This document shows positions 1 through 64,000 of a stretch of 64,000 nt of DNA, in pieces (position 1 is the stretch's first letter; every line of letters starts with the position of its first letter). The stretch covers positions 1 through 64,000 of the forward strand of contig JAPTJF010000187.1 of the NCBI GenBank assembly GCA_029339195.1, read 5' to 3'. The stretch is from Micractinium sp. NFX-FRZ. Its lineage: Eukaryota > Chlorophyta > Trebouxiophyceae > Chlorellales > Chlorellaceae. The position numbers were made by a program, and so were the translations under genes. Under the pieces are notes generated by a model. It was given only the letters and a program-made list of their open reading frames with translations. It was not told the origin of the DNA and ran no database searches.

Positions 1-2450
1 AAAAGTGGGGAAATGCATTCTGCGCCTGCAGGAAACGTCGGGAACAATGTCGGGAATTTGGGTCGGATCCACTAGTGCACCCGGCGCCGCCCGCCCGCCG
101 TTGCCTGGCTGTTGGCGCCCAGACTTGTGATGGAAGCCCTGAGTTCCGCGCCATCATCGCATTCATCCTCAAGGAGACCGGGAATTGCGCGGCAGAGCAG
201 GGAGGGGACCTTCGTGCGTGGGGCCCCGGGGCGGCGCGATGGCAACCCAAGAGCTCAGGCCCACCCCTCCCTTAAACTGGCAATTTATGCCGCCCCGAGG
301 ACGGTCTGCGCACCTGTGAATGTCTTTCGGATATAAAGCTCTCCTCCTGCAATGATTAGGATATAGTTGGACGCTCAGCCCGTACCAAGCCGGTCGTCCA
401 CACCATGGCCGGTGCCCTCTTCCAGCCCTCTTCCGCTGTGAATCCGGTCCAAGGTGCTTGTAAGTGTCTATGTGTCAGAGACGCAGCGAGAGAGCCTGGG
501 TAGGAGTGGACGAATGTGTCAACGAAGGCCGGTTCCCTTCCAAAGGTGGTGACAGGGCAGGGCTGTCACAGCGCTGTGATCCCCCCTCAGCCAGCGTGGA
601 CCCACTCGGCATTTTGTATGCGGGGTCCACCTTCCAGCACTCGTCCTGTGTAAAGGGTCCACGACGAGCGCCTGTGAGCCACACTAGCAGCTGCGGGCCC
701 ACCCAGAGGTCCGTGAAGGGTAGTGGTTCCTCTCTCGTGTGCCTGGCGAGTGGCGAGGCATGCACAGCGAAGGGTGGCCGCCAGCTACCATCCTCCTCCA
801 GTCCTGCCCCCGAGCGCCTAGTCGGCACACCAGTGTGACCTGGCGGTATGAGGCCTGAGTAACAGCGCATCCGTGGGATTAGGGGGACACAAACGCCAAT
901 CCCGCTCCGGGAAGGGTCTCAGCCAGCGGGCCCGGGGCTCTGGCATCGGATCCGGAGTTGTGACGGTACCACACCGTGTGCCACGCCATGATGCATGCAG
1001 AGCAATGCAGGAGTGCCACCTGGGATTGCAACACGCTTGTTATGTCGGGGGACGCACATCCGCATGGCTAAGCATCATTCTTCCACAATCACAACTCGGG
1101 TGCGGGTGTGCGAGCCCTCCGCCTGTGGTACCACAAACTGCATGCCTGCAACGGAAGGTACTGAGCAGCTGCCAAGTTGGAGTCTGAGCAAGGAAACTGC
1201 GCATCCACCACATGCACCCCTCCAGCTGCCCTCTGCTGCTCCATCTTCAAGCAGCAGCCGCCGCTGCTGCTGCCGCAGACTGCCAGGCTGGCAGCGGCTG
1301 GCATGCTTCGCCGCAGGATGCCTGGTACTGCCACGCCCACAGCCTGCAGTGCATCGTGTCCCAGGCTTCCCTTCGCTCAGACACAGACATGGCTGAGATA
1401 CAGGCATGGACATGGCTCCGGACATGGCTCCGGTAAGGATCCGTACAAATCGTGCCTGCATTCTTGGATGGCTTCAGTGTGTGTGGGACTTGCCAGCATT
1501 AGTGGAGAGTGACCAGCATGTGCAGCAGCAGGGCGGCGCCCCCTGCAGTGCCGTGGAGAGGTGCTCGGGGGAGAGGGCGGCTGGAGATTGCTCACCAGGC
1601 AAGCTCGTGCAGCTTGGCACGAGTAGGGGCTGCCTGAGTATAGCTGCCTGGTCCTCCTGTGACCGCTCCTGAGGTCAGCTCTCAGCCAGGCCTGAGCGAG
1701 CGACGGTCAGTCACTGTGGAGAAAAATGCCTACGTATTTTCCTGTTGCAGGAGCCAAGGGTCCCAACCTACATGCAGGCCGGTAATGGCACTGCCCAACA
1801 CCTCAACTGGCGCCGGCGCTGGCCGGCAACGCCTGGCAGCGCAGCACTGCAGGGTGCCAGGGTGCCGCTTCATGGCAGGACCCGGTCACGGCGACACGCA
1901 CAGCTTGCAAGTGAGCCGGAGCTGCTGAGCTGTTGCGCCCGACGACCTGCCTGTCCTATGAATGCAAGCATGGCTGCAAGTGCACCACTCCAGGTGCTGA
2001 GCCAGGTGGCCCGCCCAGCACCAGTCGCCGGCCGCCATGCCATGTGGGCCCATCAGGCGCCTGTGCAGGCGCTGGCCGGCAGGGTGCTGCCTCCGCTACC
2101 TGGGCACTCCACATAGAAGCTCCACCTAGATGAAGTGGCGATCGATGCTTATCAAGCGCAGCAGAGCTGGCCGAGAGAAGCTCTCGGCGAGAGGAGCAGC
2201 TGGCCACTGCAGCTGCCTCTCAATGGCGGCGCCTTCGTTGCACACACTGCATGTTGACTAGATGCAGATGAAGCCAGTGCGGAAATCTCTCACAGTTGCC
2301 AAAATTGTGCCTGCTGCGCTGGCTGGGCGCGCTGGCCTGCGGCTCAAGTTGCTCATCAAGCACAGCAGTGACTTTGCTCATTACGTGCATTGCCTTTCGC
2401 TCTCATTGTCTAGTCCGTGCCCTGCGCGGCGTTCTGCGGTGTGCCGACCT
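1..2450. other. No recognisable gene (2.4 kb)
   Basis: I see no protein family, RNA gene or convincing exon chain here. Several open frames of 60-130 codons exist on both strands, but they overlap each other and have no conserved motifs, as expected in GC-rich DNA. The stretch could hold the end of an upstream gene plus the 5' region of the Rubisco-activase-like gene. A perfect hairpin lies at 2170-2188 (8-bp stem, AAG loop). Confidence 0.5.
2170..2188. repeat. Perfect 8-bp inverted repeat (hairpin)
   Basis: GCCGAGAG at 2170-2177 pairs with CTCTCGGC at 2181-2188 around a three-base AAG loop. It lies about 260 bp before the start codon of the Rubisco-activase-like gene. It could be a 5' UTR hairpin or chance; no function can be assigned. 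Confidence 0.6.
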
Positions 2451-5400
2451 ATGGCTGGGCTTCAGAGCAAGACGCTGGCCGCCCTGCCAGCGCCCTCCGG
2501 TCGGCTCGGAAGGCAGCGCCATGGCGGAGCGGTTCGCCAGAAGCGCCCAGGGAGCTGCCCTGCAGGCCGCGGTGAGCGGGAGGAGCGGCGGCAGGCAGCA
2601 CCATGCGCTGGAGTCTATATCCGCTACTGGCCTGAGCGGGCCTGGCGTATAGGTGCATGCCACCCTCTTGCCCTGTCTAGCTGCCAACCGCGCACCACTC
2701 ACAGCTGCGTGCCCGCTTGTTTCTGGCCGTCGATCCGCAGGAGACGGTTCGCACGTCCAACCTGCGGCGGTCACAGCACAGCAGCAGCAAGGCGGCGGCA
2801 GCGGCAACGGCAACGGCGGCCGCCCGCCGCGCGTCTCCTTCCGCATCCCGCGCTTCAAAAGCAGCAGCTGGGATGCCAAGGAGGTGGGGGGTGGGCGCAG
2901 CGCTGACTCAGACTATCTCTCCGAGCTGGGTGCTGCGCAGCAGTACAACATCAATGTCACGTGAGCACCGAGGGACGGGAGGGAGGTTGCTGCTGAGCTG
3001 GCGGCCAACCCATCTGACCCCTCCACCGCCTGCCTGCGCCTGCGCCCGCTGGCGGCAAGCCGCACGCACGCAGCTGTCGCAGGCCGGCGCCCCGCCCGCC
3101 TGCATGCCAGGCTGTGCCTGCAGCTTGAGGCAGCAGAGCGGCAGCGGGCGCTGCACACAAACTTGCTGTCCTCCCAGCGTGTGGCTTTGCTCGCCACCCA
3201 CTCAGGTGGCTCACCCCAGCCCAGCCCAGGGCAGCCCAGGGCAGCCACACTGGCTCTCGTTCCCAAAATGTGCCCACCCATCCTGCGCCGCCCACCCAAT
3301 CCCGTACCCGCTCACCCTCCCCCTTTGCCCCCCTCCCCCCCGTCCTCATCCTCCTGCTGCTGCCCAACTGCGCAGCCACGGCCAGCGCGCCGGCATGATA
3401 GACACACTCTTCACTGGCAACGTGCTGGGACACATGACGGACATCGCAGGTGGGCGGTGGTGGTACCTGGTGGCCTTGCTGGCGGCAGGGGGATTCTCGG
3501 GAGGTGGGTGGTGCGCCGGTGGCGCGCCGGCCCATTGGTGCAATGCGACATTGCAAGAGGGATGTGCGGAAAGCAGAGCTGGGAGTGCGGGGCGAGACCA
3601 TGGGAGGAGCGGGGAGGTGCGCAGCGCCACGCCTGGGTGGGCTGGAGGTGGAGGTGCAGCTGCTGCGCCGGCGGCGGCGGCGTTTGGCCAGTCTCACCAT
3701 GGGTCCCGCCTCTGGAGCTTGCCGACCTCCCTTACGCTTCTGCACTCACAGCGAACACGGACCTGGCATTCAACCCATTACGCCTGCCTGCTGCGGCGGC
3801 CTGCCATGACATGCTCTGTTGCCCAGCCCTGCCCCTGGCCTGGCCTCTGGTCTGCCCCCTCTGCCCTGCTGCAGACGGCAGCCTGCGCGGCTACGAGTTC
3901 CGAAGCTTCAATAACATTGTTGGTGATTACTACATTGCACCCAGGTGGGCGGTAGCCTCGGTTTCCTTGTGTTGGCTCGTTTGCATTGGTGCCCTCTTGT
4001 TCTGGTTGATTTCGCGCTTGCGGCGGCACTGTGGGCCGCAGTGCTGCATCGCTCCCAGGTCGGTGGGTGCTCATCAGTGTGTGTGTCACCCAGTGTCTGG
4101 AGGCATTCAGCTGGGCAATGCTGCAGCAATGCTGCAGCAGGCTGGGACAGGCAGGCGTCCACTCATCTGCACCCCTGCTGCTTCCGCCAAGCCCTCACAG
4201 CAGGCAGATCACACATGCCTTGCACTGCCTCGCCCCGTCGCAATACCAGGCTGCCTGTAAGCTTTGGAGGCACCCTTCAACCCTTTGCTGCCGCCGCAGG
4301 TTCCTGGAAAAGGTGGCGCTCCACATTGCCAAGGTGAGGGAGAGCGGGTGTGGCGGGATCGGTGGTGTGAGGAGGAGGGGGGGATGCGCGGTGCACGCGA
4401 TCGAGACACTCCACGCAAGTTTGCCTGCCCACGTGCCCGTCTGTAACCGCCCTTGGCCCTCACCATGCTGTCGACAGAACCACCTGACTCCAGCTCCGCT
4501 CACTCACTCACCTCCCAGCCTGGCTACCTGCCTGCCTGCCTGCCTGCCTGCACCTGTTGCACATTCCCGCAGATGATTTTTCTTCTTCTGACATGGCCGC
4601 ATGCCACCCTGGGGCATGAAGTGCCCCCTCACCTACTGTGCCCACCTGCCCACCCTCCCTCCCTTGCGTGCCCTTCCCCCCTGCAGAACTTCTTGATTGA
4701 CGCGGGCGCGTTTGACGCGGGCATGCGGTGCCCCCTCATTCTGGGCATCTGGGGGGGCAAGGGGCAGGGCAAGAGCTTCCAGACCGAGCTGTGCTTCAAG
4801 AAGCTGGGGTGAGTGGGAGGGGAGCTGTCAATGGGGTCTGTCTAATCAAGGGGGTTGTAGTACAAGCCGCTTGAGAGCTGAAGCACAACGGGGAGGCAAC
4901 CCCCCACCCAACTCCCCTCAGCTGCACTGCGCCCAGTCTTGTTCCCGCAGGACTGCCGTGCCTGCTGGGGGCCTGGATCGTGCTGCATTCTGTTGCCGAC
5001 CATGGATTCTTTGGTGCTCCTGCCACCTCCTCCCTTGTGTCACAGGGTGGAGCCAGTTATCATCCGTGTGTGCTTGCACTCCTGCCATCGTCTCCTCCCT
5101 TGTGTTATCTCCCCCCTGCTGCCACAGGGTGGAGCCGGTGACCAATTTTGTGCTTTTCACTCCTGCCGTCTCCCTCCCTGCTGCCACAGGGTGGAGCCGG
5201 TGCTCATCCATGTGCTTTGCACTCCTGCCACCCCCTCCCTTGTGTCACAGGGTGGAGCCTGTGATCATGTCGGCGGGGGAGCTGGAGCACGAGTGGGCGG
5301 GCACACCCGGCAAGCTCATCCGGGAGCGGTACAGGTGCGTGGGGCGGGCGGCGGTGCGTGCATGCGATGGGATGCGGGCAGCGGGCAGGTGCACGGCCGT

Positions 5401-8400
5401 GCGTGCGTGCGTGCACAGAAATGCTGGACGCCGGCGGGAGGCAGGGCCGGCGGGCACTCCTGCCCCTGCATTCCTGCCCCTGCAGTGCACACCCGCGCTG
5501 TGCATGCTCCCATCGCAGCAGCCGGCCAGCTCGCAGCAACCGCCCAGTGCCGAGCAGCCCCTGCGCTGCCATGCCCACCTCCGCCCTCCCGCCCTGCTGC
5601 CCCCACCCTCCCTCCCCATGACCCCCCGGTTGCAGGCGGGCCGCCGAGGTGAGCAAGGTGCACGGCAAGCTGAGCTGCCTGATGATCAATGACCTGGATG
5701 CCGGCATCGGGCACTTTGAGAACACCCAGGTGGGCCATCACACCTGCGGCACTGTGGCCGCCTGGCACTGCCACTGCCTCGACCTCCCGGCTGCAATGAG
5801 CCCCAATTCCTCCCCTCCCCACCCCACCCCCTCGATAACCCCCAGCCATCTCCCCTCTCTTCCACCCCGCCTGCTGTGCAGATCACGGTGAACAACCAGA
5901 TGGTGGTGGGCACGCTGATGAACCTGTGTGACAACCCTAACCTCTCTCCTCCCCTCACCCTCCCTTCCCTTCATTCCACCCCGCCTGCTGTGCAGATCAC
6001 GGTGAACAACCAGATGGTGGTGGGCACCCTGATGAACCTGTGCGACAACCCCAACCGCGTCTCCATCGGCCAGGGCTGGATGGAGGACGACGTCATCCGC
6101 CGCATCCCAATCATCGTCACCGGTGGGTGGGGCAGGGAACTCGCTCGACCACACTCCCTCCCTTTGTGGGCAGGTTGGGGCTGCTTACATGTCGACCTGG
6201 CAGGTCAGGGTTGGGTTGGGGAGGCCTGGGTGGGGCTGGTGCATGGTGGGGCGGGTTGTGCCATGTGCAGTGCGTTGTGGGGTGGCACAGGGTGGGGTGG
6301 GCTGGATGGAGGACGGCATCACCCGCCGCATCCCAATCATCGTCGTGGGTGGGTGGGGGCGCCCTTGTGTGCAAGGCCATGCATCAGGGCAGGGCAGGGT
6401 TGGGTTGGGGAGGGCGGGTGGGCTGGGGGCGGCGTGATGGGCTGCGGGTGTCGCGCCGTGTGCAATGCATCCTGGGGTGGCAGGCAGGTAAAGGTGTGCT
6501 GGTTGGTGGATGCCGCTCCTCACCTGTCGCAGCCGCAGCGCTTTCCCATGCCACCGCCTCGCCCCAACAAGCCGCCCCAGCTGCACCCCGCCCGCCCTGC
6601 CCGCAGGCAACGACTTCTCCACCATCTTTGCGCCTCTCGTGCGCGACGGACGCATGGAGAAGGTGAGAGGCAGCTGCCTTGCCTTGGGTGCGCCCGCAGG
6701 CCCGCAGCGCTGGCTTGTCCCGCTGCTGTGCCCGCTGCTGCCTTCACTCCCCTGCGGCGGACCCTCAGTTTGCTGCCTTTGCCGCCCACCTCTCTCACGC
6801 TCACCGCCTCTTCCCTCCCTCCCTTGCTCCTGGGCTTCCCCCTTCCCATGCTGCAGTTTTATTGGGACCCTACTGAGGACGACCTGGTTGGGATTCTGCA
6901 CATGGTGAGCAACTGCTTGTGGGGGCACAGGGGCTGGGAGAGTGAGGGGTCTTGGGGCTGGGCTGGGGCTCCGAAGCCCAGGGCGGGCTAAGGAGGGTCT
7001 GGGTGTGTGTGCGAGGAAGATGGCCTGGGCGAGACCAACGCGCATGTATTTTCATCTCTTCCACGTCTGTTCACCCTCCGTGTTGTGGCCTCCCCTCCTC
7101 CCCCAGATGTACAAGGACGACGGGCTGAGCGAGAGCGACATGGCCCTGCTGCTGCGCGCCTTCCCCGGCCAGACGCTCGACTTCTTCGGAGCGCTTCGGT
7201 GAGGGGTGGCAGGCAGCAGGCACAAACAAAGAGACGAGCGGTCGTGTGTCTTGCTTTGCATGCACCTGCATACAGGCTGGCAAGGGGAGGGGACACTTGC
7301 TGTGGTGAGGGAGGTGAAGATGGGTGGGCCAGCGCATGAGGGGGAGGGGAGCTCGTCCCCAGGGGAGGCCACGCAAGCTGTGCTGCCTGCACCACAGCCG
7401 GCTGCCTGCCTTGTCCCTCACCTCCCCTGCCCGCCCGCCCTTGGCCCCCCTGCAAGCCCCCCATCTGAACCGGCACTGCCGGCAGTGTTCATTTGACCTG
7501 CCTCTTACCCGGTTCCCGGTCCGTATGATCCCTCGCCCCGTTGCCTCCCGCAGGGCTCCTACATACGGCCCGCGCTTCGACTCTTGCCTCTTGCACTGTT
7601 CCGGTGTACTGTGCCTTACATAGTTCCCATCGCCCTGCCCCTGTGCCTCCCGCAGTGCCTCCACGTACGACAACCAGATCCGGGACTGGATCAAGAAGGA
7701 TGTGATCCAGGGAGAGTTTGTGGGTGAGTGGGCGGAAGCGAGTGTGTGTGCGTCAGGGCCGGGTGGTGGGACACGAAAGGGAGAAGGGTGCCAACACTGC
7801 CATGCTGTGCTAAGCCCTGCTGAGCCCTGCTGTGCATGCTGTGCCTGCCCCGCCTCCCCCCGCCGTGCAGAGGAGAACCAGAACATGGTGGAGCTGGGGC
7901 GGCGGCTGCTGCGTCAGGAGGGGCTGCCCAAGTTTGACCCTGTGGACCTCACCATGGCCATGCTCATGGACGAGGGTGAGCGCCTCCTGCTTCCTAGTCT
8001 GTTCATTGGCAATTTGCTCGTTCAGTGCACCTGCTTACGGCTTTTGGTCTGGGAGTTCGATGTTAAGCTTAGTTGCACACTTCAGCAACTTGCCACGAAT
8101 GTAAGTATAGACTTAGGTCTTCCCTTGCTTTCCTCCTGCAGGCCGCCGGCTGCAGGCTGAGCAGGACATGGTGAACAGCATGCGCCTGTCGGATGAGTAC
8201 CTGAAGAAGCAGAAGAAGTCGAGCCGCAGGTGGGCGCTGGCAGGGCTTTGCTGAGTGGGGCGTGTTTGTGTGGTACAGTGTGTAGGATGGTTGCACGGTG
8301 GGCTCTGAATGGGGTGTATGGTGTGGTGGTTTGTAGGATGTGTTGTCCTTGTGTCTGAACAAGTGGGGACGCATGTGTTGAATGCTGTGCAGCGAGGCAG

Positions 8401-8666
8401 GCAGGGGCAGCTTGCATGAAGCTGGCACATATGTGATGATGCTCCGATCCAGCCAATAGGGGGCAAGCCATGCGGATAGCCTGCGCCTCGACTCCCCTCA
8501 TGTCTCACTCTCAATACTGTGGGGCGAGGCAGGCATGGGCAGCTGGCAGGCATGTGCTGGTGCTGCCATCAAGTGCCGGCGGGCAAGCAATGCTGGTTGC
8601 CTGCGCCCTGACACCCCATGTTCCATTTTACAACCCCTGCGCAGCATGATTGGCCTGAGCGGATGA
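2451..8666 (+). CDS. Rubisco-activase-like AAA+ protein
   Basis: Sixteen exons join in frame to 474 residues: 2451-2571, 2741-2960, 3376-3449, 3875-3944, 4300-4333, 4687-4808, 5251-5334, 5636-5729, 5996-6122, 6607-6662, 6857-6904, 7107-7198, 7656-7723, 7871-7975, 8142-8229, 8645-8666. The protein is an AAA+ ATPase of the Rubisco activase family. Walker A GGKGQGKS is at about residues 196-203, Walker B LMINDLDAG near 257-265, sensor-1 IIVTGND near 312-318 and the arginine-finger region RDGRMEK near 328-334. From memory, GELE, MINDLDAG, TVNNQMVVGTLMN and GALR-STYD fit the activase-like plant group (Arabidopsis At1g73110) better than canonical RCA; its substrate is not established. The first 45 residues are basic and Ser/Ala-rich, like a chloroplast transit peptide. 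The start at 2451 was chosen because it is the one whose phase fits exon 2; an ATG at 2521 does not. Several introns contain copies of their own exon edges. Confidence 0.88.
5037..5262 (+). repeat. Four tandem copies of an intron acceptor and exon start
   Basis: The real exon 7 begins at 5251 after TGTGTCACAG with GGTGGAGCCTGTGATCATG. The same acceptor plus GGTGGAGCC occurs upstream in the same intron with exon-like starts at 5046, 5128 and 5190, so the spacings are 82, 62 and 61 bp. Each copy also repeats part of the pyrimidine tract. Only the 5251 copy continues into the conserved activase sequence. Confidence 0.85.
5882..6055 (+). repeat. 114-bp in-frame partial exon duplication
   Basis: The acceptor and first 60 bases of exon 9 occur twice, with exon-like starts at 5882 and 5996. 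The offset is 114 bp, exactly 38 codons, and the DNA between the copies is open in the gene's frame. Both copies encode ITVNNQMVVGTLMNLCDNPN with only silent differences. Using the first acceptor would insert 38 residues in the AAA+ core; using the second gives the family-typical protein. Confidence 0.9.
6301..6350 (+). repeat. Intronic copy of an exon 3' end
   Basis: The end of exon 9 (from GCTGGATGGAGGACG at 6075 to its donor at 6123) is copied 226 bp downstream inside the following intron, with a few substitutions. The donor-like GTGGGT is kept. A second G-rich intron segment (around 6205 and 6393) is also duplicated nearby. Confidence 0.85.
7527..7567 (+). repeat. Intronic copy of acceptor and exon 13 start
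   Basis: TTGCCTCCCGCAG followed by GGCTCCTACATACG ends near 7567. It matches the real acceptor TGCCTCCCGCAG at 7655 and exon start TGCCTCCACGTACG, about 102 bp downstream. Confidence 0.75.
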
Positions 8667-9315
8667 CCTGGCTCCGGGTGTCGCCAGCAGGGGCCCAGCT
8701 CGGCCAGCCAGCCAGGCCCACGGGCTTCAGCACCTGCGCCCCGCCTGAATAAGAAAGTGAAGGACCAGGGCCCTTGATCTCTGCTCGGTCTTCCATGTTA
8801 TGATTAGAGTGAGACTGCTTTGGTTGCGATTCTGTTGAGGGACAAGGGGAGCATGCATGTTTCCCTTTCCGCCGTCCCACCCGCCGGTTCCGTATTGCCG
8901 CTTGTGCCCTCTGGGCAGGCCCATTTCATTGCTCAGCTTAGCCTGCTGCTGCTGTCACTGACCTCGCTCCACTTTGAAGCCCAGTTGAAGCCATGCTGTT
9001 CGGCAGGGATTGATCATTGAATTGCTCACTGCTGTTGACATCAATGAAACAGACAATCACGATCAGGGTGTGTGCCGGTGCCAGGGCAATACACCAGGGC
9101 AAGGGGGCATCACGGGGCGAGTTCTCGGGTCAAGCTGCCCTGGTGCTTGATCACAGGCTGGTGCCTGCCGCTGGCTAGCCGGGCCACGGCGCCTGCGCCC
9201 TGCGCACCTCAGCAGGCGCGCCCAAGAAGAGGTGCCAGCGTGACGAAGATGTAGCGGCCCCTGGCTGATCATAACGCCATTACACACGCCAGCTTACACC
9301 CAAGCTGCGGCAAAG
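8667..9315. other. Intergenic: 3' UTR of activase-like gene, upstream of carrier
   Basis: This 649-bp gap between two tandem plus-strand genes has lower GC than its surroundings. I see no coding exon, no TGTAA signal and no RNA gene. It presumably holds the 3' UTR of the first gene and the promoter and 5' UTR of the second. Confidence 0.5.
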
Positions 9316-12300
9316 ATGGGGGCGCCGGCTCCATCGCCCGGAGAAAGCTTGCAGGAGGACTACTTGCGAGCGCTCTTCGACGGTCTGGATGCCGATCGCA
9401 ACGGTAGACTGGAGGTGGCGGAGATACAGGTATTTAGGGCTCCCGCCGAAAGCCTCTCTGTCACCTGCGCACGCCCCGCGCCGCCCGTGCGTTTGTGAAG
9501 TCATCAACAAGCAGCCGCCGCACGGCGGAGGGGCACCGCGCTTCGCCGCAGCACCAGCACCACTGCCGCCACTGCCGCCATTCCACCCCCCGCCACTCCT
9601 TGCCCTGTACCTGTGCAGGCGGCGCTGCAGCATTTAGGCCTGCCCGCTGGCGCCGGCTACATGGGCAACCTGCTGTCGCAGTATGACCGGGACAAGGACC
9701 GGTCAATAACTTTTGAAGAGTTCAGCAGGTGGGCCCTCGGCAGGCGGTCCATTGACATGCATGTGATCAAACCAGATTGGCAGCGCTCCCATGTGTGTGT
9801 GCCAACGCCCCGCCTGCTTTGTGCCTTCACTGCCCTGCCGCCATCGCACCCGCCTGCCTCTTCCTGCAGATACGTCCAGTCGAAAGAGGCGCGCCTGCGG
9901 GCGGTGTTTGCCGCCATCGACGCAGACGGGGACGGGCAGCTGACGGCGGGGGAGGTGCACGCTGCGGCCAAGGGTACGCAACCCCGTTGCTGAACTGCTA
10001 CTAATTGCTGCTGCATGTCGCAGGCCCGTGCCATCTCACGCCTGTGCACATGCGCTGTGCTACATTTGGCTGCTTCCGCTTGCCTGCTGCAGTCCTGTGC
10101 CACCTTTAATGCAACCTGCTCTGCTTCCACACACCTGGCCCGCCTGCCCCTCATTCACCATTGCCTGCCTGTTGGCACCTGCAGCGCTATGGCAGCTGGC
10201 TGGTGCCTTTGGCGCAAACTCGGCGTCGGCTCTCAACCCCACGCCTTTGATCTAATTCGACCTGCAATCCGCCTCTCAACCCCACGCCTTTGAACTACTT
10301 CGACCTGCCATCTTCTTCTTCTCGCACCTGCAGCGCTGGGCCTGAGCGTGGCGCCGACAGAGGCGGAGCGCATGGTGGCGCTGCTGGACGCGGATGCCGA
10401 CGGGCGCATCGACTTGAAAGAGTTCCGGCGTTTCGTGGTGCTGCTGCCGGGTGCGGGTGGGCTGAGGCTGCACTTGGGTGAAGCGCGGGTGACCTGGCGG
10501 CGAGGGCGGCCAACTTCTGTTGCTGCCGCTGCGGCTGCTGCACCGGGACTGCCTGCTGCTGCAGCTGCTGCGCCTGCTGCGGCGGCACCCCGCCCCGCTT
10601 GCATAGCAGTTGAATCCTTGCAGCCGCTGCTACGCAATCTCCCTTGCATTTCACACCCCTCCCTGAGGGCGCCCAGGTGTTCAGACACTGTCCAGCTTGG
10701 GATGACCCCACCTCACCTCATGGCTGCACCACACTCTCACTCTCACCCACGCACGCATCACCGGCAACCTCCCCGCCCCCTGTGCAGGCGCCCAGGTGTC
10801 TCAGACGCTGATTGTGGCAGCCTGGGTGGACTCTGCCTCCTGGCTGCACAGCATGGAGTACCGGCTGGGGCACATGCCACCCAGCCAGCCACTGGTAAGC
10901 CGGCCGCCAGGCTGCTACTTGGAATTACATTGTGGCAGGCGTGCCTGGCCGCACGAGCGGCTGCTAGTGTGCCTGCTAGCTGCTGGCGTGGCTGGCACAC
11001 CCCATCGTGGGCATCACATTGAACCCAACCGGCTCCTTGCACCTGCGGCTGTGCAGGAGCGGCTGCTGGCGGGCGGCGTGGCGGGGGCGGTGTCGCGCAC
11101 TGCGGTGGCGCCCTTGGAGCGGTTACGTACTATTATGATGGCCGTGAGATTACTGCCACCTCCTAAGCTGATTCACGTTGTTGCATAGAGGCCGGGGTTG
11201 TGGATGTGCTTTGTGGGCCCCGCACAGCACCACGTGCTGCCAAGGGATGGTTGCAGTGGGAGCAGCGGCTGGGAGCAATCCATGGCAGCGGTTGGAGGTG
11301 GAAAACCGAGGTGTGGTGTATACGCATGTGCATCACAATATCACGGCAAGCTCTGCCCTACCGGCAGCAGAGTTGCATGAGTGGCTGGGGAAAACAAGGC
11401 CGCCGGGGACGGCCCAACCTGGGCACCGGCCATCCCTGCCTCACCTCGCCGCAGCCCTGACCCATTGCTATGCCGTGCCTGCCTGCGCCCCTCCCGCTCC
11501 CCACCCCCCGCCCTTCCTCCGACAGGACCGGAGTGCCACTCGGCTGGGCCCTGTCCTGCGCTCGATGTGGGCGGACGGCGGCATCCTGGGGCTGTTCAAA
11601 GGGAACCTGGCATCTGTGAGTTGGCGGGGCCTGTCTTGTGAGGCGGCGGGTGGGGTTACCAAGCAGTGCTGTCCAGCTTGCATGGAGCTTGCACTCGCAG
11701 GCACATGGGTCACATTGCCCCATGCAACCTTCCACACCCTGGTACGTTGGCAAGGGCGTCCCTCTCAGCAGTGCCAGCCTGGGCGCATGACCTCAAACTG
11801 TCCCACCTGCGTTCCCCGCTAACATGCATGCCTCCCCCCTCCCTTGCATGCCAGGTCATCAAGGGCTTCCCCAGCAGCGCCATCCAGTACGCCACGTATG
11901 ACGGGGCCAAGGAGGTCATGCAGAGCTGGAGCGGCAGGGGTGAGCATGTCAGGGCAGCAAGCCTGCCGCGTGAAAGGCGGCAGTACCACAGACGCGTGAA
12001 TGGAGGTTGAGGGTGACATATGTAGCTGGGTAGCTACTGTAGTGTCCATTTGTGGGTGTGGGTGTGGTGTGCATTGTATGTGTGTGTGTGTTTGTGGGGA
12101 GCTCGTTATACGTGCTCAATATCTATGGCATGCTCACGGGCACCGCTTGCTTCTGACCCAAACACGCCCCGCCCCGCTGCCTGCCCCGTAGGCGCGGGCG
12201 ACCTGAGCACGGTGCAGAAGATGGGGGCGGGGATGGTTGCGGGCGCGTCGGCCTGCTTGGCCACGTACCCACTTGAGGCGCTCAGGCAAGCTTCAAGGGA

Positions 12301-14296
12301 GCAAGCCTTTAGGGGGTGCGGCAGCGGCGGCAGTGACACCCTGCTTGCAGCCCTGCCACGTGCGCCGCCTTGCCACCACTCCACCCTGCCTGGCGGGGCA
12401 GGCAACCCGCATTCCTGCCGCCGGCACCTGCTGCTGGCAGCTGGCGAGCGCTGCCGGTAACTCCTGGATGCAACACCCACTCAACAACGCGTCACCGAGC
12501 AACCGGCCCGGTGCCTTCCCCTGATGCCCTGCCCTGCCCTGCAGAACCAACATATGCGTGTCTCAGGGCGGCGCCAAGGCAGGCTACCTGCCGACTCTGC
12601 GGGCCATGGTGGCAGGTGGGCAGGGACGCGCTATGCATTTCGTGCTTGTGCCCGTGAGCGTAGCATGCATGCGCTGCCTGTCAGTTGCGGGCAGCATGCA
12701 CAATGACTGCCTGCCCTACCTCGGAAACCCTTGACCCAGCACGCACCCACATCTTGCATGCCTGCAGAGCGGGGGCTGCCGGGGCTGTACCAGGGTCTGT
12801 CGGCGGGTCTGATCAAAGACTCGGCGGTCAACGCCCTGGGGTTTGCCAGCTACGAGGTGGGAGGGAGGGAGGAAGGGAGAGCAGGAGGGAGGGAAGACTG
12901 GCTGAGGGAGAGTGGAACTGTTGTGCAGTGGGCTGGTGGCAGTTCTGTGGCGGAGAGGGAAGCACTTCTGTAGTGCTGCCACCGCTGGCAGCTCTGCATC
13001 TCCCCGGGGCACACTCGCAGTCGGTGGGCCGCCTGCAGCTGCCAACCCTCTGCATGCTCTGGCTACCCCTCGTCTGCAAGCGCCCATCCACTGCCCCCCA
13101 CCCCCGCAGGCGCTGTGCACGGCTTACGCGCACTACACCGGCGAGCCTCCCAGCACGGGCACCAAGGGCGGGCTGGGCGGCGTGTCGGCCCTCCTGGTCA
13201 TGTCTGTCACCATGCCGCTCGAAAACGTGAGGAGGGGAGGGCGAGCGGGAGGCAGGTGGCCGGGCGGGGGGCAAGCGCATGTGTGAGCATGGTGGGGGGC
13301 ACCAGGCTTGCCTGCACATAGCTCACTCAACCTGGGTGCGTCTAGACAGCAGATCTGCTGCGTCAGTTCTGCCCCATGTCCGCCAATCTGCTGGAGGACC
13401 CACAACGCTGCCACTCCGTGGTCAAGCTGCTCATGCGCTGGGCCCGCTGCGCCAGCTGTGCATGCACGTCACGTGGTGGCTGCAGGCAACATGCGTGATG
13501 TGCCTGTGCATGTGCCCGGCTAAGTTGCCCGCATGCTGTGCATGCTGTGCCTGCTGTGCCCGCAGGTCATGCGGCGGCTGCAGGTGCAGGGGCGGCCGGG
13601 CTTCCCGCGCCTTTACACCGGCGCGCTGGACTGCACAATGCAGGTGCGCGAGTGGGTCTGTGTCGAGCTAGGGAGGAGCGTCAGCCCCCAGGGGCCAGCT
13701 TGAGGCTGTGTGGAGAGGCCCCTTGGGCAGGGCGCACTCAAAAGCGCCGAGAAGTGGGACCACGTGCCCGCCCGTCTCCCCCAACCCCAGGGGTTCTGCC
13801 TGCCTGCACCTCCCTCCCTCCCTGCCACCCTGAACAACGCCGCGCTCCCTCCCTCGGACCCTCTCTCATTTCCCTCCCTGCAGATGCTGCGGCAGGAGGG
13901 GGTGGCCAGCTTCTGGCGGGGCAGCCTGTCCTCCTTTGCCAAGGTGGCACCCTCCATCGCAGCCACACGGTGCGCACAACGGGGCGCCTGCCTGCACCGC
14001 GCTGGTCGCCGCAGTGCTGCCTGTGCTATGTTTCATCCCAGGGGGAGGCATTTTCCTGTGGTGAGATTTCTCCAACTGCCTGTGCCCCAGCTTCCTCCCA
14101 GCTACCTGTACAATCCCTCGTCACGAGGGCTCTGCCGGCCTGTGTGCACGCTGGCATACCCATGTGCAGCCACCCTTATCCCCATCCCGGGATCTGGACC
14201 CGCCCCTGTCCCTTGTGCAGGTTGCTGTACGAAACAATTGTCGAGCTGCGAGGCATAGGAGGGGTGCGGCGGTACCGCACAGACGCCGGCGGCTAG
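9316..14296 (+). CDS. Calcium-regulated mitochondrial carrier (ATP-Mg/Pi type)
   Basis: Fifteen exons join in frame to 474 residues: 9316-9429, 9619-9728, 9870-9973, 10334-10450, 10788-10894, 11057-11143, 11526-11615, 11855-11939, 12192-12285, 12545-12615, 12768-12856, 13110-13226, 13566-13643, 13884-13969, 14221-14296. The N-terminal half has four canonical EF-hand loops: DADRNGRLE, DRDKDRSIT, DADGDGQLT and DADADGRID. The C-terminal half has three mitochondrial-carrier repeats with PLERLR, PLEALR and PLENVM at the signature positions. This architecture is that of calcium-dependent ATP-Mg/phosphate carriers (SCaMC/APC) of the inner mitochondrial membrane; the substrate is inferred from the family. 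The third signature lacks the usual K/R at position 6 (Met, followed by two Arg). The intron after 12285 starts with GC instead of GT. Two introns contain copies of the following exon's start. Confidence 0.9.
10181..10345 (+). repeat. Duplicated acceptor and internal 20-bp repeat in carrier intron
   Basis: The acceptor motif CACCTGCAGCGCT occurs near 10177-10188 and again at the real exon 4 junction at 10333. Between them TCTCAACCCCACGCCTTTGA is present twice (10231-10250 and 10274-10293), followed each time by a related TTCGACCTGC segment. Confidence 0.8.
10661..10702 (+). repeat. Intronic copy of exon 5 start
   Basis: GGCGCCCAGGTGT plus TCAGACACTG at 10668-10690 matches the real exon 5 edge at 10787 (GGCGCCCAGGTGTCTCAGACG), about 119 bp downstream. 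The copy has lost the CAG acceptor. Confidence 0.8.
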
Positions 14297-14485
14297 CTGG
14301 CGGCGCTCTGGTGTGCACAGTGCTGCGCGTGCCGCCCGCCAAGCTGTTGTGATCCCTCTTGATTGCATTGTTGCATTTGAATTATTAACGGAAGGGTTGG
14401 TTGAAATGACGGCTGAGAGCCACCTACGCGTCACGACACAGAGAAGACGCCCAGCGGGATAGCATAGTGAACCGTCACCCCACTG
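14297..14485. other. Convergent 3' ends of carrier and SMC genes
   Basis: The carrier stop (14296, plus strand) and the SMC stop (14486, minus strand) face each other across 189 bp. An AT-richer stretch near 14350-14390 is the likely shared 3' UTR and poly(A) region, though I do not see a TGTAA signal. Confidence 0.5.
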
Positions 14486-17400
14486 TCACGTGCTGCCCAT
14501 GTGCACTGTCACCGCCTCAGAGGCATGGTGCCGAGACGTCACCCCCACCAGGCACCCCGCCTGCTCGTACACCTGCAGAGGCAGCCAGTGGGAAGGTGGT
14601 GTGTTGGACAGCTCTCTGGGGGGCTGAGCGGCACCTACTGCAGGCACACAGGCACTACGCACACGGCGAGCAGGGCGTATGGCCTGGACAGCATGACATG
14701 GCCTGGGAAGCATGATGGGTTTGGATGCCCTCGCAGCACTTGCCATCCCAACAAGGAGCGCTCAGCTGGGCACGTGCCTGAGGGAGTTGCACTCCTAAAC
14801 GCAGCGTTGCACCGACACCAGTGGAGCCCCCGTCTCAGCAAGCCACCCCGCCCTCACCCACCCACCCACCCACCTGCGGCTTGTGGGAGACCACCAGGTA
14901 CTGCGCCCCCTGCTGCGCCTGCTGCGCCGAGATGTAGTCCGCCACGCGGGCGGCGTTCACCTGCGATCGAGCACCGAGGCCGGGAGGCGGGGGTCAAGGG
15001 GGGTGTAGGGTCCGCGGAGCAGCCGCAATCAATGCACTTCCGTGACCCACCGCCCTCCTCTCCTCCTGAGGAGCGAGAACTTCTCTAAATTCCGCGCCCA
15101 GGCAACAGCGCACGGAATTATCCCTTATGAAGCCCACTGACTAAGCCATACTCGTTGCACAGAAAACGCCTCACCGTGTCCAGCGCACAGTCCACCTCGT
15201 CAAAAAAATAGAAGGGGGAGGGGGCGGCGGCCTGCAGGGCGAAGCAGAGGGCCAGCGTGGCCAGCGCCTGCTGCCCGCCGCTGAGGGAGGGGAAGGGGCG
15301 CCAGCGCTGGCGGTCGGGCCTGCAAGCAGGGCGGCAGGGCGGCAATGGGGCAAAAGGGTCGGAGCGGGCAGGCGGGGAGGCAGGCGGGAGGCAGGGAGGA
15401 GGCAGGCGTGAGCGAGGAGGTGCAGACAGCGCACCACATGACAGCTAGCTAGTTGTGAATGTAAGAAGGCAGGGGCAAAAAGCGGTGGTCCTGACACCCT
15501 GACGCACTACCCGCACACCCCCGCTCGCCGGCCTGCTGCCCACCTGCCACACACCCCGAATACAAGAGCCTCCACGTGGCATGTCCTCTCATCCTTGATA
15601 GCAGTCAGCCTGCCGGGTGCGAAGCTGCCTGTCACTCACGCCCCACTGAAGAGCCCAAACCCCAGCTTACAAGCCCACCGCCAAGATTGCAGCGCACCCC
15701 CACCTGACATGGAAGGTCACCCCGTCTGTGAACGCCGCCAGCCGGTCGGGCGTGTAGCTGCAGTACGCGTCGCCCTGCCCGCCCGTCAGGCGAGCATAGA
15801 CGGGGCTGAGCTGCGCGTTGACGGCGGACAGGGAGGCGTGGAAGCGGGCGTAGCGCTCCTCCTGCGGATTGGCAGGGTGGAATGTGGGTGGCAGGCAGGT
15901 TGATGCCAACCCAGTGAGTAAGGGGGCGGAGAGCGGGCAGGAAGGAGTGAAGGCTGGCGTAGCGCTTAGGCAGGCTGCCCGGCAGGCTGGCAGTGGAGGG
16001 TTTCTCTACAGTGCCACAGACCATCTCTCCCTCGCCCACCAGCTTGCCTCCTGCCCAACCCTCTCCCAGGCAGGCAGGAAAAAAGCTTCCCTTGCCCACC
16101 CCAACGCCCCCCCTGGCACACCTGCAGGCTGCCCTGCTTGCGCTCCAGCTCAGCCAGCGCATCTGCCAGGGCGTCCAGCTTCCTCCCAGCTTCCTCCTGC
16201 TGTGCTGCCGCCGCTGCGGCCTCCTGCAGGGCGGTTGGCGCCAGAGAGGCCTGCAGTGCCTGCAAGCGGGGGTTCAGAAGGGTTGGGGCAAGGCAAAGCA
16301 CACGGCTGTGGGAATCTACATTGTTAGGCAACAACGACGTCTCACTGAGCACCACTGGCCCCGCTGCCTCACAGTGCCCCCACACTGCGCACTTCAGGTG
16401 GGCCCACCCCACCTGCAGCTGCCGCTCCTGATGAGCCAGCTCCTCCAGCGCTGCCTGCACCGCCTCACTGCTCCATCCACTGCACGCTTCCCCACTGTCC
16501 CCTGCCGGCCTGCTGCTCCCACGCTGCTGATGCTGTTGCTGCTGGCGCCGCTGCTGCCTGCCCTGCCGCCCCTGCTGCGGCCGGCTGCGAGTCACGGGCG
16601 CTGTGCTGGCGCCAGCTGTCGAGGCGCGCCGCCGGGCGGGGCCCGACTCAAACTCACTGTCGCTCCCCTCCTCCTCACTGGTGCTGCCATGAGCCGCTGC
16701 ACGCCCTCCTCGGATGCTCCTCCTGGCTGCTGCCTGGCTGCGGTGGGAGGGGGCCGGAGCAGCGCGCTTGCTGTCGGCAGCAGAGGCTGAGGGGCGGGCC
16801 ACCCCATCAGCCCTGCCCTCCTCCTCGCTGCCATCATCTGAAGACTCAACCACCGCCAGCCGCCGCTTGCTGCGACCAGGTCGAGACGCGCTGCGCGCCG
16901 CCGCTGCCGGCGCCGTCGCTGCTGCAGGCAGGCTGCCTCGGCTCTCTGCTCGCGCCAGCCGGCGCCGGCGCCGCCGTGGCTGCTCCTCCTCTGACCCACT
17001 CTTGCTCCCACCCTCGCTCCTGCTCGGCTGGACGCTTCCACCGGCAGCGGTGCCTTCTGCCTCCTGCTCCTCCTGAGGCCCGGCTGCTGCCAGGGCTGCC
17101 CTCACACCCTCGAGCTCCCGCTCCCCTTGCTGCCGTGCTGCGTGCAGGTCGCGCAGGGCGGCTTGCTGCTGCTGCCACCGCCGGGTGGCGCCCTCGTGGC
17201 GCCTGCACGGCACATGACGTTGCAGGGCAAGTGTATGGGGGGAGCCCAAAGCCACATGAAGCTCTGCCTACAAGCTCCTCTTTGACTGCTGCAGATGGCA
17301 GAGCAGCCAGCAAAGGCGCCAATCCTAGCGCAGCCTAACACGCCGTCCTCCACAGGGCACAATCACCGAAGCCGGCCCCGAGCCAACTCACTTGACAGCA

Positions 17401-20400
17401 GCCATCCAGTCTGCCTCCACGCTCACACACTCCTTCCTGTGCTGCTCTGCTGCCGCCGCCAGGCCCTCTGCCTCCTCCTCCTGCTGCCGTGCCCCCTCCT
17501 CTAGCTCCCCCAGCTGCTCCCGCAGCCTCTCAGCCTGCGCCGCCGCTGCCTGCTGCGCCTGCTGCGCCGCCTGCATCTTGTGCTGCTGCCGGGCGGCTGC
17601 TGCCAGGGCCGTCTGGGCGGCTGCCACCTGCTGCTGCGCCTCCCCTGCTTGCGTTTGCAGAGCCTGCAAGTCCCTCTCAGCAGCCAGCAGCGTTGCCCCA
17701 CCGCTGCTGCTGCCCACGCAGGCGTCATGGGCGGCCCGGGCGGCAGCCAGCCGCTGCTCAGCTTGCGCCAGCTCAGCCCCAGCCGAGGTGGCAGCCGCCT
17801 CGGCCGCCGCTGCCTGCTGCTGGCCTGCCTGCACCTGCCGCTGCAGCTGCTGCGCCTGCTGCTGCACCGTCCGCCCCCGTTTCGCCCCGCCCCCACCCTG
17901 CAGCTGTGCCAAGCGCCGCTCGGCTGCTGCCAGCTGTGCTGCCACCGCCTGCTGCTCCTCTTGGAGGTTCCCTGCCTCGGCCGCTGCAGCCTCTGCCTGC
18001 TGCCCTGCCTCGGCCGCTGCCTGCTGTGCCTGCTGCGCCTGCTCCTGCAGGCCAGCCGCCTGCTGCCTCAGCTGCGGCAGGTCCGGCTCTGCGGCCTGCC
18101 CAGCAGTGGCTGCTCCCGCTGCTGTGGGCGCCTGCTGGCCGGGCGCCACAAAGGTGCTCGACAGCAGGTAGGGCCGCAGGTGGGAGGGAGGTGAGCGGGC
18201 ACCCACAATCTCGCCGTCCGCCTTGAACACATCGCCCTGCATGGACCGTGAGGGAGGCCAGAAGATGAGCTTAGTGAGACATCGCTTGCCTTGGCCAGAT
18301 AGGGCTGGTCGGGAGGAGCCGGCGGCATGCAGCAGCCGCCATGCCTGGCATACTGTAGTGCCCGCCTGCCCAGCAGACACTGTTTGAGACCGCCCTGTCC
18401 AGCAAATTAGCATCTCAACGACCTCCAACCTGCCAGCCTGGCACATCATGTCGGCACCCTCTCCTCACCTGTGCCGTGACGACGTTGCGCCGCCGCCCGC
18501 CCCGCCGCCTGTCAGCCTGCACCGCCGCCAGCGCCGCCCGCCGGTCTCCCGCCATCCACCAGTTGCCCAGCAGGTGGCCTGCCAGAAACCCCTCCGCCCC
18601 CGGCACCGCTGGGTTGGGCTGCACGCAGGCAGCCAGCGGGATGAGGCCGTCTCCATTACCACCACCACCGCCGCCGCCCGCAGCAGCTGCTCCCAGGTCG
18701 CCAGCTGGCAAGGATGATGCAGGTGCCCCTCCACCTCCCTGAAGTTCTGACAGTACCTTGCAGGTTGCCACCCCCACCCTGTGGGCCTCAAAGTGGGACA
18801 CCACCTGCTGGGCGGCTGCCCGGCTGGACACCACCAGGTAGCTGCTCTGCTTGGGAGTGAGGAGGAAAGAAAGAGGGGAGAGGGGAGTGCACTGGCCGTG
18901 AGGTTTGGTGGGGGCGGGGCACGTATGCTTCGTCGCATGCCCGCAGCCTGCACCTCCTGCCCGCTTCCAGCCTAACGCCTGTCAAACAAAGCAGCGCCAG
19001 GACCCGGCGAGGGGTGTCCGTGCTCCCTTGTGTCGCCACTGAAACTCACTCACCGGGTTGCAGAGTTCCAGCAGGGCGGCATTCACAGCAGTGCCGGCAC
19101 CTGTGGGTCCCCCCGGCGCCAGGCGGGCCACGCTGTGCAGCCTGCCGTGGAAAGACCCCGGCGGGCAAGCCGCCGCCAGCGCTGCCACAGCCTGGTCTGA
19201 CGTGTGCTTGTCTGAGCCGCCCACCGCTGCACCTGCCTGCCCCCTTCCCTGAGTGGCGGGCGGGCGCTCGGCCTCGGCAACCTGCGCTGAGACAGCACAG
19301 AGCGCCGCCTGCGCCTCGGCCGCCGCCGCTGCACGCTGGTACTGCTGCTGCCGGGCAGCCTGCAGCCTCGCTTCAGCCGCTTGCAACTGCGGCACCCGCT
19401 GCTGCTGCTGGGCTTTGAGCTGATCCACCAGAGCGGCAGCTTCCACCTGCCGCTCTTGCCGCTGCGCCGCCGCAGCACACGCTGCCGCCTGCTCAGCCTC
19501 CAGCGCTGCCAACCGTGCTGCACACTGCTCCAGCCACTGCTTGGCCGAGCCATGACTGCCGCGACCTGCCTCTGCCGCCTGCTGTGCGGCCGCCAGCTCA
19601 GCTTCCAGGTTGGACAGGCCACCTGGCGCCGCCAGCTCAGCGCGCAGTTTTGCCACCTTGGCAGACACCAGTGCCTCGTCCTCCCTGAGCTCTGCCAGCA
19701 CAGCAGTGGCGGCAGCCAGCGCCGCCCTGTGTTGCAGCGGGCGGGAAAGCAGGCGGGGACGGAGCAGATGAGGACTTGGGCGTTTGGAAGGGTGGCAATT
19801 CAGGGAAGCAAGCACACTGCGCAGGCACCGCGGTGTGCACGCTTCCAAGCCAGCCAGGCAAGACGGCTCAGGCCAGCAGTTTCTATTCATGGCTCTCCAA
19901 CCCCTCCCAACACACTCTCTGCTCACCTGTGCTGCTCGGCCTCCCGCCCCGCCTGCCCAAGCCGCTTCTGCAGCTGCTGCTGCCCGCCCTTGGCGCCGCC
20001 CCCGCCTGCCGCAGCCGCCTCAGCCGCCTTGAGCTGCACCCTCAGCTTTGCTGCCTCCATCTGGGCTGCTGCCACCCGCTTTGCCAGCCTGGCATGCCCT
20101 TTCTCTGCTGCCTTGAGTGCCTTGCTGGCAGCCGCCTTGGCTTCTAGCAACTCGTCTGCTGCCAACTTGGCGGCCGCCTGGTCAGCAGCGTGCGCTGCCA
20201 CCTCAGCCTCCACCGCTGCCACCTGGCGCTGCTGCCCCGCCAGCTGGCGCTTCAGCAGCCCCACCTGCTGGCCCAGCACCTCTCTCTGGTGATTTGTGCA
20301 ACAAAAGGGAAGGGCAGGGTAGAGATCAGAGAGGAGGGTGTGACTGTGCACTGAGGACCGTCCTCTGGTGACCAGAGCGCAACTGATGGCCAGGGCTTTG

Positions 20401-22472
20401 CTGGCCGCCCAACTCAGCACGTAGCAGACGAGCCATGTGATGCCCAGCCTCCCGTTCTCCGAAACCATCAGCAGCATAGCAGGTCGCGTGCAGCCCCCTC
20501 ACTTTGCGCCGCCCGTACTGCCGCTGCTGCTCCTCGTACCGCTGCCACCTGGCCACCTCTGGGGCCAGCCGCTGCCGCTGCAGCTCCAGCCTACAGGGAA
20601 ACAGGTGGGTGCGGGGAGGGGAGTGATCAGTCTAGGATGCAACACGGGCGACTGGTTGTTAAAACACACACGCATGGGGGCAGGGCCCTTGCTTCTGCAC
20701 CACAGAGCTGGCAGCAGACTCTGCTGCCTTGCTCGGAGCAAGCCAATGCAGTTAAAGTAATTCTATGCAATGCAATGCAGGACTGACACCTCCCAAAAAC
20801 CGACACCCCCCAACCAGCTCACTCTGCCAGCCGCTCTTCCTCCAAGTCGTAAGCAACCGCCTGCTGCCCCGCCTCTGCCTCCAGGGCGGCCAGCCGCTCT
20901 CCATAGCTGGCGGTACCGATGAGCAGCTCCAGGAAGCGTGCCAGCTGGACAGGCTCCGCCACCTGTACCGCCTGCCGGTGCTGCGTCACCACAAACCTGC
21001 AGGCAGAGGCAGGAGGGGTGCAGGCACGAGGTGATAGTGGGGCGGCACTGGCAGAGCGGCGCTGGCCTGGGTGACGTGCCCTCTGGCTGTATGTGTACCT
21101 CAGCCCACCCAAGCTGAACGGCAGGTGCATCTAGCATCCAGCATGGAATGCATGCAGGCAGGCAGTGGCAGCAGGCGCTGCTCGCTCCGCGAAACCTCCA
21201 CCTGTCCCCACCTGTCCACCGCCTCGGTTTGAATTCCTAACGGCGCCAGCAGCTCGCGCAGTGCAGCAGGCGTGGTGGTGCGCCACTGTGCAGCAGAAGT
21301 GGAAGCTGCACTACCACTGCTGCCGCCGCTGTCGCCGCCTGCTGCGGGCCCTGCCCCTGCCCCTGGCAGCTGCTGGACAGACAGGTCAGACCGTCCATTG
21401 CGGGTGACCCGCCGTCGGATGAGCAGCCTGCCCACCACCCGGTCTGCAGCACTGCTGCCTGCCCTGGCTGAGGCCGCAAAGCCGTTGCCTGTCCCAATTG
21501 CCGGCACTGCTGCTGCTGCTGACGCTGCAAGTGCTGGCCGCGCACTGTCGCACCCGCCGCCGTCGCTGCCATCACGGCTCCCTCCGCCCTGCCCCTGCTC
21601 TGGCTCCTCCTGCGGCTGCTGCTCCTGCCCATGAATGTCAAAGTGCACGATGACCTCTGCCGCCGCCACCGGCGCTGCCGCTGCCGCCGCGCCTGCTGCG
21701 CCCTCAGCGCCTGTGGGCGACTCGGTGTGGTTGACCAGCGAGCCCAGGTTGCGTGCCCGCATCATGCGGGCGTTCCCTCCCAGAGCAAACGCAATCGCCT
21801 CTCCCTGCAAGGCGGCGCGCAGCAGCGCAAGAGGACGGCAGCTGAGGGTGCAAAGTGGCACCGCCGCCAGCACAATGTCCCCACAAGCAAGGCAGTCGCG
21901 CAAGGCGCCTTCTCTGCTGCAAGCAGGGGCTCTAAGCCATGCTCTCATGGTCCTCCTTCCGCCCCGTCCAGCACCCACTCACCACGACCGACTTGCCGCA
22001 GCCGTTTGGGCCAACAACCGCAGTGAACCGCCCAAAGGGAGCACCCACGAGCGCCCGCTGGCGGTACGACTTGAACCCTGCAACATGTGCATTTGCAGGG
22101 GTGTGGTGGTGATGGTGTATAGTTGCCGGGGGGTATACTTCAGTTGAAGGGTCGGCGGCCACGGCGGGCATCAGCGGCAGCCAGGCGGGAGAGCGGCGGC
22201 ACTGGGCGGCGGGAGCGGCGCTTGCTCTGCGGCCTGCCCTGGCCTCCCTGCGTGCTTCACGACCCCAGGCCTGGCGTGCACCTCCTGAGACCGCCTGGCA
22301 CGCCCTTCCCACATTGAACCTCGGGCGCAGCTGCTTCACCTTCGAGTTCAACGGCGTGCAGTCGCAGCCTTTTGGGCGCCTCTTGGGCTGCCTGCCCTGC
22401 CATGGCCACCCCTGCCTGTGCAGAGGGGCCGGGCTGCTGCCCAGGCTGTTCTGACTGCTCGCTCCCCTCCAT
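14486..22472 (-). CDS. Divergent SMC-family ATPase
   Basis: This is a long multi-exon gene for a structural-maintenance-of-chromosomes ATPase. Exon 1 (22472-22340) ends in RLRLHAVELE and splices in frame to 22077-21983, giving GFKSYR and Walker A GPNGCGKS (residues 67-74 from this start). Further on come the Q-loop region FVVTQHRQAV, Ala/Gln-rich coiled coil, a hinge-like segment around 19080-18180 and a second coiled coil with a serine-rich acidic insertion near 16650-17050. The C-terminal head has the ABC signature LSGGQQALATLAL, Walker B FYFFDEVDCALDT and the switch segment YLVVSHKPQ. The last exon (14572-14486) ends the frame. SMC proteins form ring complexes that organise chromosomes. 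The head motifs mix features of SMC1, SMC3 and SMC4 and I cannot place it in one subfamily. An ATG at 22403 is an alternative start. Confidence 0.82.
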
Positions 22473-22560
22473 TCCTTGTATCGATTGTATAGGGGCCGCC
22501 CTTCCCTCCTTCGCTCTCAAGCAAACTGAGGTCGGGTTGGGAACAAAGATGCCGGGCGAT

Positions 22561-22565
22561 TTACA
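22561..22565 (-). terminator. TGTAA poly(A) signal of pseudouridine synthase gene
   Basis: TTACA on the plus strand reads TGTAA on the minus strand, 58 bp after the stop of the pseudouridine synthase gene. TGTAA is the usual green-algal polyadenylation signal. The SMC start codon lies only about 90 bp further on. Confidence 0.5.
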
Positions 22566-22622
22566 GGGCGACATCAGCAGGGCTGAATTGGGGTGGAAAG
22601 AAAGGTGCGGGAGCGCCGTGCC

Positions 22623-25042
22623 TCATGCGCCGCCGCCGCCGTCCCGCTCTTCCGGCAGTTGCAGCTCTGGCGGGGGCAGGCATGTGGCCAGCACACGCTC
22701 GCCAGTGATTGGGTGGTCAAACTCAAGCACCCGGCTGTGCAGCAGGTAGCCACAGTCCCCGGGCATCACCACCCCGGGCTCCCGCCCCGGCCGCTCTGGC
22801 ATCGCCGGCGGCTGATCCATCGCCGCTGCCGCCGCTGCTGCTCCCCCTGCTGCTGCCCCTGCCCCTGCTGCCGCTCTTGCCGCTGCTCCTGCTGCTGCTC
22901 CTGCTGCTTCTGTTCCACTGGAAAGTGTGCCGCCGCTCTCACACGCTGCTGCAGCAGCCCCCTGGCCAGCCAGCGGCAGCGGCAGGCCTCCCGGAGCATA
23001 CAGCGGGTCCCCCACAAGCGGGTGCCCCAGCGCTGCCATGTGGATGCGGATCTGGTGCGGCCGGCCTGCAGACAGCGGCGGAGAGGGCATGTAACAGGCA
23101 AGCTGGGAAGCAGGCAGTCATAAATGCCAGGTGGCTAACTACACGCACCCAAGGTAGCAGGAGGGATGTCAGCATGGACACATTGACCGGTGGTTGTGGG
23201 CGGCAAGGGCCCCTGCCAGGCGTGCCGCCAGCGCACTGCACCGACACCTGCTGTTGCCAGTATCACGCATGGTTCACTGGCCAACAGCTGCTCCACTTCG
23301 TACCTGTGAAGATCTCCACATCTACCAAGGAGGTGCCAGCTGCTGCATCCCGCCGTAGCACGCGGTAGTGGCTGCGCGAGGGCTTGGCGCCCGGGGTGCC
23401 GTCGGGCACCGCCGCAAACAGGCCGCCCCGCACGCCATACTCCACCCTGCCGATGGCTGTGTTGATCTCGCCCTGAAGGGGCGGACGGGAGAACAGGGCA
23501 GCATATCAACCCTCCGCTTCGTTTTGGCTTTCAGCTGGGGGGAAACCCACAGCAAAGCATGCCACTGCCGCCTGTGATCTCCTCACACTCACTGACATGC
23601 CGTCACCATGTCATTGTGAAAATGAGGAAGCCTCACTTCTTCTCACCAGCCCAGACACCACACAGCACAGCAGATGACCATGTTCCCTCCACACCCCACA
23701 CACCCCTGCCGCTGTCGCCAGCCTCCCACACGCATCCCACCCGCCCCAGCCCACCTCGTCTGCCGCCACCAGCCCCGCCACCAAGGTGCGGTACACCTTG
23801 CGCATGCGCCCCTCATTGGCGCCCCCGTGCTCGGCAAAGTCGCGGCTCAGCTTGCTGCGGGCGACGTCTGAACATGCGCAGATGAGGACGCCGCTGGTGC
23901 CGCGCCCCAGACGGTGGGAGGGGGCGGGCGTGCCTGGCGGGGAGGTGGGAGGGCGTCGGGGGCGGGTGGGAGGGGCAAGGGCGGACGGGCAGCAGGAGTG
24001 GACACGGCACTAGCAGCTGTGGGGTGGCGGCCTGGGAGTGTGGGTAGTGGCCTTGGCAGGCGGCCTAGCCGCAAGCCTCCTAAACTTTCGGTTTGTCTGT
24101 CTTGCCAAATGGCAACGTGCTGCCTCGAGCACCAAGCTGCAGCTGCTGCATCCCTTCTGACCGCAAGGCACGCAAGGGCATGCATGTATGCCAAGCAGGC
24201 ATGTCGTGCAACCATCATGCCAGCAGCACGCTCAACAAGCTTGCTCATTAGCTCCCGCCCTTCAACTTGCTGGCATGCTGCTGATGCTGTGTGCACAGCG
24301 TGCTCCACCTTGAAATAAGAAATTTGTACTGGCAATCTGTGATGCCAAGACATGACCCACCTTCCAGCTCGCCGGCATGCTGCTGGTGGAAGCGGCGCAG
24401 CAGGGTGAGGGCGCAGCGCTCGTGGATGGGCCCTGCCGGCAGCACCTGCAGGCCTGCAGGCAGCAGCAGAAGGTGTTTAGGAGGTGACAAAACTACTGCT
24501 AGGGTGGGCAGACACCCTTCAGGAGGCCAGCTGGCATGGCAGCACCCACCTGAGGGTTTGTGCACCGCCACCAGGTGTGCATCCCACCACAGGATGTCCA
24601 GGAAGGCCGGGGCTGGCGGCTCCTCCCACCCCGGACGGCGATACTCCAGCATGGCGTTGGGCCTGCGGGGAGCAATCAGGGGGTGCGAAGGCTGAGCAGC
24701 GACACGGGGCTGAGGCCCGCACGTGCAGCAAAGGGCGGCGGCTGGCGGCAGGCAGCGGCGGCGGCGGCAGCGGTGTTGATGGGAGCAACGGCGGGCGCTG
24801 GCGGTCTGAACTCACGGTATGCGGGCCTGCGGGTCTCTCTCCACCTGCCCATTGACGCTGTGCGCCCCGGCAAGGATGAACTCCCGCCACTGACGGGAGT
24901 GCTTGTGCCTGGTGTCGTAATACTCTTGCAGGGTCAACCCGCAATCCCCCTGCACCCTGTCTGCGTAACAGAGCCCGTCGTTGATCTGTGGCCACGCCCC
25001 ACCGGCCGCCTCAATACGGCACGGGCCGCCCAGGCGCTGCAT
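22623..25042 (-). CDS. RluA-family RNA pseudouridine synthase (catalytic motif HRLG)
   Basis: The exons encode a RluA-type pseudouridine synthase, which isomerises uridine in RNA. The start at 25042 opens an S4-like N-terminal part (REFILAGAHSVNGQ). The catalytic-domain motifs follow in order: VHKPSGLQVLPAG, HRLGRGTSGVLICA, RKVYRTLVAGLV, and TGRPHQIRIHMAALGHPLVGD, with the C-terminal GYLLHSRVLEFDHP. An Ala-rich insertion (around 22805-22915) separates the last two. The usual HRLD, whose Asp is the catalytic nucleophile, reads HRLG here: the codon at 23907-23905 is GGG. From memory, plant RluA-like 'pseudouridine synthase 5' proteins also have HRLGRGTSG, so this may be a lineage variant, not damage. 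One intron holds a decayed copy of an exon end. Confidence 0.85.
24243..24280 (-). repeat. Decayed copy of exon end in pseudouridine synthase intron
   Basis: The real exon ends with codons for HQQHAGELE and a GTGGGT donor near 24361. About 117 bp further into the intron the DNA again encodes HQQHASKLK followed by GCGGGA, a donor-like position without GT. Confidence 0.75.
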
Positions 25043-25351
25043 TGTAGGGCCGAGGACTTAAAATTCGAGCAATGTGTTACAGCGATCGTCCCAAGTCGTC
25101 AGGAGCCGCTGCAAGCCCGCCATCTGATGCATGCATGTGGCGCCGGCGGCGCCTCGTCAGCTGCCGCTGGCAGCGCCGCCAGCGGTCCCCCTCCATCCTG
25201 AGGCGCTCCCTGCCCCTTGGATCACTCGTGTCGGCAACCTACCAACTCAAGTGCTTGAGACTTGCCCCTTGGACCGTGCCTGCTGCTCTGCCCTTCCCAG
25301 CCGGCCCCCTCGCCACCGCCTCTTGGCTTGCCTCCCCTCCCAACCCCCCAA
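25043..25351. promoter_or_regulatory. Divergent promoter region
   Basis: These 309 bp separate the start of the pseudouridine synthase (minus) from that of the membrane protein (plus). The region must hold both promoters and 5' UTRs. I see no TATA box or other distinct element. Confidence 0.45.
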
Positions 25352-25930
25352 ATGGTGTCCACTGCCCGCATGCGCTTCCTCTACGCACTGAATGTCGTGA
25401 TCCCCGGCCTCCTCGGCGTCATACACCTCATGTCGCCCGCGGACGCGTCCAAAGCGCTGTGGGGCGGCAGCGCCAACCCCGCCGCCCTCTCCCCGCCTTT
25501 GGCCCTGCCCATGCTGGGAAGCTGGTGGGCCGCCGTGGCAATCCTCTCGCTCATGGGCCTGGGCTCGCCTCTCAAGTACAGGTGCGGCAGGGCAGCGCTC
25601 CTAATTCACCCAGTTTCACCCCGTTTTGACCGCACCATCCGGCCGGCCCGCCGCGTTTTCCTGGCAGCGGCTCGAAACTCACCCCGACGCCCCTGCCCCG
25701 CCTCCCCTCGCGCTTGCCTGCCGCGCAGCCCGCTCATGCTGATGCAGACGCTCTACAAGATCGTCTTCCTGTCCACCGCCATCCTGCCGCTCGCCATGGC
25801 GGGCCGCTGGAGCGACATCCCCACGGCTGCTGTCGCCCCATATGCCGCCTATCTGATCCCTCTGGCACTGTGCACCCCCTGGGGGTACCTGCTGGGCGGA
25901 GGGGGCGCCACCCGCGGCAAGGCAGAGTGA
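25352..25930 (+). CDS. Small four-helix membrane protein, function unknown
   Basis: Two exons (25352-25581 and 25729-25930) join as KY-S-PLM to give 143 residues. Four hydrophobic segments are visible: FLYALNVVIPGLLGVIHLM, MLGSWWAAVAILSLMGLG, TLYKIVFLSTAILPLAMAG and PYAAYLIPLALCTPWGYLL. The protein ends with a short hydrophilic tail. I do not recognise the family with confidence; the size and topology recall small DoxX-like or DUF-type bacterial membrane proteins. A second ATG six codons downstream (25370) is an alternative start. Two overlapping-strand TGTAA signals about 410 bp downstream fit the end of its transcript. Confidence 0.72.
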   Translation: MVSTARMRFLYALNVVIPGLLGVIHLMSPADASKALWGGSANPAALSPPLALPMLGSWWAAVAILSLMGLGSPLKYRCGRAALLIHPVSPRFDRTIRPARRVFLAAARNSPRRPCPASPRACLPRSPLMLMQTLYKIVFLSTAILPLAMAGRWSDIPTAAVAPYAAYLIPLALCTPWGYLLGGGGATRGKAE

Positions 25931-26335
25931 GCTGCCAGCATGAGGGAGAACGAACCAGTCAGCCCTGCCATCCAGAGCCGCGTGCCTTGCCCAGCACAGG
26001 CTTGGCAAGGGCCGCAAGACACCGCAGCCCAGCTGCCTACACGAGGCCCAGCACGGCAGCATTCACAGCACAAGAACGTCCAAAGCCCTGCCACATGTCC
26101 CTGCACAGAAGCAGTTGACGGCCTTTGCCTGTCGCAGCACTGCAGGCTTGTTTCCTGCACCGCTGGCTGCCAATGCTACGCCGCATCACGTTCACACTAT
26201 GCATGCCAACACCTGAGCACCACACCCCCCTGTTTGCCTGACAGCTGTCCCATTGGGATCCTTGCGCAGCTCAATCCACAACACCTGGCCCTTGCCAGCC
26301 TTTTGAAAGCCAGCCTACAGTGCGTCCAGGTCGCA

Positions 26336-26345
26336 TGTAATGTAA
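26336..26345 (+). terminator. Tandem TGTAA poly(A) signals (plus)
   Basis: TGTAATGTAA gives two adjacent green-algal polyadenylation signals for the plus-strand membrane protein gene. Confidence 0.5.
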
Positions 26346-26350
26346 CTGTT

Positions 26351-26355
26351 TTACA
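26351..26355 (-). terminator. TGTAA poly(A) signal (minus)
   Basis: TTACA on the plus strand is TGTAA for the minus-strand PTRHD1 gene, about 283 bp after its stop. It lies only 5 bp from the opposing plus-strand signals, so the two transcripts probably end in overlap. Confidence 0.45.
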
Positions 26356-26637
26356 AAGAGCCATGTGTGCTGAGAAGCATGTGCAGTGTTGAGCGGGAAC
26401 GGAGGCAGGAGATGCAGTTCAGTGCAGCAAATGGCAGTCAGTGAGCACGCTGCAAAGCCAGTCCTTGGCACAAACGGCGAAGCACTGCAGGCGCAGCCGG
26501 CTCAGCAGCGGCAGGAGGGCACGGGGGCACTGGGGGCCAGGAGGGGGAGCTAGAAGCCGCATGGGAGCGTACGGCTGACGGCAGCGCTTGCCATGCCGGC
26601 GTAATCAGCACCTAAAACACTTGCACAACCGCAGGGG

Positions 26638-27576
26638 TCACACCCCCTTGCACAGCTTCAGTTTCTTGAGGTGCGGTGCCGCCAGCGACTTGCGGCAGGG
26701 GGCTGTGGCCAGGCATGTGGCATAATCTTCAGGCTGCTCGATCCACAGCTTGTGCGGCACCCCCGCCTCTGCCAGCTTGGCTGCCAGGTTGCGCAGCTGG
26801 GCCTCGCTCTTGATCTCCAGCACCACCTGCCGAGGCGAGGGGAGAGGGGAGATACAGGAACAGAGGGGAGACGGTGAGGGTCACAGTTGTCCGTGGGCGA
26901 GAGTGTTGATGGAAGCGCAAGGCCAGGGAGGCCGGGGGGATTGGTGTGCGAGGGTTGGAGCACCAGGAGGGGCAGGTGGGAGATGCAGAGGTGCACACGC
27001 AGCAACATAGATGCCAGCCAGGCGGCCGCTGTCTGCGCCGCTCCCCCCTACCCAGGGAGGCGCACCCACCCCTCTTTCAACACCCAGCCCTGCAGACATC
27101 CCCGCATAAGCATGTATACATCCGCCACATAAGCAGCTAGAACAGCCGCCACACACCTTGTGCATGTGGTCGATGTTTTCAGGGGCGCAGTACTCTTGCG
27201 TCGCCGTCGACTCCCGGCTCTCCCACAGCGCTGCCGTGGCGGCGTGGCACCCCTGCGCCACCACGCTGCCCAGAGGCCACTCCAGCTCAGTCCACAAGTC
27301 TCGCCGCAGCACAACGTACTGCAGCAGCGTGTCTGTGGGGGCTGCGCCGCCGCTGGTGCTGGCGGGTGCCTCTGCCGCCGCTGCCGCCGCCGCTGCCGGC
27401 TCCTGCCCTGCCGCTGCTGCCGCTGCCATGCCTCGCGCTGCTGATCCCGCTGCCCGTCGGGCGCTGTAAAGACCGGGGGGCGCCAAGCTACTGCCCGAGC
27501 GCAGGCTGGTGGCGGAGGTGGCGGAGGTAAAGGTGCGTGCGCAGCAGGGTGCACTGAAAGCCACGGTCCTCAGCAT
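26638..27576 (-). CDS. PTRHD1-type peptidyl-tRNA hydrolase
   Basis: Two exons (27576-27157 and 26826-26638) join in frame to 202 residues. After about 80 residues of Ala-rich leader, the protein matches the PTRHD1 branch of the Pth2 family: LLQYVVLRRDL, GSVVAQGCHAATAAL, HMHKVVLEI, HKLWIEQPEDYATCLATAP and a C-terminal LKKLKL. Pth2 enzymes release tRNA from stalled peptidyl-tRNA; activity of PTRHD1 members is less certain. The leader, rich in Ser, Arg and Ala, could be an organelle-targeting sequence. The ATG at 27576 was chosen as the first in-frame ATG upstream of the conserved core; an internal ATG at the second exon-1 Met before the poly-Ala is possible. Confidence 0.87.
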
Positions 27577-28743
27577 TAGGAGTGAATTGAATGCGGGCGG
27601 CGGCAGACTGCACCCAGGCGCAGCGATGGAGAGCACTCTCCACTTGGCCGAGTTGTGACCTTCTGCTCAACACAAGCAGAGGGAACACTGGTGGCGAGTA
27701 CGGTGCAATCGTAACATCGTAATACTTCGATGGGCTAGTTTTAACAGGGGCCTGCTGCGCCGCCGCTGCGGGCGAAGCGTGCCGACAGCCACCGCCGCTG
27801 CGGCTCATCCTAAAGCTGCCCCACCCACCCATGCCAAGCATTACCGTCTCTTCTTGCATCACCTCTACCCTAGCTGTCGTACGTGTGCTGCCACGATGCA
27901 TGCAGAAGCATATCGACGAGCTGCTGCAACGCATGTTGTTGCTTGCCCGGTCGCTACACGCACATCGGCAAGCCCGCAGTGCGAATTGCCTGCGACCCCT
28001 CGTATGCCCTGCCCCTCACCCCCTTTCTGATCTGCTCACATGGCCGTGCATCGCAGCAGTACGGGAACACGCAGCAGCTGCGCTAGAGCCGGGAGGTGAG
28101 CTGGGAAAGGGACGGGCACATGAGCATCTTCTACGGAGCGCTGCCCGGTGGGCTGCCTGGAGGCATGATGAATCTGTGTTTATTGTTGGATGGCAGGAAG
28201 GCAGGCAGCATTCTAAGGAATGGGATAAAGTAGAGAGCGGTACGGCAGATGTGGGTGCGGGGCCCAAGGCCAGGGGTGCGTGTGTGCTTGACAGAGCTCC
28301 AAAAGAAGTGCAACGATGCGAGTGTGGGAGATGGAGAACACAAGGGCAGGCGGATCAAGTGCAAGAGATGAAATGGTGGCTACTACGGCTCCTACACCGG
28401 CAGTACGGCCGGTAGATACGGGTGTGCCACCCTGGCGTGACAAAGTACTAGAAGGCTTGGCAGCACCAATGAACGCTTGGCAACACTAACACAATACGGA
28501 ACGAGGACGGGTGCTGGGAAGACTCCACGCTACCGAACTAAAGAGACGCGAGCACAGAGGGCTAGGACACTAGGGGAGCAGCTGAAAAGAAGGGAGCGGC
28601 AGCCGGCGCCTCCAGCCGAAGAGTGTGGGTTAGCGGGGTTTGGGAGCCTCAAATGCGCTGGTTGATCAAGAGAGAGGAGAAAGGAACATGAAAGAAAGAA
28701 CAAATGGAGGAGTGGTGTACGCATGCGGGGGCGGGGCGTCGGC
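27577..28743. other. Intergenic, 1.2 kb, no supported gene
   Basis: Between the PTRHD1 start and the phosphatase stop, both minus strand. A plus-strand open frame at 27831-28415 (194 codons) and a shorter one near 27883-28086 have no recognisable motif, and I do not call them. The region is less GC-rich than its neighbours and probably contains the phosphatase 3' UTR and the PTRHD1 promoter. Confidence 0.5.
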
Positions 28744-31700
28744 TCACAAGTCTGCCAACCCCTCTCCATCATCCGCGCGCAGCGACACTTGCCGCGCGCC
28801 GCCGCCGCCACCCTTCCGCTGGCCCCACTGCTGCCGCAGCTGCTGCTGCTGCTGGCGGAGCAGCCAGGGCGGGCAGGCACGGGAGGCGCACCTGGCTGCA
28901 TCCCCGTTCGCCTCCATGTCTTCGCCGTCTTCATCACGGCAACCCCGAAGGCTGGCCCGGCTGTTTTGAAGCTTCACTGAGTCATACACGCGGCCATCTG
29001 AAGGGAGGCAGGGTAGGGTGGGAAAAGGCGGGCGGGCGGTTGGGCAATAGGGATGCAAGTCCCGGGTAGGGGATGGGTGGCTGAGTGCACGGGCGAAATT
29101 GCACGCGCCAGTGCTGCCCTCAGTTCCGCTTTTGCTTTGAATTTGCTTGCCATAAATCCAACCTCTCCCGGCTCCGTGCCCACCCTGCCCTTGGCACCGC
29201 GCACCCAGCCTGTCCGACCCACACCAGCCCAACCTGCAGTACGCCTCTCACCCACTGTGCCCCACCCCGTCCCTGGCCTGCCCCGCCCCACCCCAACGGT
29301 ATGAACAGAGCCCCGACTCACCCTTACCCTGCCAATCCCAAGAGGCAAGAACAGAGTCCCCACTCACCCCGCCCCACCCCGGTGGTATACACAGAGCCCA
29401 GCCTCCACTCACCCTGCCCCAATGCTATCAACAGGTCCCCCACTCACCCTGCCCCACAAGCTCAAAGAGCAGCGAGTAGCCGGAGTTGACGGTGACGCGG
29501 CCGTAGCCATACCGCACGGCAGCATACTCCAGCCAGCCCTCCTGGGCGTACGACACGTCCGTGAGCTTGCGCCCGGCACAGCCCACCTGCAGGGCAGTAC
29601 AGTCGGAGGAGGGTGCATGTGAAGGCGGTACAGTTGGTGCGGGGGCGGGTGCATGTGAGGCAGACGATTGGGGGCGGGGGGCAGCACTGCGGCAGCAATG
29701 ACACAGGCGCAACATGCTGTGTGTCGTTCGTCTCCCACTGGCACCGCACCAGGGAGCCTACCGGTCGCAGGCAGCGCTGCAGCACAGGCACACACCTCTC
29801 CATGATGTCACGAGTACATTCTGTACTGTGCCCGCACCCACGGCCTGTACTATACCTGTACCATCCCCTCACCAACTCACGATGATGTGTGTCATGCCCC
29901 CCTCATCGGCGGGGATGCACCGCTCATCCAGGACGTTGCAGGTGCGGCTGCACAGTGAGCGGATGGATGAGAGTGACAGGCGTGACGGAAGCAGCGGTTG
30001 GCGCTGGGAACGGAGGCAGAAGACGGGGGGTCGGATGCTTGGGCTGTTGCTTGCATGCTGAGATGAGCCCAGCAGGCTGGCTGGCTGGAACCCCTGCGCC
30101 TGCCCGCTACCACTGAAGCTTGAGAATGGTATGAAGATAAAGAGGCGCAGTTGAAAAAAAACACCAAAGCAGGAGGCCCGCTTGCCGCCTAAGCTTGATA
30201 ATGGCGAGGAAATTTAGAAGAGCGAACTTAAAGAAGCAGGAGGTCCCTCCCTCCCCCACCTGTAGGAGTGCACATGCCCGCTGAACACCAGGTCCACCCG
30301 ATATTCGTTCAGCAGCCCCTCCAGCTGATCCCTGCGAGGTGCAAGTGAGAACAGAAAGTAAGAAAGTAAGAACAGAAACACGGGCCAGGGGCCAAGGCCT
30401 GCTTGCAAAGTGACCCGAAACCGGATCCTCATGCAGCAGCCCCTCCGTCTGGTCCCAGCAGGGTGGGAGCAGACTTCACAAGGCGGGGTGAGGCGAGGGA
30501 AGGCAAGAAACAGGCGGGGGGCTGGCAGTAGCTTGCTGGGAGTGTCAGAAGGCAAGCAAGCGCCCAAGCACCCAAACAGAAGCCAGCCAGCCAGCAAAGA
30601 TGCCTGAGACAATGGTGGCAGTCGAAGCGCACTTCTGGCGAGGAAGTGCGCACTGGGTGCGAAGCCGGTGCAAGGCGAGAGGGCTAGGCAGGAGGGCGGC
30701 AACAGGTAAGGCAACAGGTAAGCGCACCTGAGGTGGTCGCCCACAACCCGGTTGCTCTTGTGCGGGTAGACAACGTACATGGGGCGGTGCATGGCCACCA
30801 CCACCCAGGGGGTGAGGCAGCGGTCCACGCGCTGCAGGTCCAGCTCCAGCCACTGCTCAACGGGGAGAGGAGGAGGGGGGAAACAACAGAAGTGTGTGTG
30901 TGTGAATGCAGCAGAATGGCGCCCAGGAGTGGGGCAGCGATCCAAAGGGGGGAGGGAAGATACAGTTGGGGTTGGGATGGGGTGGGTGGAAGAGTATCCA
31001 ATGGGGCTGCCCACCTCCGTCCACCGCCACTATACAGCACCCCCCATTCTCCCAGCGCTCCCCTGTATCCGCCCTTCCCATGTGCAGCCGAGGGCCTGGG
31101 CGCAGGACGTGCTCAGTGCACAGCACCACGCCAGGGATGCGGCCTCCACTACTGCCCCCCTGTATCACTGCCCACTCACCCTGTGCTGCCTGGAGCCGGG
31201 GCGCAGGTCGTGCTCTGTGGACAGCACCACGAAGTGCACGCTGCCGTGGCTCACAGAGTACCAGAAGGGAGGGTTGGGCGTGGGCGGGCAGCTGCCCACG
31301 CAGGCCGCATCAGCCGACAGGCCCTGCTGCTGGCCGTTCTGCCGCCCCTGCTGCGGCCCCCGCTGCTGCTTCCCATGTGTCTCCCCTGCCTGAGCCGCCG
31401 CCACCGCCACTTGCTCCAAGAAAGCAGCTGCATCGGGTCCCAGCGTGGGGTTCCGCTTCCGCTGCTCGCTGCCGGCGCCAATGCTGTTGCTGCTGGCGTC
31501 ACTGCCGGCTGCTGCCAGGGCGTCTGCCTGGGCTGCGCTGCTGAGGTTGCGGCTCCAGTAGCCAAGGTCGGACACGTCGGGCATGGGGAAGCGCTTGCTG
31601 ATTTGCACGCCGCACTCGCCGCCGCTGTCGTTGCCTACAGCAGCGGTTGGCAGCGGGGTAAGTTGGGGGGTAAGCTTGACGAGGGAGTTGTGGGGTCCAA

Positions 31701-34465
31701 ACGGGCAGGCCGGGGAAGGGGGATTGGTAGTGTGGTGCCAGGCAGGCAGGGCCCCCCTCCCTGGCAGCCCCACCAGACAAGGAAACCAATCAAGTCCGGC
31801 CGCTGTTGCCTCGCACTGCCCGCCCAGCTTCCTGCTTTATCCTTCTCCTGTGGCGTGCATGCTTTCATTCATCGATTGTATGTACCCCCGGTACGTGTAG
31901 TACCGCAGAGCATGTAAAAAGCCCAAGTCAGCCAAGTCAGGCCATAGGCAGGGCACTCACCAAAGTTGCCCCAGTCTGGCTGGAAGGGGCCCCGCTCCCC
32001 CGAGGGGTCCTCCCGCGCCGCTGCCCCCTCCGCCACAGAGCCCAGCTCGTAATCGTACTCTGCAGACGGATTGTGAACAAACAATAATTGCCAGATTGGG
32101 TTAATCGTGCTCAAGGGTTGCCACTGTCAATTGATGCAATCGATTGCTCACGGTAGGGGCAGTGTCGGCGTTGACGTGGCAGCGCAGGCTTGCAGCCATT
32201 GGGTGGGTGGGGCCGGGAGGCAGGGTGGCCCAAAGGCATGCATACAGTCAGCCAGATGTTGCTGCAGCTCACTCACCGTGGTTGCCCACGCCCACCAGGT
32301 AGGGCACCCGCTTGGCAAAGGGCTCAATTGAATCCATGAAAGAGTCCCAGATCTGTGGGTGAAGATGGTGAGAGGGGACAGCGGGAAGTGAATGGTGGGT
32401 GGAACACAAACCTTATCGTTACTAGGCAACCCAGGTTTGATGTGGGCAAGAGCCTGGCTCCCTTCTTCGCCCCTCAACGCCTTGCCTGTAGGCCGCACAC
32501 CCTTCCTCCACCCCACCATACCGCCCACCCTCTCACAACCCTTGCCTCCCTGCCCTCCATGGCCCCACCTGCCCCGCCCGCCCGCCGCCTCACCTCCTCC
32601 CTCCCGTTTGCGTATGAGATGTCCCCGATGTGCAGGACCAGCTCCGCCCCATCCTCCTGCTCCCGCGCCAGCAGCTCCACGGTGCGCGGGGCGCTGCATG
32701 GGTGGGTGGCAAAGGGGCGTGGTCGCAAAGGGGCGAGGCGTTGTGGAGTTGGGAGGCAGGAGACACCCGCACGCTCCTGCTCCCATTGCACAGGCGTGCT
32801 GCAGGGCAGGCTGGGGTCGAGGGAGTGGGACACGACGGGAGTGAGGGGGTGGGCAGGTGAGGGCCAGAGCTGAACGCCGCCGCCGCCGCCTTAGTGGCTC
32901 AACAGCACGCGGGGCGTTGCACGAGTGGGAGGGTGCATGAGTGGTAGGGAAAAGCGGCGGAGTGGGGGACTAGTGAGCCGTTGTGGAGTTGGGAGGCAGG
33001 AAACAACCAAATGCTGCCTGCGGCCACCGCCACATAGGCAACTCTCCCACGCATGCCGGCAGCAACAGCGTGCTTACCCCGGCGCCTTCGATCCGCGGTG
33101 CTCCCCCTCCCCCATGTCTCCAAACACGAGGAAGCGGAAGCTGTGGCGGGGGCCTGGTGCGACCGGGGCGGTGAACTCCACCGCCGGCCCGCCCTCAATC
33201 TGAGACAGGGGAGGGGCAGAGGCGAGGGGTCGCAACACAGGGGGTGGGTGGCAGGAAGGGCACAATAGTCAGTACTTATAAAGGCAGGTGCCAGCACGTA
33301 GGGGTAGGGCTCCAGAATGGAGGCGTCCGTCCACCCAGCCAGCCCCCTGCGGCCCTGACCACCACACCACACCGCCCCACTCACCCAGCACCTGCTCCCC
33401 GCTTTGGCCAGCCAAACCACCAACAACACACCAATATGCAATGTCGAGCCATCCATTAAACAGTTGTTAGCCAGCTCGCCCAGACCTCGCCCCACCCACC
33501 CGCCACCCGCCCGCAATCACAAGTGTACTCAATCCTCACAAGCCCTGGGAGGAAAACCAATCTTAGTTAGCTATCCCTAAAGACTCCTGAACCTATGACT
33601 CATGCCCCACCAGCTGTTGCTCAGCTGCACTAAAACCAACCAACACCAAACCGGCAACAGCCACAACATCACACCGACAGGGCAACATCATCATCCACTG
33701 ACCTGGTAAAAGTACTGCCCCTGCGGCTCCAGACCCGTCAGCACCGCCGTGTGCAGGTAGGCGGTACCGTATCCAAAGCGCGCCGCCGGCGGCGCGCACA
33801 TGTCGTCTGCGCTGTAGCTGTGCTGGGAGCCGCGGTGGGAGTGCACAAGGCTGGGGTTTGGGGGGCTCTGAAGCAGGGCCTCTGCAGGGCCGGAGGTCAG
33901 GGCGGATGGGCAGCTGCGGAGGAGCCGGGGGACAGGGAGAGGGAAGGCATGCTGGGGTGGTCAGCAGGGGGGCTGTACCAGGCTGGCACGGGGTGCGCAG
34001 CAGGCGGCAGTGCAGTGGTGGTAGCGGGCAGATCATGTGTGCAGGGTGGGCGAGGGCACAGGCTGTGTGTCCCACTGGGTGAGCTTGGCTGAGTGCCGCC
34101 GGCACTCAGCGAGCGGAGGCAGCAAGCAAGCTCACACCCCACCTGCCGCCGCGTGTCTTCCAGCTTACGCGCATTTCAGTGGGGTTGCCTGTGAGGGACA
34201 GGTGCATCTGCAGGCAGGGCACGGCAGGCAGGAGAGGCGCAGGGACCGTGGGCGGGCGGAGGCAAGGCGGCGGGAGGTGCCCACACAGAAAATTGGGGAG
34301 ACATGGCGGCCTGCAAGACGACGCTTGGCTGCTGCAGAGCACCTGCTCGGGAGCGCAGGGACCATTTAAGTCTGTGACGCCCGCGAGGCGCCGGCCCAGC
34401 GCCGGAGCGGTGCACAGCAGCAGCACCAGCAGCGCCAGGGCGGCCGCTGTGTGCCGCACGGCCAT
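28744..34465 (-). CDS. Purple acid phosphatase (secreted)
   Basis: About twelve exons encode a purple acid phosphatase, a metallophosphoesterase with a binuclear Fe(III)-Zn/Mn/Fe centre that cleaves phosphate monoesters at low pH. It begins with a signal peptide (MAVRHTAAALALLVLLLC), then a fibronectin-type domain (MHLSLTGNPTEMRVSW, LEPQGQYFYQ). All five metal-ligand motifs are present in order: FGDMG, GDISYA, GNHE, VAMHRPMY and GHVHSYR. A Gln/Ala-rich insertion of about 85 residues (encoded around 31270-31540) sits between GNHE and the VxxH motif; the C-terminus is also Gln-rich. The start was set at 34465, the ATG directly before the signal peptide. The first donors (after PEQ, and after the MRVSW exon) are the least certain junctions. 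In algae such enzymes are typically induced by phosphate starvation; no regulatory element is visible. Confidence 0.87.
30421..30456 (-). repeat. Decayed copy of phosphatase exon start
   Basis: The exon encoding DQLEGLLNEYR starts near 30332. About 120 bp upstream in the intron the minus strand reads GGACCAGACGGAGGGGCTGC, closely matching the exon start; the CAG acceptor has decayed. Confidence 0.7.
31091..31130 (-). repeat. Decayed copy of phosphatase exon end
   Basis: The minus strand encodes VVLCTEHVLRPGP inside the intron, about 107 bp beyond the real exon end VVLSTEHDLRPGS (31196-31232). Confidence 0.75.
34088..34110. repeat. Perfect 10-bp hairpin in phosphatase intron
   Basis: GCTGAGTGCC at 34088-34097 pairs perfectly with GGCACTCAGC at 34101-34110 around a GCC loop. 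It lies close to the donor of the intron following the MRVSW exon. Confidence 0.65.
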
Positions 34466-36510
34466 GGCGGTTGCTGCAGATGTGAAAGAGCACAACGGTG
34501 CAGACACGCCCGGGGGGCTAGGGTAGACGGCGTGCGGTGAGGTGGCGCTCGTGACCTTGTTTCTTGGCAGGGCAAGGGCCAGGTCTTTGGAGCGGGAGAA
34601 GGTGGCCATTGTACCGCCGTGGTTCCTTTGAATGTCAGCCGCACGGAAGAGACATGCGAATAAGCTTGGCATGTTCCACAGGTTTGTGCTGCCGCCGCCG
34701 GCATTAGGTTTACTGATGAAGGGACTTCTTGCACTCCCACCCCCTTCCCCACTCTCTAGCTAAGGCAACCCCGTCTTGCAGGAGCGAGCAGGTGCATGGC
34801 ACACTGCTGGGCACTGGGGACAGTACATACATGTATGCATCCGATGGCGGGGAGAGGGTCGCCGCCGACCCTGCCAGCAGCCGCGCCGCCTCTCCCAGGG
34901 AGTGTGCGTTAAAGTGTTGGTGAACGGTGAGCAGGGGCAGGTCAGCTACAGGTTCTGCAAAGTAGGGGTGCTGCAGGGAGGCGACGGTGGCTAACCGTGC
35001 AAGGCTGTTGCTGTTGGTGTCGCCCGCAAGCGGAGGCACGTGAGGCAAGCAGCTGAGAACACGGCCAGCCAGCCGTGATGGCACAGTGAAAGAGGTCAAC
35101 AAGGTGAGCGATCAGGGCGGCAGTGTGTGTGTGCGTGCTTGTGTTGTGTGCTTCCTATCGTGGGCGTGGCAGGCCGGCCCGCTGCAACCCCCGCCGGCCG
35201 GCAAGCAAAGGGGTTGGGATTGGGTGGGTGAGCGGGCGGGTGGGGGCATGCCGCCGCGGGAGAGGTGGGAGTAGGAGCGAGGGGGCTGGGGGCACGAGGG
35301 GCAGGGCAGAGCAGGTCACATCACAGCATAGCGTAGCATAGCGTACTGTGCAAGGGGGCAGGGGCGCGCATAGGGCACTGAGGTGTGGGGTGTGGGGGAG
35401 GAAGGCCTGAGTGACTATCTGTGCAAGGGACCGGCGAAGCGGCGCGGCCAGGGCTACTGAAGGGTGCAGGGGCAGCACAAGAAGCAGAAACACATGGGGC
35501 CAGCGGTAGCGGTGAGCGGCAGTGGTAGCACGAGTAACACTCGGTGCAGTAGCACGAGTAACACTCGGTGCAGCTGTGCAGTGCGATCGATGTGGGCAGG
35601 GTGCGTGGCAGGTATGTGTGGGGGGGCCGCTGGAGGGGGGCGTGTATGTGTGTGCGCAAAAGACCCGGGCATGCCCGTCCATCTCATATGTGCATCGTGG
35701 GACAGGCCGGCGCGCCGGGGGCCCGCAGACGAGAGAGGGGGGGGGGGGGGGTATCGTTTGCTGTGCAGGGGTTTGGAGTGCGGTGTGCAAGGGGCATATG
35801 CGGTGCGGGGGGAGGGAGCGAGCAAGAGAGCAGGGGTGGGGACTGAATCACCAATCAAGGGCACCAATCAAGGGGAGTGAAGTGCATGTGAGAGGCATCA
35901 TCATCGATTCCAGACATCGATGCAGTGTGCACAGAGTAGGGTATGTGTGAAGTGTGGTGAGCCAGGGTGAGCGGGAGTTGTGCCGGGTTGGGTCAGGTCG
36001 CTCAGCCAGGGGGGTGAGTGCGCCGGGTGGGGTGCTGCTGTGCTGTGCGCAGCGTGCACAGCATGGCACAGCATGCCACATCAGCCCATCAGGGGCTCCG
36101 GGTACGCCGGCTCGCAGTGGCCCATGCCTGCAGGCGGCAGCAAGGGCGGGGCGGCAGCGGGGTCAGCCACTCCGGGTGGTGCGCAACAGCAGAGGCAGGG
36201 CAGGCTGGCCCGCAGGGCGGCTCAACAGCAGCGGCATGAGAGGCGGGAGAGGCTGGCGTGCTTAGCAGCAACGGCAGCAGAGGCTGGAGAGGTTGGCCGG
36301 CGGGCAGCAGCAGCAGGAGGAGGCCGCACCACCCCTGCCAGGCCAGGCCGCGCTCGTAGCCCTCCGCCTGGGCAATCACCCGAGGCAGCTGGCTGGACAG
36401 CCCAGGCATGAGAGGCTGACAGACACAAGCCCTGCGGCCAGCCGGTGCTGCCCTGCACACACAGTTGCTGCAAGGGCAGCCGGCGCTGCCCAGCCACTCA
36501 CTCCAGACAC
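34466..36510. other. Intergenic, 2 kb, no supported gene
   Basis: Upstream of the phosphatase and downstream of the KH-protein gene. It includes a tandem 24-bp duplication (35525-35572), a run of 15 G near 35737-35751 and much GT-rich low-complexity DNA. A minus-strand open frame at 34710-35102 contains ASLQHPYFAEP, faintly like the end of a protein kinase, but no kinase domain is present. Confidence 0.5.
35525..35572. repeat. 24-bp tandem duplication
   Basis: The unit GTAGCACGAGTAACACTCGG plus TGCA occurs twice head to tail without mismatch. It is intergenic. Confidence 0.85.
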
Positions 36511-39500
36511 TCACTCCAGCCACTCACTCAAGTACGCATTTGCCATGGAGTGGGCAGTGTTGCACTGGTCAGCCTGCCCTGCCACCATCAGTATGCGGCC
36601 GCCGCCCTCTGTCTCCTGCAGCATTCGGGAACAATGTAACAAGGGGCAGCACAGTGTTAGGTCAACAGCCTCGCCGGCGTGTCGGCAAGAGCGAGTCGAT
36701 TGGGGGGTGCAGCACAGCGTGCACAGCGTGGGGAAAGGAGGGAGGGCAGCCAGGGTGCGAGAGCGGGGCACTGCTGTGCGGATGCACGGGTGCATGCATT
36801 CTGCTGTTGCGCGCTTGTATGCCACAGGACACTGGCCAGCACATGCGCTGGGCTCACAGAACGGCACAGCCGCTTGTGGAGGAAAGGCACTCACCCCCTG
36901 CAGCTGCACGCGCGCCCCGCTCATCGTTCGAATCTGCTCGATGTGCGCGCCGCCCTTGCCCAGCACAGCGCCCACCTGCGGCGCAGCACAGCACAATGCA
37001 GCGGGGGCAGGGCGGATTGGTGCCACCGATATGTATGTGCCCCAGCCTGGCACGCAACTTCCTCGGGCACCGCCTGCAGCTTCACATGCACAGCACACAC
37101 GCACACTACAGCCCTGCGGGGGAAGAGGCTGCCTCCAAACAAGGCCAACCCAACGCGCTCTTGCTCAGCCACAGGGGCAGGCAGGTAACCTTTTAAGGTC
37201 GCCAGCAAGGAATCCGGGGTTTGCCCTGAGCACAGCGTCCCCTGATCGAACATAAGCTTGCGGTACTGCACAGCTAAGCTCAGCCTCACCTGCTGGTGGT
37301 CCAGGTGGTACATGTACTGCTGGTACTGCGGCGGCATGCCGTGCGGCTGCTGCGGGGGCTGACGCCCCGGCGACAGCTGCAGGCTGCTCATCACTAGGTA
37401 GGACGGCTGCAGAGGGGAGCCAAGGGAGCTGGGCAGCTGCAGGCCAGCCATGCCTGCAGTAGGGAGGAGGGACGCGGAGGGTGAGAACGGCGCAGGGGGC
37501 GGTGCGGGGAGGGGAGGAGGTGGGTGTCAGCGGCCGGCGGCGGGTGCGGAGCACTACAGCACGCTCTTGCTTGCAGAGGCGCCGGGTACAGGCAGGACAG
37601 CGGGGTGAGGGGCGCGATCAGGCAGGCAAGCATATGCCGGCAGGGCAGCGAGTCAGCCTGCCCCTGCCTGCCCCTGAGGCCTGTGCATGCTCCACGCCCC
37701 ACCTGGCGAGCCGGGCGACATCAGGCCGTTGCCGCCGTGGCTGGGCGAGGGGGGCATGGGCGGCAGCGAGTGCGCCAGCGGCAGCTGCATCGCCGCCGCC
37801 GCCGCCGCCGCGCCGCCGCCGCCATACTGCTGCTGCTGCGCATGCTGCAGGCTCATGAGCCGCCTTATCTGCCAGCCGCGCAGCAGGGTGGCCACCCCTC
37901 GGAGGGCTGCCACGCACTGCTGCACGCTGCCCTCCACCTGGATCACCTCCTCGGGGCTGGCGGCTGAGCTGGCGATGGAGGGGACGCCGCCGGCGCTGCT
38001 CATGCCGCCGCCGCTGCTGATGCCGCCGCCGCCGCTGCTGATGCTGCCCAGCTCTGCGGGTGGGGGCGGGACGGGAGCGCGAGAGGTGGGGGAGGGACAA
38101 AAGGGCACATGCAGAGCGCTGTGTGGCGCATAAGCTGTGCAAGCAGTGTGCAAGTGATAGCGTGAAGAGGTTGTCAGGCAGGAAGGCGGGCAAGCAAACG
38201 GGCAGCCAGGTCACCAGGCACGCAGGCAGCCGGCGGCGGGTCGTACCCGCTTCCGAGTCGTCGGACCCCAGGCCGCCGCCAAAGGCCGGGGGCACCGTCT
38301 CCGCCGGCAGCACCTTGATCCCCGCCCCCGTCTCGTGCCGCAGCTGGCTGACCGTGGCGCCCTTCTTGCCCAGCACCATCCCCACGCTGGCCTGGGCGGT
38401 CAGCAGGCGCACGCGGTGGGAGGCGGCGGAAGCGTCGTCTGCGGGTGCGGGGCCCAGGGGGCGGGGTGAAGGGAGGTGAGACAACTGGGCTTGGTGGGGC
38501 AGGGCAGGGCAGAGCGGCGGGGCAGGCATCACGTGTGCGTCGGCAGAGGAACGGCGGGGCTTGGGTCAAAAGGGACAGGGTGGGCGGGGTGATTGAACTT
38601 GCAAGGGTGCACCCTCCTTCTATCTTTGACCAAGCTGTGGATGTGCTCCCTGCTGCCCTATATCATCGCAGCAACATCAATCGCACCCTCGCGCCTGGCA
38701 CGGCAGCGCACAGCGGCAGCGGAAAGCAGGGTGCTGCCCCGGCTCTGGCTGTGCCTCTGGTGCGGTGCAGCAGGGCAGTGAGGCAGGGGAGGGGGAAGAA
38801 GAGAGGGAGGAAGAAGAAGAAGAAGAAAAAGACGCCCTTGAGGATGAGGAAACGGAGGTTAGCTCCCCGACGGGGGCCCCCCTCTGCTGGCTACCAAGAG
38901 GGGGGGCAGCTGACCTGCTGTGAGGGCGATGACGCAGCGGATGAGGGCGTCCTGGGCTGCGCAGTACGGGCTCAGCGCATCCTCGCTGGACGTCAGAGCC
39001 ACCACCCGCTCCTCGCTGCCGGGCGCTGGGTCAAACACCTGCGGTTGACAACAGTGCAGAGGCAGCGGGACAGGGGCTGAGCACAGGGTGGCAAGCAACC
39101 CACTGGGGCCAGGCGCAGGCAAGTGCAGGGCGGGGGTTGGAAGTCACTTGCCTGGCCTGCTGCGAGGCAGGCGGGAGGGCAAGCATGCCATTCGCCACGT
39201 GAATTTGAACACTGGAACGCCCGCCTCCCTGCTACACTGCATCCCTCTGCCAGCCCTCGGGCCTGCTATGCCGGCGCCTCTCTGCCCCCATTTGCCATGC
39301 AGCAGCCCAGGCGGCCCTTCCTGCTGTTATCCTGACCCTGCCTCACCCTCGTTCCCCCAGACCACGCCGGCCAAGCCGCCCCCACCCGCACGCATCCACC
39401 CCTGCGCGGCCCCTCCTGACCTTGATGCGTGCCCCCGTCTCCTGCCGCACCCGCCGCACATGCTCGCCGCCCTTGCCAATGATGTTGCCCGTGCGCGTGA

Positions 39501-41033
39501 CGGGCGCCAGCAGGCGAAACGTCACCTCCACCTGCGCGCTGCCAAAGCCGCCGACGCCTGCTGTGCCTGCTGCGCCTACCGGTGCGCCCACCATGCCGCC
39601 CGCGCCAGGCGCCCCTGCCCCCGCCGTAAAGTATCCCCCCAAAGAGGGGTGCATGTACGACAGGTCGGCGTGGGTGGCCTGCGCCAGCATGAGCGGCGGC
39701 GGGCGGGGGTGGCCGCCGTGCGCTCCCGCGGAGGTGGGTGCTGCGTACGGCAGGCTGCCCAGGCGCAGCGGGTGCGCCTTGATTTGCGCCCCCAGCATGC
39801 GCAGCGCGGCGCCCACCGCGCCGGCGCTGCCGCACACGCGCACCACTTCATCCCCCACGCACGCGCAGGCTGGGAGGTCGCTCTTGGGCAGCACCCGCAC
39901 CCCGGCCCCGCTCTTGGCCATCGTCTCCTTGATCGTCACGCCGCCACGCCCCACCAGGAACCCCACCAGCGCCGAGTCCACCAGGAGCCGCGCCTCCACC
40001 GGCCTATGGCTCTGGGTTGAGGCCGCTACAGAGGCGGGGCCAGAGGAGGCGACGCCGGCAGAGTGCTGCTCGCCGGCTGCGGATGCTGCCGAGCTGCCTG
40101 CGCCGCTGGCGGGGCCGCTGCCGCTGCCGGCACCCGCCTCGGGCAGCGAGCTGTTGCCGCTGCCGCTGCCGCTGCTGACCTCCTCACTGCGGGGGGACGG
40201 GGCCGAGGCGGTGCGTGGCCCCACGCTGCCGTCGCCGGCGCGGCTTGCCTGCTGCGCCTGGCAGATGGAGTCAAACACTGCCACCAGAGCATCAGCCGCA
40301 GCGGTGCACGTGTCATTGTCCAGGCTGCAGGGCAGAACGCGGCAGGAGGCAGGCGGCACGGCGTGAGCATGGGCATGCTGGGTGTTTGTCAGTTGGATGG
40401 GCAGCAGGCCAGTTCCTTCAAAGCATGCAGTGCGGTAGTACCCTCACACCGGCGGCCGAGCAGCCCAGCACCCAGCTCGCAGGCGCCCTGTGCAAGCACC
40501 CAGCTGCAGGCCGGCAACAACCGAGCCGTGCCCCCCAGCCAGTAGCCAGGCAGCATTCGAGTCAGACACACCTCTCTCCCGTGATATGCACCACCCGCTC
40601 GTCGCAGCTGTGCACTGGGTCGGCAATAGACACCGCCGCCCCGCTATCCCGCCGAATGCGCTTGATGTTCTCCCCCTTCTGCGGGCAGCAAGAAGCAAGC
40701 AAGGTTGTAGGGTCATGAGCCACGGGCAGCGATGTGGCAGTTACTGACAGCGCAAGGCAGGCACTTGATACCGCCGCAGGCGGGGGCACCGCGTCACCCT
40801 TGCGGCCGGTGCACTCACCTTGCCAATCAGCGCCGCCACCAGGGCTTGCGGGCAGAGCAGTCGCAAGCGCAGGGCCGGGGAGCCCTCGTGATTGTGATCA
40901 AAGCTCTTCATGTTGCCGTTCTGCAGCAGCGAAGACCGGGCCGGGTGAGTGGGCCAACAGTGCCGGCGATACTCGCGCAGGCTGCGCCCTCTAGGAGAAC
41001 ACCCACCTGTGGCACACACCCATCAGTGTGCAT
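36511..41033 (-). CDS. Five-KH-domain RNA-binding protein (PCBP/HEN4/RCF3 type)
   Basis: Ten exons join in frame to 718 residues: 41033-41007, 40920-40819, 40678-40572, 40324-39421, 39038-38915, 38438-38247, 38053-37703, 37453-37290, 36975-36895, 36615-36511. Five KH domains show the GxxG loop: ALIGKKGENIK, FLVGRGGVTIK, NIIGKGGEHVR, MVLGKKGATVS and AVLGKGGAHIE. Gly/Ser/Ala-rich and Gln/Pro-rich linkers separate them. Five KH domains resemble plant HEN4/RCF3/FLK proteins, which bind C- or U-rich RNA in mRNA processing; the target here is unknown. The second KH domain is encoded in one 904-bp exon with KH3. Exon 1 codes only nine residues (MHTDGCVPQ) and was chosen because its GTGGGT donor is in phase with exon 2; a start inside exon 2 at 40911 is the alternative. 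Confidence 0.88.
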
Positions 41034-41482
41034 GCCGACAGGCGCACGCAGGCGCCGCCGAGAAGTGGTGCTCCGCCGGTGGGTGCCGCTATGCCCAGTT
41101 CGCTCGGCGTCGTGCAGGGGAGCAGTTGCCTCTCCCTGGGACCCTGCTAAAATATCAGGAGCTTTCCCGAGCACCGCAGGCGCTGACTGCGCAAGGAAAA
41201 ACAGGCCTTCTGCTACGGCTGGAAGATGGTGCGTGAGCCCGCTGCCCGAGGGTCCAAGCGCCGTCGCAAGTGTGCTCGGAACCGGGACGAGGGGCATCGC
41301 GAGCTGCAGAGCGCACTGCAGTCTCCACCGTGCTTCGCCAAGGCGCGCAGCAGGCAGCGGTGGTGTTGCCATGCCTTCTTCCGGCGGCTGTTTCGCTTTT
41401 CGCATACCGGTAGCAACTTCGCATATTAAAAGAGCGCCAGTGGCCCAAGTAAGCCCGAAGTTGCTTGTGTTGAGGGGTGGCC
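41034..41482. promoter_or_regulatory. Divergent promoter region
   Basis: These 449 bp separate the starts of the KH protein (minus) and the S1-domain protein (plus). An AT-rich patch around 41425-41432 (TATTAAAA) lies about 55 bp before the plus-strand start codon and could be a TATA-like element. Confidence 0.4.
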
Positions 41483-44400
41483 ATGCGCCTGCTGGCCTCG
41501 CAAACCGTCGTGGCAGTGGCGAGCACATCCGGCAGGCAGTTGGTATCGGTCCAGCCAGCTGGGCGCGGCATGGCGCCCGCCCCAGCCTTCACCCGCTGCT
41601 GGGGAGGCCTGGAAGCAGCAGGTAAGGGCGTTTGTGAGGGCCAGCAGAAGCAATGTGCGAGCTCGGAGGCGCGGGCAGCGCGCTGCGGTGGAGACCTCCC
41701 GCCGCTGCCGCTGCTGCCGTGGCTGCCGTTGTCTCCCAGCCTGCCCTGCCGCCCTCCCTGTCCGCACTCATATCACCTCTATCACCCTACGCAGGGGCGA
41801 GCCGCTGCGCCGCGCAGCCGCCCGCGGCAGCACCGCAAGCGCTCTCCTCCGCGCCCGGCACGTACGCTGCGCACCACCGCCGCCGGCGCCTGCTGCCGCC
41901 GGCGCGGGTGACCAATGAGCGGCGCGAGATCCGAGACCCAGCAGCGCCAGAGGACAACGATTACATAATCGTGGACCCAGACAACCCCATCCCGAACCCG
42001 CAGCTGGGTGACCTGGAGCGGCGCATCGGGCTGCCCTATGAGGAGGCGCTCTTTGCAGATGATGTGGATGCTGAGGCGCAAGCCTATTGGTTCACCGAGC
42101 CCGCGAGTGAGTGGGGCTCATCGCTTGCATGGACAGCCTTTAGTGTGATAAGGGAGTGGGTGCAGTGAGGCGGGCGCTGAGGTGCGAGTGTGTGTCGGTA
42201 CGCAGGGCGCGCGGGTGAGCGAGGCGCTCTTTTGGCGGTGGGCGGCTAGGCAGGGAGGGAGGCAACAGTTGCAGGGCGGGAGAGTGGGCGCGAGGGAGAG
42301 CTGGGAAGGAGAGGCCAGGCGCTGAGGTGCCAGTTGAGTGGCTTGGTTGACGTGGGTGGGAGGGGAGGCAGGGAGGGCTGCTGTGTGAGTGAGGAAGTGC
42401 TGCTTGCTGCCGGTGTGGGCGCAAGCCTGCTGCACCCACATTGAGATTGAACAACGTGTTCACTCCCAGCTGCTCATTGTTCCGGCAGCATGGCGAGAAG
42501 GAGCAGCTGCGGATGCCAGCCCATAGTACCGGCCCGGGCAAGGCGGAGCAGGACGCCAAGCTTACGTGTTCCTGTTGCATCCACAGACAACAGTGAGCTG
42601 AGCCGACATGCCCCTCCCCCTCAACCCGCCCGCGTTGCGCAGCCGGCTGGAACAGCGAGAAGAAGCGGCTGCGGAAGCTGCCTATTGTGCCGGATGAGGA
42701 GGCGGAGCAGGACGACGAGATCCGCTACTGGGGCGCGGCGCTGGCGGGGCGACGGGCGCTGGGCGACGTGCGGGAGGGGGAGGTGCTGACGGGCAAGGTG
42801 ACGGCAAATCTGTACTACCACGGGGCGCAGGCAAGTGCGGGGCAGGGAGGGAGGGAGGGAAGGGGAGGGGAAGGGGCCAAGAGGAGGGGAGGAGGAAAGG
42901 GGAGGGGAAGGCCGTGATGGGCGGGTGACAGCAGACGGAGCACAGGCAAGTGTGGGGCAGAGAGGGGAGGGGGGGAGGAGGAAGAGGAGGGGCCAGTACG
43001 GTTGGGCAGGTGACAGCAAACTTGTAGTGTCATGGGGTCAGTCAGCTGGGCACTCCAGGGGAACTGGTGGAGCAGGCGAGCGGGAGGTGCGGATGGGCAC
43101 GGTGACAGGAGCTGCGAGGAAACCTTGTGCACGCTTCACCTGCACTGCCACGTGGCACACGCAAGCACGGTTGTCTTGGGGAGGTCGGGGGAGGGAGGTC
43201 GAATCGTCCAGAGAGATGACTTAGGGGAGGTGGGGAGGCGAGGAGGCACCCATGTGCAGATGTGCAGCCTTCCGGCGAGCCCGCTGTGCTTTGTCATGCA
43301 CCCTTACCACGCCTGCTGCACATCTGGAAGCAGATGGGGTTCTGCCTCCAAGCATTCTGCCCTGCCGTAGCTGCTAGCGCACATAGCCCCACCCAGCTCC
43401 CAGCGCACATAGCCCCACGTGACCCACTGCTGCCTACACTCGCCCCGGCACAGCCCTGCTTGCTTCAATGTCAACGTTGAGTTGCCGCTGTGTGTTTGCA
43501 GGTTTGCAGGCGTGGGCGCTGAGCACGACGCGTCTGCTGCCCTGCACCCCCTGGAGTGCTGCCCCGGATCGCCCACTGCTCCCCTCATGTGTTTCGCCCC
43601 GTCTCCCTCACTGCAGATAGACATTGGGGCGGAGTACGACGCCCTGCTGCCATGCACGGAGGAGCGCTGGCCAGAGGTGGGGCTGCTCTGCCGGCGCATG
43701 CTCACAGCAGCAGGCCCCTGGAGAGGCACCCAAGGAGTCGATCCCAAGCAGCGCTGATCGTGCCTCCTGCACGCCGCCCCGCCCCGCCCATATGCCCAGC
43801 ACACTCCTCATCACCTGCCTCACTCGCCATCGCTTGCCCCTTCCTGCCTCCGCCCTGCCAGGTGGGGCTGCTGCTGGCTCCCGGCACAGAGGTGCAGGTG
43901 CGGGTGCACCGCGTGCGCGACCGCAACCTCTTCAGGTTCCCAATCCAGGTCAGTGGGTGCGGGAGGGGATGAAGAGCAGGGGCTGCGGCGCGCTGTGCCT
44001 GCTGTGTTGTGTGGGGTGTGGGGCACGGTGCGCACGCTAGGCTGGGACCGCACCCTTTTCCCAGGCTCCCCTATCCAGGCGAGACGGGAAAGGGCGTGAT
44101 GTGCACGCTGTCCGGGGTGTGCTGCGTATGTGCTGTGTGTGCTGTGCCGTGCTGCGCTGCGCTGCGCAGCCACTTGACTCGCAGCTCCAAATCAAGGCAA
44201 GGGCGGACGCGTGTGCTGCCCACCGTCCCTTTGCCGCTGCTCTGCTGTGTGCGCCCCGCATGCCCAGGCCCTACACTTGCCCAGATGCTGTCGCCCACAA
44301 CAGAGCATGCGCCATCCAGTCCCTGACCTTGGCAGCACATTCCTTTCTTTCTTTGCCTGCAGCTGGCGGCGGTGGACCCCACGGTGGCCGAGATGCTGAC

Positions 44401-45464
44401 GCCGCCAGAGGAGCACAAGCCTCCCATGGACCTCCGGGTGCTCACGCTGTGAGTGGGTCAAGGGGGACGCGTGTGAAAGAAGGCAAGAACAACAATCAAG
44501 GGATGAAGGGCGTCTAGAGGAGAATGCGTTGTCGCAGCATGATGGGGGCCGGCAGCAGCAGGAGAGGCCCTTGTTTCTGTTGCTGTGGGAGGTGCGGGCC
44601 CTGCGTGGGGATGAGGAGCGGCTTGGCGGGGTACTCACATTGAGGGAGGGAGCAACGTGGGAGGCGCAGCACGAGGATGGGCTGTTGTTGCTGCGGGGAA
44701 GAGCAGGCATGCAGGGGCAGGTTGATACCACTTGCTTGCGGGTGCTCACATTGACGGGCGGAGGGGAGAAAGGAGGATGGCCATTTTGAGCCAGCGGTGT
44801 GCAGCGGCGCAGCAAGACAGCAGGGGCTTGTTTGCGGCAGGTGGCAGTCATGCTTAGTATCCCTCTCCCACACACCCCCGCCCCCCCCCCGCCCCACCTC
44901 GTGTGTGTGCAGGTCCCCCCAGGAGATTGCTGAGCGCAGCGAGGGGCAGCGGCAGTGGCAGCCGGCCAAGAAGTATTTGGAGCTTGAGGAGAACTACCGG
45001 GACCGCATGGTGAGCTTGAACCTTATGATGGGTATCATAATAAACTTGCTGTTGCTGTTGTATTGTGGATGGCATGGCTGTCAGTAAATGAGTAGGTGGT
45101 GGTCGAGCCTGACAGCCCTCCCATTTGCCGTCTGCTTTGGAACGTGCGCACAGCACGCTAGGCATGCTGCCCAGCGTGTTGATTGCACAGCCAACCGTTG
45201 TTTGACGCGTGAGCGGCGTCAGCATCGCCACTCAACTGCTGGAGGGGTGGGTGGGGCGGCCTCAATGGGGGGCTGGGCTTTCAGCCTCCCGCGCGCGTTC
45301 TGTGTTGCCGTCATCAACCGTGTGCACCTCCTGCCCCACCCTTGCGTGCTGCGCAGGGGGAGGCGTATTTTGAGGAGGTGGGTGCTGTGGTCAGCCTGGA
45401 CATCACCCCGGACATGCAGGCGCGCATGGATGCGGCGGTTGACCGCATCGTGGGCGGCTTTTGA
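41483..45464 (+). CDS. S1-domain protein, plastid-nucleoid (PAP3/pTAC10-like)
   Basis: Eight exons join in frame to 358 residues: 41483-41621, 41795-42106, 42643-42830, 43617-43676, 43862-43948, 44363-44448, 44913-45009, 45357-45464. The first 75 residues are basic and Ala/Ser/Arg-rich, like a transit peptide. An acidic conserved block follows (NDYIIVDPDNPIPNP, GLPYEEALF). An S1/OB-fold RNA-binding domain lies at about residues 196-262 (GEVLTGKV, GAQIDIGAEYDALLP, VHRVRD). The C-terminal part (KKYLELEENYRDRM, GEAYFEEVGAVVSLDI) is helical and charged. From memory this pattern resembles plant pTAC10/PAP3, an S1 subunit associated with the plastid-encoded RNA polymerase; the assignment is inference. 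The intron after 42830 has a GC donor (GCAAGT). Five of its introns contain copies of neighbouring exon edges. Confidence 0.72.
42490..42558 (+). repeat. Intronic pre-copy of exon 3
   Basis: After an acceptor-like TTCCGGCAG, the DNA reads HGEKEQLRMP...KAEQDA, a degenerate version of the real exon 3 (SEKKRLRKLP...EAEQDD) that begins at 42643, about 153 bp downstream. Confidence 0.8.
42926..43045 (+). repeat. Two copies of the GC-donor exon end
   Basis: GGTGACAGCAGACGGAGCAC plus AGGCAAGTGTGGGGCAG near 42926-42962, and GGTGACAGCAAACTTGTAGT near 43009-43030, both repeat the real exon end GGTGACGGCAAATCTGTAC...GCAG with its GCAAGT donor at 42831. The first copy preserves the GC donor. Confidence 0.8.
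43499..43565 (+). repeat. Intronic pre-copy of exon 4
   Basis: After a CAG, the DNA encodes GVGAEHDASAALHP, a degenerate copy of the real exon 4 start DIGAEYDALLPCTE at 43617, about 116 bp downstream. Confidence 0.75.
44054..44201 (+). repeat. Two copies of exon 5 end with donor
   Basis: CCCAGGCTCCCCTATCCAGG near 44060-44079 and CGCAGCTCCAAATCAAGGCA near 44180-44199 both resemble the real exon end TTCAGGTTCCCAATCCAGGT at 43931-43950. Both copies carry GC in place of GT at the donor position. Confidence 0.65.
44630..44760 (+). repeat. Two copies of exon 6 end
   Basis: GGGTACTCACATTGAGGG near 44632 and GGGTGCTCACATTGACGGG near 44744 repeat the real exon end CGGGTGCTCACGCTGTGAGT at 44437-44454. 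The donor GTGAG has decayed to TTGAC or TTGAG. Confidence 0.7.
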
Positions 45465-46341
45465 ATGCTTTGAATTTTGGGATTACTTGTTGAGAACCGT
45501 ATTGTACTGTAACATACCACGCCGACAGAAGGAAGAGTGGACGTTGAAAGCATGCGTGGCCGCCAGCGGTGGCAGGGAGCTGGGCGCGGCATGGATGCAG
45601 CGTGGGGGGCGTCTGAGGGGCACATTTGCGAGGGGGACACAACACAGCCGCTGGCAGCACTCTGCAACACGGCACGTAATGCTCTCATGCTGTTGTGAAT
45701 GACACCGTGTGGGCACAAGCCGTGCAGGGGCGCGTGGGGGACCGCATTAGTGAGAGGCTGCTGGTCCGGGGCATCAAATGACTCTGGAAAAGCCAGAGGG
45801 AAGTGGGGTGGACAACAGCGTAGCCTTGACAGCAACCACAGCAGCAGAGACTACGACCACCTACTGTCACGTTGCTGGCAAGCACCGGCAGCAGGCGGGG
45901 CGCATGCAAGCCTCAGTGCCCCCCCCGCTCAAATCTCGGCAAGCAGGCTGGTTTCGGGCACCGTTATGCTCCGTTTCTGGCTGGCCCGGCTGCCTCCCAA
46001 GCTGAGCCCCCTGCTGCAAGGCCCTCTCTGCTGTGCGGCTCCGGCCAGTGCCCCAGGTTACATGTCAGGTAGGTGCTGTGCGCTTGCAGTGTGTGTTGCA
46101 CAAGTGATTCATAGGGTGGAGGGCAGGAGATAGTGGGTGATGGCAGGAGGTTGGCAAGGGGCGCGTTCGAGGCAGGGGAACAGGAAGCTTTGGGCAGCAG
46201 GAGGAAGGGGCTTGAGTTCAGTGCGCGGGTGAGACCGCGTGGCACACGGGAGGTATGGCACAGGGGGGTGGCGGTGGTGTGCCACGACGGTGCTGCTTTG
46301 CGTGATAGGAGCAGCGGAGTGCAGGCTGCCTAGCGCGCTCG
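45465..46341. other. Intergenic: 3' UTR of S1 gene and 3' side of small membrane protein gene
   Basis: No further gene is supported. A TGTAA signal at 45508 ends the S1 transcript. The remainder is the presumed 3' region of the minus-strand gene, whose last exon I could not fix. Confidence 0.5.
45508..45512 (+). terminator. TGTAA poly(A) signal of S1 gene
   Basis: TGTAA lies 44 bp after the stop codon at 45462-45464, the usual place and sequence for green-algal polyadenylation. Confidence 0.55.
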
Positions 46342-47257
46342 TCAGGTTGGGACGGGCGATGTGCCGACGCAGTGTCGGACACGGGGCCCAGCCATCACTG
46401 CAGCCAGGGGGCAGCGGCGCAAGCATGGGGCCCTCAGTGTGTATGAGTGTAGCAACAATGCATGAAACACGCACAGAACAGGATGGCCGTTTGGCGGTGG
46501 CATTACAGCAGGAGCAGCAGCAGCAAAGGCGCTACAAAGGGCGCGAGTGCGTGCTGCCGAAAGCAGCACACCGCACCCAGCCCAGCGCCCCGTGCAGCAC
46601 TCAGCTCCAGCCCTGCCCTGCCGTCCACGGCCCAGCAGCTGCCTCACCGCCTTTTTGAAGCTCTCAATAATCTTGCCCCCCGCTTCTGCCACTGACTCGC
46701 CGAGAGACACCTGCGGGCGGCAGATGCACACGGCATGTGAGCTGAGCTACGCGCCTGTGGCTACATTGTTTTTGGACGGTCAGCGTTGATTTAAGCTGGC
46801 CAGGGCCTAGAGGGGCAGCAGCAATTTTGCCACAGCTGCACCCTGTGCCGCCACCGCCCGCCAGTACGGATCGGATGCTTGGAACGAGGCAGAGTGCGGC
46901 AACCAGCTCACTCACTCACCCCCTGGTCGAATAGAGAGCGCACTCCCGGGTTGTCGATTGCACGGGAATCCACCCTGCACGATTGGGCAGCAGTCGGAGC
47001 CACTGCTGTTGACAGTGGAAGGCGGCAGGCAGCGGCGGGAGCCGAAAGGACCTACAGCGGCGACAAGGCCTGCCCGCCGCGCACACGCCTCTGTATGCTG
47101 CTCGTCAACTCTTCTGGGGCCACCGCAGCTCGGCAGAGGTTGGCAAAAGAGGCGGGCACGAGCGCAAACCCCACCTGATGACGCCTGCCCGCTTCAGCGA
47201 CCCGAGGATCACAAACGAGATTACTCCCTGCACGATGACATTGCTCACGAGGCCCAT
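46342..47257 (-). CDS. Small protein with N-terminal membrane helix, unknown
   Basis: Exon 1 (47257-47175) encodes MGLVSNVIVQGVISFVILG, a membrane helix at the very N-terminus, followed by SLKRAGVI. It splices in phase to 46974-46920 (RVDSRAIDNPGVRSLFDQG) and then to an exon starting near 46710 (VSLGESVAEAGGKIIESFKKA). After that a GTGAGG donor is possible, but I found no convincing next exon. Reading straight on gives a poor Ala/Arg/Cys-rich tail ending at 46342; the true protein is probably 70-90 residues. Frame-perfect joins and the charged amphipathic tail support a real gene. I do not recognise the family. It is divergent from the mitochondrial L28 gene. Confidence 0.5.
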
Positions 47258-47625
47258 TGCTGCCCTGACGCGAGGAACAGCGGCGGGTCGTGCTCCAGAG
47301 CGCTCAGAAGCGTCTCTTGACACCGGCAACACCCTTGGATGATACCGAAACACGCTCAGAAGAGAGGACCCGCACCCGGTCGGCCCGAGGGCGGAGAACA
47401 TGCTCCAGCAGTACAACTGTCCCTCACTTTGCGGGGCGTGCAATGTGCGAGCAAGGAGAGCCAACTTGGAAGCATCCGCTTGATATACCCACTCCTGTTA
47501 ACCCCAGCCTGCTCTCCGTGCACCTTGCCGTGCTGCCGCTTCTGCACTCCCACGCCTGCGTGCCAGAGCGTGATAATTACGGCCAGCATCTGTCACTGAC
47601 ACTCGCCAACCAGCTGCCAGCGGCC
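47258..47625. promoter_or_regulatory. Divergent promoter region
   Basis: These 368 bp lie between the starts of the small membrane protein (minus) and bL28m (plus). The plus frame is open from about 47290 but unlike the conserved protein. No distinct element is visible. Confidence 0.4.
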
Positions 47626-48588
47626 ATGCCCCTGGGTTTGGGCGGCCTCACTCGCGCGGTGTGCAACCGCGCCCGCAGAGGCCTGTACGCCGGCAAGAGG
47701 GTGCTCTCCGGCAACCAGATTAGCGAGGATGGCGGCAACAAGTGAGCGGGGGGTCCGCGTGCTGCACTGGGCGGCAGGCAGCGGCGGCGGCGGCAGATGG
47801 CGGCGGTGCCTGCCCAATATCCCCGCAGTCACTTCACCCAACTGGCGCTGCTGCTGTATTTGTGCTGCAGGTCGCGGCGGGTGTGGAAGCCCAACGTTCA
47901 CAACAAGAAGCTGTATAGCCAGATCCTGAACACCACGGTGCAGCTGCGCGTGACAGCAGCGGCGCTCAGGTGCGGCCCCAGGCTGGGCTGGCCCGGCGTC
48001 GCAAGGGGAGGGTGGCTGCTGCTGCTGCCGCTGCTGCTGTTGCCGCTGTTGCTGTGGCCAGGGCTGCATACCTGTCCTTTGGTCAACAGGTGTTGCTTGC
48101 CGTTGTGCCATCCATCCGTTGCTCAATTGGGGCACTCCGGGGCAGCTCCCAGGCCTGGCAGCTGTGGCTAGGGGATGGCCATCGGGGCGTGCAGCTCTCG
48201 CTTGCGGTCTGCTTGGCGCAGGCGCCGTACACAGCATGCACAGCCGGGTTGCCTGCCTGCCCCACCCGCCGGGCAGGCAGGCAGGCACCCTGCAGCCGAT
48301 GTCAACAAGGCAGACCATGACGGAACACGGCACACCCCCTGTGCCTGCCCGCCCCTGCCTGGGTGCAGAACAATTGACAAGCTGGGGGGCATTGATGCCT
48401 ACATCCTGAAGACACCCGACAAAAAGCTGCAGTCGGACGCCGCCATGGTGCTGCGGGAGAAGATGCTGCATGTCCTGCAGAAGCAGCGGGAGAACCGGCA
48501 GCAGCAGTTGCAGCAGCAGCCGCAGCGGCAGCAGCAGCGGCAGCTGGGCCTGTCCCCAGCAGCGGCGGCGGCGGCAGCGGCACCCTGA
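47626..48588 (+). CDS. Mitochondrial large-subunit ribosomal protein bL28m
   Basis: Three exons (47626-47741, 47871-47969, 48369-48588) join in frame to 144 residues. The core is typical of bacterial-type ribosomal protein L28: GKRVLSGNQISEDGGNKSRR, VWKPNVHNKKLYSQIL, VQLRVTAAALRTIDKLGGID. A Gln-rich and poly-Ala tail extends the C-terminus. The extended IDKLGGIDAYIL segment and the short N-terminus fit the mitochondrial rather than plastid L28, which is an inference. bL28 sits near the E-site side of the large subunit. A TGTAA signal follows 145 bp after the stop. Confidence 0.87.
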
Positions 48589-49568
48589 TTGTGAGCGCGC
48601 ATGAGCGCCTGTGCAGCCGCCAGGTGGTCGCTCAACCCTTGCCAACCTCGCTATAGCCTTGCTTAGCCACACCCCCTTGTACTCTTTCCTCCTGCGATAG
48701 CCCAGCAGCCTGAGGGCTGCGGGCTCGTCTCCTGTAACACAATCGTCTGATGCAACCGGCAGGGCGGAGGCAGGCGTGAAGGGGCCCAACTGGGGACCAA
48801 CGTAAGAACGGCCACACCAAAATGCACGCCCGCGTTGGACAGCGTTCCAACTGATGTCGCCAATCATAGCTTCAAGCTAGGCCTTGCAGAGCAACCTGTG
48901 CCGCCCTGAGCCCCACTGCCGCTTGGGCTGCTCTACCCTCGGCTCACGACTTGTTACAGGCAGAGGGGCGGTGCAGTTGGATGTACAGGTTGCATGGCAG
49001 CGGAGGTGGCATGCAAGGGGCGGGGATCCGGTTCAGTTCGGGTCATTGAAGCACAGACCGCCATGTAAAATTGTGGCTGGACAAGTCAACACAGCAGCCG
49101 ACGAGGGTGGTGAGAGCAGCCTGGCAGGCTGCCCTGGGCGGGGGGGGGGCCGACCTGCTTTCCAAACCTGGCAGGCAGGGTAGGCTTGCGGAGTCCAGCG
49201 GTCTCCTTGTGCCCTTGCCTGAGGGAGGCACAAGCAAGCAGGCAAGCGGAGGAGAGGAGGTTAGCTGTGACCCCCACACTAATGCAGCCTGAAAGCTCTG
49301 CTATGGCCACACGAGGCAATCGCATGTATCCCTTCGTTCCTGACAAATGGCAAGCCTATCAGTGCACGCGTCCCCACCAGCCATTGAGAGAAAAGAGAGA
49401 TCTGTGACAACCTCGCAGCCCCACTCCACCCCTCACCCCTGCACCTCGGGTCCACCCCGGGTGTCTCCCGCCTCCCAAACCTTGGGCAAGCAGCCTGTCC
49501 CCGGGCGCACCCACTGGGTAAACTGGATTGCTGCAGGCCACCCACCCGGCCACACCTGAGGAAACCCG
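48589..49568. other. Intergenic between convergent genes, no supported gene
   Basis: The 980-bp gap contains a plus-strand TGTAA at 48733 for bL28m and TTACA at 48954 (a minus-strand TGTAA) that could end the 67-residue gene. Open frames here are short and motif-free. Confidence 0.5.
48733..48737 (+). terminator. TGTAA poly(A) signal of bL28m gene
   Basis: TGTAA 145 bp downstream of the bL28m stop codon, the first such motif on this strand after the gene. Confidence 0.5.
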
Positions 49569-51462
49569 TTACTCCATCTTCTCCTCATTTGGGTTGCTCG
49601 GCTTGTAATCGGGGTCCTGCTGGTCCTGCAGCCCAATCAACAATTTCAGGAGCCTGGCATGCATGGCGTGAGCTGGCCAGAGTTGCAATATGTTGGGTCT
49701 GGGTCGTAGTTGGCGTCCTGCCGGTCCTGCAGAGCAAAGCAGCAAGGGCGGGAGGGCATAGCGTGCATAGCGTGCATAGCGTGAGCTGGACAGAGTCGGA
49801 ACATGTTGTGTCTGGGTTGTGGTCAGGGTCCTGCTTGTCCTGCAGCTCACCAAAAACAGCAGGGGCGGGAGGGCAGCGTGCATAGCGTGCATAGCGTGAG
49901 CTGGACAGAGTCGGAACATGTTGTGTCTGGGTTGTGGTCAGGGTCCTGCTGGTCCTGCAGCTCACCAAAAACAGCAGGGGCGGGAGGGCAGCGTGCATAG
50001 CGTGCATAGCGTGAGCTGGACAGAGTCGGAACATGTTGTGTCTGGGTTGTGGTCAGGGTTCTGCTGGTCATGCAGATCACCAAAAGCGGGGGTGGGGGGG
50101 GGCAGCGTGTATAGCGTCACATGCATGGGCGCAGCATGAACGGTGCCCATGTGAAACATTGAAACTATGGTGTGCTGTCTCCACCTTCCAATGCAGACCC
50201 TATGCCAGGTCAGCGCACCTATTCCACGTCAGCAGTCAGTATGTATTCTTGGTATGTGGGTATCTCGACCCTTTCTCCTGCCCTGCACCACCAGCCAGGC
50301 TGCCGGCTCACCCTGTACTCGTTTGCCTTGTCCGCCTCCTTCTCCCCCTCCGCCAGCTGCTGCTGAACGGCCTTGGGCTCCTGCAGTCGGAGGCGATTCA
50401 TGGTGTGTGTGTGTGTGGGGGGGGGGTTGGGGGTTCATGAAAAAGGGCTTGCAAATTCGAATCGTCAAAAGTGTCGCAGTCTACACAGCCAAGTGTGCGG
50501 GCCCAGCGGAGTGGCAAGAGGCATGCATTGTGGGGAGGCCCCTTGTGGGTCGCAGCCCCAACAGAGAGGGACCAGGGGAACCGAGGGAGTCGAGGCGCAA
50601 AGTATGGGAAGGCGAGGGGGCATTTCTGGAGTCGCCCCTTCCGCCCGCCATTGCCACTGGAGTGGCGATGACCACACTTGCAGCGGCTCCACCCACCAGC
50701 TGCCCCTTCCGGCCCCGCTCACCGCTTCGCTCCACTTGCCCAGACCTTGCAGCTCAACCCTCCTCACCCCAGCATCGCCTCAGCAACCCATGACTTCCTG
50801 GCAACTCAAAACCTACACACATGCCCGTGCCTCTGTGCCCACTCACCTCCCGCTCAACCTGCCACTGAGCAGAGCGCAGCTCAGTCTCCTCGGCCCCGGG
50901 GATGTTTGTCTGCTTGTCTGCAGGCGGTGTGGTGGTGGTGGTGGTGGGGAGGGGCAAGGGAGCGGTTGGTGGGACACATGCTGGTTGGTGGGGGGTGCTT
51001 TGGTGGCCTGCCCACCCTTGGTTTCAAGGGCACACTGGGTGCTGGTGGGGTGGGGGTGGGTGTGAACGGTGGTGGGTGGAGCAGTGGCAAGGGTGGTGCT
51101 CTGAGTGCCTCAGCCCCGGCAATGCCCGGATCACCTGCAGGTAGCAAAGGGTCTGTCAGGCAAGGGCTGAAAGAGCACACTGGCCGGGTTACGGGCGGGC
51201 ACACGCCTGAGAGCAAGGCGTGTCTGGCCAGATGAGTGCCGCCAGCCACTGCCACTGCTAGACTCCTCTGGAAAGTTCCCCATTCTGCACACTGACATTG
51301 GAATCCACAGCACAAGGAGCTGCCTGGCATGTGGGAGCCCACGCTCAGGCTGCGCAGCCTGCCCCCTACTGCAGCTTCCCAACGCTTGCCGGCCGCCCTT
51401 CGTGCCCCCCAGTCCCCTCGTCTCCCTGTCGCCGCAATGCCGGCCCCTTCCTCACCACTCAT
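49569..51462 (-). CDS. 67-residue hydrophilic protein, unknown function
   Basis: Four tiny exons join in perfect phase: 51462-51456 (only ATGAGTG), 50917-50847, 50380-50312 and 49625-49569. Each is bounded by GTGAG donors and CTGCAG acceptors. The product begins MSDKQTNIPGAEETELRSAQ, has a charged middle rich in Glu, Lys and Gln (QQQLAEGEKEADKANEYR) and ends DQQDPDYKPSNPNEEKME. It has no membrane segment or Cys and looks soluble and partly helical. I do not recognise the family. Support comes from the consistent phases, the non-GC-driven composition, and introns that carry copies of exactly these exon edges. Introns make up more than 85 percent of the gene. The tiny first exon is the least certain part. 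Confidence 0.68.
49700..50100 (-). repeat. Tandem array of decoy acceptors (about 115-bp unit)
   Basis: The real last exon of the 67-residue gene begins after an acceptor whose plus-strand edge is near 49631. Four further copies of CTGCAG plus the exon start (GACCAGCAGGACCCTGACCA and variants) lie in the intron with edges at 49732, 49845, 49960 and 50075. The last three are spaced exactly 115 bp apart and nearly identical; the fourth unit (49732) is more diverged. Each copy stays open and would read LQDQQDPDHNPDTTCSDS, ending at stops. Confidence 0.92.
51098..51140 (-). repeat. Intronic pre-copy of exon 2 of the 67-residue gene
   Basis: CCTGCAG followed by codons for GDPGIAGAEALRA resembles the real exon 2 start (DKQTNIPGAEETELRSA), which begins at 50917, about 215 bp downstream on the minus strand. 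The acceptor is intact and in the same phase. Confidence 0.65.
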
Positions 51463-52035
51463 GTTGCTAGTTGACTCTGACGAAGCGTTCCAAGGCAGTG
51501 GGGGGAGCCTGCAGCGGAGGTTGGGCGAGTTGGCTGGGCGAGCGAGAGGGCAGGTAGAGGCCCCACTTCCAGCGGCAGGGCCATCCCCCAGGCACAGTAG
51601 CATAGCCGCGCCCTATATTCGACACACACCGGTAGTTTAGACACGACTTAACAAAGAAGAATAGAGGTCGCAAACCAGAGCGCACCTAAAGGGGGGGAAG
51701 GAGGGCATCCGCCTGCCCAAAAGCGCACATGCCCAGCACCGCATGCACCCGTCCCCTGCTGCACCCCCAGCTGCCCCTCCTCTTAATCCTCTGCTCCTCG
51801 CTCTCACATTGCAGTATCAGAGTTACAGGGTGAATTGTGCAGGCAGAGATTAGGGTGCATCGGGCGGGCAGGCGGGCCTCAGGGCTGCGCCCTCCGCTTT
51901 GCATGCCGCTGTGCAGCCGAGTGGCCGCCACCCTCGGTTTGGAGGTCTTTGATGCCATCCCCCCGCAGGCTTCCTTTCTGCGCCTCCCTTCAAGGCCTCG
52001 CTCTCAAGGTCAGGCCGAATCCCAGGCTTCAAGGC
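51463..52035. other. Intergenic between RPN2 and the 67-residue gene
   Basis: These 573 bp hold the RPN2 3' UTR with a minus-strand TGTAA at 51827-51823, and the promoter and 5' UTR of the next minus-strand gene. No other gene is seen. Confidence 0.55.
51823..51827 (-). terminator. TGTAA poly(A) signal of RPN2
   Basis: TTACA on the plus strand reads TGTAA on the minus strand, 209 bp after the RPN2 stop. Confidence 0.5.
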
Positions 52036-55000
52036 TCAGGAGGGGATGTACTCAAAGGGCTCGGGGGGCGGCGGCTCGTCGGCGCTGCCTGCCGCGGGCG
52101 CCACTGCCGCGGGCGCTGCCGCCGCCTCGCCGTCTGCGGGGGCAGCCGCCGCAGCCGCCGGGGCGGGTTTGTCCTCCTGGAACATGTACTCGGCCTCCCC
52201 TGCCTCGGGCTGGGTGTCCTTGAGCACCACAAAGCCTGCGGGGCGGTGGGTGGAGGAGAAGGCGAAGAGGCGGGGTGAGCTGTTTGAAAGCAGAGGGGAC
52301 ACGGGAGGGTGAAGGGGAGGCAGGCAGGCTGTTGCTGAGCAGCGCAAAAGGCTGCGGAAGGTACAGCAGCAGGCAGGCGCGAGCAGCGCACACCAGGCAA
52401 GAGCGGCAGACAAAGAAAAGGGCATGCAGAGTGAGAGCATCAGGCACAGACAGGGTGGCAGGCAGAGAGAGGCAGTGGAAGACAGAGCGGAAGCGGGGCG
52501 GCATTTCTCACCAGAGGTGGCGGGACGGATGGGCACAAACCGCTGGCCCTCCGGGAAGGAGATGAACCTGCGCTGAGCTGGCGCCACGCGGATGGGGTTG
52601 TCCACTGCACACGACAGGAGGGAGGTGTATTGAGAGCAGGGCCGAGGGGGTTGATATTTTGACGGGCTGGGTGCGGTGAGGGGATTGAAGGGGGAACGGG
52701 GGTCCCCTCCCCATGTCCACACTGGAAATACCCACACCACACTCATTTTAGCTCAGCCCAAACACCCGCGAAGCTGCTGGGCTCGGGCTGCCAGGCGCGG
52801 CAGCGCTGCCGCTTCCTCGTCCTCCAGACTGACACCTCCGTCCCAACGAGTCCCGAGGTGCCAAGCCAGCTACCTCCCACCCTCCCCACCCACCGGTGAA
52901 GCTGCTGGGCACGGGATGCCAGGCGCTGCTGCCTCCCCATCTTGCCGACTGACACCTCCCCCTGTCATGTCCCGCAGAACTTGCATGAACCGCCCCCACC
53001 CTCCCCACCCACCGGTAAAGCTGCTGGGCTCGGGCTCAGGCGCCGCCGCCTTCTCCCCCACCTCCTCCTTCTTCTCCCCGCCCTCAGCCGCCGCCGCGCC
53101 CGCCTCGCCGCCAGCCGCGCCAGCCGCCGCCGGCGCATCCTCCTCCATCGCCTGTGCGTCGCCCGCGGCTGCCGCCTCGCCGCTGGGGCCCGCTGCTGCC
53201 GCGTCCTTGGCCTTCTTGGCGGCGCGGGCCTTGGCGCGGGCCGTGGTGGAAAGCACGGCGGTGGGCACCTGCAAGTGGGAAGGGTGTGGCGGGGCACACT
53301 TCAAATTTTTCCTTAGGGGGACCCGAAGTCCGGGGGCGGGCCGCTCTGGCAGCCCTCCTGGAGCATAGATTCGGACCATAGGCCCTATCAAACATGTTTT
53401 CAAGCTCCAGGGCCCTCTCGGGGCGGGCCGCAAGCCCCGCGGCATGTTGGCCGGGCCGCTGGGACGGCCGGAGCCGGGCTCTTTGCTTTGCTTGAGGTCC
53501 AAATGCATGCCGGGAGTCCTTTGAACCGCGCAGCGGTTCGAAAAGAGCATACTCCTGGGCAGGCATGTGCTCGGGATGTCCCGCGCCTCTCTTTCAAGTC
53601 GTCCGCACCCTCCCATACCATTTGGTTTTGCGATAGAAACACCCCGAAAGGGGCGGAAGCCTCCCCAGTTCTAGTCCTGACTGCCGCCGGCCGCCGCCGC
53701 CACCGCCGCTGGCAGGCGGCGGCAGCGGCTGGGCTGACGGCAGCAGCACCAACTACAGAGGCAGTGTCAGCCAACAGTACCAGAAACCCCACGGGTCGTC
53801 TGCGGCCGCTGCAGGCTGCGCAGCACATTCTGGTCCAGCCCTTGCAACGCGCTCTGGGCTGCCGCTCGCAGCGCCCCGACGGCAGAGGCGCCTCGGCCGC
53901 CAGCCCGACGGCGCGGGCATCGGCAGACTCGCTGGGCTAATCCCGCCGGCCTGGCATGCGCTTCCCCATGCCCTGCATTCCTGAGACTCCAAGCAGTGAG
54001 TGGGGAGTTCAGGGCAGCAAGTATGCGGCCCCCACCAGCAGGCGGCTGGCTGGGTGCAGGCGCGCGCCGGCGGGGCACCCGCCGTCGCCCGCGGCAGTGC
54101 TGCAGCGTCTTTGGCCGCGGCGCAGCTAGTGCCTTCTGCACTTGTATCGATATACAACAGACTGGGCGGGCCAGGGGCGCCCCAGCGGGCTCTCCCGGCG
54201 CGTTTGCCACTGGCCCGCGGGGGAGTTTCGCGCGCGCTCCAAGGGCGTTTTTGGGCGCCCGGCCGCTGGCAGCTGGCTCTCAGACACGTTTAGAAGGTTT
54301 TGTGCAACGCAAAACTGCCTCAAACAAGAGAGCGAAGGACCTCGGCAATGGGTTGGCCCGCACGGGCAGCCCCCGCACGAGTTTTATTGCAGAAACCGTA
54401 GCTAAGGGTATGTGAAGGGGAAAGTGAAAAGTCCGAGGGAGAATGGTGCAGAATTGAGACCGAGGGAAACTCCCTTCGGGTCCCCCTAAGGAAAAATTTG
54501 AAGTGGGGCAGGGGAGGGGCAGTGAGCCGGGTGCACTGTGGCGCCGGTGCCTTGGGCAGGGAAAGGAGAGGAGGAGGCACAGCCAGGGTCGACACCCCTT
54601 TGGGATCAACCCAGCCTGCCACACTGCCCGGAACAACGCCCAGCCGCCCCACCCCCACACCCCGCATGCGTCACACCTCCCCTGAGATCCCACACACCCA
54701 CCTTGCTGCCGCCCTTCTTCTCGTCCACCTTCACCGGCGGGGCGTAGGCAAACTGGGAGGGCCGGCAGTTGCTGACCACCTGCAGCTCGAGGGTGAGGGG
54801 AGGAGCATTCTTTGGGTATGTCCAGGTTGGTAACAAGCAGTTGCCGCTCAATGGCAGGTTTCAACAGCGAGCAAGAAGGGAGGTGGCTGGGCAGGGCAAG
54901 GTCGGCCAGGTGGCCCTCCCAGGCCCACCACTCAGCGCCCCTCTGCCCCCCCCTAGCCCCCCCCACACACCTGGAAGGCCTTGGGTGCCCGCAGGCTGGC

Positions 55001-58000
55001 GTCCACGCCAATCAGCGCGGTGGGTTGCACCGCCAGCGAGATGCAGTACGACAGCGGGTACCAGTACCAGTACTGCGTGAACAGGGCCAGGCCGATGACA
55101 GCAGTGCGCCTGCAGCGGAGGAGGATGTACAAGTGTGATACGTGCTGTGCGTGTGGTACGACAGGGGCCACAACACACCAGCAAGCGAGGAGGACTGCAA
55201 CAAGGCAGCCAGCACATGGACACGCAGCATTGCACACAGGAGCAAGGCAGCTCACAGAACCAGGCAACCATCTGGCATGGTCGGTGCAGGAGCGCAGGCC
55301 GGCAGCCCTGCCCAACAACCACAACTGCAGCGCTGGACAGCGCCAGCAGTGCACAGTGCCAGCACACATACACCACCCCAGCGCCCAGCACCCACCTGAA
55401 GTGCCCGGTGCGTGAGCGCAGGCCGATGGTGGCGTTGCGCCCGCCGGCATCCAGGATGCCCGCCGCCATGATGGCGCCCATGCGGGTCATGATCTGCACG
55501 ACATGAACGCTGTGGTCAGTGGGGCACCATGACAATGGCACAGCACAGCGCACCCAGCGAAGTTCAACATGCGACAGTGCCTGCCGCCCTGATGGCGCCC
55601 ATGCATGAGGGTCGTGACCTGCATGCTGTGGTTCCTGAAGAAGTGCACATTGGAAGCACCCACGTCTGCCCATTGCTGACATACAGCCGGTTGATGTGCT
55701 CCCAGCGCCAGCAACAACACCCCCTCCCCCTCCTCCCATGCATCCCCAGGGAACAAAACACATGCCACCCAACCCACCTCTGCCCCCTTGTTGCCGTACA
55801 GCCGGTTGATGTGCTCCCTCAGCGGTTTCACTCGCGACTCCTGCTGCCCCACCAGCACCAGCGCCAGCGCTATCAGCGCCCCCTGCTGCACAAAGTCCAC
55901 GCTGTCCCTGCAAGAGGAATGAATGAGCAGATGACGGTGGGCGGGTGAGACAAGCAACCAGGTGGGGAGGGGCGCAAAAGGGAGGAGTCCGCATTGGTGG
56001 ATGAGCTTGGGCACGCCGCACAAGGGGCACGCTACGCTGGCCCGGCACAGCGTCTCTCGCAGCTGCCCAACCACATGAGCACCGCAGGACACTGTGCTCA
56101 GCTGACCAGCCTGCCCAGCCCAGCCGCATGCCTCAGCGTCACGTGTCAACCTTGCACACAGCAGCCTGCCTTCACTGAGCTATACACTACCACACATCAA
56201 CTCACTTGACCAGCGGCTCCAGCAGCGCCACCGCCTCGCGCAGGCCGGTGCCGGCGCAGGCAATGCCCACAGCCATGGCGGCGCCGTAGCTGCGGGGGTG
56301 AGGTAGGGGGAAGGGAGGAGGGTTGCCGCATGTGGGTGCGTGCCTGTCTGGGGTGGGCATGCCGATGCCGGCACAGGCACAGCCATGCCACAGCCATGGC
56401 GGCGCCGAAGGCAGGCAGCGTGAGCGAGCATGCGGGGAGAAGGCATGCGGGGTGAAGGCATGCAGGCGGCAGGCAGGCAGAACATGAGGCCGGTGAGTGT
56501 ACGGCTCTCCCACGCCACCCCCTCTAGGCTCTCACAATACCACATGCTTCATTGCTATCCAACTGTGCACAGCCAGGCTCACCGCACGTGCGGGTTGTAC
56601 GACTCTGACAGCAGGCTGACAATCTTGGGGCACTGCTCCGGCGTGGAGGCCAGCACAAAGCCCAGGTTGGTGACGGCGGCACGGCGCACATCATTAGACA
56701 CGTCTGCACGGGATGCATGGTTCGGGGGGCATGGTTCAAGGTTTCAGGACAACAGGTCATGAAGGTGTGGCAGGTTGGGTCGAGAGGCGAGCGGGCAGGG
56801 GGGCAGCACACATCCCAGGTTGTGACGGTGTCGGCGGCACAGATCGCCCGACACATCTGCATGGTCCAGCAATGCAAGGGAGATGAGCAGCAGCCCAGCT
56901 GGAGAGAGGGGCTCCTGGCTGCCGCTTTCCGACCCTCCCATGAAGCGTCCTCCTGAACATGCACGGAGGAGCTCAGCTCATTGCAGCGCCCCCCACAACC
57001 CTGCATTGACAGCTCACCGGACACCGCAAAGTGCAGCAGCTTCTGGATGGCTGCGTTGTTGGAGGTGCCGCAGTAGGCGAGGCCCGTCACAAACATGCCG
57101 CCGTAGCGCAGGATGGGGTCCTGGGGGGAGCGCAGGGGAGGGGAGGGAAAGGAAGGGGTGGGTAAAGGCAGGTAGGAGGAGAGAAGTGGATTGAGGACTG
57201 ATGGGTGTGGGGTCGCACAACGCATGCCGCCGTAACTCGGGATGCGGTCACAGGCGGAATGGGTGGAGGGACAGGGTGAGTGGGGTGGGCGCAGTGGATA
57301 TGGCAACTTCAGCAGCAGTGGTGGGAGAATGATAGGGTAAGCACAGAGCGCACATCCGGTGATCGCAGGCGTACATGGCGTCTATCTCCATCACCCCCTC
57401 TACCTCCTCCCATGGCCCCACATTGCCACAAACAAACACAGGTGTGGGCAGCAGGCTCACCAGCTCATGCATCATCTGTCTCACCCATCCCCTTAGCCTG
57501 CCTTTTATCAACCAGCCTTTGATGCCTGCATTCCCGCAAACAAACACACGTGTGGCCACCAACCCACCAGCTCATGCGTCATCTGCTCAATCATCCCCTC
57601 TGCCGCCTCCTCCCTCCCGTACTGGATCAGCGCCAGGCCGACAGCCACGCCCCGGATGATCTTCTCGTGCTGCGGGGTGGGGATGGGTGGGAGGACAGTG
57701 GGGGGGAATGCCCAGAAAGGTTGGGTGCAAGTCCGGTGAGGTGGCAGGTGCGCAGTGGGAGGCGGGCAGGCACCCCTTGGGCAGGCAGCGTGCTGCACAG
57801 TGTGAGCATGAGGACAACTCCAAGCGAGCAAACGGGCACACCGGCCCTGAGCTTAATACACATGAACCCCACCTGCGTGTCGTGTGCATACGCCAGCAGC
57901 TCCGCCGCCTTCTCGGTGCCGCTGCCCGCGCACAGCAGGCCCAGGCTGAGGCCCGCCGCCTCGCCAGCCACTGCAGCAAGAGGAGGCAAGACAGAGGGTG

Positions 58001-61000
58001 GGTGCAGGGCAGAGGGGGAGCACAGAAGAATTATAGTGGCTGCTGCAAACTGTGGACGGTGTTCAGCAAAACAACGTCAGCTGCTTTCCGAGAGAAGTGC
58101 GAAACCCACACGCAGACAGAGTACGACCTGTTCACACTGTCGACGAGCCCAGCTGTCGTGGCTTCCTCCAACGCCTCGCCACCCCGCCCACGAATAGAGA
58201 GTTGGCACCCCACACACGAAAGGAAAGGACAGAAAGGACAGAAGAAGACGGTGATCAGCTCACCCGCGTTGTCCATGTACAGCACATTCTTCACATCCTC
58301 AAACGCCTCGTCATCCTGGGTGCCCAGAGCCGCAATGCCCAGGCCCAAGCACGCGCCGTGCTGGATGACCTGCGGGGCAGCAGGAGGGGCAATAGGGTTG
58401 GGTGCGGGTGGTGGGGGGTACGCACAGGGAATGGGTGCCCCCGGCGGCAGGTTGGAACATTTAGACGAGCGCCTGACCAATGTGTTGCCAACTGCAGAAC
58501 CCAACCAGACTCGCTCACTCACCCCCTTGCTCATATCCCCCTCTCAAACACGCGCCCTGTTTCTCTCACACTCCCGCGCACCTCGTGCTGCGTGGCCCGC
58601 AGGGAATCGAGCAGGAACTGGCGCACCCCCTGGCCGTGGCTGGTGTGGATCAAGCCCAGCGCATACAGCGCGCCGCCCTCTGCAGGGGTGGGGAGCAGCA
58701 GGCAGGCAGGCGTGGGTCGGCAGGGCCAAAGGGTGAGCATAGCCGGCGGTGGCAGGCAGGTGGGTGTGCATGCCACACCAGCATGCAAGCACGGGCATGG
58801 CGAACACGGCAGGAGACGCGGACTGGGAGCACGCTTTGGCAGGCAGCAGCCACGTGCAGCATGGCCGGGCACCCACACTGGCAAGCGCGCGGGCATATGC
58901 ATGCAGGCGGGCAGAGCAGGCGGTTGAGCAGGCGGGCAGCCCCCCGCAGGCAGCTGGCCCAGCAGGCGGGCCGGGGGAGGCGGGCGGGCGCACCGGAGAA
59001 GGGGCTGGGTGTGGAGCCTCCCGGTGCCGAGGGCAGGTAGGGTGCCATGATGGCGCGGCTCTTGCCCACGTTGCCGCGGTGGATCACGCCCAGGCCTGAG
59101 GGAGGGAGGGAGGAGGGAGGGGAGCGGGGTCAGGGTGACAGGCTCCTGGGAAAACAGCTCGGCAGGAGTGTGGCCATCCTCACTCAGCCCCCGCCCCCGC
59201 ATGGAGCTGTGTAAACCACAATACACACATGCGCGCTCCTCTTTTCCCCATGCAGACTGAAGACCCATCAAACGCTCAAAGCGCTGCTGCAACACTCACC
59301 CGCGGTGGCCGAGAACTTGGCCCAGTTGGTGGCCTTCTTCAGCCAGTCCAGGTTCTCCCGCAGGAAGGCGTCCACCGTGGTGCCGCAGTGCATGAGGGCG
59401 TTGGAGAAGACGGCGGCGGAGTGGCACACCGAGTTGCGGGGCTCCACCGTGGCGCGGATGTTCTTCAGGATCTGCGGGTGAGGTAAGGTGGAAAGAACGG
59501 GGAGAAAACACGAGGACAGTAAGAAAGAGGAAGAGGGGCTCCACGGTGCGCTAATGTTCTTCAGGATCTGCGCAAGAGGGGGAGGGGAGTGCAAAGAATG
59601 TGAGAACGGATGGTGCGGGGCTCCGCGGTGGCGCGGATGTTGTTCAGGATCTGCGCAGAGCCTAGAACCCCACCCCACATGCCCCTGCCGCTCAGCGTGG
59701 TCAACGTAAGCCAGGGCTGGCCCACCCCTCAACCCCACGTATCATACACACTCTTTACTAACCAACATGCGTCAATCAGGTTCACTGCCCCACCTGCAGG
59801 TCGGCATGGTTGAGGCGTGCCAGGAACTGGCGCTCCAGCTCGATGGGCACATCACCAGACAGCACCGTCTGCGGCAGTTCGGGGAAATGGGAAGGAAGCA
59901 TTGAATATAGGCATTGAGAGGGTGGCAGAGGAGCGAGGCATGAACTGGCGGTCCAGCTAAATAGGCACAATACTTGAGGCAGGTTGGGGGGCAGAGAAGG
60001 GATGCCGGGATGTTGGGGGTCCAGTGTTGAGGAAGGGAAGGGGCTGGGAGGTTGATTAATTGCCACGATGTGGGAGAACACCAGCAGAGACATGGGCGCT
60101 GCGCTCACGCCGCAGCATGCAGGCAAGTGGGGCGGCATGCCACAGTACTCCGAACCTGCTGCAACGCACCGCAGAACACCACAGCATAGCGGCCCAGCCC
60201 CCTTCCGACCTTCCCATCTCCCCTCTAATGCGCCCACCTTGAACAGCGCAAGGCGCTTCACAAACGGTGAGGCCTCCTCCTCTGCCGCCGCCGGCTCTGC
60301 AGCTGCAGCCGCAGCCCCTTCCGCAGGAGCGGCAGCAGCAGCCGGCTCATCTGTCTCCATCTGCTGCTCGCCCTCTGCAGCAGCAGCAGCAGCAGCAGGA
60401 GCGGCCCCTGCAGCACCAGCTGGCACCAGCGCATCCAGCTTGGCAGTGACCTGGCGCAGCGGCACAGCAGGGGAGGGTGGGGAGGTGAGCGGGCACATCA
60501 TAAGGTCGGTGCGTGGTGGGCAAGTGCCAAGGCTCGCAGGCAGGCAGACAGGCAGGCGGAACACCAACTGCCCAGCACACCTGCCCTTTGGCCCTCCCTC
60601 TATGAACATCATTGCCAGCCGCACGCAACTCGCTAGACCACCCACGCACTTCCCCAGCCATTCCTCTCATCAATTCTCACGCCCACCCTGCCCCACCCAC
60701 CCTGAGCACGAATGCCCTAATCAGCGCGCCCTACTCACCTTGAGCATGAATGCCTGCAGCTCCGAGTCCACCAGGTCGAAGGCAATCTGGTAGGCCAGCA
60801 GGGAGTCATCGTCGGAACCACTGCAGCACAGAATTGAGGGGACAGGCATTGTGAGAAAGGCAGCAGGCATCCAGGTGGCGGGCCAGGCTGGCGGCGGGCC
60901 AGGCAGCCGCCGCCCAGCAGCGCAAAAGCACCAGGCTCACCCCAGCAGGCGCGCCAGGATGGCTGCCACCTCATCGGCGTCGTCCAGGCTCATCAGGCAC

Positions 61001-62963
61001 TGGCAGATGGCGCCGTAGTCGGGCTGCGGCACCCCCTCATACAGCCGCACCACCAGGCGCAGCACCTGCCAGGTGTTAGGGAGGCACAGCAGAACATGCC
61101 CCGGGTTGGCAGGTGCAGAGGCAACAACAGCAGCAGCAGGCGGCAGCGGCACGCTATGCAGGTGCTAGGCAAGAGCAGGAACGGCTTGGCGCCTGCATCC
61201 AGCCCCAACCGCAACCCTGCCCCCGTCCCTCGCCCTGACCACATTGCCCCACCTGGCTGCAAAACTGGCAGCTGACACGCATGACAGCAGGAGCAGCAGC
61301 CCACCCTCGTGTCCACCTCTGCCCTCCTTGGCTGCAATATTGGCGGCTGACGAGCGTACCAGCAGCAGCATCCCAACCTTCTGCCCACCAACGCCCCACC
61401 TGGCTGCGGAATTGGCGGCTGACGAGCGTGACAGCAGCAGCAGCCCGCCCTCGTGCCCACCACCTCATCCCACCTGGCTGCGGAACTGGCGGCTGACCAG
61501 CAGGCGCTGGCTCACGTCCAGTGCATACTTGAGCGTCTTCTCTGGGTCTGCAGAGCGGGACGAGTACCAACAGGAAAGGGAGGCGCCTATCAGCAAAAAC
61601 TGCCATGCAACGGCGCACACTAGCGCATAGATCAGCGCGTGTTCTCAAGGTCTGCCCGCACCCTGCGCCAAGCACCGCCCAACCCGACACTGCCGCCCCT
61701 CGCCCACCCAACTCCACACGACACCCAGCGCTGCTCTGCGTGACTGCCTTCTCCACCCCATCCACATGCCTCGCATGCGCCTTCTGTTTTCAGCCCACAC
61801 TTGCCTAAACAACAGTGTCCCCACCAGAGCTGCCCATCACCTCCAACTGGCCCATGCGCCTCCCATCCCCCCCATGCCTAGCCGAGGGTACCCATACACC
61901 AGAGGCGCAGCTCACTGCCACTCACCGCTGCTCCCCGTGATTGCCTTCTCCAGCTGGTCCATGCGCCTGCACTCCAGCGCCACCCCCACCGCCTGCTCGT
62001 ACTGCCGGTCCGCGTGGCACCGCTCAAACAGGCGCTCCACAATGGAGACCAGGCGGGGATCCAGCGGGGCGTCGGAGGGGGACCGCCCCTCCGCCTCAGC
62101 CACGCGCAGGTCGACGTAGGTGTCGATGCAGCGGGCTGCGAGGGCAGGGTGGCAATCATAGGGAGCAGGGAAGGAGAGTGGGCAAGGGGCGGGAGCAGCG
62201 GCCAGGCGTTGAGACATGGGACAACGCGCAGGCGTGGGTGGGGGAGGGCGCAGTGGGCGGAGGCTGGCATACAAGGCAGCGGCCCATACATGCTGCATGT
62301 ATAGCGACGCCAATACCGCATTTGGCAGGCAGTGCCACGGCATCCGCCTTGCCGCCTGAAAGTCCTTGCTAGCTGGGCAGCCAGCCCCTTGCACACTCAA
62401 TACCCACCTAGGCGCCCACCCGCCCACTCACCCAGAATGGTCTGCACGTACTCGGAGGCTGAGCCCACATCAAAGAGGGAGCCAGCACCCAGGGCATAGG
62501 TCAGCGCATCATCCAAGTCACCCAAGTGGTAAAACACCTGGGAGCAAGAGGGTGGGAAAAAAAAAGGTCAAGCGGCAGCAGTGGCAGCACAACTGCCTCC
62601 CGCCCCGCTGCTGCTTCCTAACTGCGCCCTCCACCAGGCGGCCCCGCATCCCGGCGGGCTCCTACAGACTTCCTGAGGCCCCACCGACTACCCAAGGGCC
62701 CTGCAGTGCCGCCTGATCGCCGCGGGCCGCACCTTGGAGGCCACAAGGGCCGCGAGCTCGCGGTGCGAGAACTCTTCGTCCTCATACAGCGCCTCGATCG
62801 CCGCGATGGAGCTGGCAATCTGAAACCAGAAGTCGTGCACGCTCCTGTCCAGCTGCTGCAGGGCGTGCACTTTCAGGCTGTCGTCGTCCTCCTCCAGCAG
62901 CGCCAGCACCCCGGCAGCCGAGGTGAGGGGCAGTGCCGTGGGCTGCAGCACAGCCGTGGCCAT
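52036..62963 (-). CDS. RPN2: 26S proteasome regulatory subunit RPN2 (PSMD1)
   Basis: About 24 exons encode the largest non-ATPase subunit of the proteasome 19S base, a scaffold that docks RPN13 and contacts RPN10 and the ATPase ring. Exon 1 (62963-62733) starts [21 protein letters not shown]-terminal helical repeats follow ([36 protein letters not shown]). The toroidal PC-repeat domain is clear: [92 protein letters not shown] and [15 protein letters not shown]. Two low-complexity Ala/Glu-rich insertions interrupt it (around 60270-60430 and 53050-53230). The C-terminus [14 protein letters not shown] matches the known RPN13-binding tail. The last large intron holds a transposon-like element, and at least six introns carry copies of neighbouring exon edges. 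Confidence 0.93.
52765..53035 (-). repeat. Three tandem copies of an exon end and donor in RPN2
   Basis: The real exon end (codons PSSFT, donor GTGGGTGGGG) is near 53012-53030. Copies of GGTAAAGCTGCTGGGCTCGG (plus strand) recur with their GAAGCTGCTGGGC at about 52898 and 52770, spacings of roughly 120 and 128 bp. The middle copy keeps an intact donor. Confidence 0.88.
53297..53328 (+). repeat. Left terminal inverted repeat
   Basis: 32 bp, identical to the reverse complement of 54474-54505. On the minus strand it supplies CCCCCTAAGG about 40-55 nt before the RPN2 acceptor, a possible branch-point-like sequence. Confidence 0.88.
54474..54505 (-). repeat. Right terminal inverted repeat
   Basis: 32 bp, the exact reverse complement of 53297-53328, followed directly by GGGCA. 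Confidence 0.88.
55570..55705 (-). repeat. Copies of both flanking exon edges within one RPN2 intron
   Basis: On the minus strand the intron first repeats the previous exon's end ([12 protein letters not shown] at about 55700-55665, real [13 protein letters not shown]). It then repeats the next exon's start (codons like [11 protein letters not shown] at about 55620-55575, real [11 protein letters not shown] at 55494). Confidence 0.82.
56813..56870 (-). repeat. Intronic pre-copy of RPN2 exon start
   Basis: The real exon starting [15 protein letters not shown] at about 56705 is preceded in its intron by a degenerate copy at 56870-56813, with intact CAG and about 160 bp spacing. Confidence 0.78.
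57465..57500 (-). repeat. Copy of RPN2 exon end with donor
   Basis: The minus strand repeats codons for MTHEL followed by a GTGAG donor as MMHELVS, about 107 bp into the intron after the real exon end at about 57569. Confidence 0.8.
59540..59655 (-). repeat. Two pre-copies of RPN2 exon start [11 protein letters not shown]
   Basis: The real exon begins at about 59473 with [14 protein letters not shown]. Upstream in the same intron are [11 protein letters not shown] (near 59570) and [13 protein letters not shown] (near 59652), each after a CGCAG acceptor. Confidence 0.88.
61250..61440 (-). repeat. Three copies of RPN2 exon end LVSRQFRSQ with donor
   Basis: The real exon end (codons LVSRQFRSQ, then GTGGGA) is near 61473-61500. 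Further copies follow in the intron: LVSRQFRSQ (about 61430-61400), [12 protein letters not shown] (about 61360-61335) and VSCQFCSQ with GTGGGG (about 61285-61255). Spacing is about 70-80 bp. Confidence 0.88.
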
Positions 62964-63197
62964 CGCGGCTGGCTTTTGCCGATCGTCTGATCGAGTGTGC
63001 TCTGACTGTGGCTACCCCCTTCCAGCTATTCGATGGAACTGGTGGGGGCGCTGATGACACAGATTTGGGCCCCCACGGGGCTCAAGGACGCGAGCGAGGA
63101 GCAAAGCATGGCGCGCAGCATGTGTTTGCAAGTCTCTTCTTGTCTCCTTTGCAACGCGCATTGAGGCGGCTTATCGTTGCCACGATATCTTGCAGCC
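62964..63197. promoter_or_regulatory. Compact divergent promoter of RPN2 and PsbP-like gene
   Basis: Only 234 bp separate the two start codons, so both promoters and 5' UTRs must share this stretch. No TATA box is visible. Confidence 0.5.
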
Positions 63198-64000
63198 ATG
63201 TCCACCGCAATGTTGGCATTCCCGCTCGCCACCAGCGTGAGTTGGGGACCGCCGTAGCCTGCTGCCTGCGCTTCATGCCATGTCGTGTCGTCGTATTGCT
63301 GGAAATGCCATGTATACATCTTGATGACCCACGTGACCTTGTTGCAGGCCTGCTTCCGGCCGCTGTCGGCACCCTCTGCGGCGCCCCGCCGTCGCTGCCA
63401 CGTCCGGTGGCAGCAGCGTCGGAGCCCCGCCTGCCGGAGCGCAGTGCAGCAGGATGCGGCAGGCGGCGAGCGCACAAGCCCTGCTGCTGTGCAGCGGCGC
63501 AGCTTGCTGCTGGGGAGCTTGCTGATCGCGGGCGCCGCCACTCTTCCACCGCCCGCCAGCCAGGCTGCCGATGCATCGGCACCAGCAGCAGCTGATGGGG
63601 TGGCCAGCAGCAGCGGCGGCACTCAGGCAGAGGAGCTCGTGGCCTTCACCAACCCTGCACAGGGATACACACTGCTGCGGCCTGCCAGCTGGGAGCAGGT
63701 GGGCGGGCACGGCGGGCGCTGCAGGTGCCCCTGCCTTGTGCACGCTGCCTGCCCGCTTGCCTTCCAACTGGGAGGGCCCGTCCTGCGCCCTGCACCTTAC
63801 ACTTCAAACTTCCATGCCCTCTAGCACCCCTCCACCTTGCCCTGGCTTACCACCCTCCCACCCTCCCGGCTCTGCCTGCACAGGTGAGCAAGGCGGGAGC
63901 GGACAGCCTGTTCCGAGACCCCTCCCGCAAGAGCACGACCGTGGGGGTGACAGTCTACCCAGTCACAATCGCCTCGCTCGAACAGTTTGGCGACCTGCAG
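63198..64000 (+). CDS. PsbP-domain thylakoid-lumen protein (partial, 5' part)
   Basis: Exons 63198-63236, 63348-63698 and 63884 to the window end join in frame. The protein has an Arg-rich plastid transit region, then a twin-arginine lumen signal (QRRSLLLGSLLIAGAATL) ending near SQAADA. After this the PsbP fold starts: FTNPAQGYTLLRPASWEQV, AGADSLFRDPSRKSTTVGVT and PVTIASLEQFGDLQ. PsbP-domain proteins assist photosystem assembly or function in the lumen; the exact paralogue cannot be told from this part. The final exon may continue past 64000. The start at 63198 follows from the short first exon being in phase; an ATG-less open frame extends upstream of exon 2 in the intron. Confidence 0.85.

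Follow-up and report, generated by a model that had tools for sequence, protein, structure and literature searches.

Why do so many introns in a single stretch of a green-algal genome contain degenerate copies of the splice junctions that bound them? The window analysed here, 64,000 nucleotides of Micractinium sp. NFX-FRZ (contig JAPTJF010000187.1, positions 1 to 64,000), had been described from its letters alone as carrying such exon-edge echoes in at least seven unrelated genes. To the window we added 290 kb of the same 66.07-Mb, 838-contig genome (354 kb in total), a non-random sample made up of a 50-kb block, a 40-kb block and one 10-kb stretch from each of 20 contigs (every tenth, C1 to C191). 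Genes were modelled ab initio, without RNA, by a self-trained hidden-Markov gene finder trained on the window and the 290 kb. It learned sharp splice sites (donor CAG/GTGAG, acceptor TGCAG/G) and in its final round returned 88 genes with 767 exons and 699 introns in the 354-kb sample. Only introns with both flanking exons were kept, 679 of the 699 (574 of 593 at an earlier stage). The first 40 and last 40 exon-only bases of each exon were then aligned to introns and counted as matching at a Smith-Waterman (SW) score of at least 80, while a stricter echo set comprised matches with blastn E <= 0.01 or SW >= 90. A blastn scan at 5/-4 scoring gave excess noise and was left out of all counts.

Of 574 exon starts, 55 found a match in the intron just upstream, and 52 of 574 exon ends found one in the intron just downstream (SW >= 80, earlier stage of the sample). 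The control counts for starts and ends, respectively, were 3/338 and 4/338 for the intron on the wrong side (exons of at least 80 nt), 17/2755 and 30/2755 for other introns of the same gene, 23/2870 and 19/2870 for introns of other genes, and 4/574 and 3/574 for shuffled introns; reverse-complement matches numbered 13/1148. Own-intron matches were about ten times commoner than controls, which lay near 1% for the wrong-side, other-intron and shuffled sets. At SW >= 100, 27 of 574 starts and 28 of 574 ends still matched, and every control set held three matches or fewer. The matches go with the adjacent junction, and the side-specific counts agree with the arrangement described from the letters alone, in which copies of an exon's start lie upstream with an acceptor and copies of its end lie downstream with a donor. 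In the enlarged sample, 107 of the 679 introns carried a total of 115 echoes at SW >= 80, where we estimate from the control rates that about 11 introns would do so by chance. The stricter set retained 75 of the 679 introns, and 32 of the 65 genes with at least four introns held an echo from it. These observations confirm that exon-edge echoes are real and that they reach beyond the window.

The same pairs emerge when sequence is compared with itself directly, with gene models set aside. When the window was compared with itself (E <= 1e-3), 25 direct pairs were near ones (<2 kb), against a single near inverted pair and a single far direct one; in five Markov-shuffled versions no pair appeared. 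Across 314 kb (E <= 0.01), 120 direct pairs lay within 600 bp, compared with 15 farther direct and two inverted pairs; the count for 354 kb was 126 near direct pairs versus four inverted. It is therefore extremely unlikely that faulty gene models, low complexity or assembly errors created the echoes. Such a reading could draw on the miscalling of some echoes as exons and on the G-rich or C-rich composition of intron ends, but it fits poorly with the raw self-scan and with composition-matched controls near 1%. The exon parts of echoes are also mostly 11–19% diverged, so they represent neither duplicated reads nor collapsed haplotypes.

Within the window, 18 of 122 usable introns in the trained models held 21 echoes of the stricter set, and 24 of the 122 held an echo at SW >= 80. 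Echoes were confirmed in the genes for the activase-like, carrier, purple acid phosphatase, S1-type and RPN2 proteins. Pfam backs the identification of a RuBisCO-activase-type AAA protein, an EF-hand mitochondrial carrier, a pseudouridine synthase, a purple acid phosphatase and RPN2. The S1-type protein found no match in the Pfam search and takes its name from the earlier sequence-only note; one of its homologues (P0002) is named Nucleic acid-OB-fold. Among named proteins, those nearest to one predicted product of the window are from Micractinium (54–61%). Six of the seven genes first named bear echoes at SW >= 80, the pseudouridine synthase weakly, and the seventh, which encodes a 67-residue protein with three introns, showed none at that threshold. 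None was found either, at SW >= 80, in the 13 introns of the gene at 34946–41033.

In the activase-like gene (forward strand), intron 4809–5250 holds acceptor echoes (repeats of about 62 bp and longer, within 5017–5268) of the junction at 5250 and the exon head 5251–5268. An acceptor echo of exon 5996–6122 at 5860–5949 copies 5974–6064 at an offset of 114; with 94.5% identity over 91 columns, it exceeds every other border-spanning case in the window in similarity. A donor echo at 6299–6358 copies the exon end and donor at 6073–6132 (90%, offset 226), with added intron-side homology between 6199–6239 and 6388–6426. These last two come on top of the 21 echoes tallied above, because the gene finder called 5882–5905 and part of 6271–6348 exons. 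Another of its intronic segments, 2965–3227, matches G000:C321:70845-71119 at 84% and is perhaps part of a longer dispersed repeat.

In the carrier gene (forward strand), a weak acceptor echo lies at about 10668 in intron 10451–10787 (offset 119, SW 91) and another at about 13467 in intron 13227–13565 (offset 98). A carrier intron segment, 10509–10591, has 16 genome matches at 79–88%, some side by side, and is either a repeat family or biased sequence. On the reverse strand, an SMC/ATPase-like gene (gene index 2), which adjoins the pseudouridine synthase and is named by the look of its protein alone, has an acceptor echo at about 15970 in intron 15862–16121 (offset 109, SW 116). The single echo of the pseudouridine synthase gene is a weak donor echo in intron 23868–24360 (reverse strand, offset 101, SW 89). 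The phosphatase gene (reverse strand) has donor echoes at 29281–29377, copying 29367–29457 (junction 29447), and at 31057–31130, copying 31154–31231 (junction 31179), and an acceptor echo at about 30455 in intron 30332–30727 (offset 124, SW 108). In the S1-type gene (forward strand), 42493–42555 copies exon bases 42655–42714, the match beginning 12 nt into the exon that follows junction 42642, and intron 42831–43616 holds a donor echo at about 42945 and an acceptor echo at about 43505. A weak hypothetical gene on the reverse strand carries a tandem array of four 115-bp units across a predicted acceptor (49600–50117).

The remaining cases belong to RPN2 (reverse strand). Donor echoes of junction 53012 lie in the part encoding the C-terminus (52757–53051), and intron 55494–55777 contains both a donor echo (55658–55703) and an acceptor echo (55578–55623) within the region 55457–55818. 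Acceptor echoes were also found at 56357–56410, copying the exon edge 56240–56289, at about 56856 in intron 56704–57017 (offset 153), and for junction 59471 at offsets of 96 and 179 (59435–59655). Donor echoes lie at 57421–57503, copying 57529–57608, and at about 61728 in intron 61548–61925 (offset 197), and junction 61473 has an array of them at offsets of 74, 147 and 221 (61222–61501).

The distance between an echo and its source is far from uniform. Offsets fell between 98 and 135 bp for 67 of the 115 echoes, clustering at about 115 bp, and between 200 and 240 bp for a further 12, a smaller cluster at about 220 bp. Compared with the duplication size of about 40–230 bp suggested from the window, offsets in the whole sample ran from 47 to 292 bp, with one at 705. 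Identical 12-mers likewise peaked at distances of about 100–130 and 220–240 bp in the exon-exon, exon-intron and intron-intron classes, a total driven in part by a few arrays. Tandem arrays with units of about 95–122 bp were also seen at L021:8820-9402 and at 16800–17280 of the C3 block (L022-L026), where the gene finder calls repeated short exons (mostly 33–39 nt, or 3 nt) separated by short introns; these are either real exon arrays or miscalled echo arrays.

Intron lengths indicate how much sequence each event added. The 26 echo introns in which the match ends at the junction had a median length of 335.5, a median offset of 121 and a median difference between the two of 217, compared with a median length of 220.5 for echo-free introns. 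Length minus offset in these 26 did not differ from the length of echo-free introns (KS p = 0.39), which fits the gain of a full unit, and the gain of the exon piece alone was rejected (Mann-Whitney p = 2e-4). The net gain per echo therefore appears to be one unit, as judged indirectly by length comparison within one genome. The median rose to 444 in the 18 introns whose intron-side matches were long, often because they were arrays. When the 53 echo introns are taken together, subtracting the offset from the length leaves a median of 241, somewhat above echo-free introns (Mann-Whitney p = 0.02), as expected if some of them contain several units.

These lengths bear on a rival process, in which repair of breaks within introns would have pasted in 25–55 nt of a nearby exon edge and duplicated the edge alone, by a switch of template for which the shared splice-site words CAG-GTG and TGCAG may have served as primers. 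Half of the echoes do end at the splice consensus, and of the 41 near pairs with the highest similarity (>=85%), 33 span no more than half their offset. We had earlier favoured this reading, and the intron lengths then weakened it: echo introns are too long, a full unit rather than about 45 nt having apparently been gained. Intron sequence is moreover included in the large window cases of highest similarity, and we now consider the copying of edges alone unlikely. The lengths also speak to the suggestion that echoes are traces of intron birth by tandem duplication. That route (the AGGT model) predicts an intron built of former exon sequence, with an offset equal to intron length, whereas only 8 of the 115 echoes had an offset within 12 nt of it, and those eight were weak (SW 80–88) or lay within runs of repeated mini-exons. 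Intron birth as the rule is not supported. The proposal that duplications crossing exon-intron borders enlarge existing introns fared better, since the side-specificity, the near-neutral decay described below and the one-unit length step all agree with it.

We therefore think it probable that short local duplications of about 115 bp, falling across exon-intron borders and leaving a spare junction that dies, have passively lengthened these introns. Duplications of about this size (mostly 70–160 bp) would arise in intron-bearing genes, most easily by fill-in and end joining at staggered DNA breaks. One that straddled a border would yield two copies of the splice site. The junction beside the intact exon would stay in use and the other copy would become dead intron sequence, leaving the protein unaltered and the intron longer by one unit, after which the dead copy would decay almost neutrally. 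Border duplications would be tolerated because the exon-side junction remains in use, and the dead copy would stay recognisable longer than a purely intronic duplication because selection holds the real exon edge. The data show side-specific copies of a preferred size, a length step of one unit and near-neutral decay; the break-repair step, the choice of junction and the passive retention are our inferences.

Mismatches between echoes and their exons were spread over codon positions at 95/916, 122/914 and 146/914 (0.104, 0.133 and 0.160; 2744 sites; echoes had to reach SW >= 90 and to score at least 34 in local alignment), and the same echoes contained 112 gap columns and five stop-making changes. 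There is little sign of coding constraint on the echo, decay being almost neutral, and the reading of echoes as coding or alternative exons was rejected on these mismatches, gaps and stops. Splice-site dinucleotides behave similarly: among same-intron rows, which are partly non-independent, 23 of 31 echo sites still had AG and 22 of 33 still had GT, as expected at about 15% divergence. A cruder mapping found AG at 23 of 51 echoes and GT at 26 of 58.

One pair of genes allows an echo to be followed over time. The tandem paralogues at L004 have a donor echo in common, at offsets of 107 and 109, which is therefore probably older than their split. The paralogues agree at 28 of 32 nt in the echo and 27 of 30 in the exon end, at 57 of 80 aligned nt (with 11 gap columns) in the filler between junction and echo, and at 25 of 47 in the stretch past the echo; their fourfold sites differ at 21 of 61, and blastn aligns 0–32% of each intron. 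Gene conversion between exon and echo was rejected in this one case, as we read the alignments: the exons differ at three sites, and the echoes fail to track both paralogue-specific states. A slower rate in the exon-like part than in the rest of the intron is what would be seen if selection kept echoes as decoy or regulatory splice sites. The L004 agreement points that way, as does the longer persistence of exon-like parts than of intron sides. Against it stand the loss of GT and AG at about the neutral pace and the nearly neutral codon-position pattern, and the L004 difference is small and comes from one paralogue example, so that we regard such selection as quite improbable. The activase paralogue at L031 (G000:C53:136500-139300), a second, diverged RuBisCO-activase-type gene, is too distant for dating echoes; one of its exons spans both sides of the window's intron 5730–5995, and that stretch has no near repeats.

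Direct repeats could also be target-site duplications from the insertion of short mobile elements (SINEs or introners) close to junctions. One intron-internal pair, at 15194–15327 of block C15, is indeed an element's direct repeat; the filler it encloses is one of a repeat family, with 39 further matches in the genome among 40 scored. By contrast, both of the exon-edge fillers searched in the genome (2 of 56) proved unique, and fillers match one another only over 13–28 nt. Because both searched fillers were unique, we dropped mobile elements as a general cause and consider them a very unlikely one. The short interspersed family from block C15 is SINE-like. It has an 85-nt core that starts CTAGTC and ends GGCATG (L028:5217-5301, block C15), followed in several copies by CACCAGACCATGAAA... 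(A-rich tail). Members were also found in L032-L039 (contigs C85, C7, C53, C355, C337, C648, C72 and C4); 40 matches, query included, were scored of 62–64 candidates, at 84–100%, and clear direct repeats of about 11–20 nt were present at three of nine copies viewed. Another short interspersed family (60–75 nt) is represented within an intron at L008:2457-2530, with 38 other matches at 83–96% and a 9-nt direct repeat at its ends.

Border-crossing duplication, the explanation we prefer, does not account for every detail in its plain tandem form, because similarity on the intron side is too often missing. Similarity runs out no more than 9 nt beyond the junction in 28 of 56 echoes, whereas simulations of duplication followed by neutral decay, under the same detection, gave 16–20% for ages from zero upward. 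The simulated age class closest in exon identity had 20% stopping at the junction and young ages 7%; values of 33–44% were reached only at ages with identities below those observed. Intron-side homology was significant in 21 of 93 rows (alignment of at least 20, offset 60–260, intron part of at least 25 nt), where a naive model expects 76–99%. Arrays are homologous over the whole unit and the large cases of highest similarity are partly so, while about half of the echoes showed no such homology. Simulated exon-side lengths matched those observed when duplications had to include at least 45 nt of intron, which might be what a working splice site needs.

Placement shows a similar remainder. Junction-type and intron-only loci were observed at 53:11, plus 15 loci of other kinds, and random placement would give 71:31 to 83:32 at older ages (about 2.3–2.6) and 157:209 to 187:186 at younger ages (0.75–1.0). 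Geometry and a constrained exon thus explain part, not all, of the junction bias. The rest might reflect intron ends, rich in G or C, that turn over faster, echoes that change more slowly, or a genuine effect of the boundary, and the single L004 case hints at a slowly changing echo. Pairs with both copies in intergenic DNA were rare, at 1 of 120 in 314 kb, where intergenic sequence makes up 19% of bases, and 1 of 126 (L020:7975-8090) in the larger sample, where it makes up 65 of 354 kb. Intergenic DNA also had no 12-mer distance peak at 80–180 bp. We take this deficit as a lead only, because intron-only pairs are likewise few. It is conceivable, if rather improbable, that a process measuring off about 115 bp operates only in transcribed, spliced regions and often ends at the splice consensus, with splicing or transcription intermediates, or the chromatin they set, shaping break repair and so driving intron growth in this lineage. 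The parts worth following up are the unit of about 115 bp, the intergenic poverty and the missing intron sides.

Intron lengthening is usually ascribed to transposons. Border-crossing duplications offer a countable alternative, present in about one intron in seven and each seemingly worth one unit. Because the exon serves as a reference copy against which the dead echo can be clocked, the rate and size of small duplications become measurable from a single genome. There is a practical caution as well, as our gene finder took two young-looking echoes for exons. In a search of the open-licence literature, nothing turned up that describes exon-edge echoes as widespread in a genome; of the older work, Gao and Lynch (2009) and Hellsten (2011) probably come closest to the subject. 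Single border-crossing cases are already known, and it is the abundance and the unit of about 115 bp that look new.

New introns are known to arise by tandem duplication (PMC3443670). In potato RdRp, as that case is described, a tandem duplication within the gene crosses one intron-exon border and inherits its splice signals (PMC4974935). The border crossing is shared with the echoes, but the potato event made a new intron, whereas here it would be an existing intron that lengthens and the extra junction that dies, and many introns are hit, preferentially by units of about 115 bp. In Daphnia, newly gained introns contain short direct repeats, which their authors read as staggered-break repair followed by passive lengthening, and 16.2% of established Daphnia introns have significant repeats (PMC4202315). 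Direct repeats inside introns are common to both systems; those that a Daphnia intron has in common with its adjacent exon are given as 4–12 bp, whereas ours are mostly 20–55 nt and spaced at about 115 bp. A plausible source is fill-in by CST/Pol alpha-primase at staggered breaks, which yields small tandem duplications without repeats or homology (PMC8355091). That work concerns mouse and human cells and overhangs of about 43–54 bp rather than an alga, and it is not known to tie the duplications to splice junctions. Introners, finally, are credited with mass changes in intron content, mainly in fast-evolving lineages such as green algae (PMC9860276). They form families of similar introns, whereas echoes are copies of their own gene, with tested fillers that are unique or alike over short stretches only.
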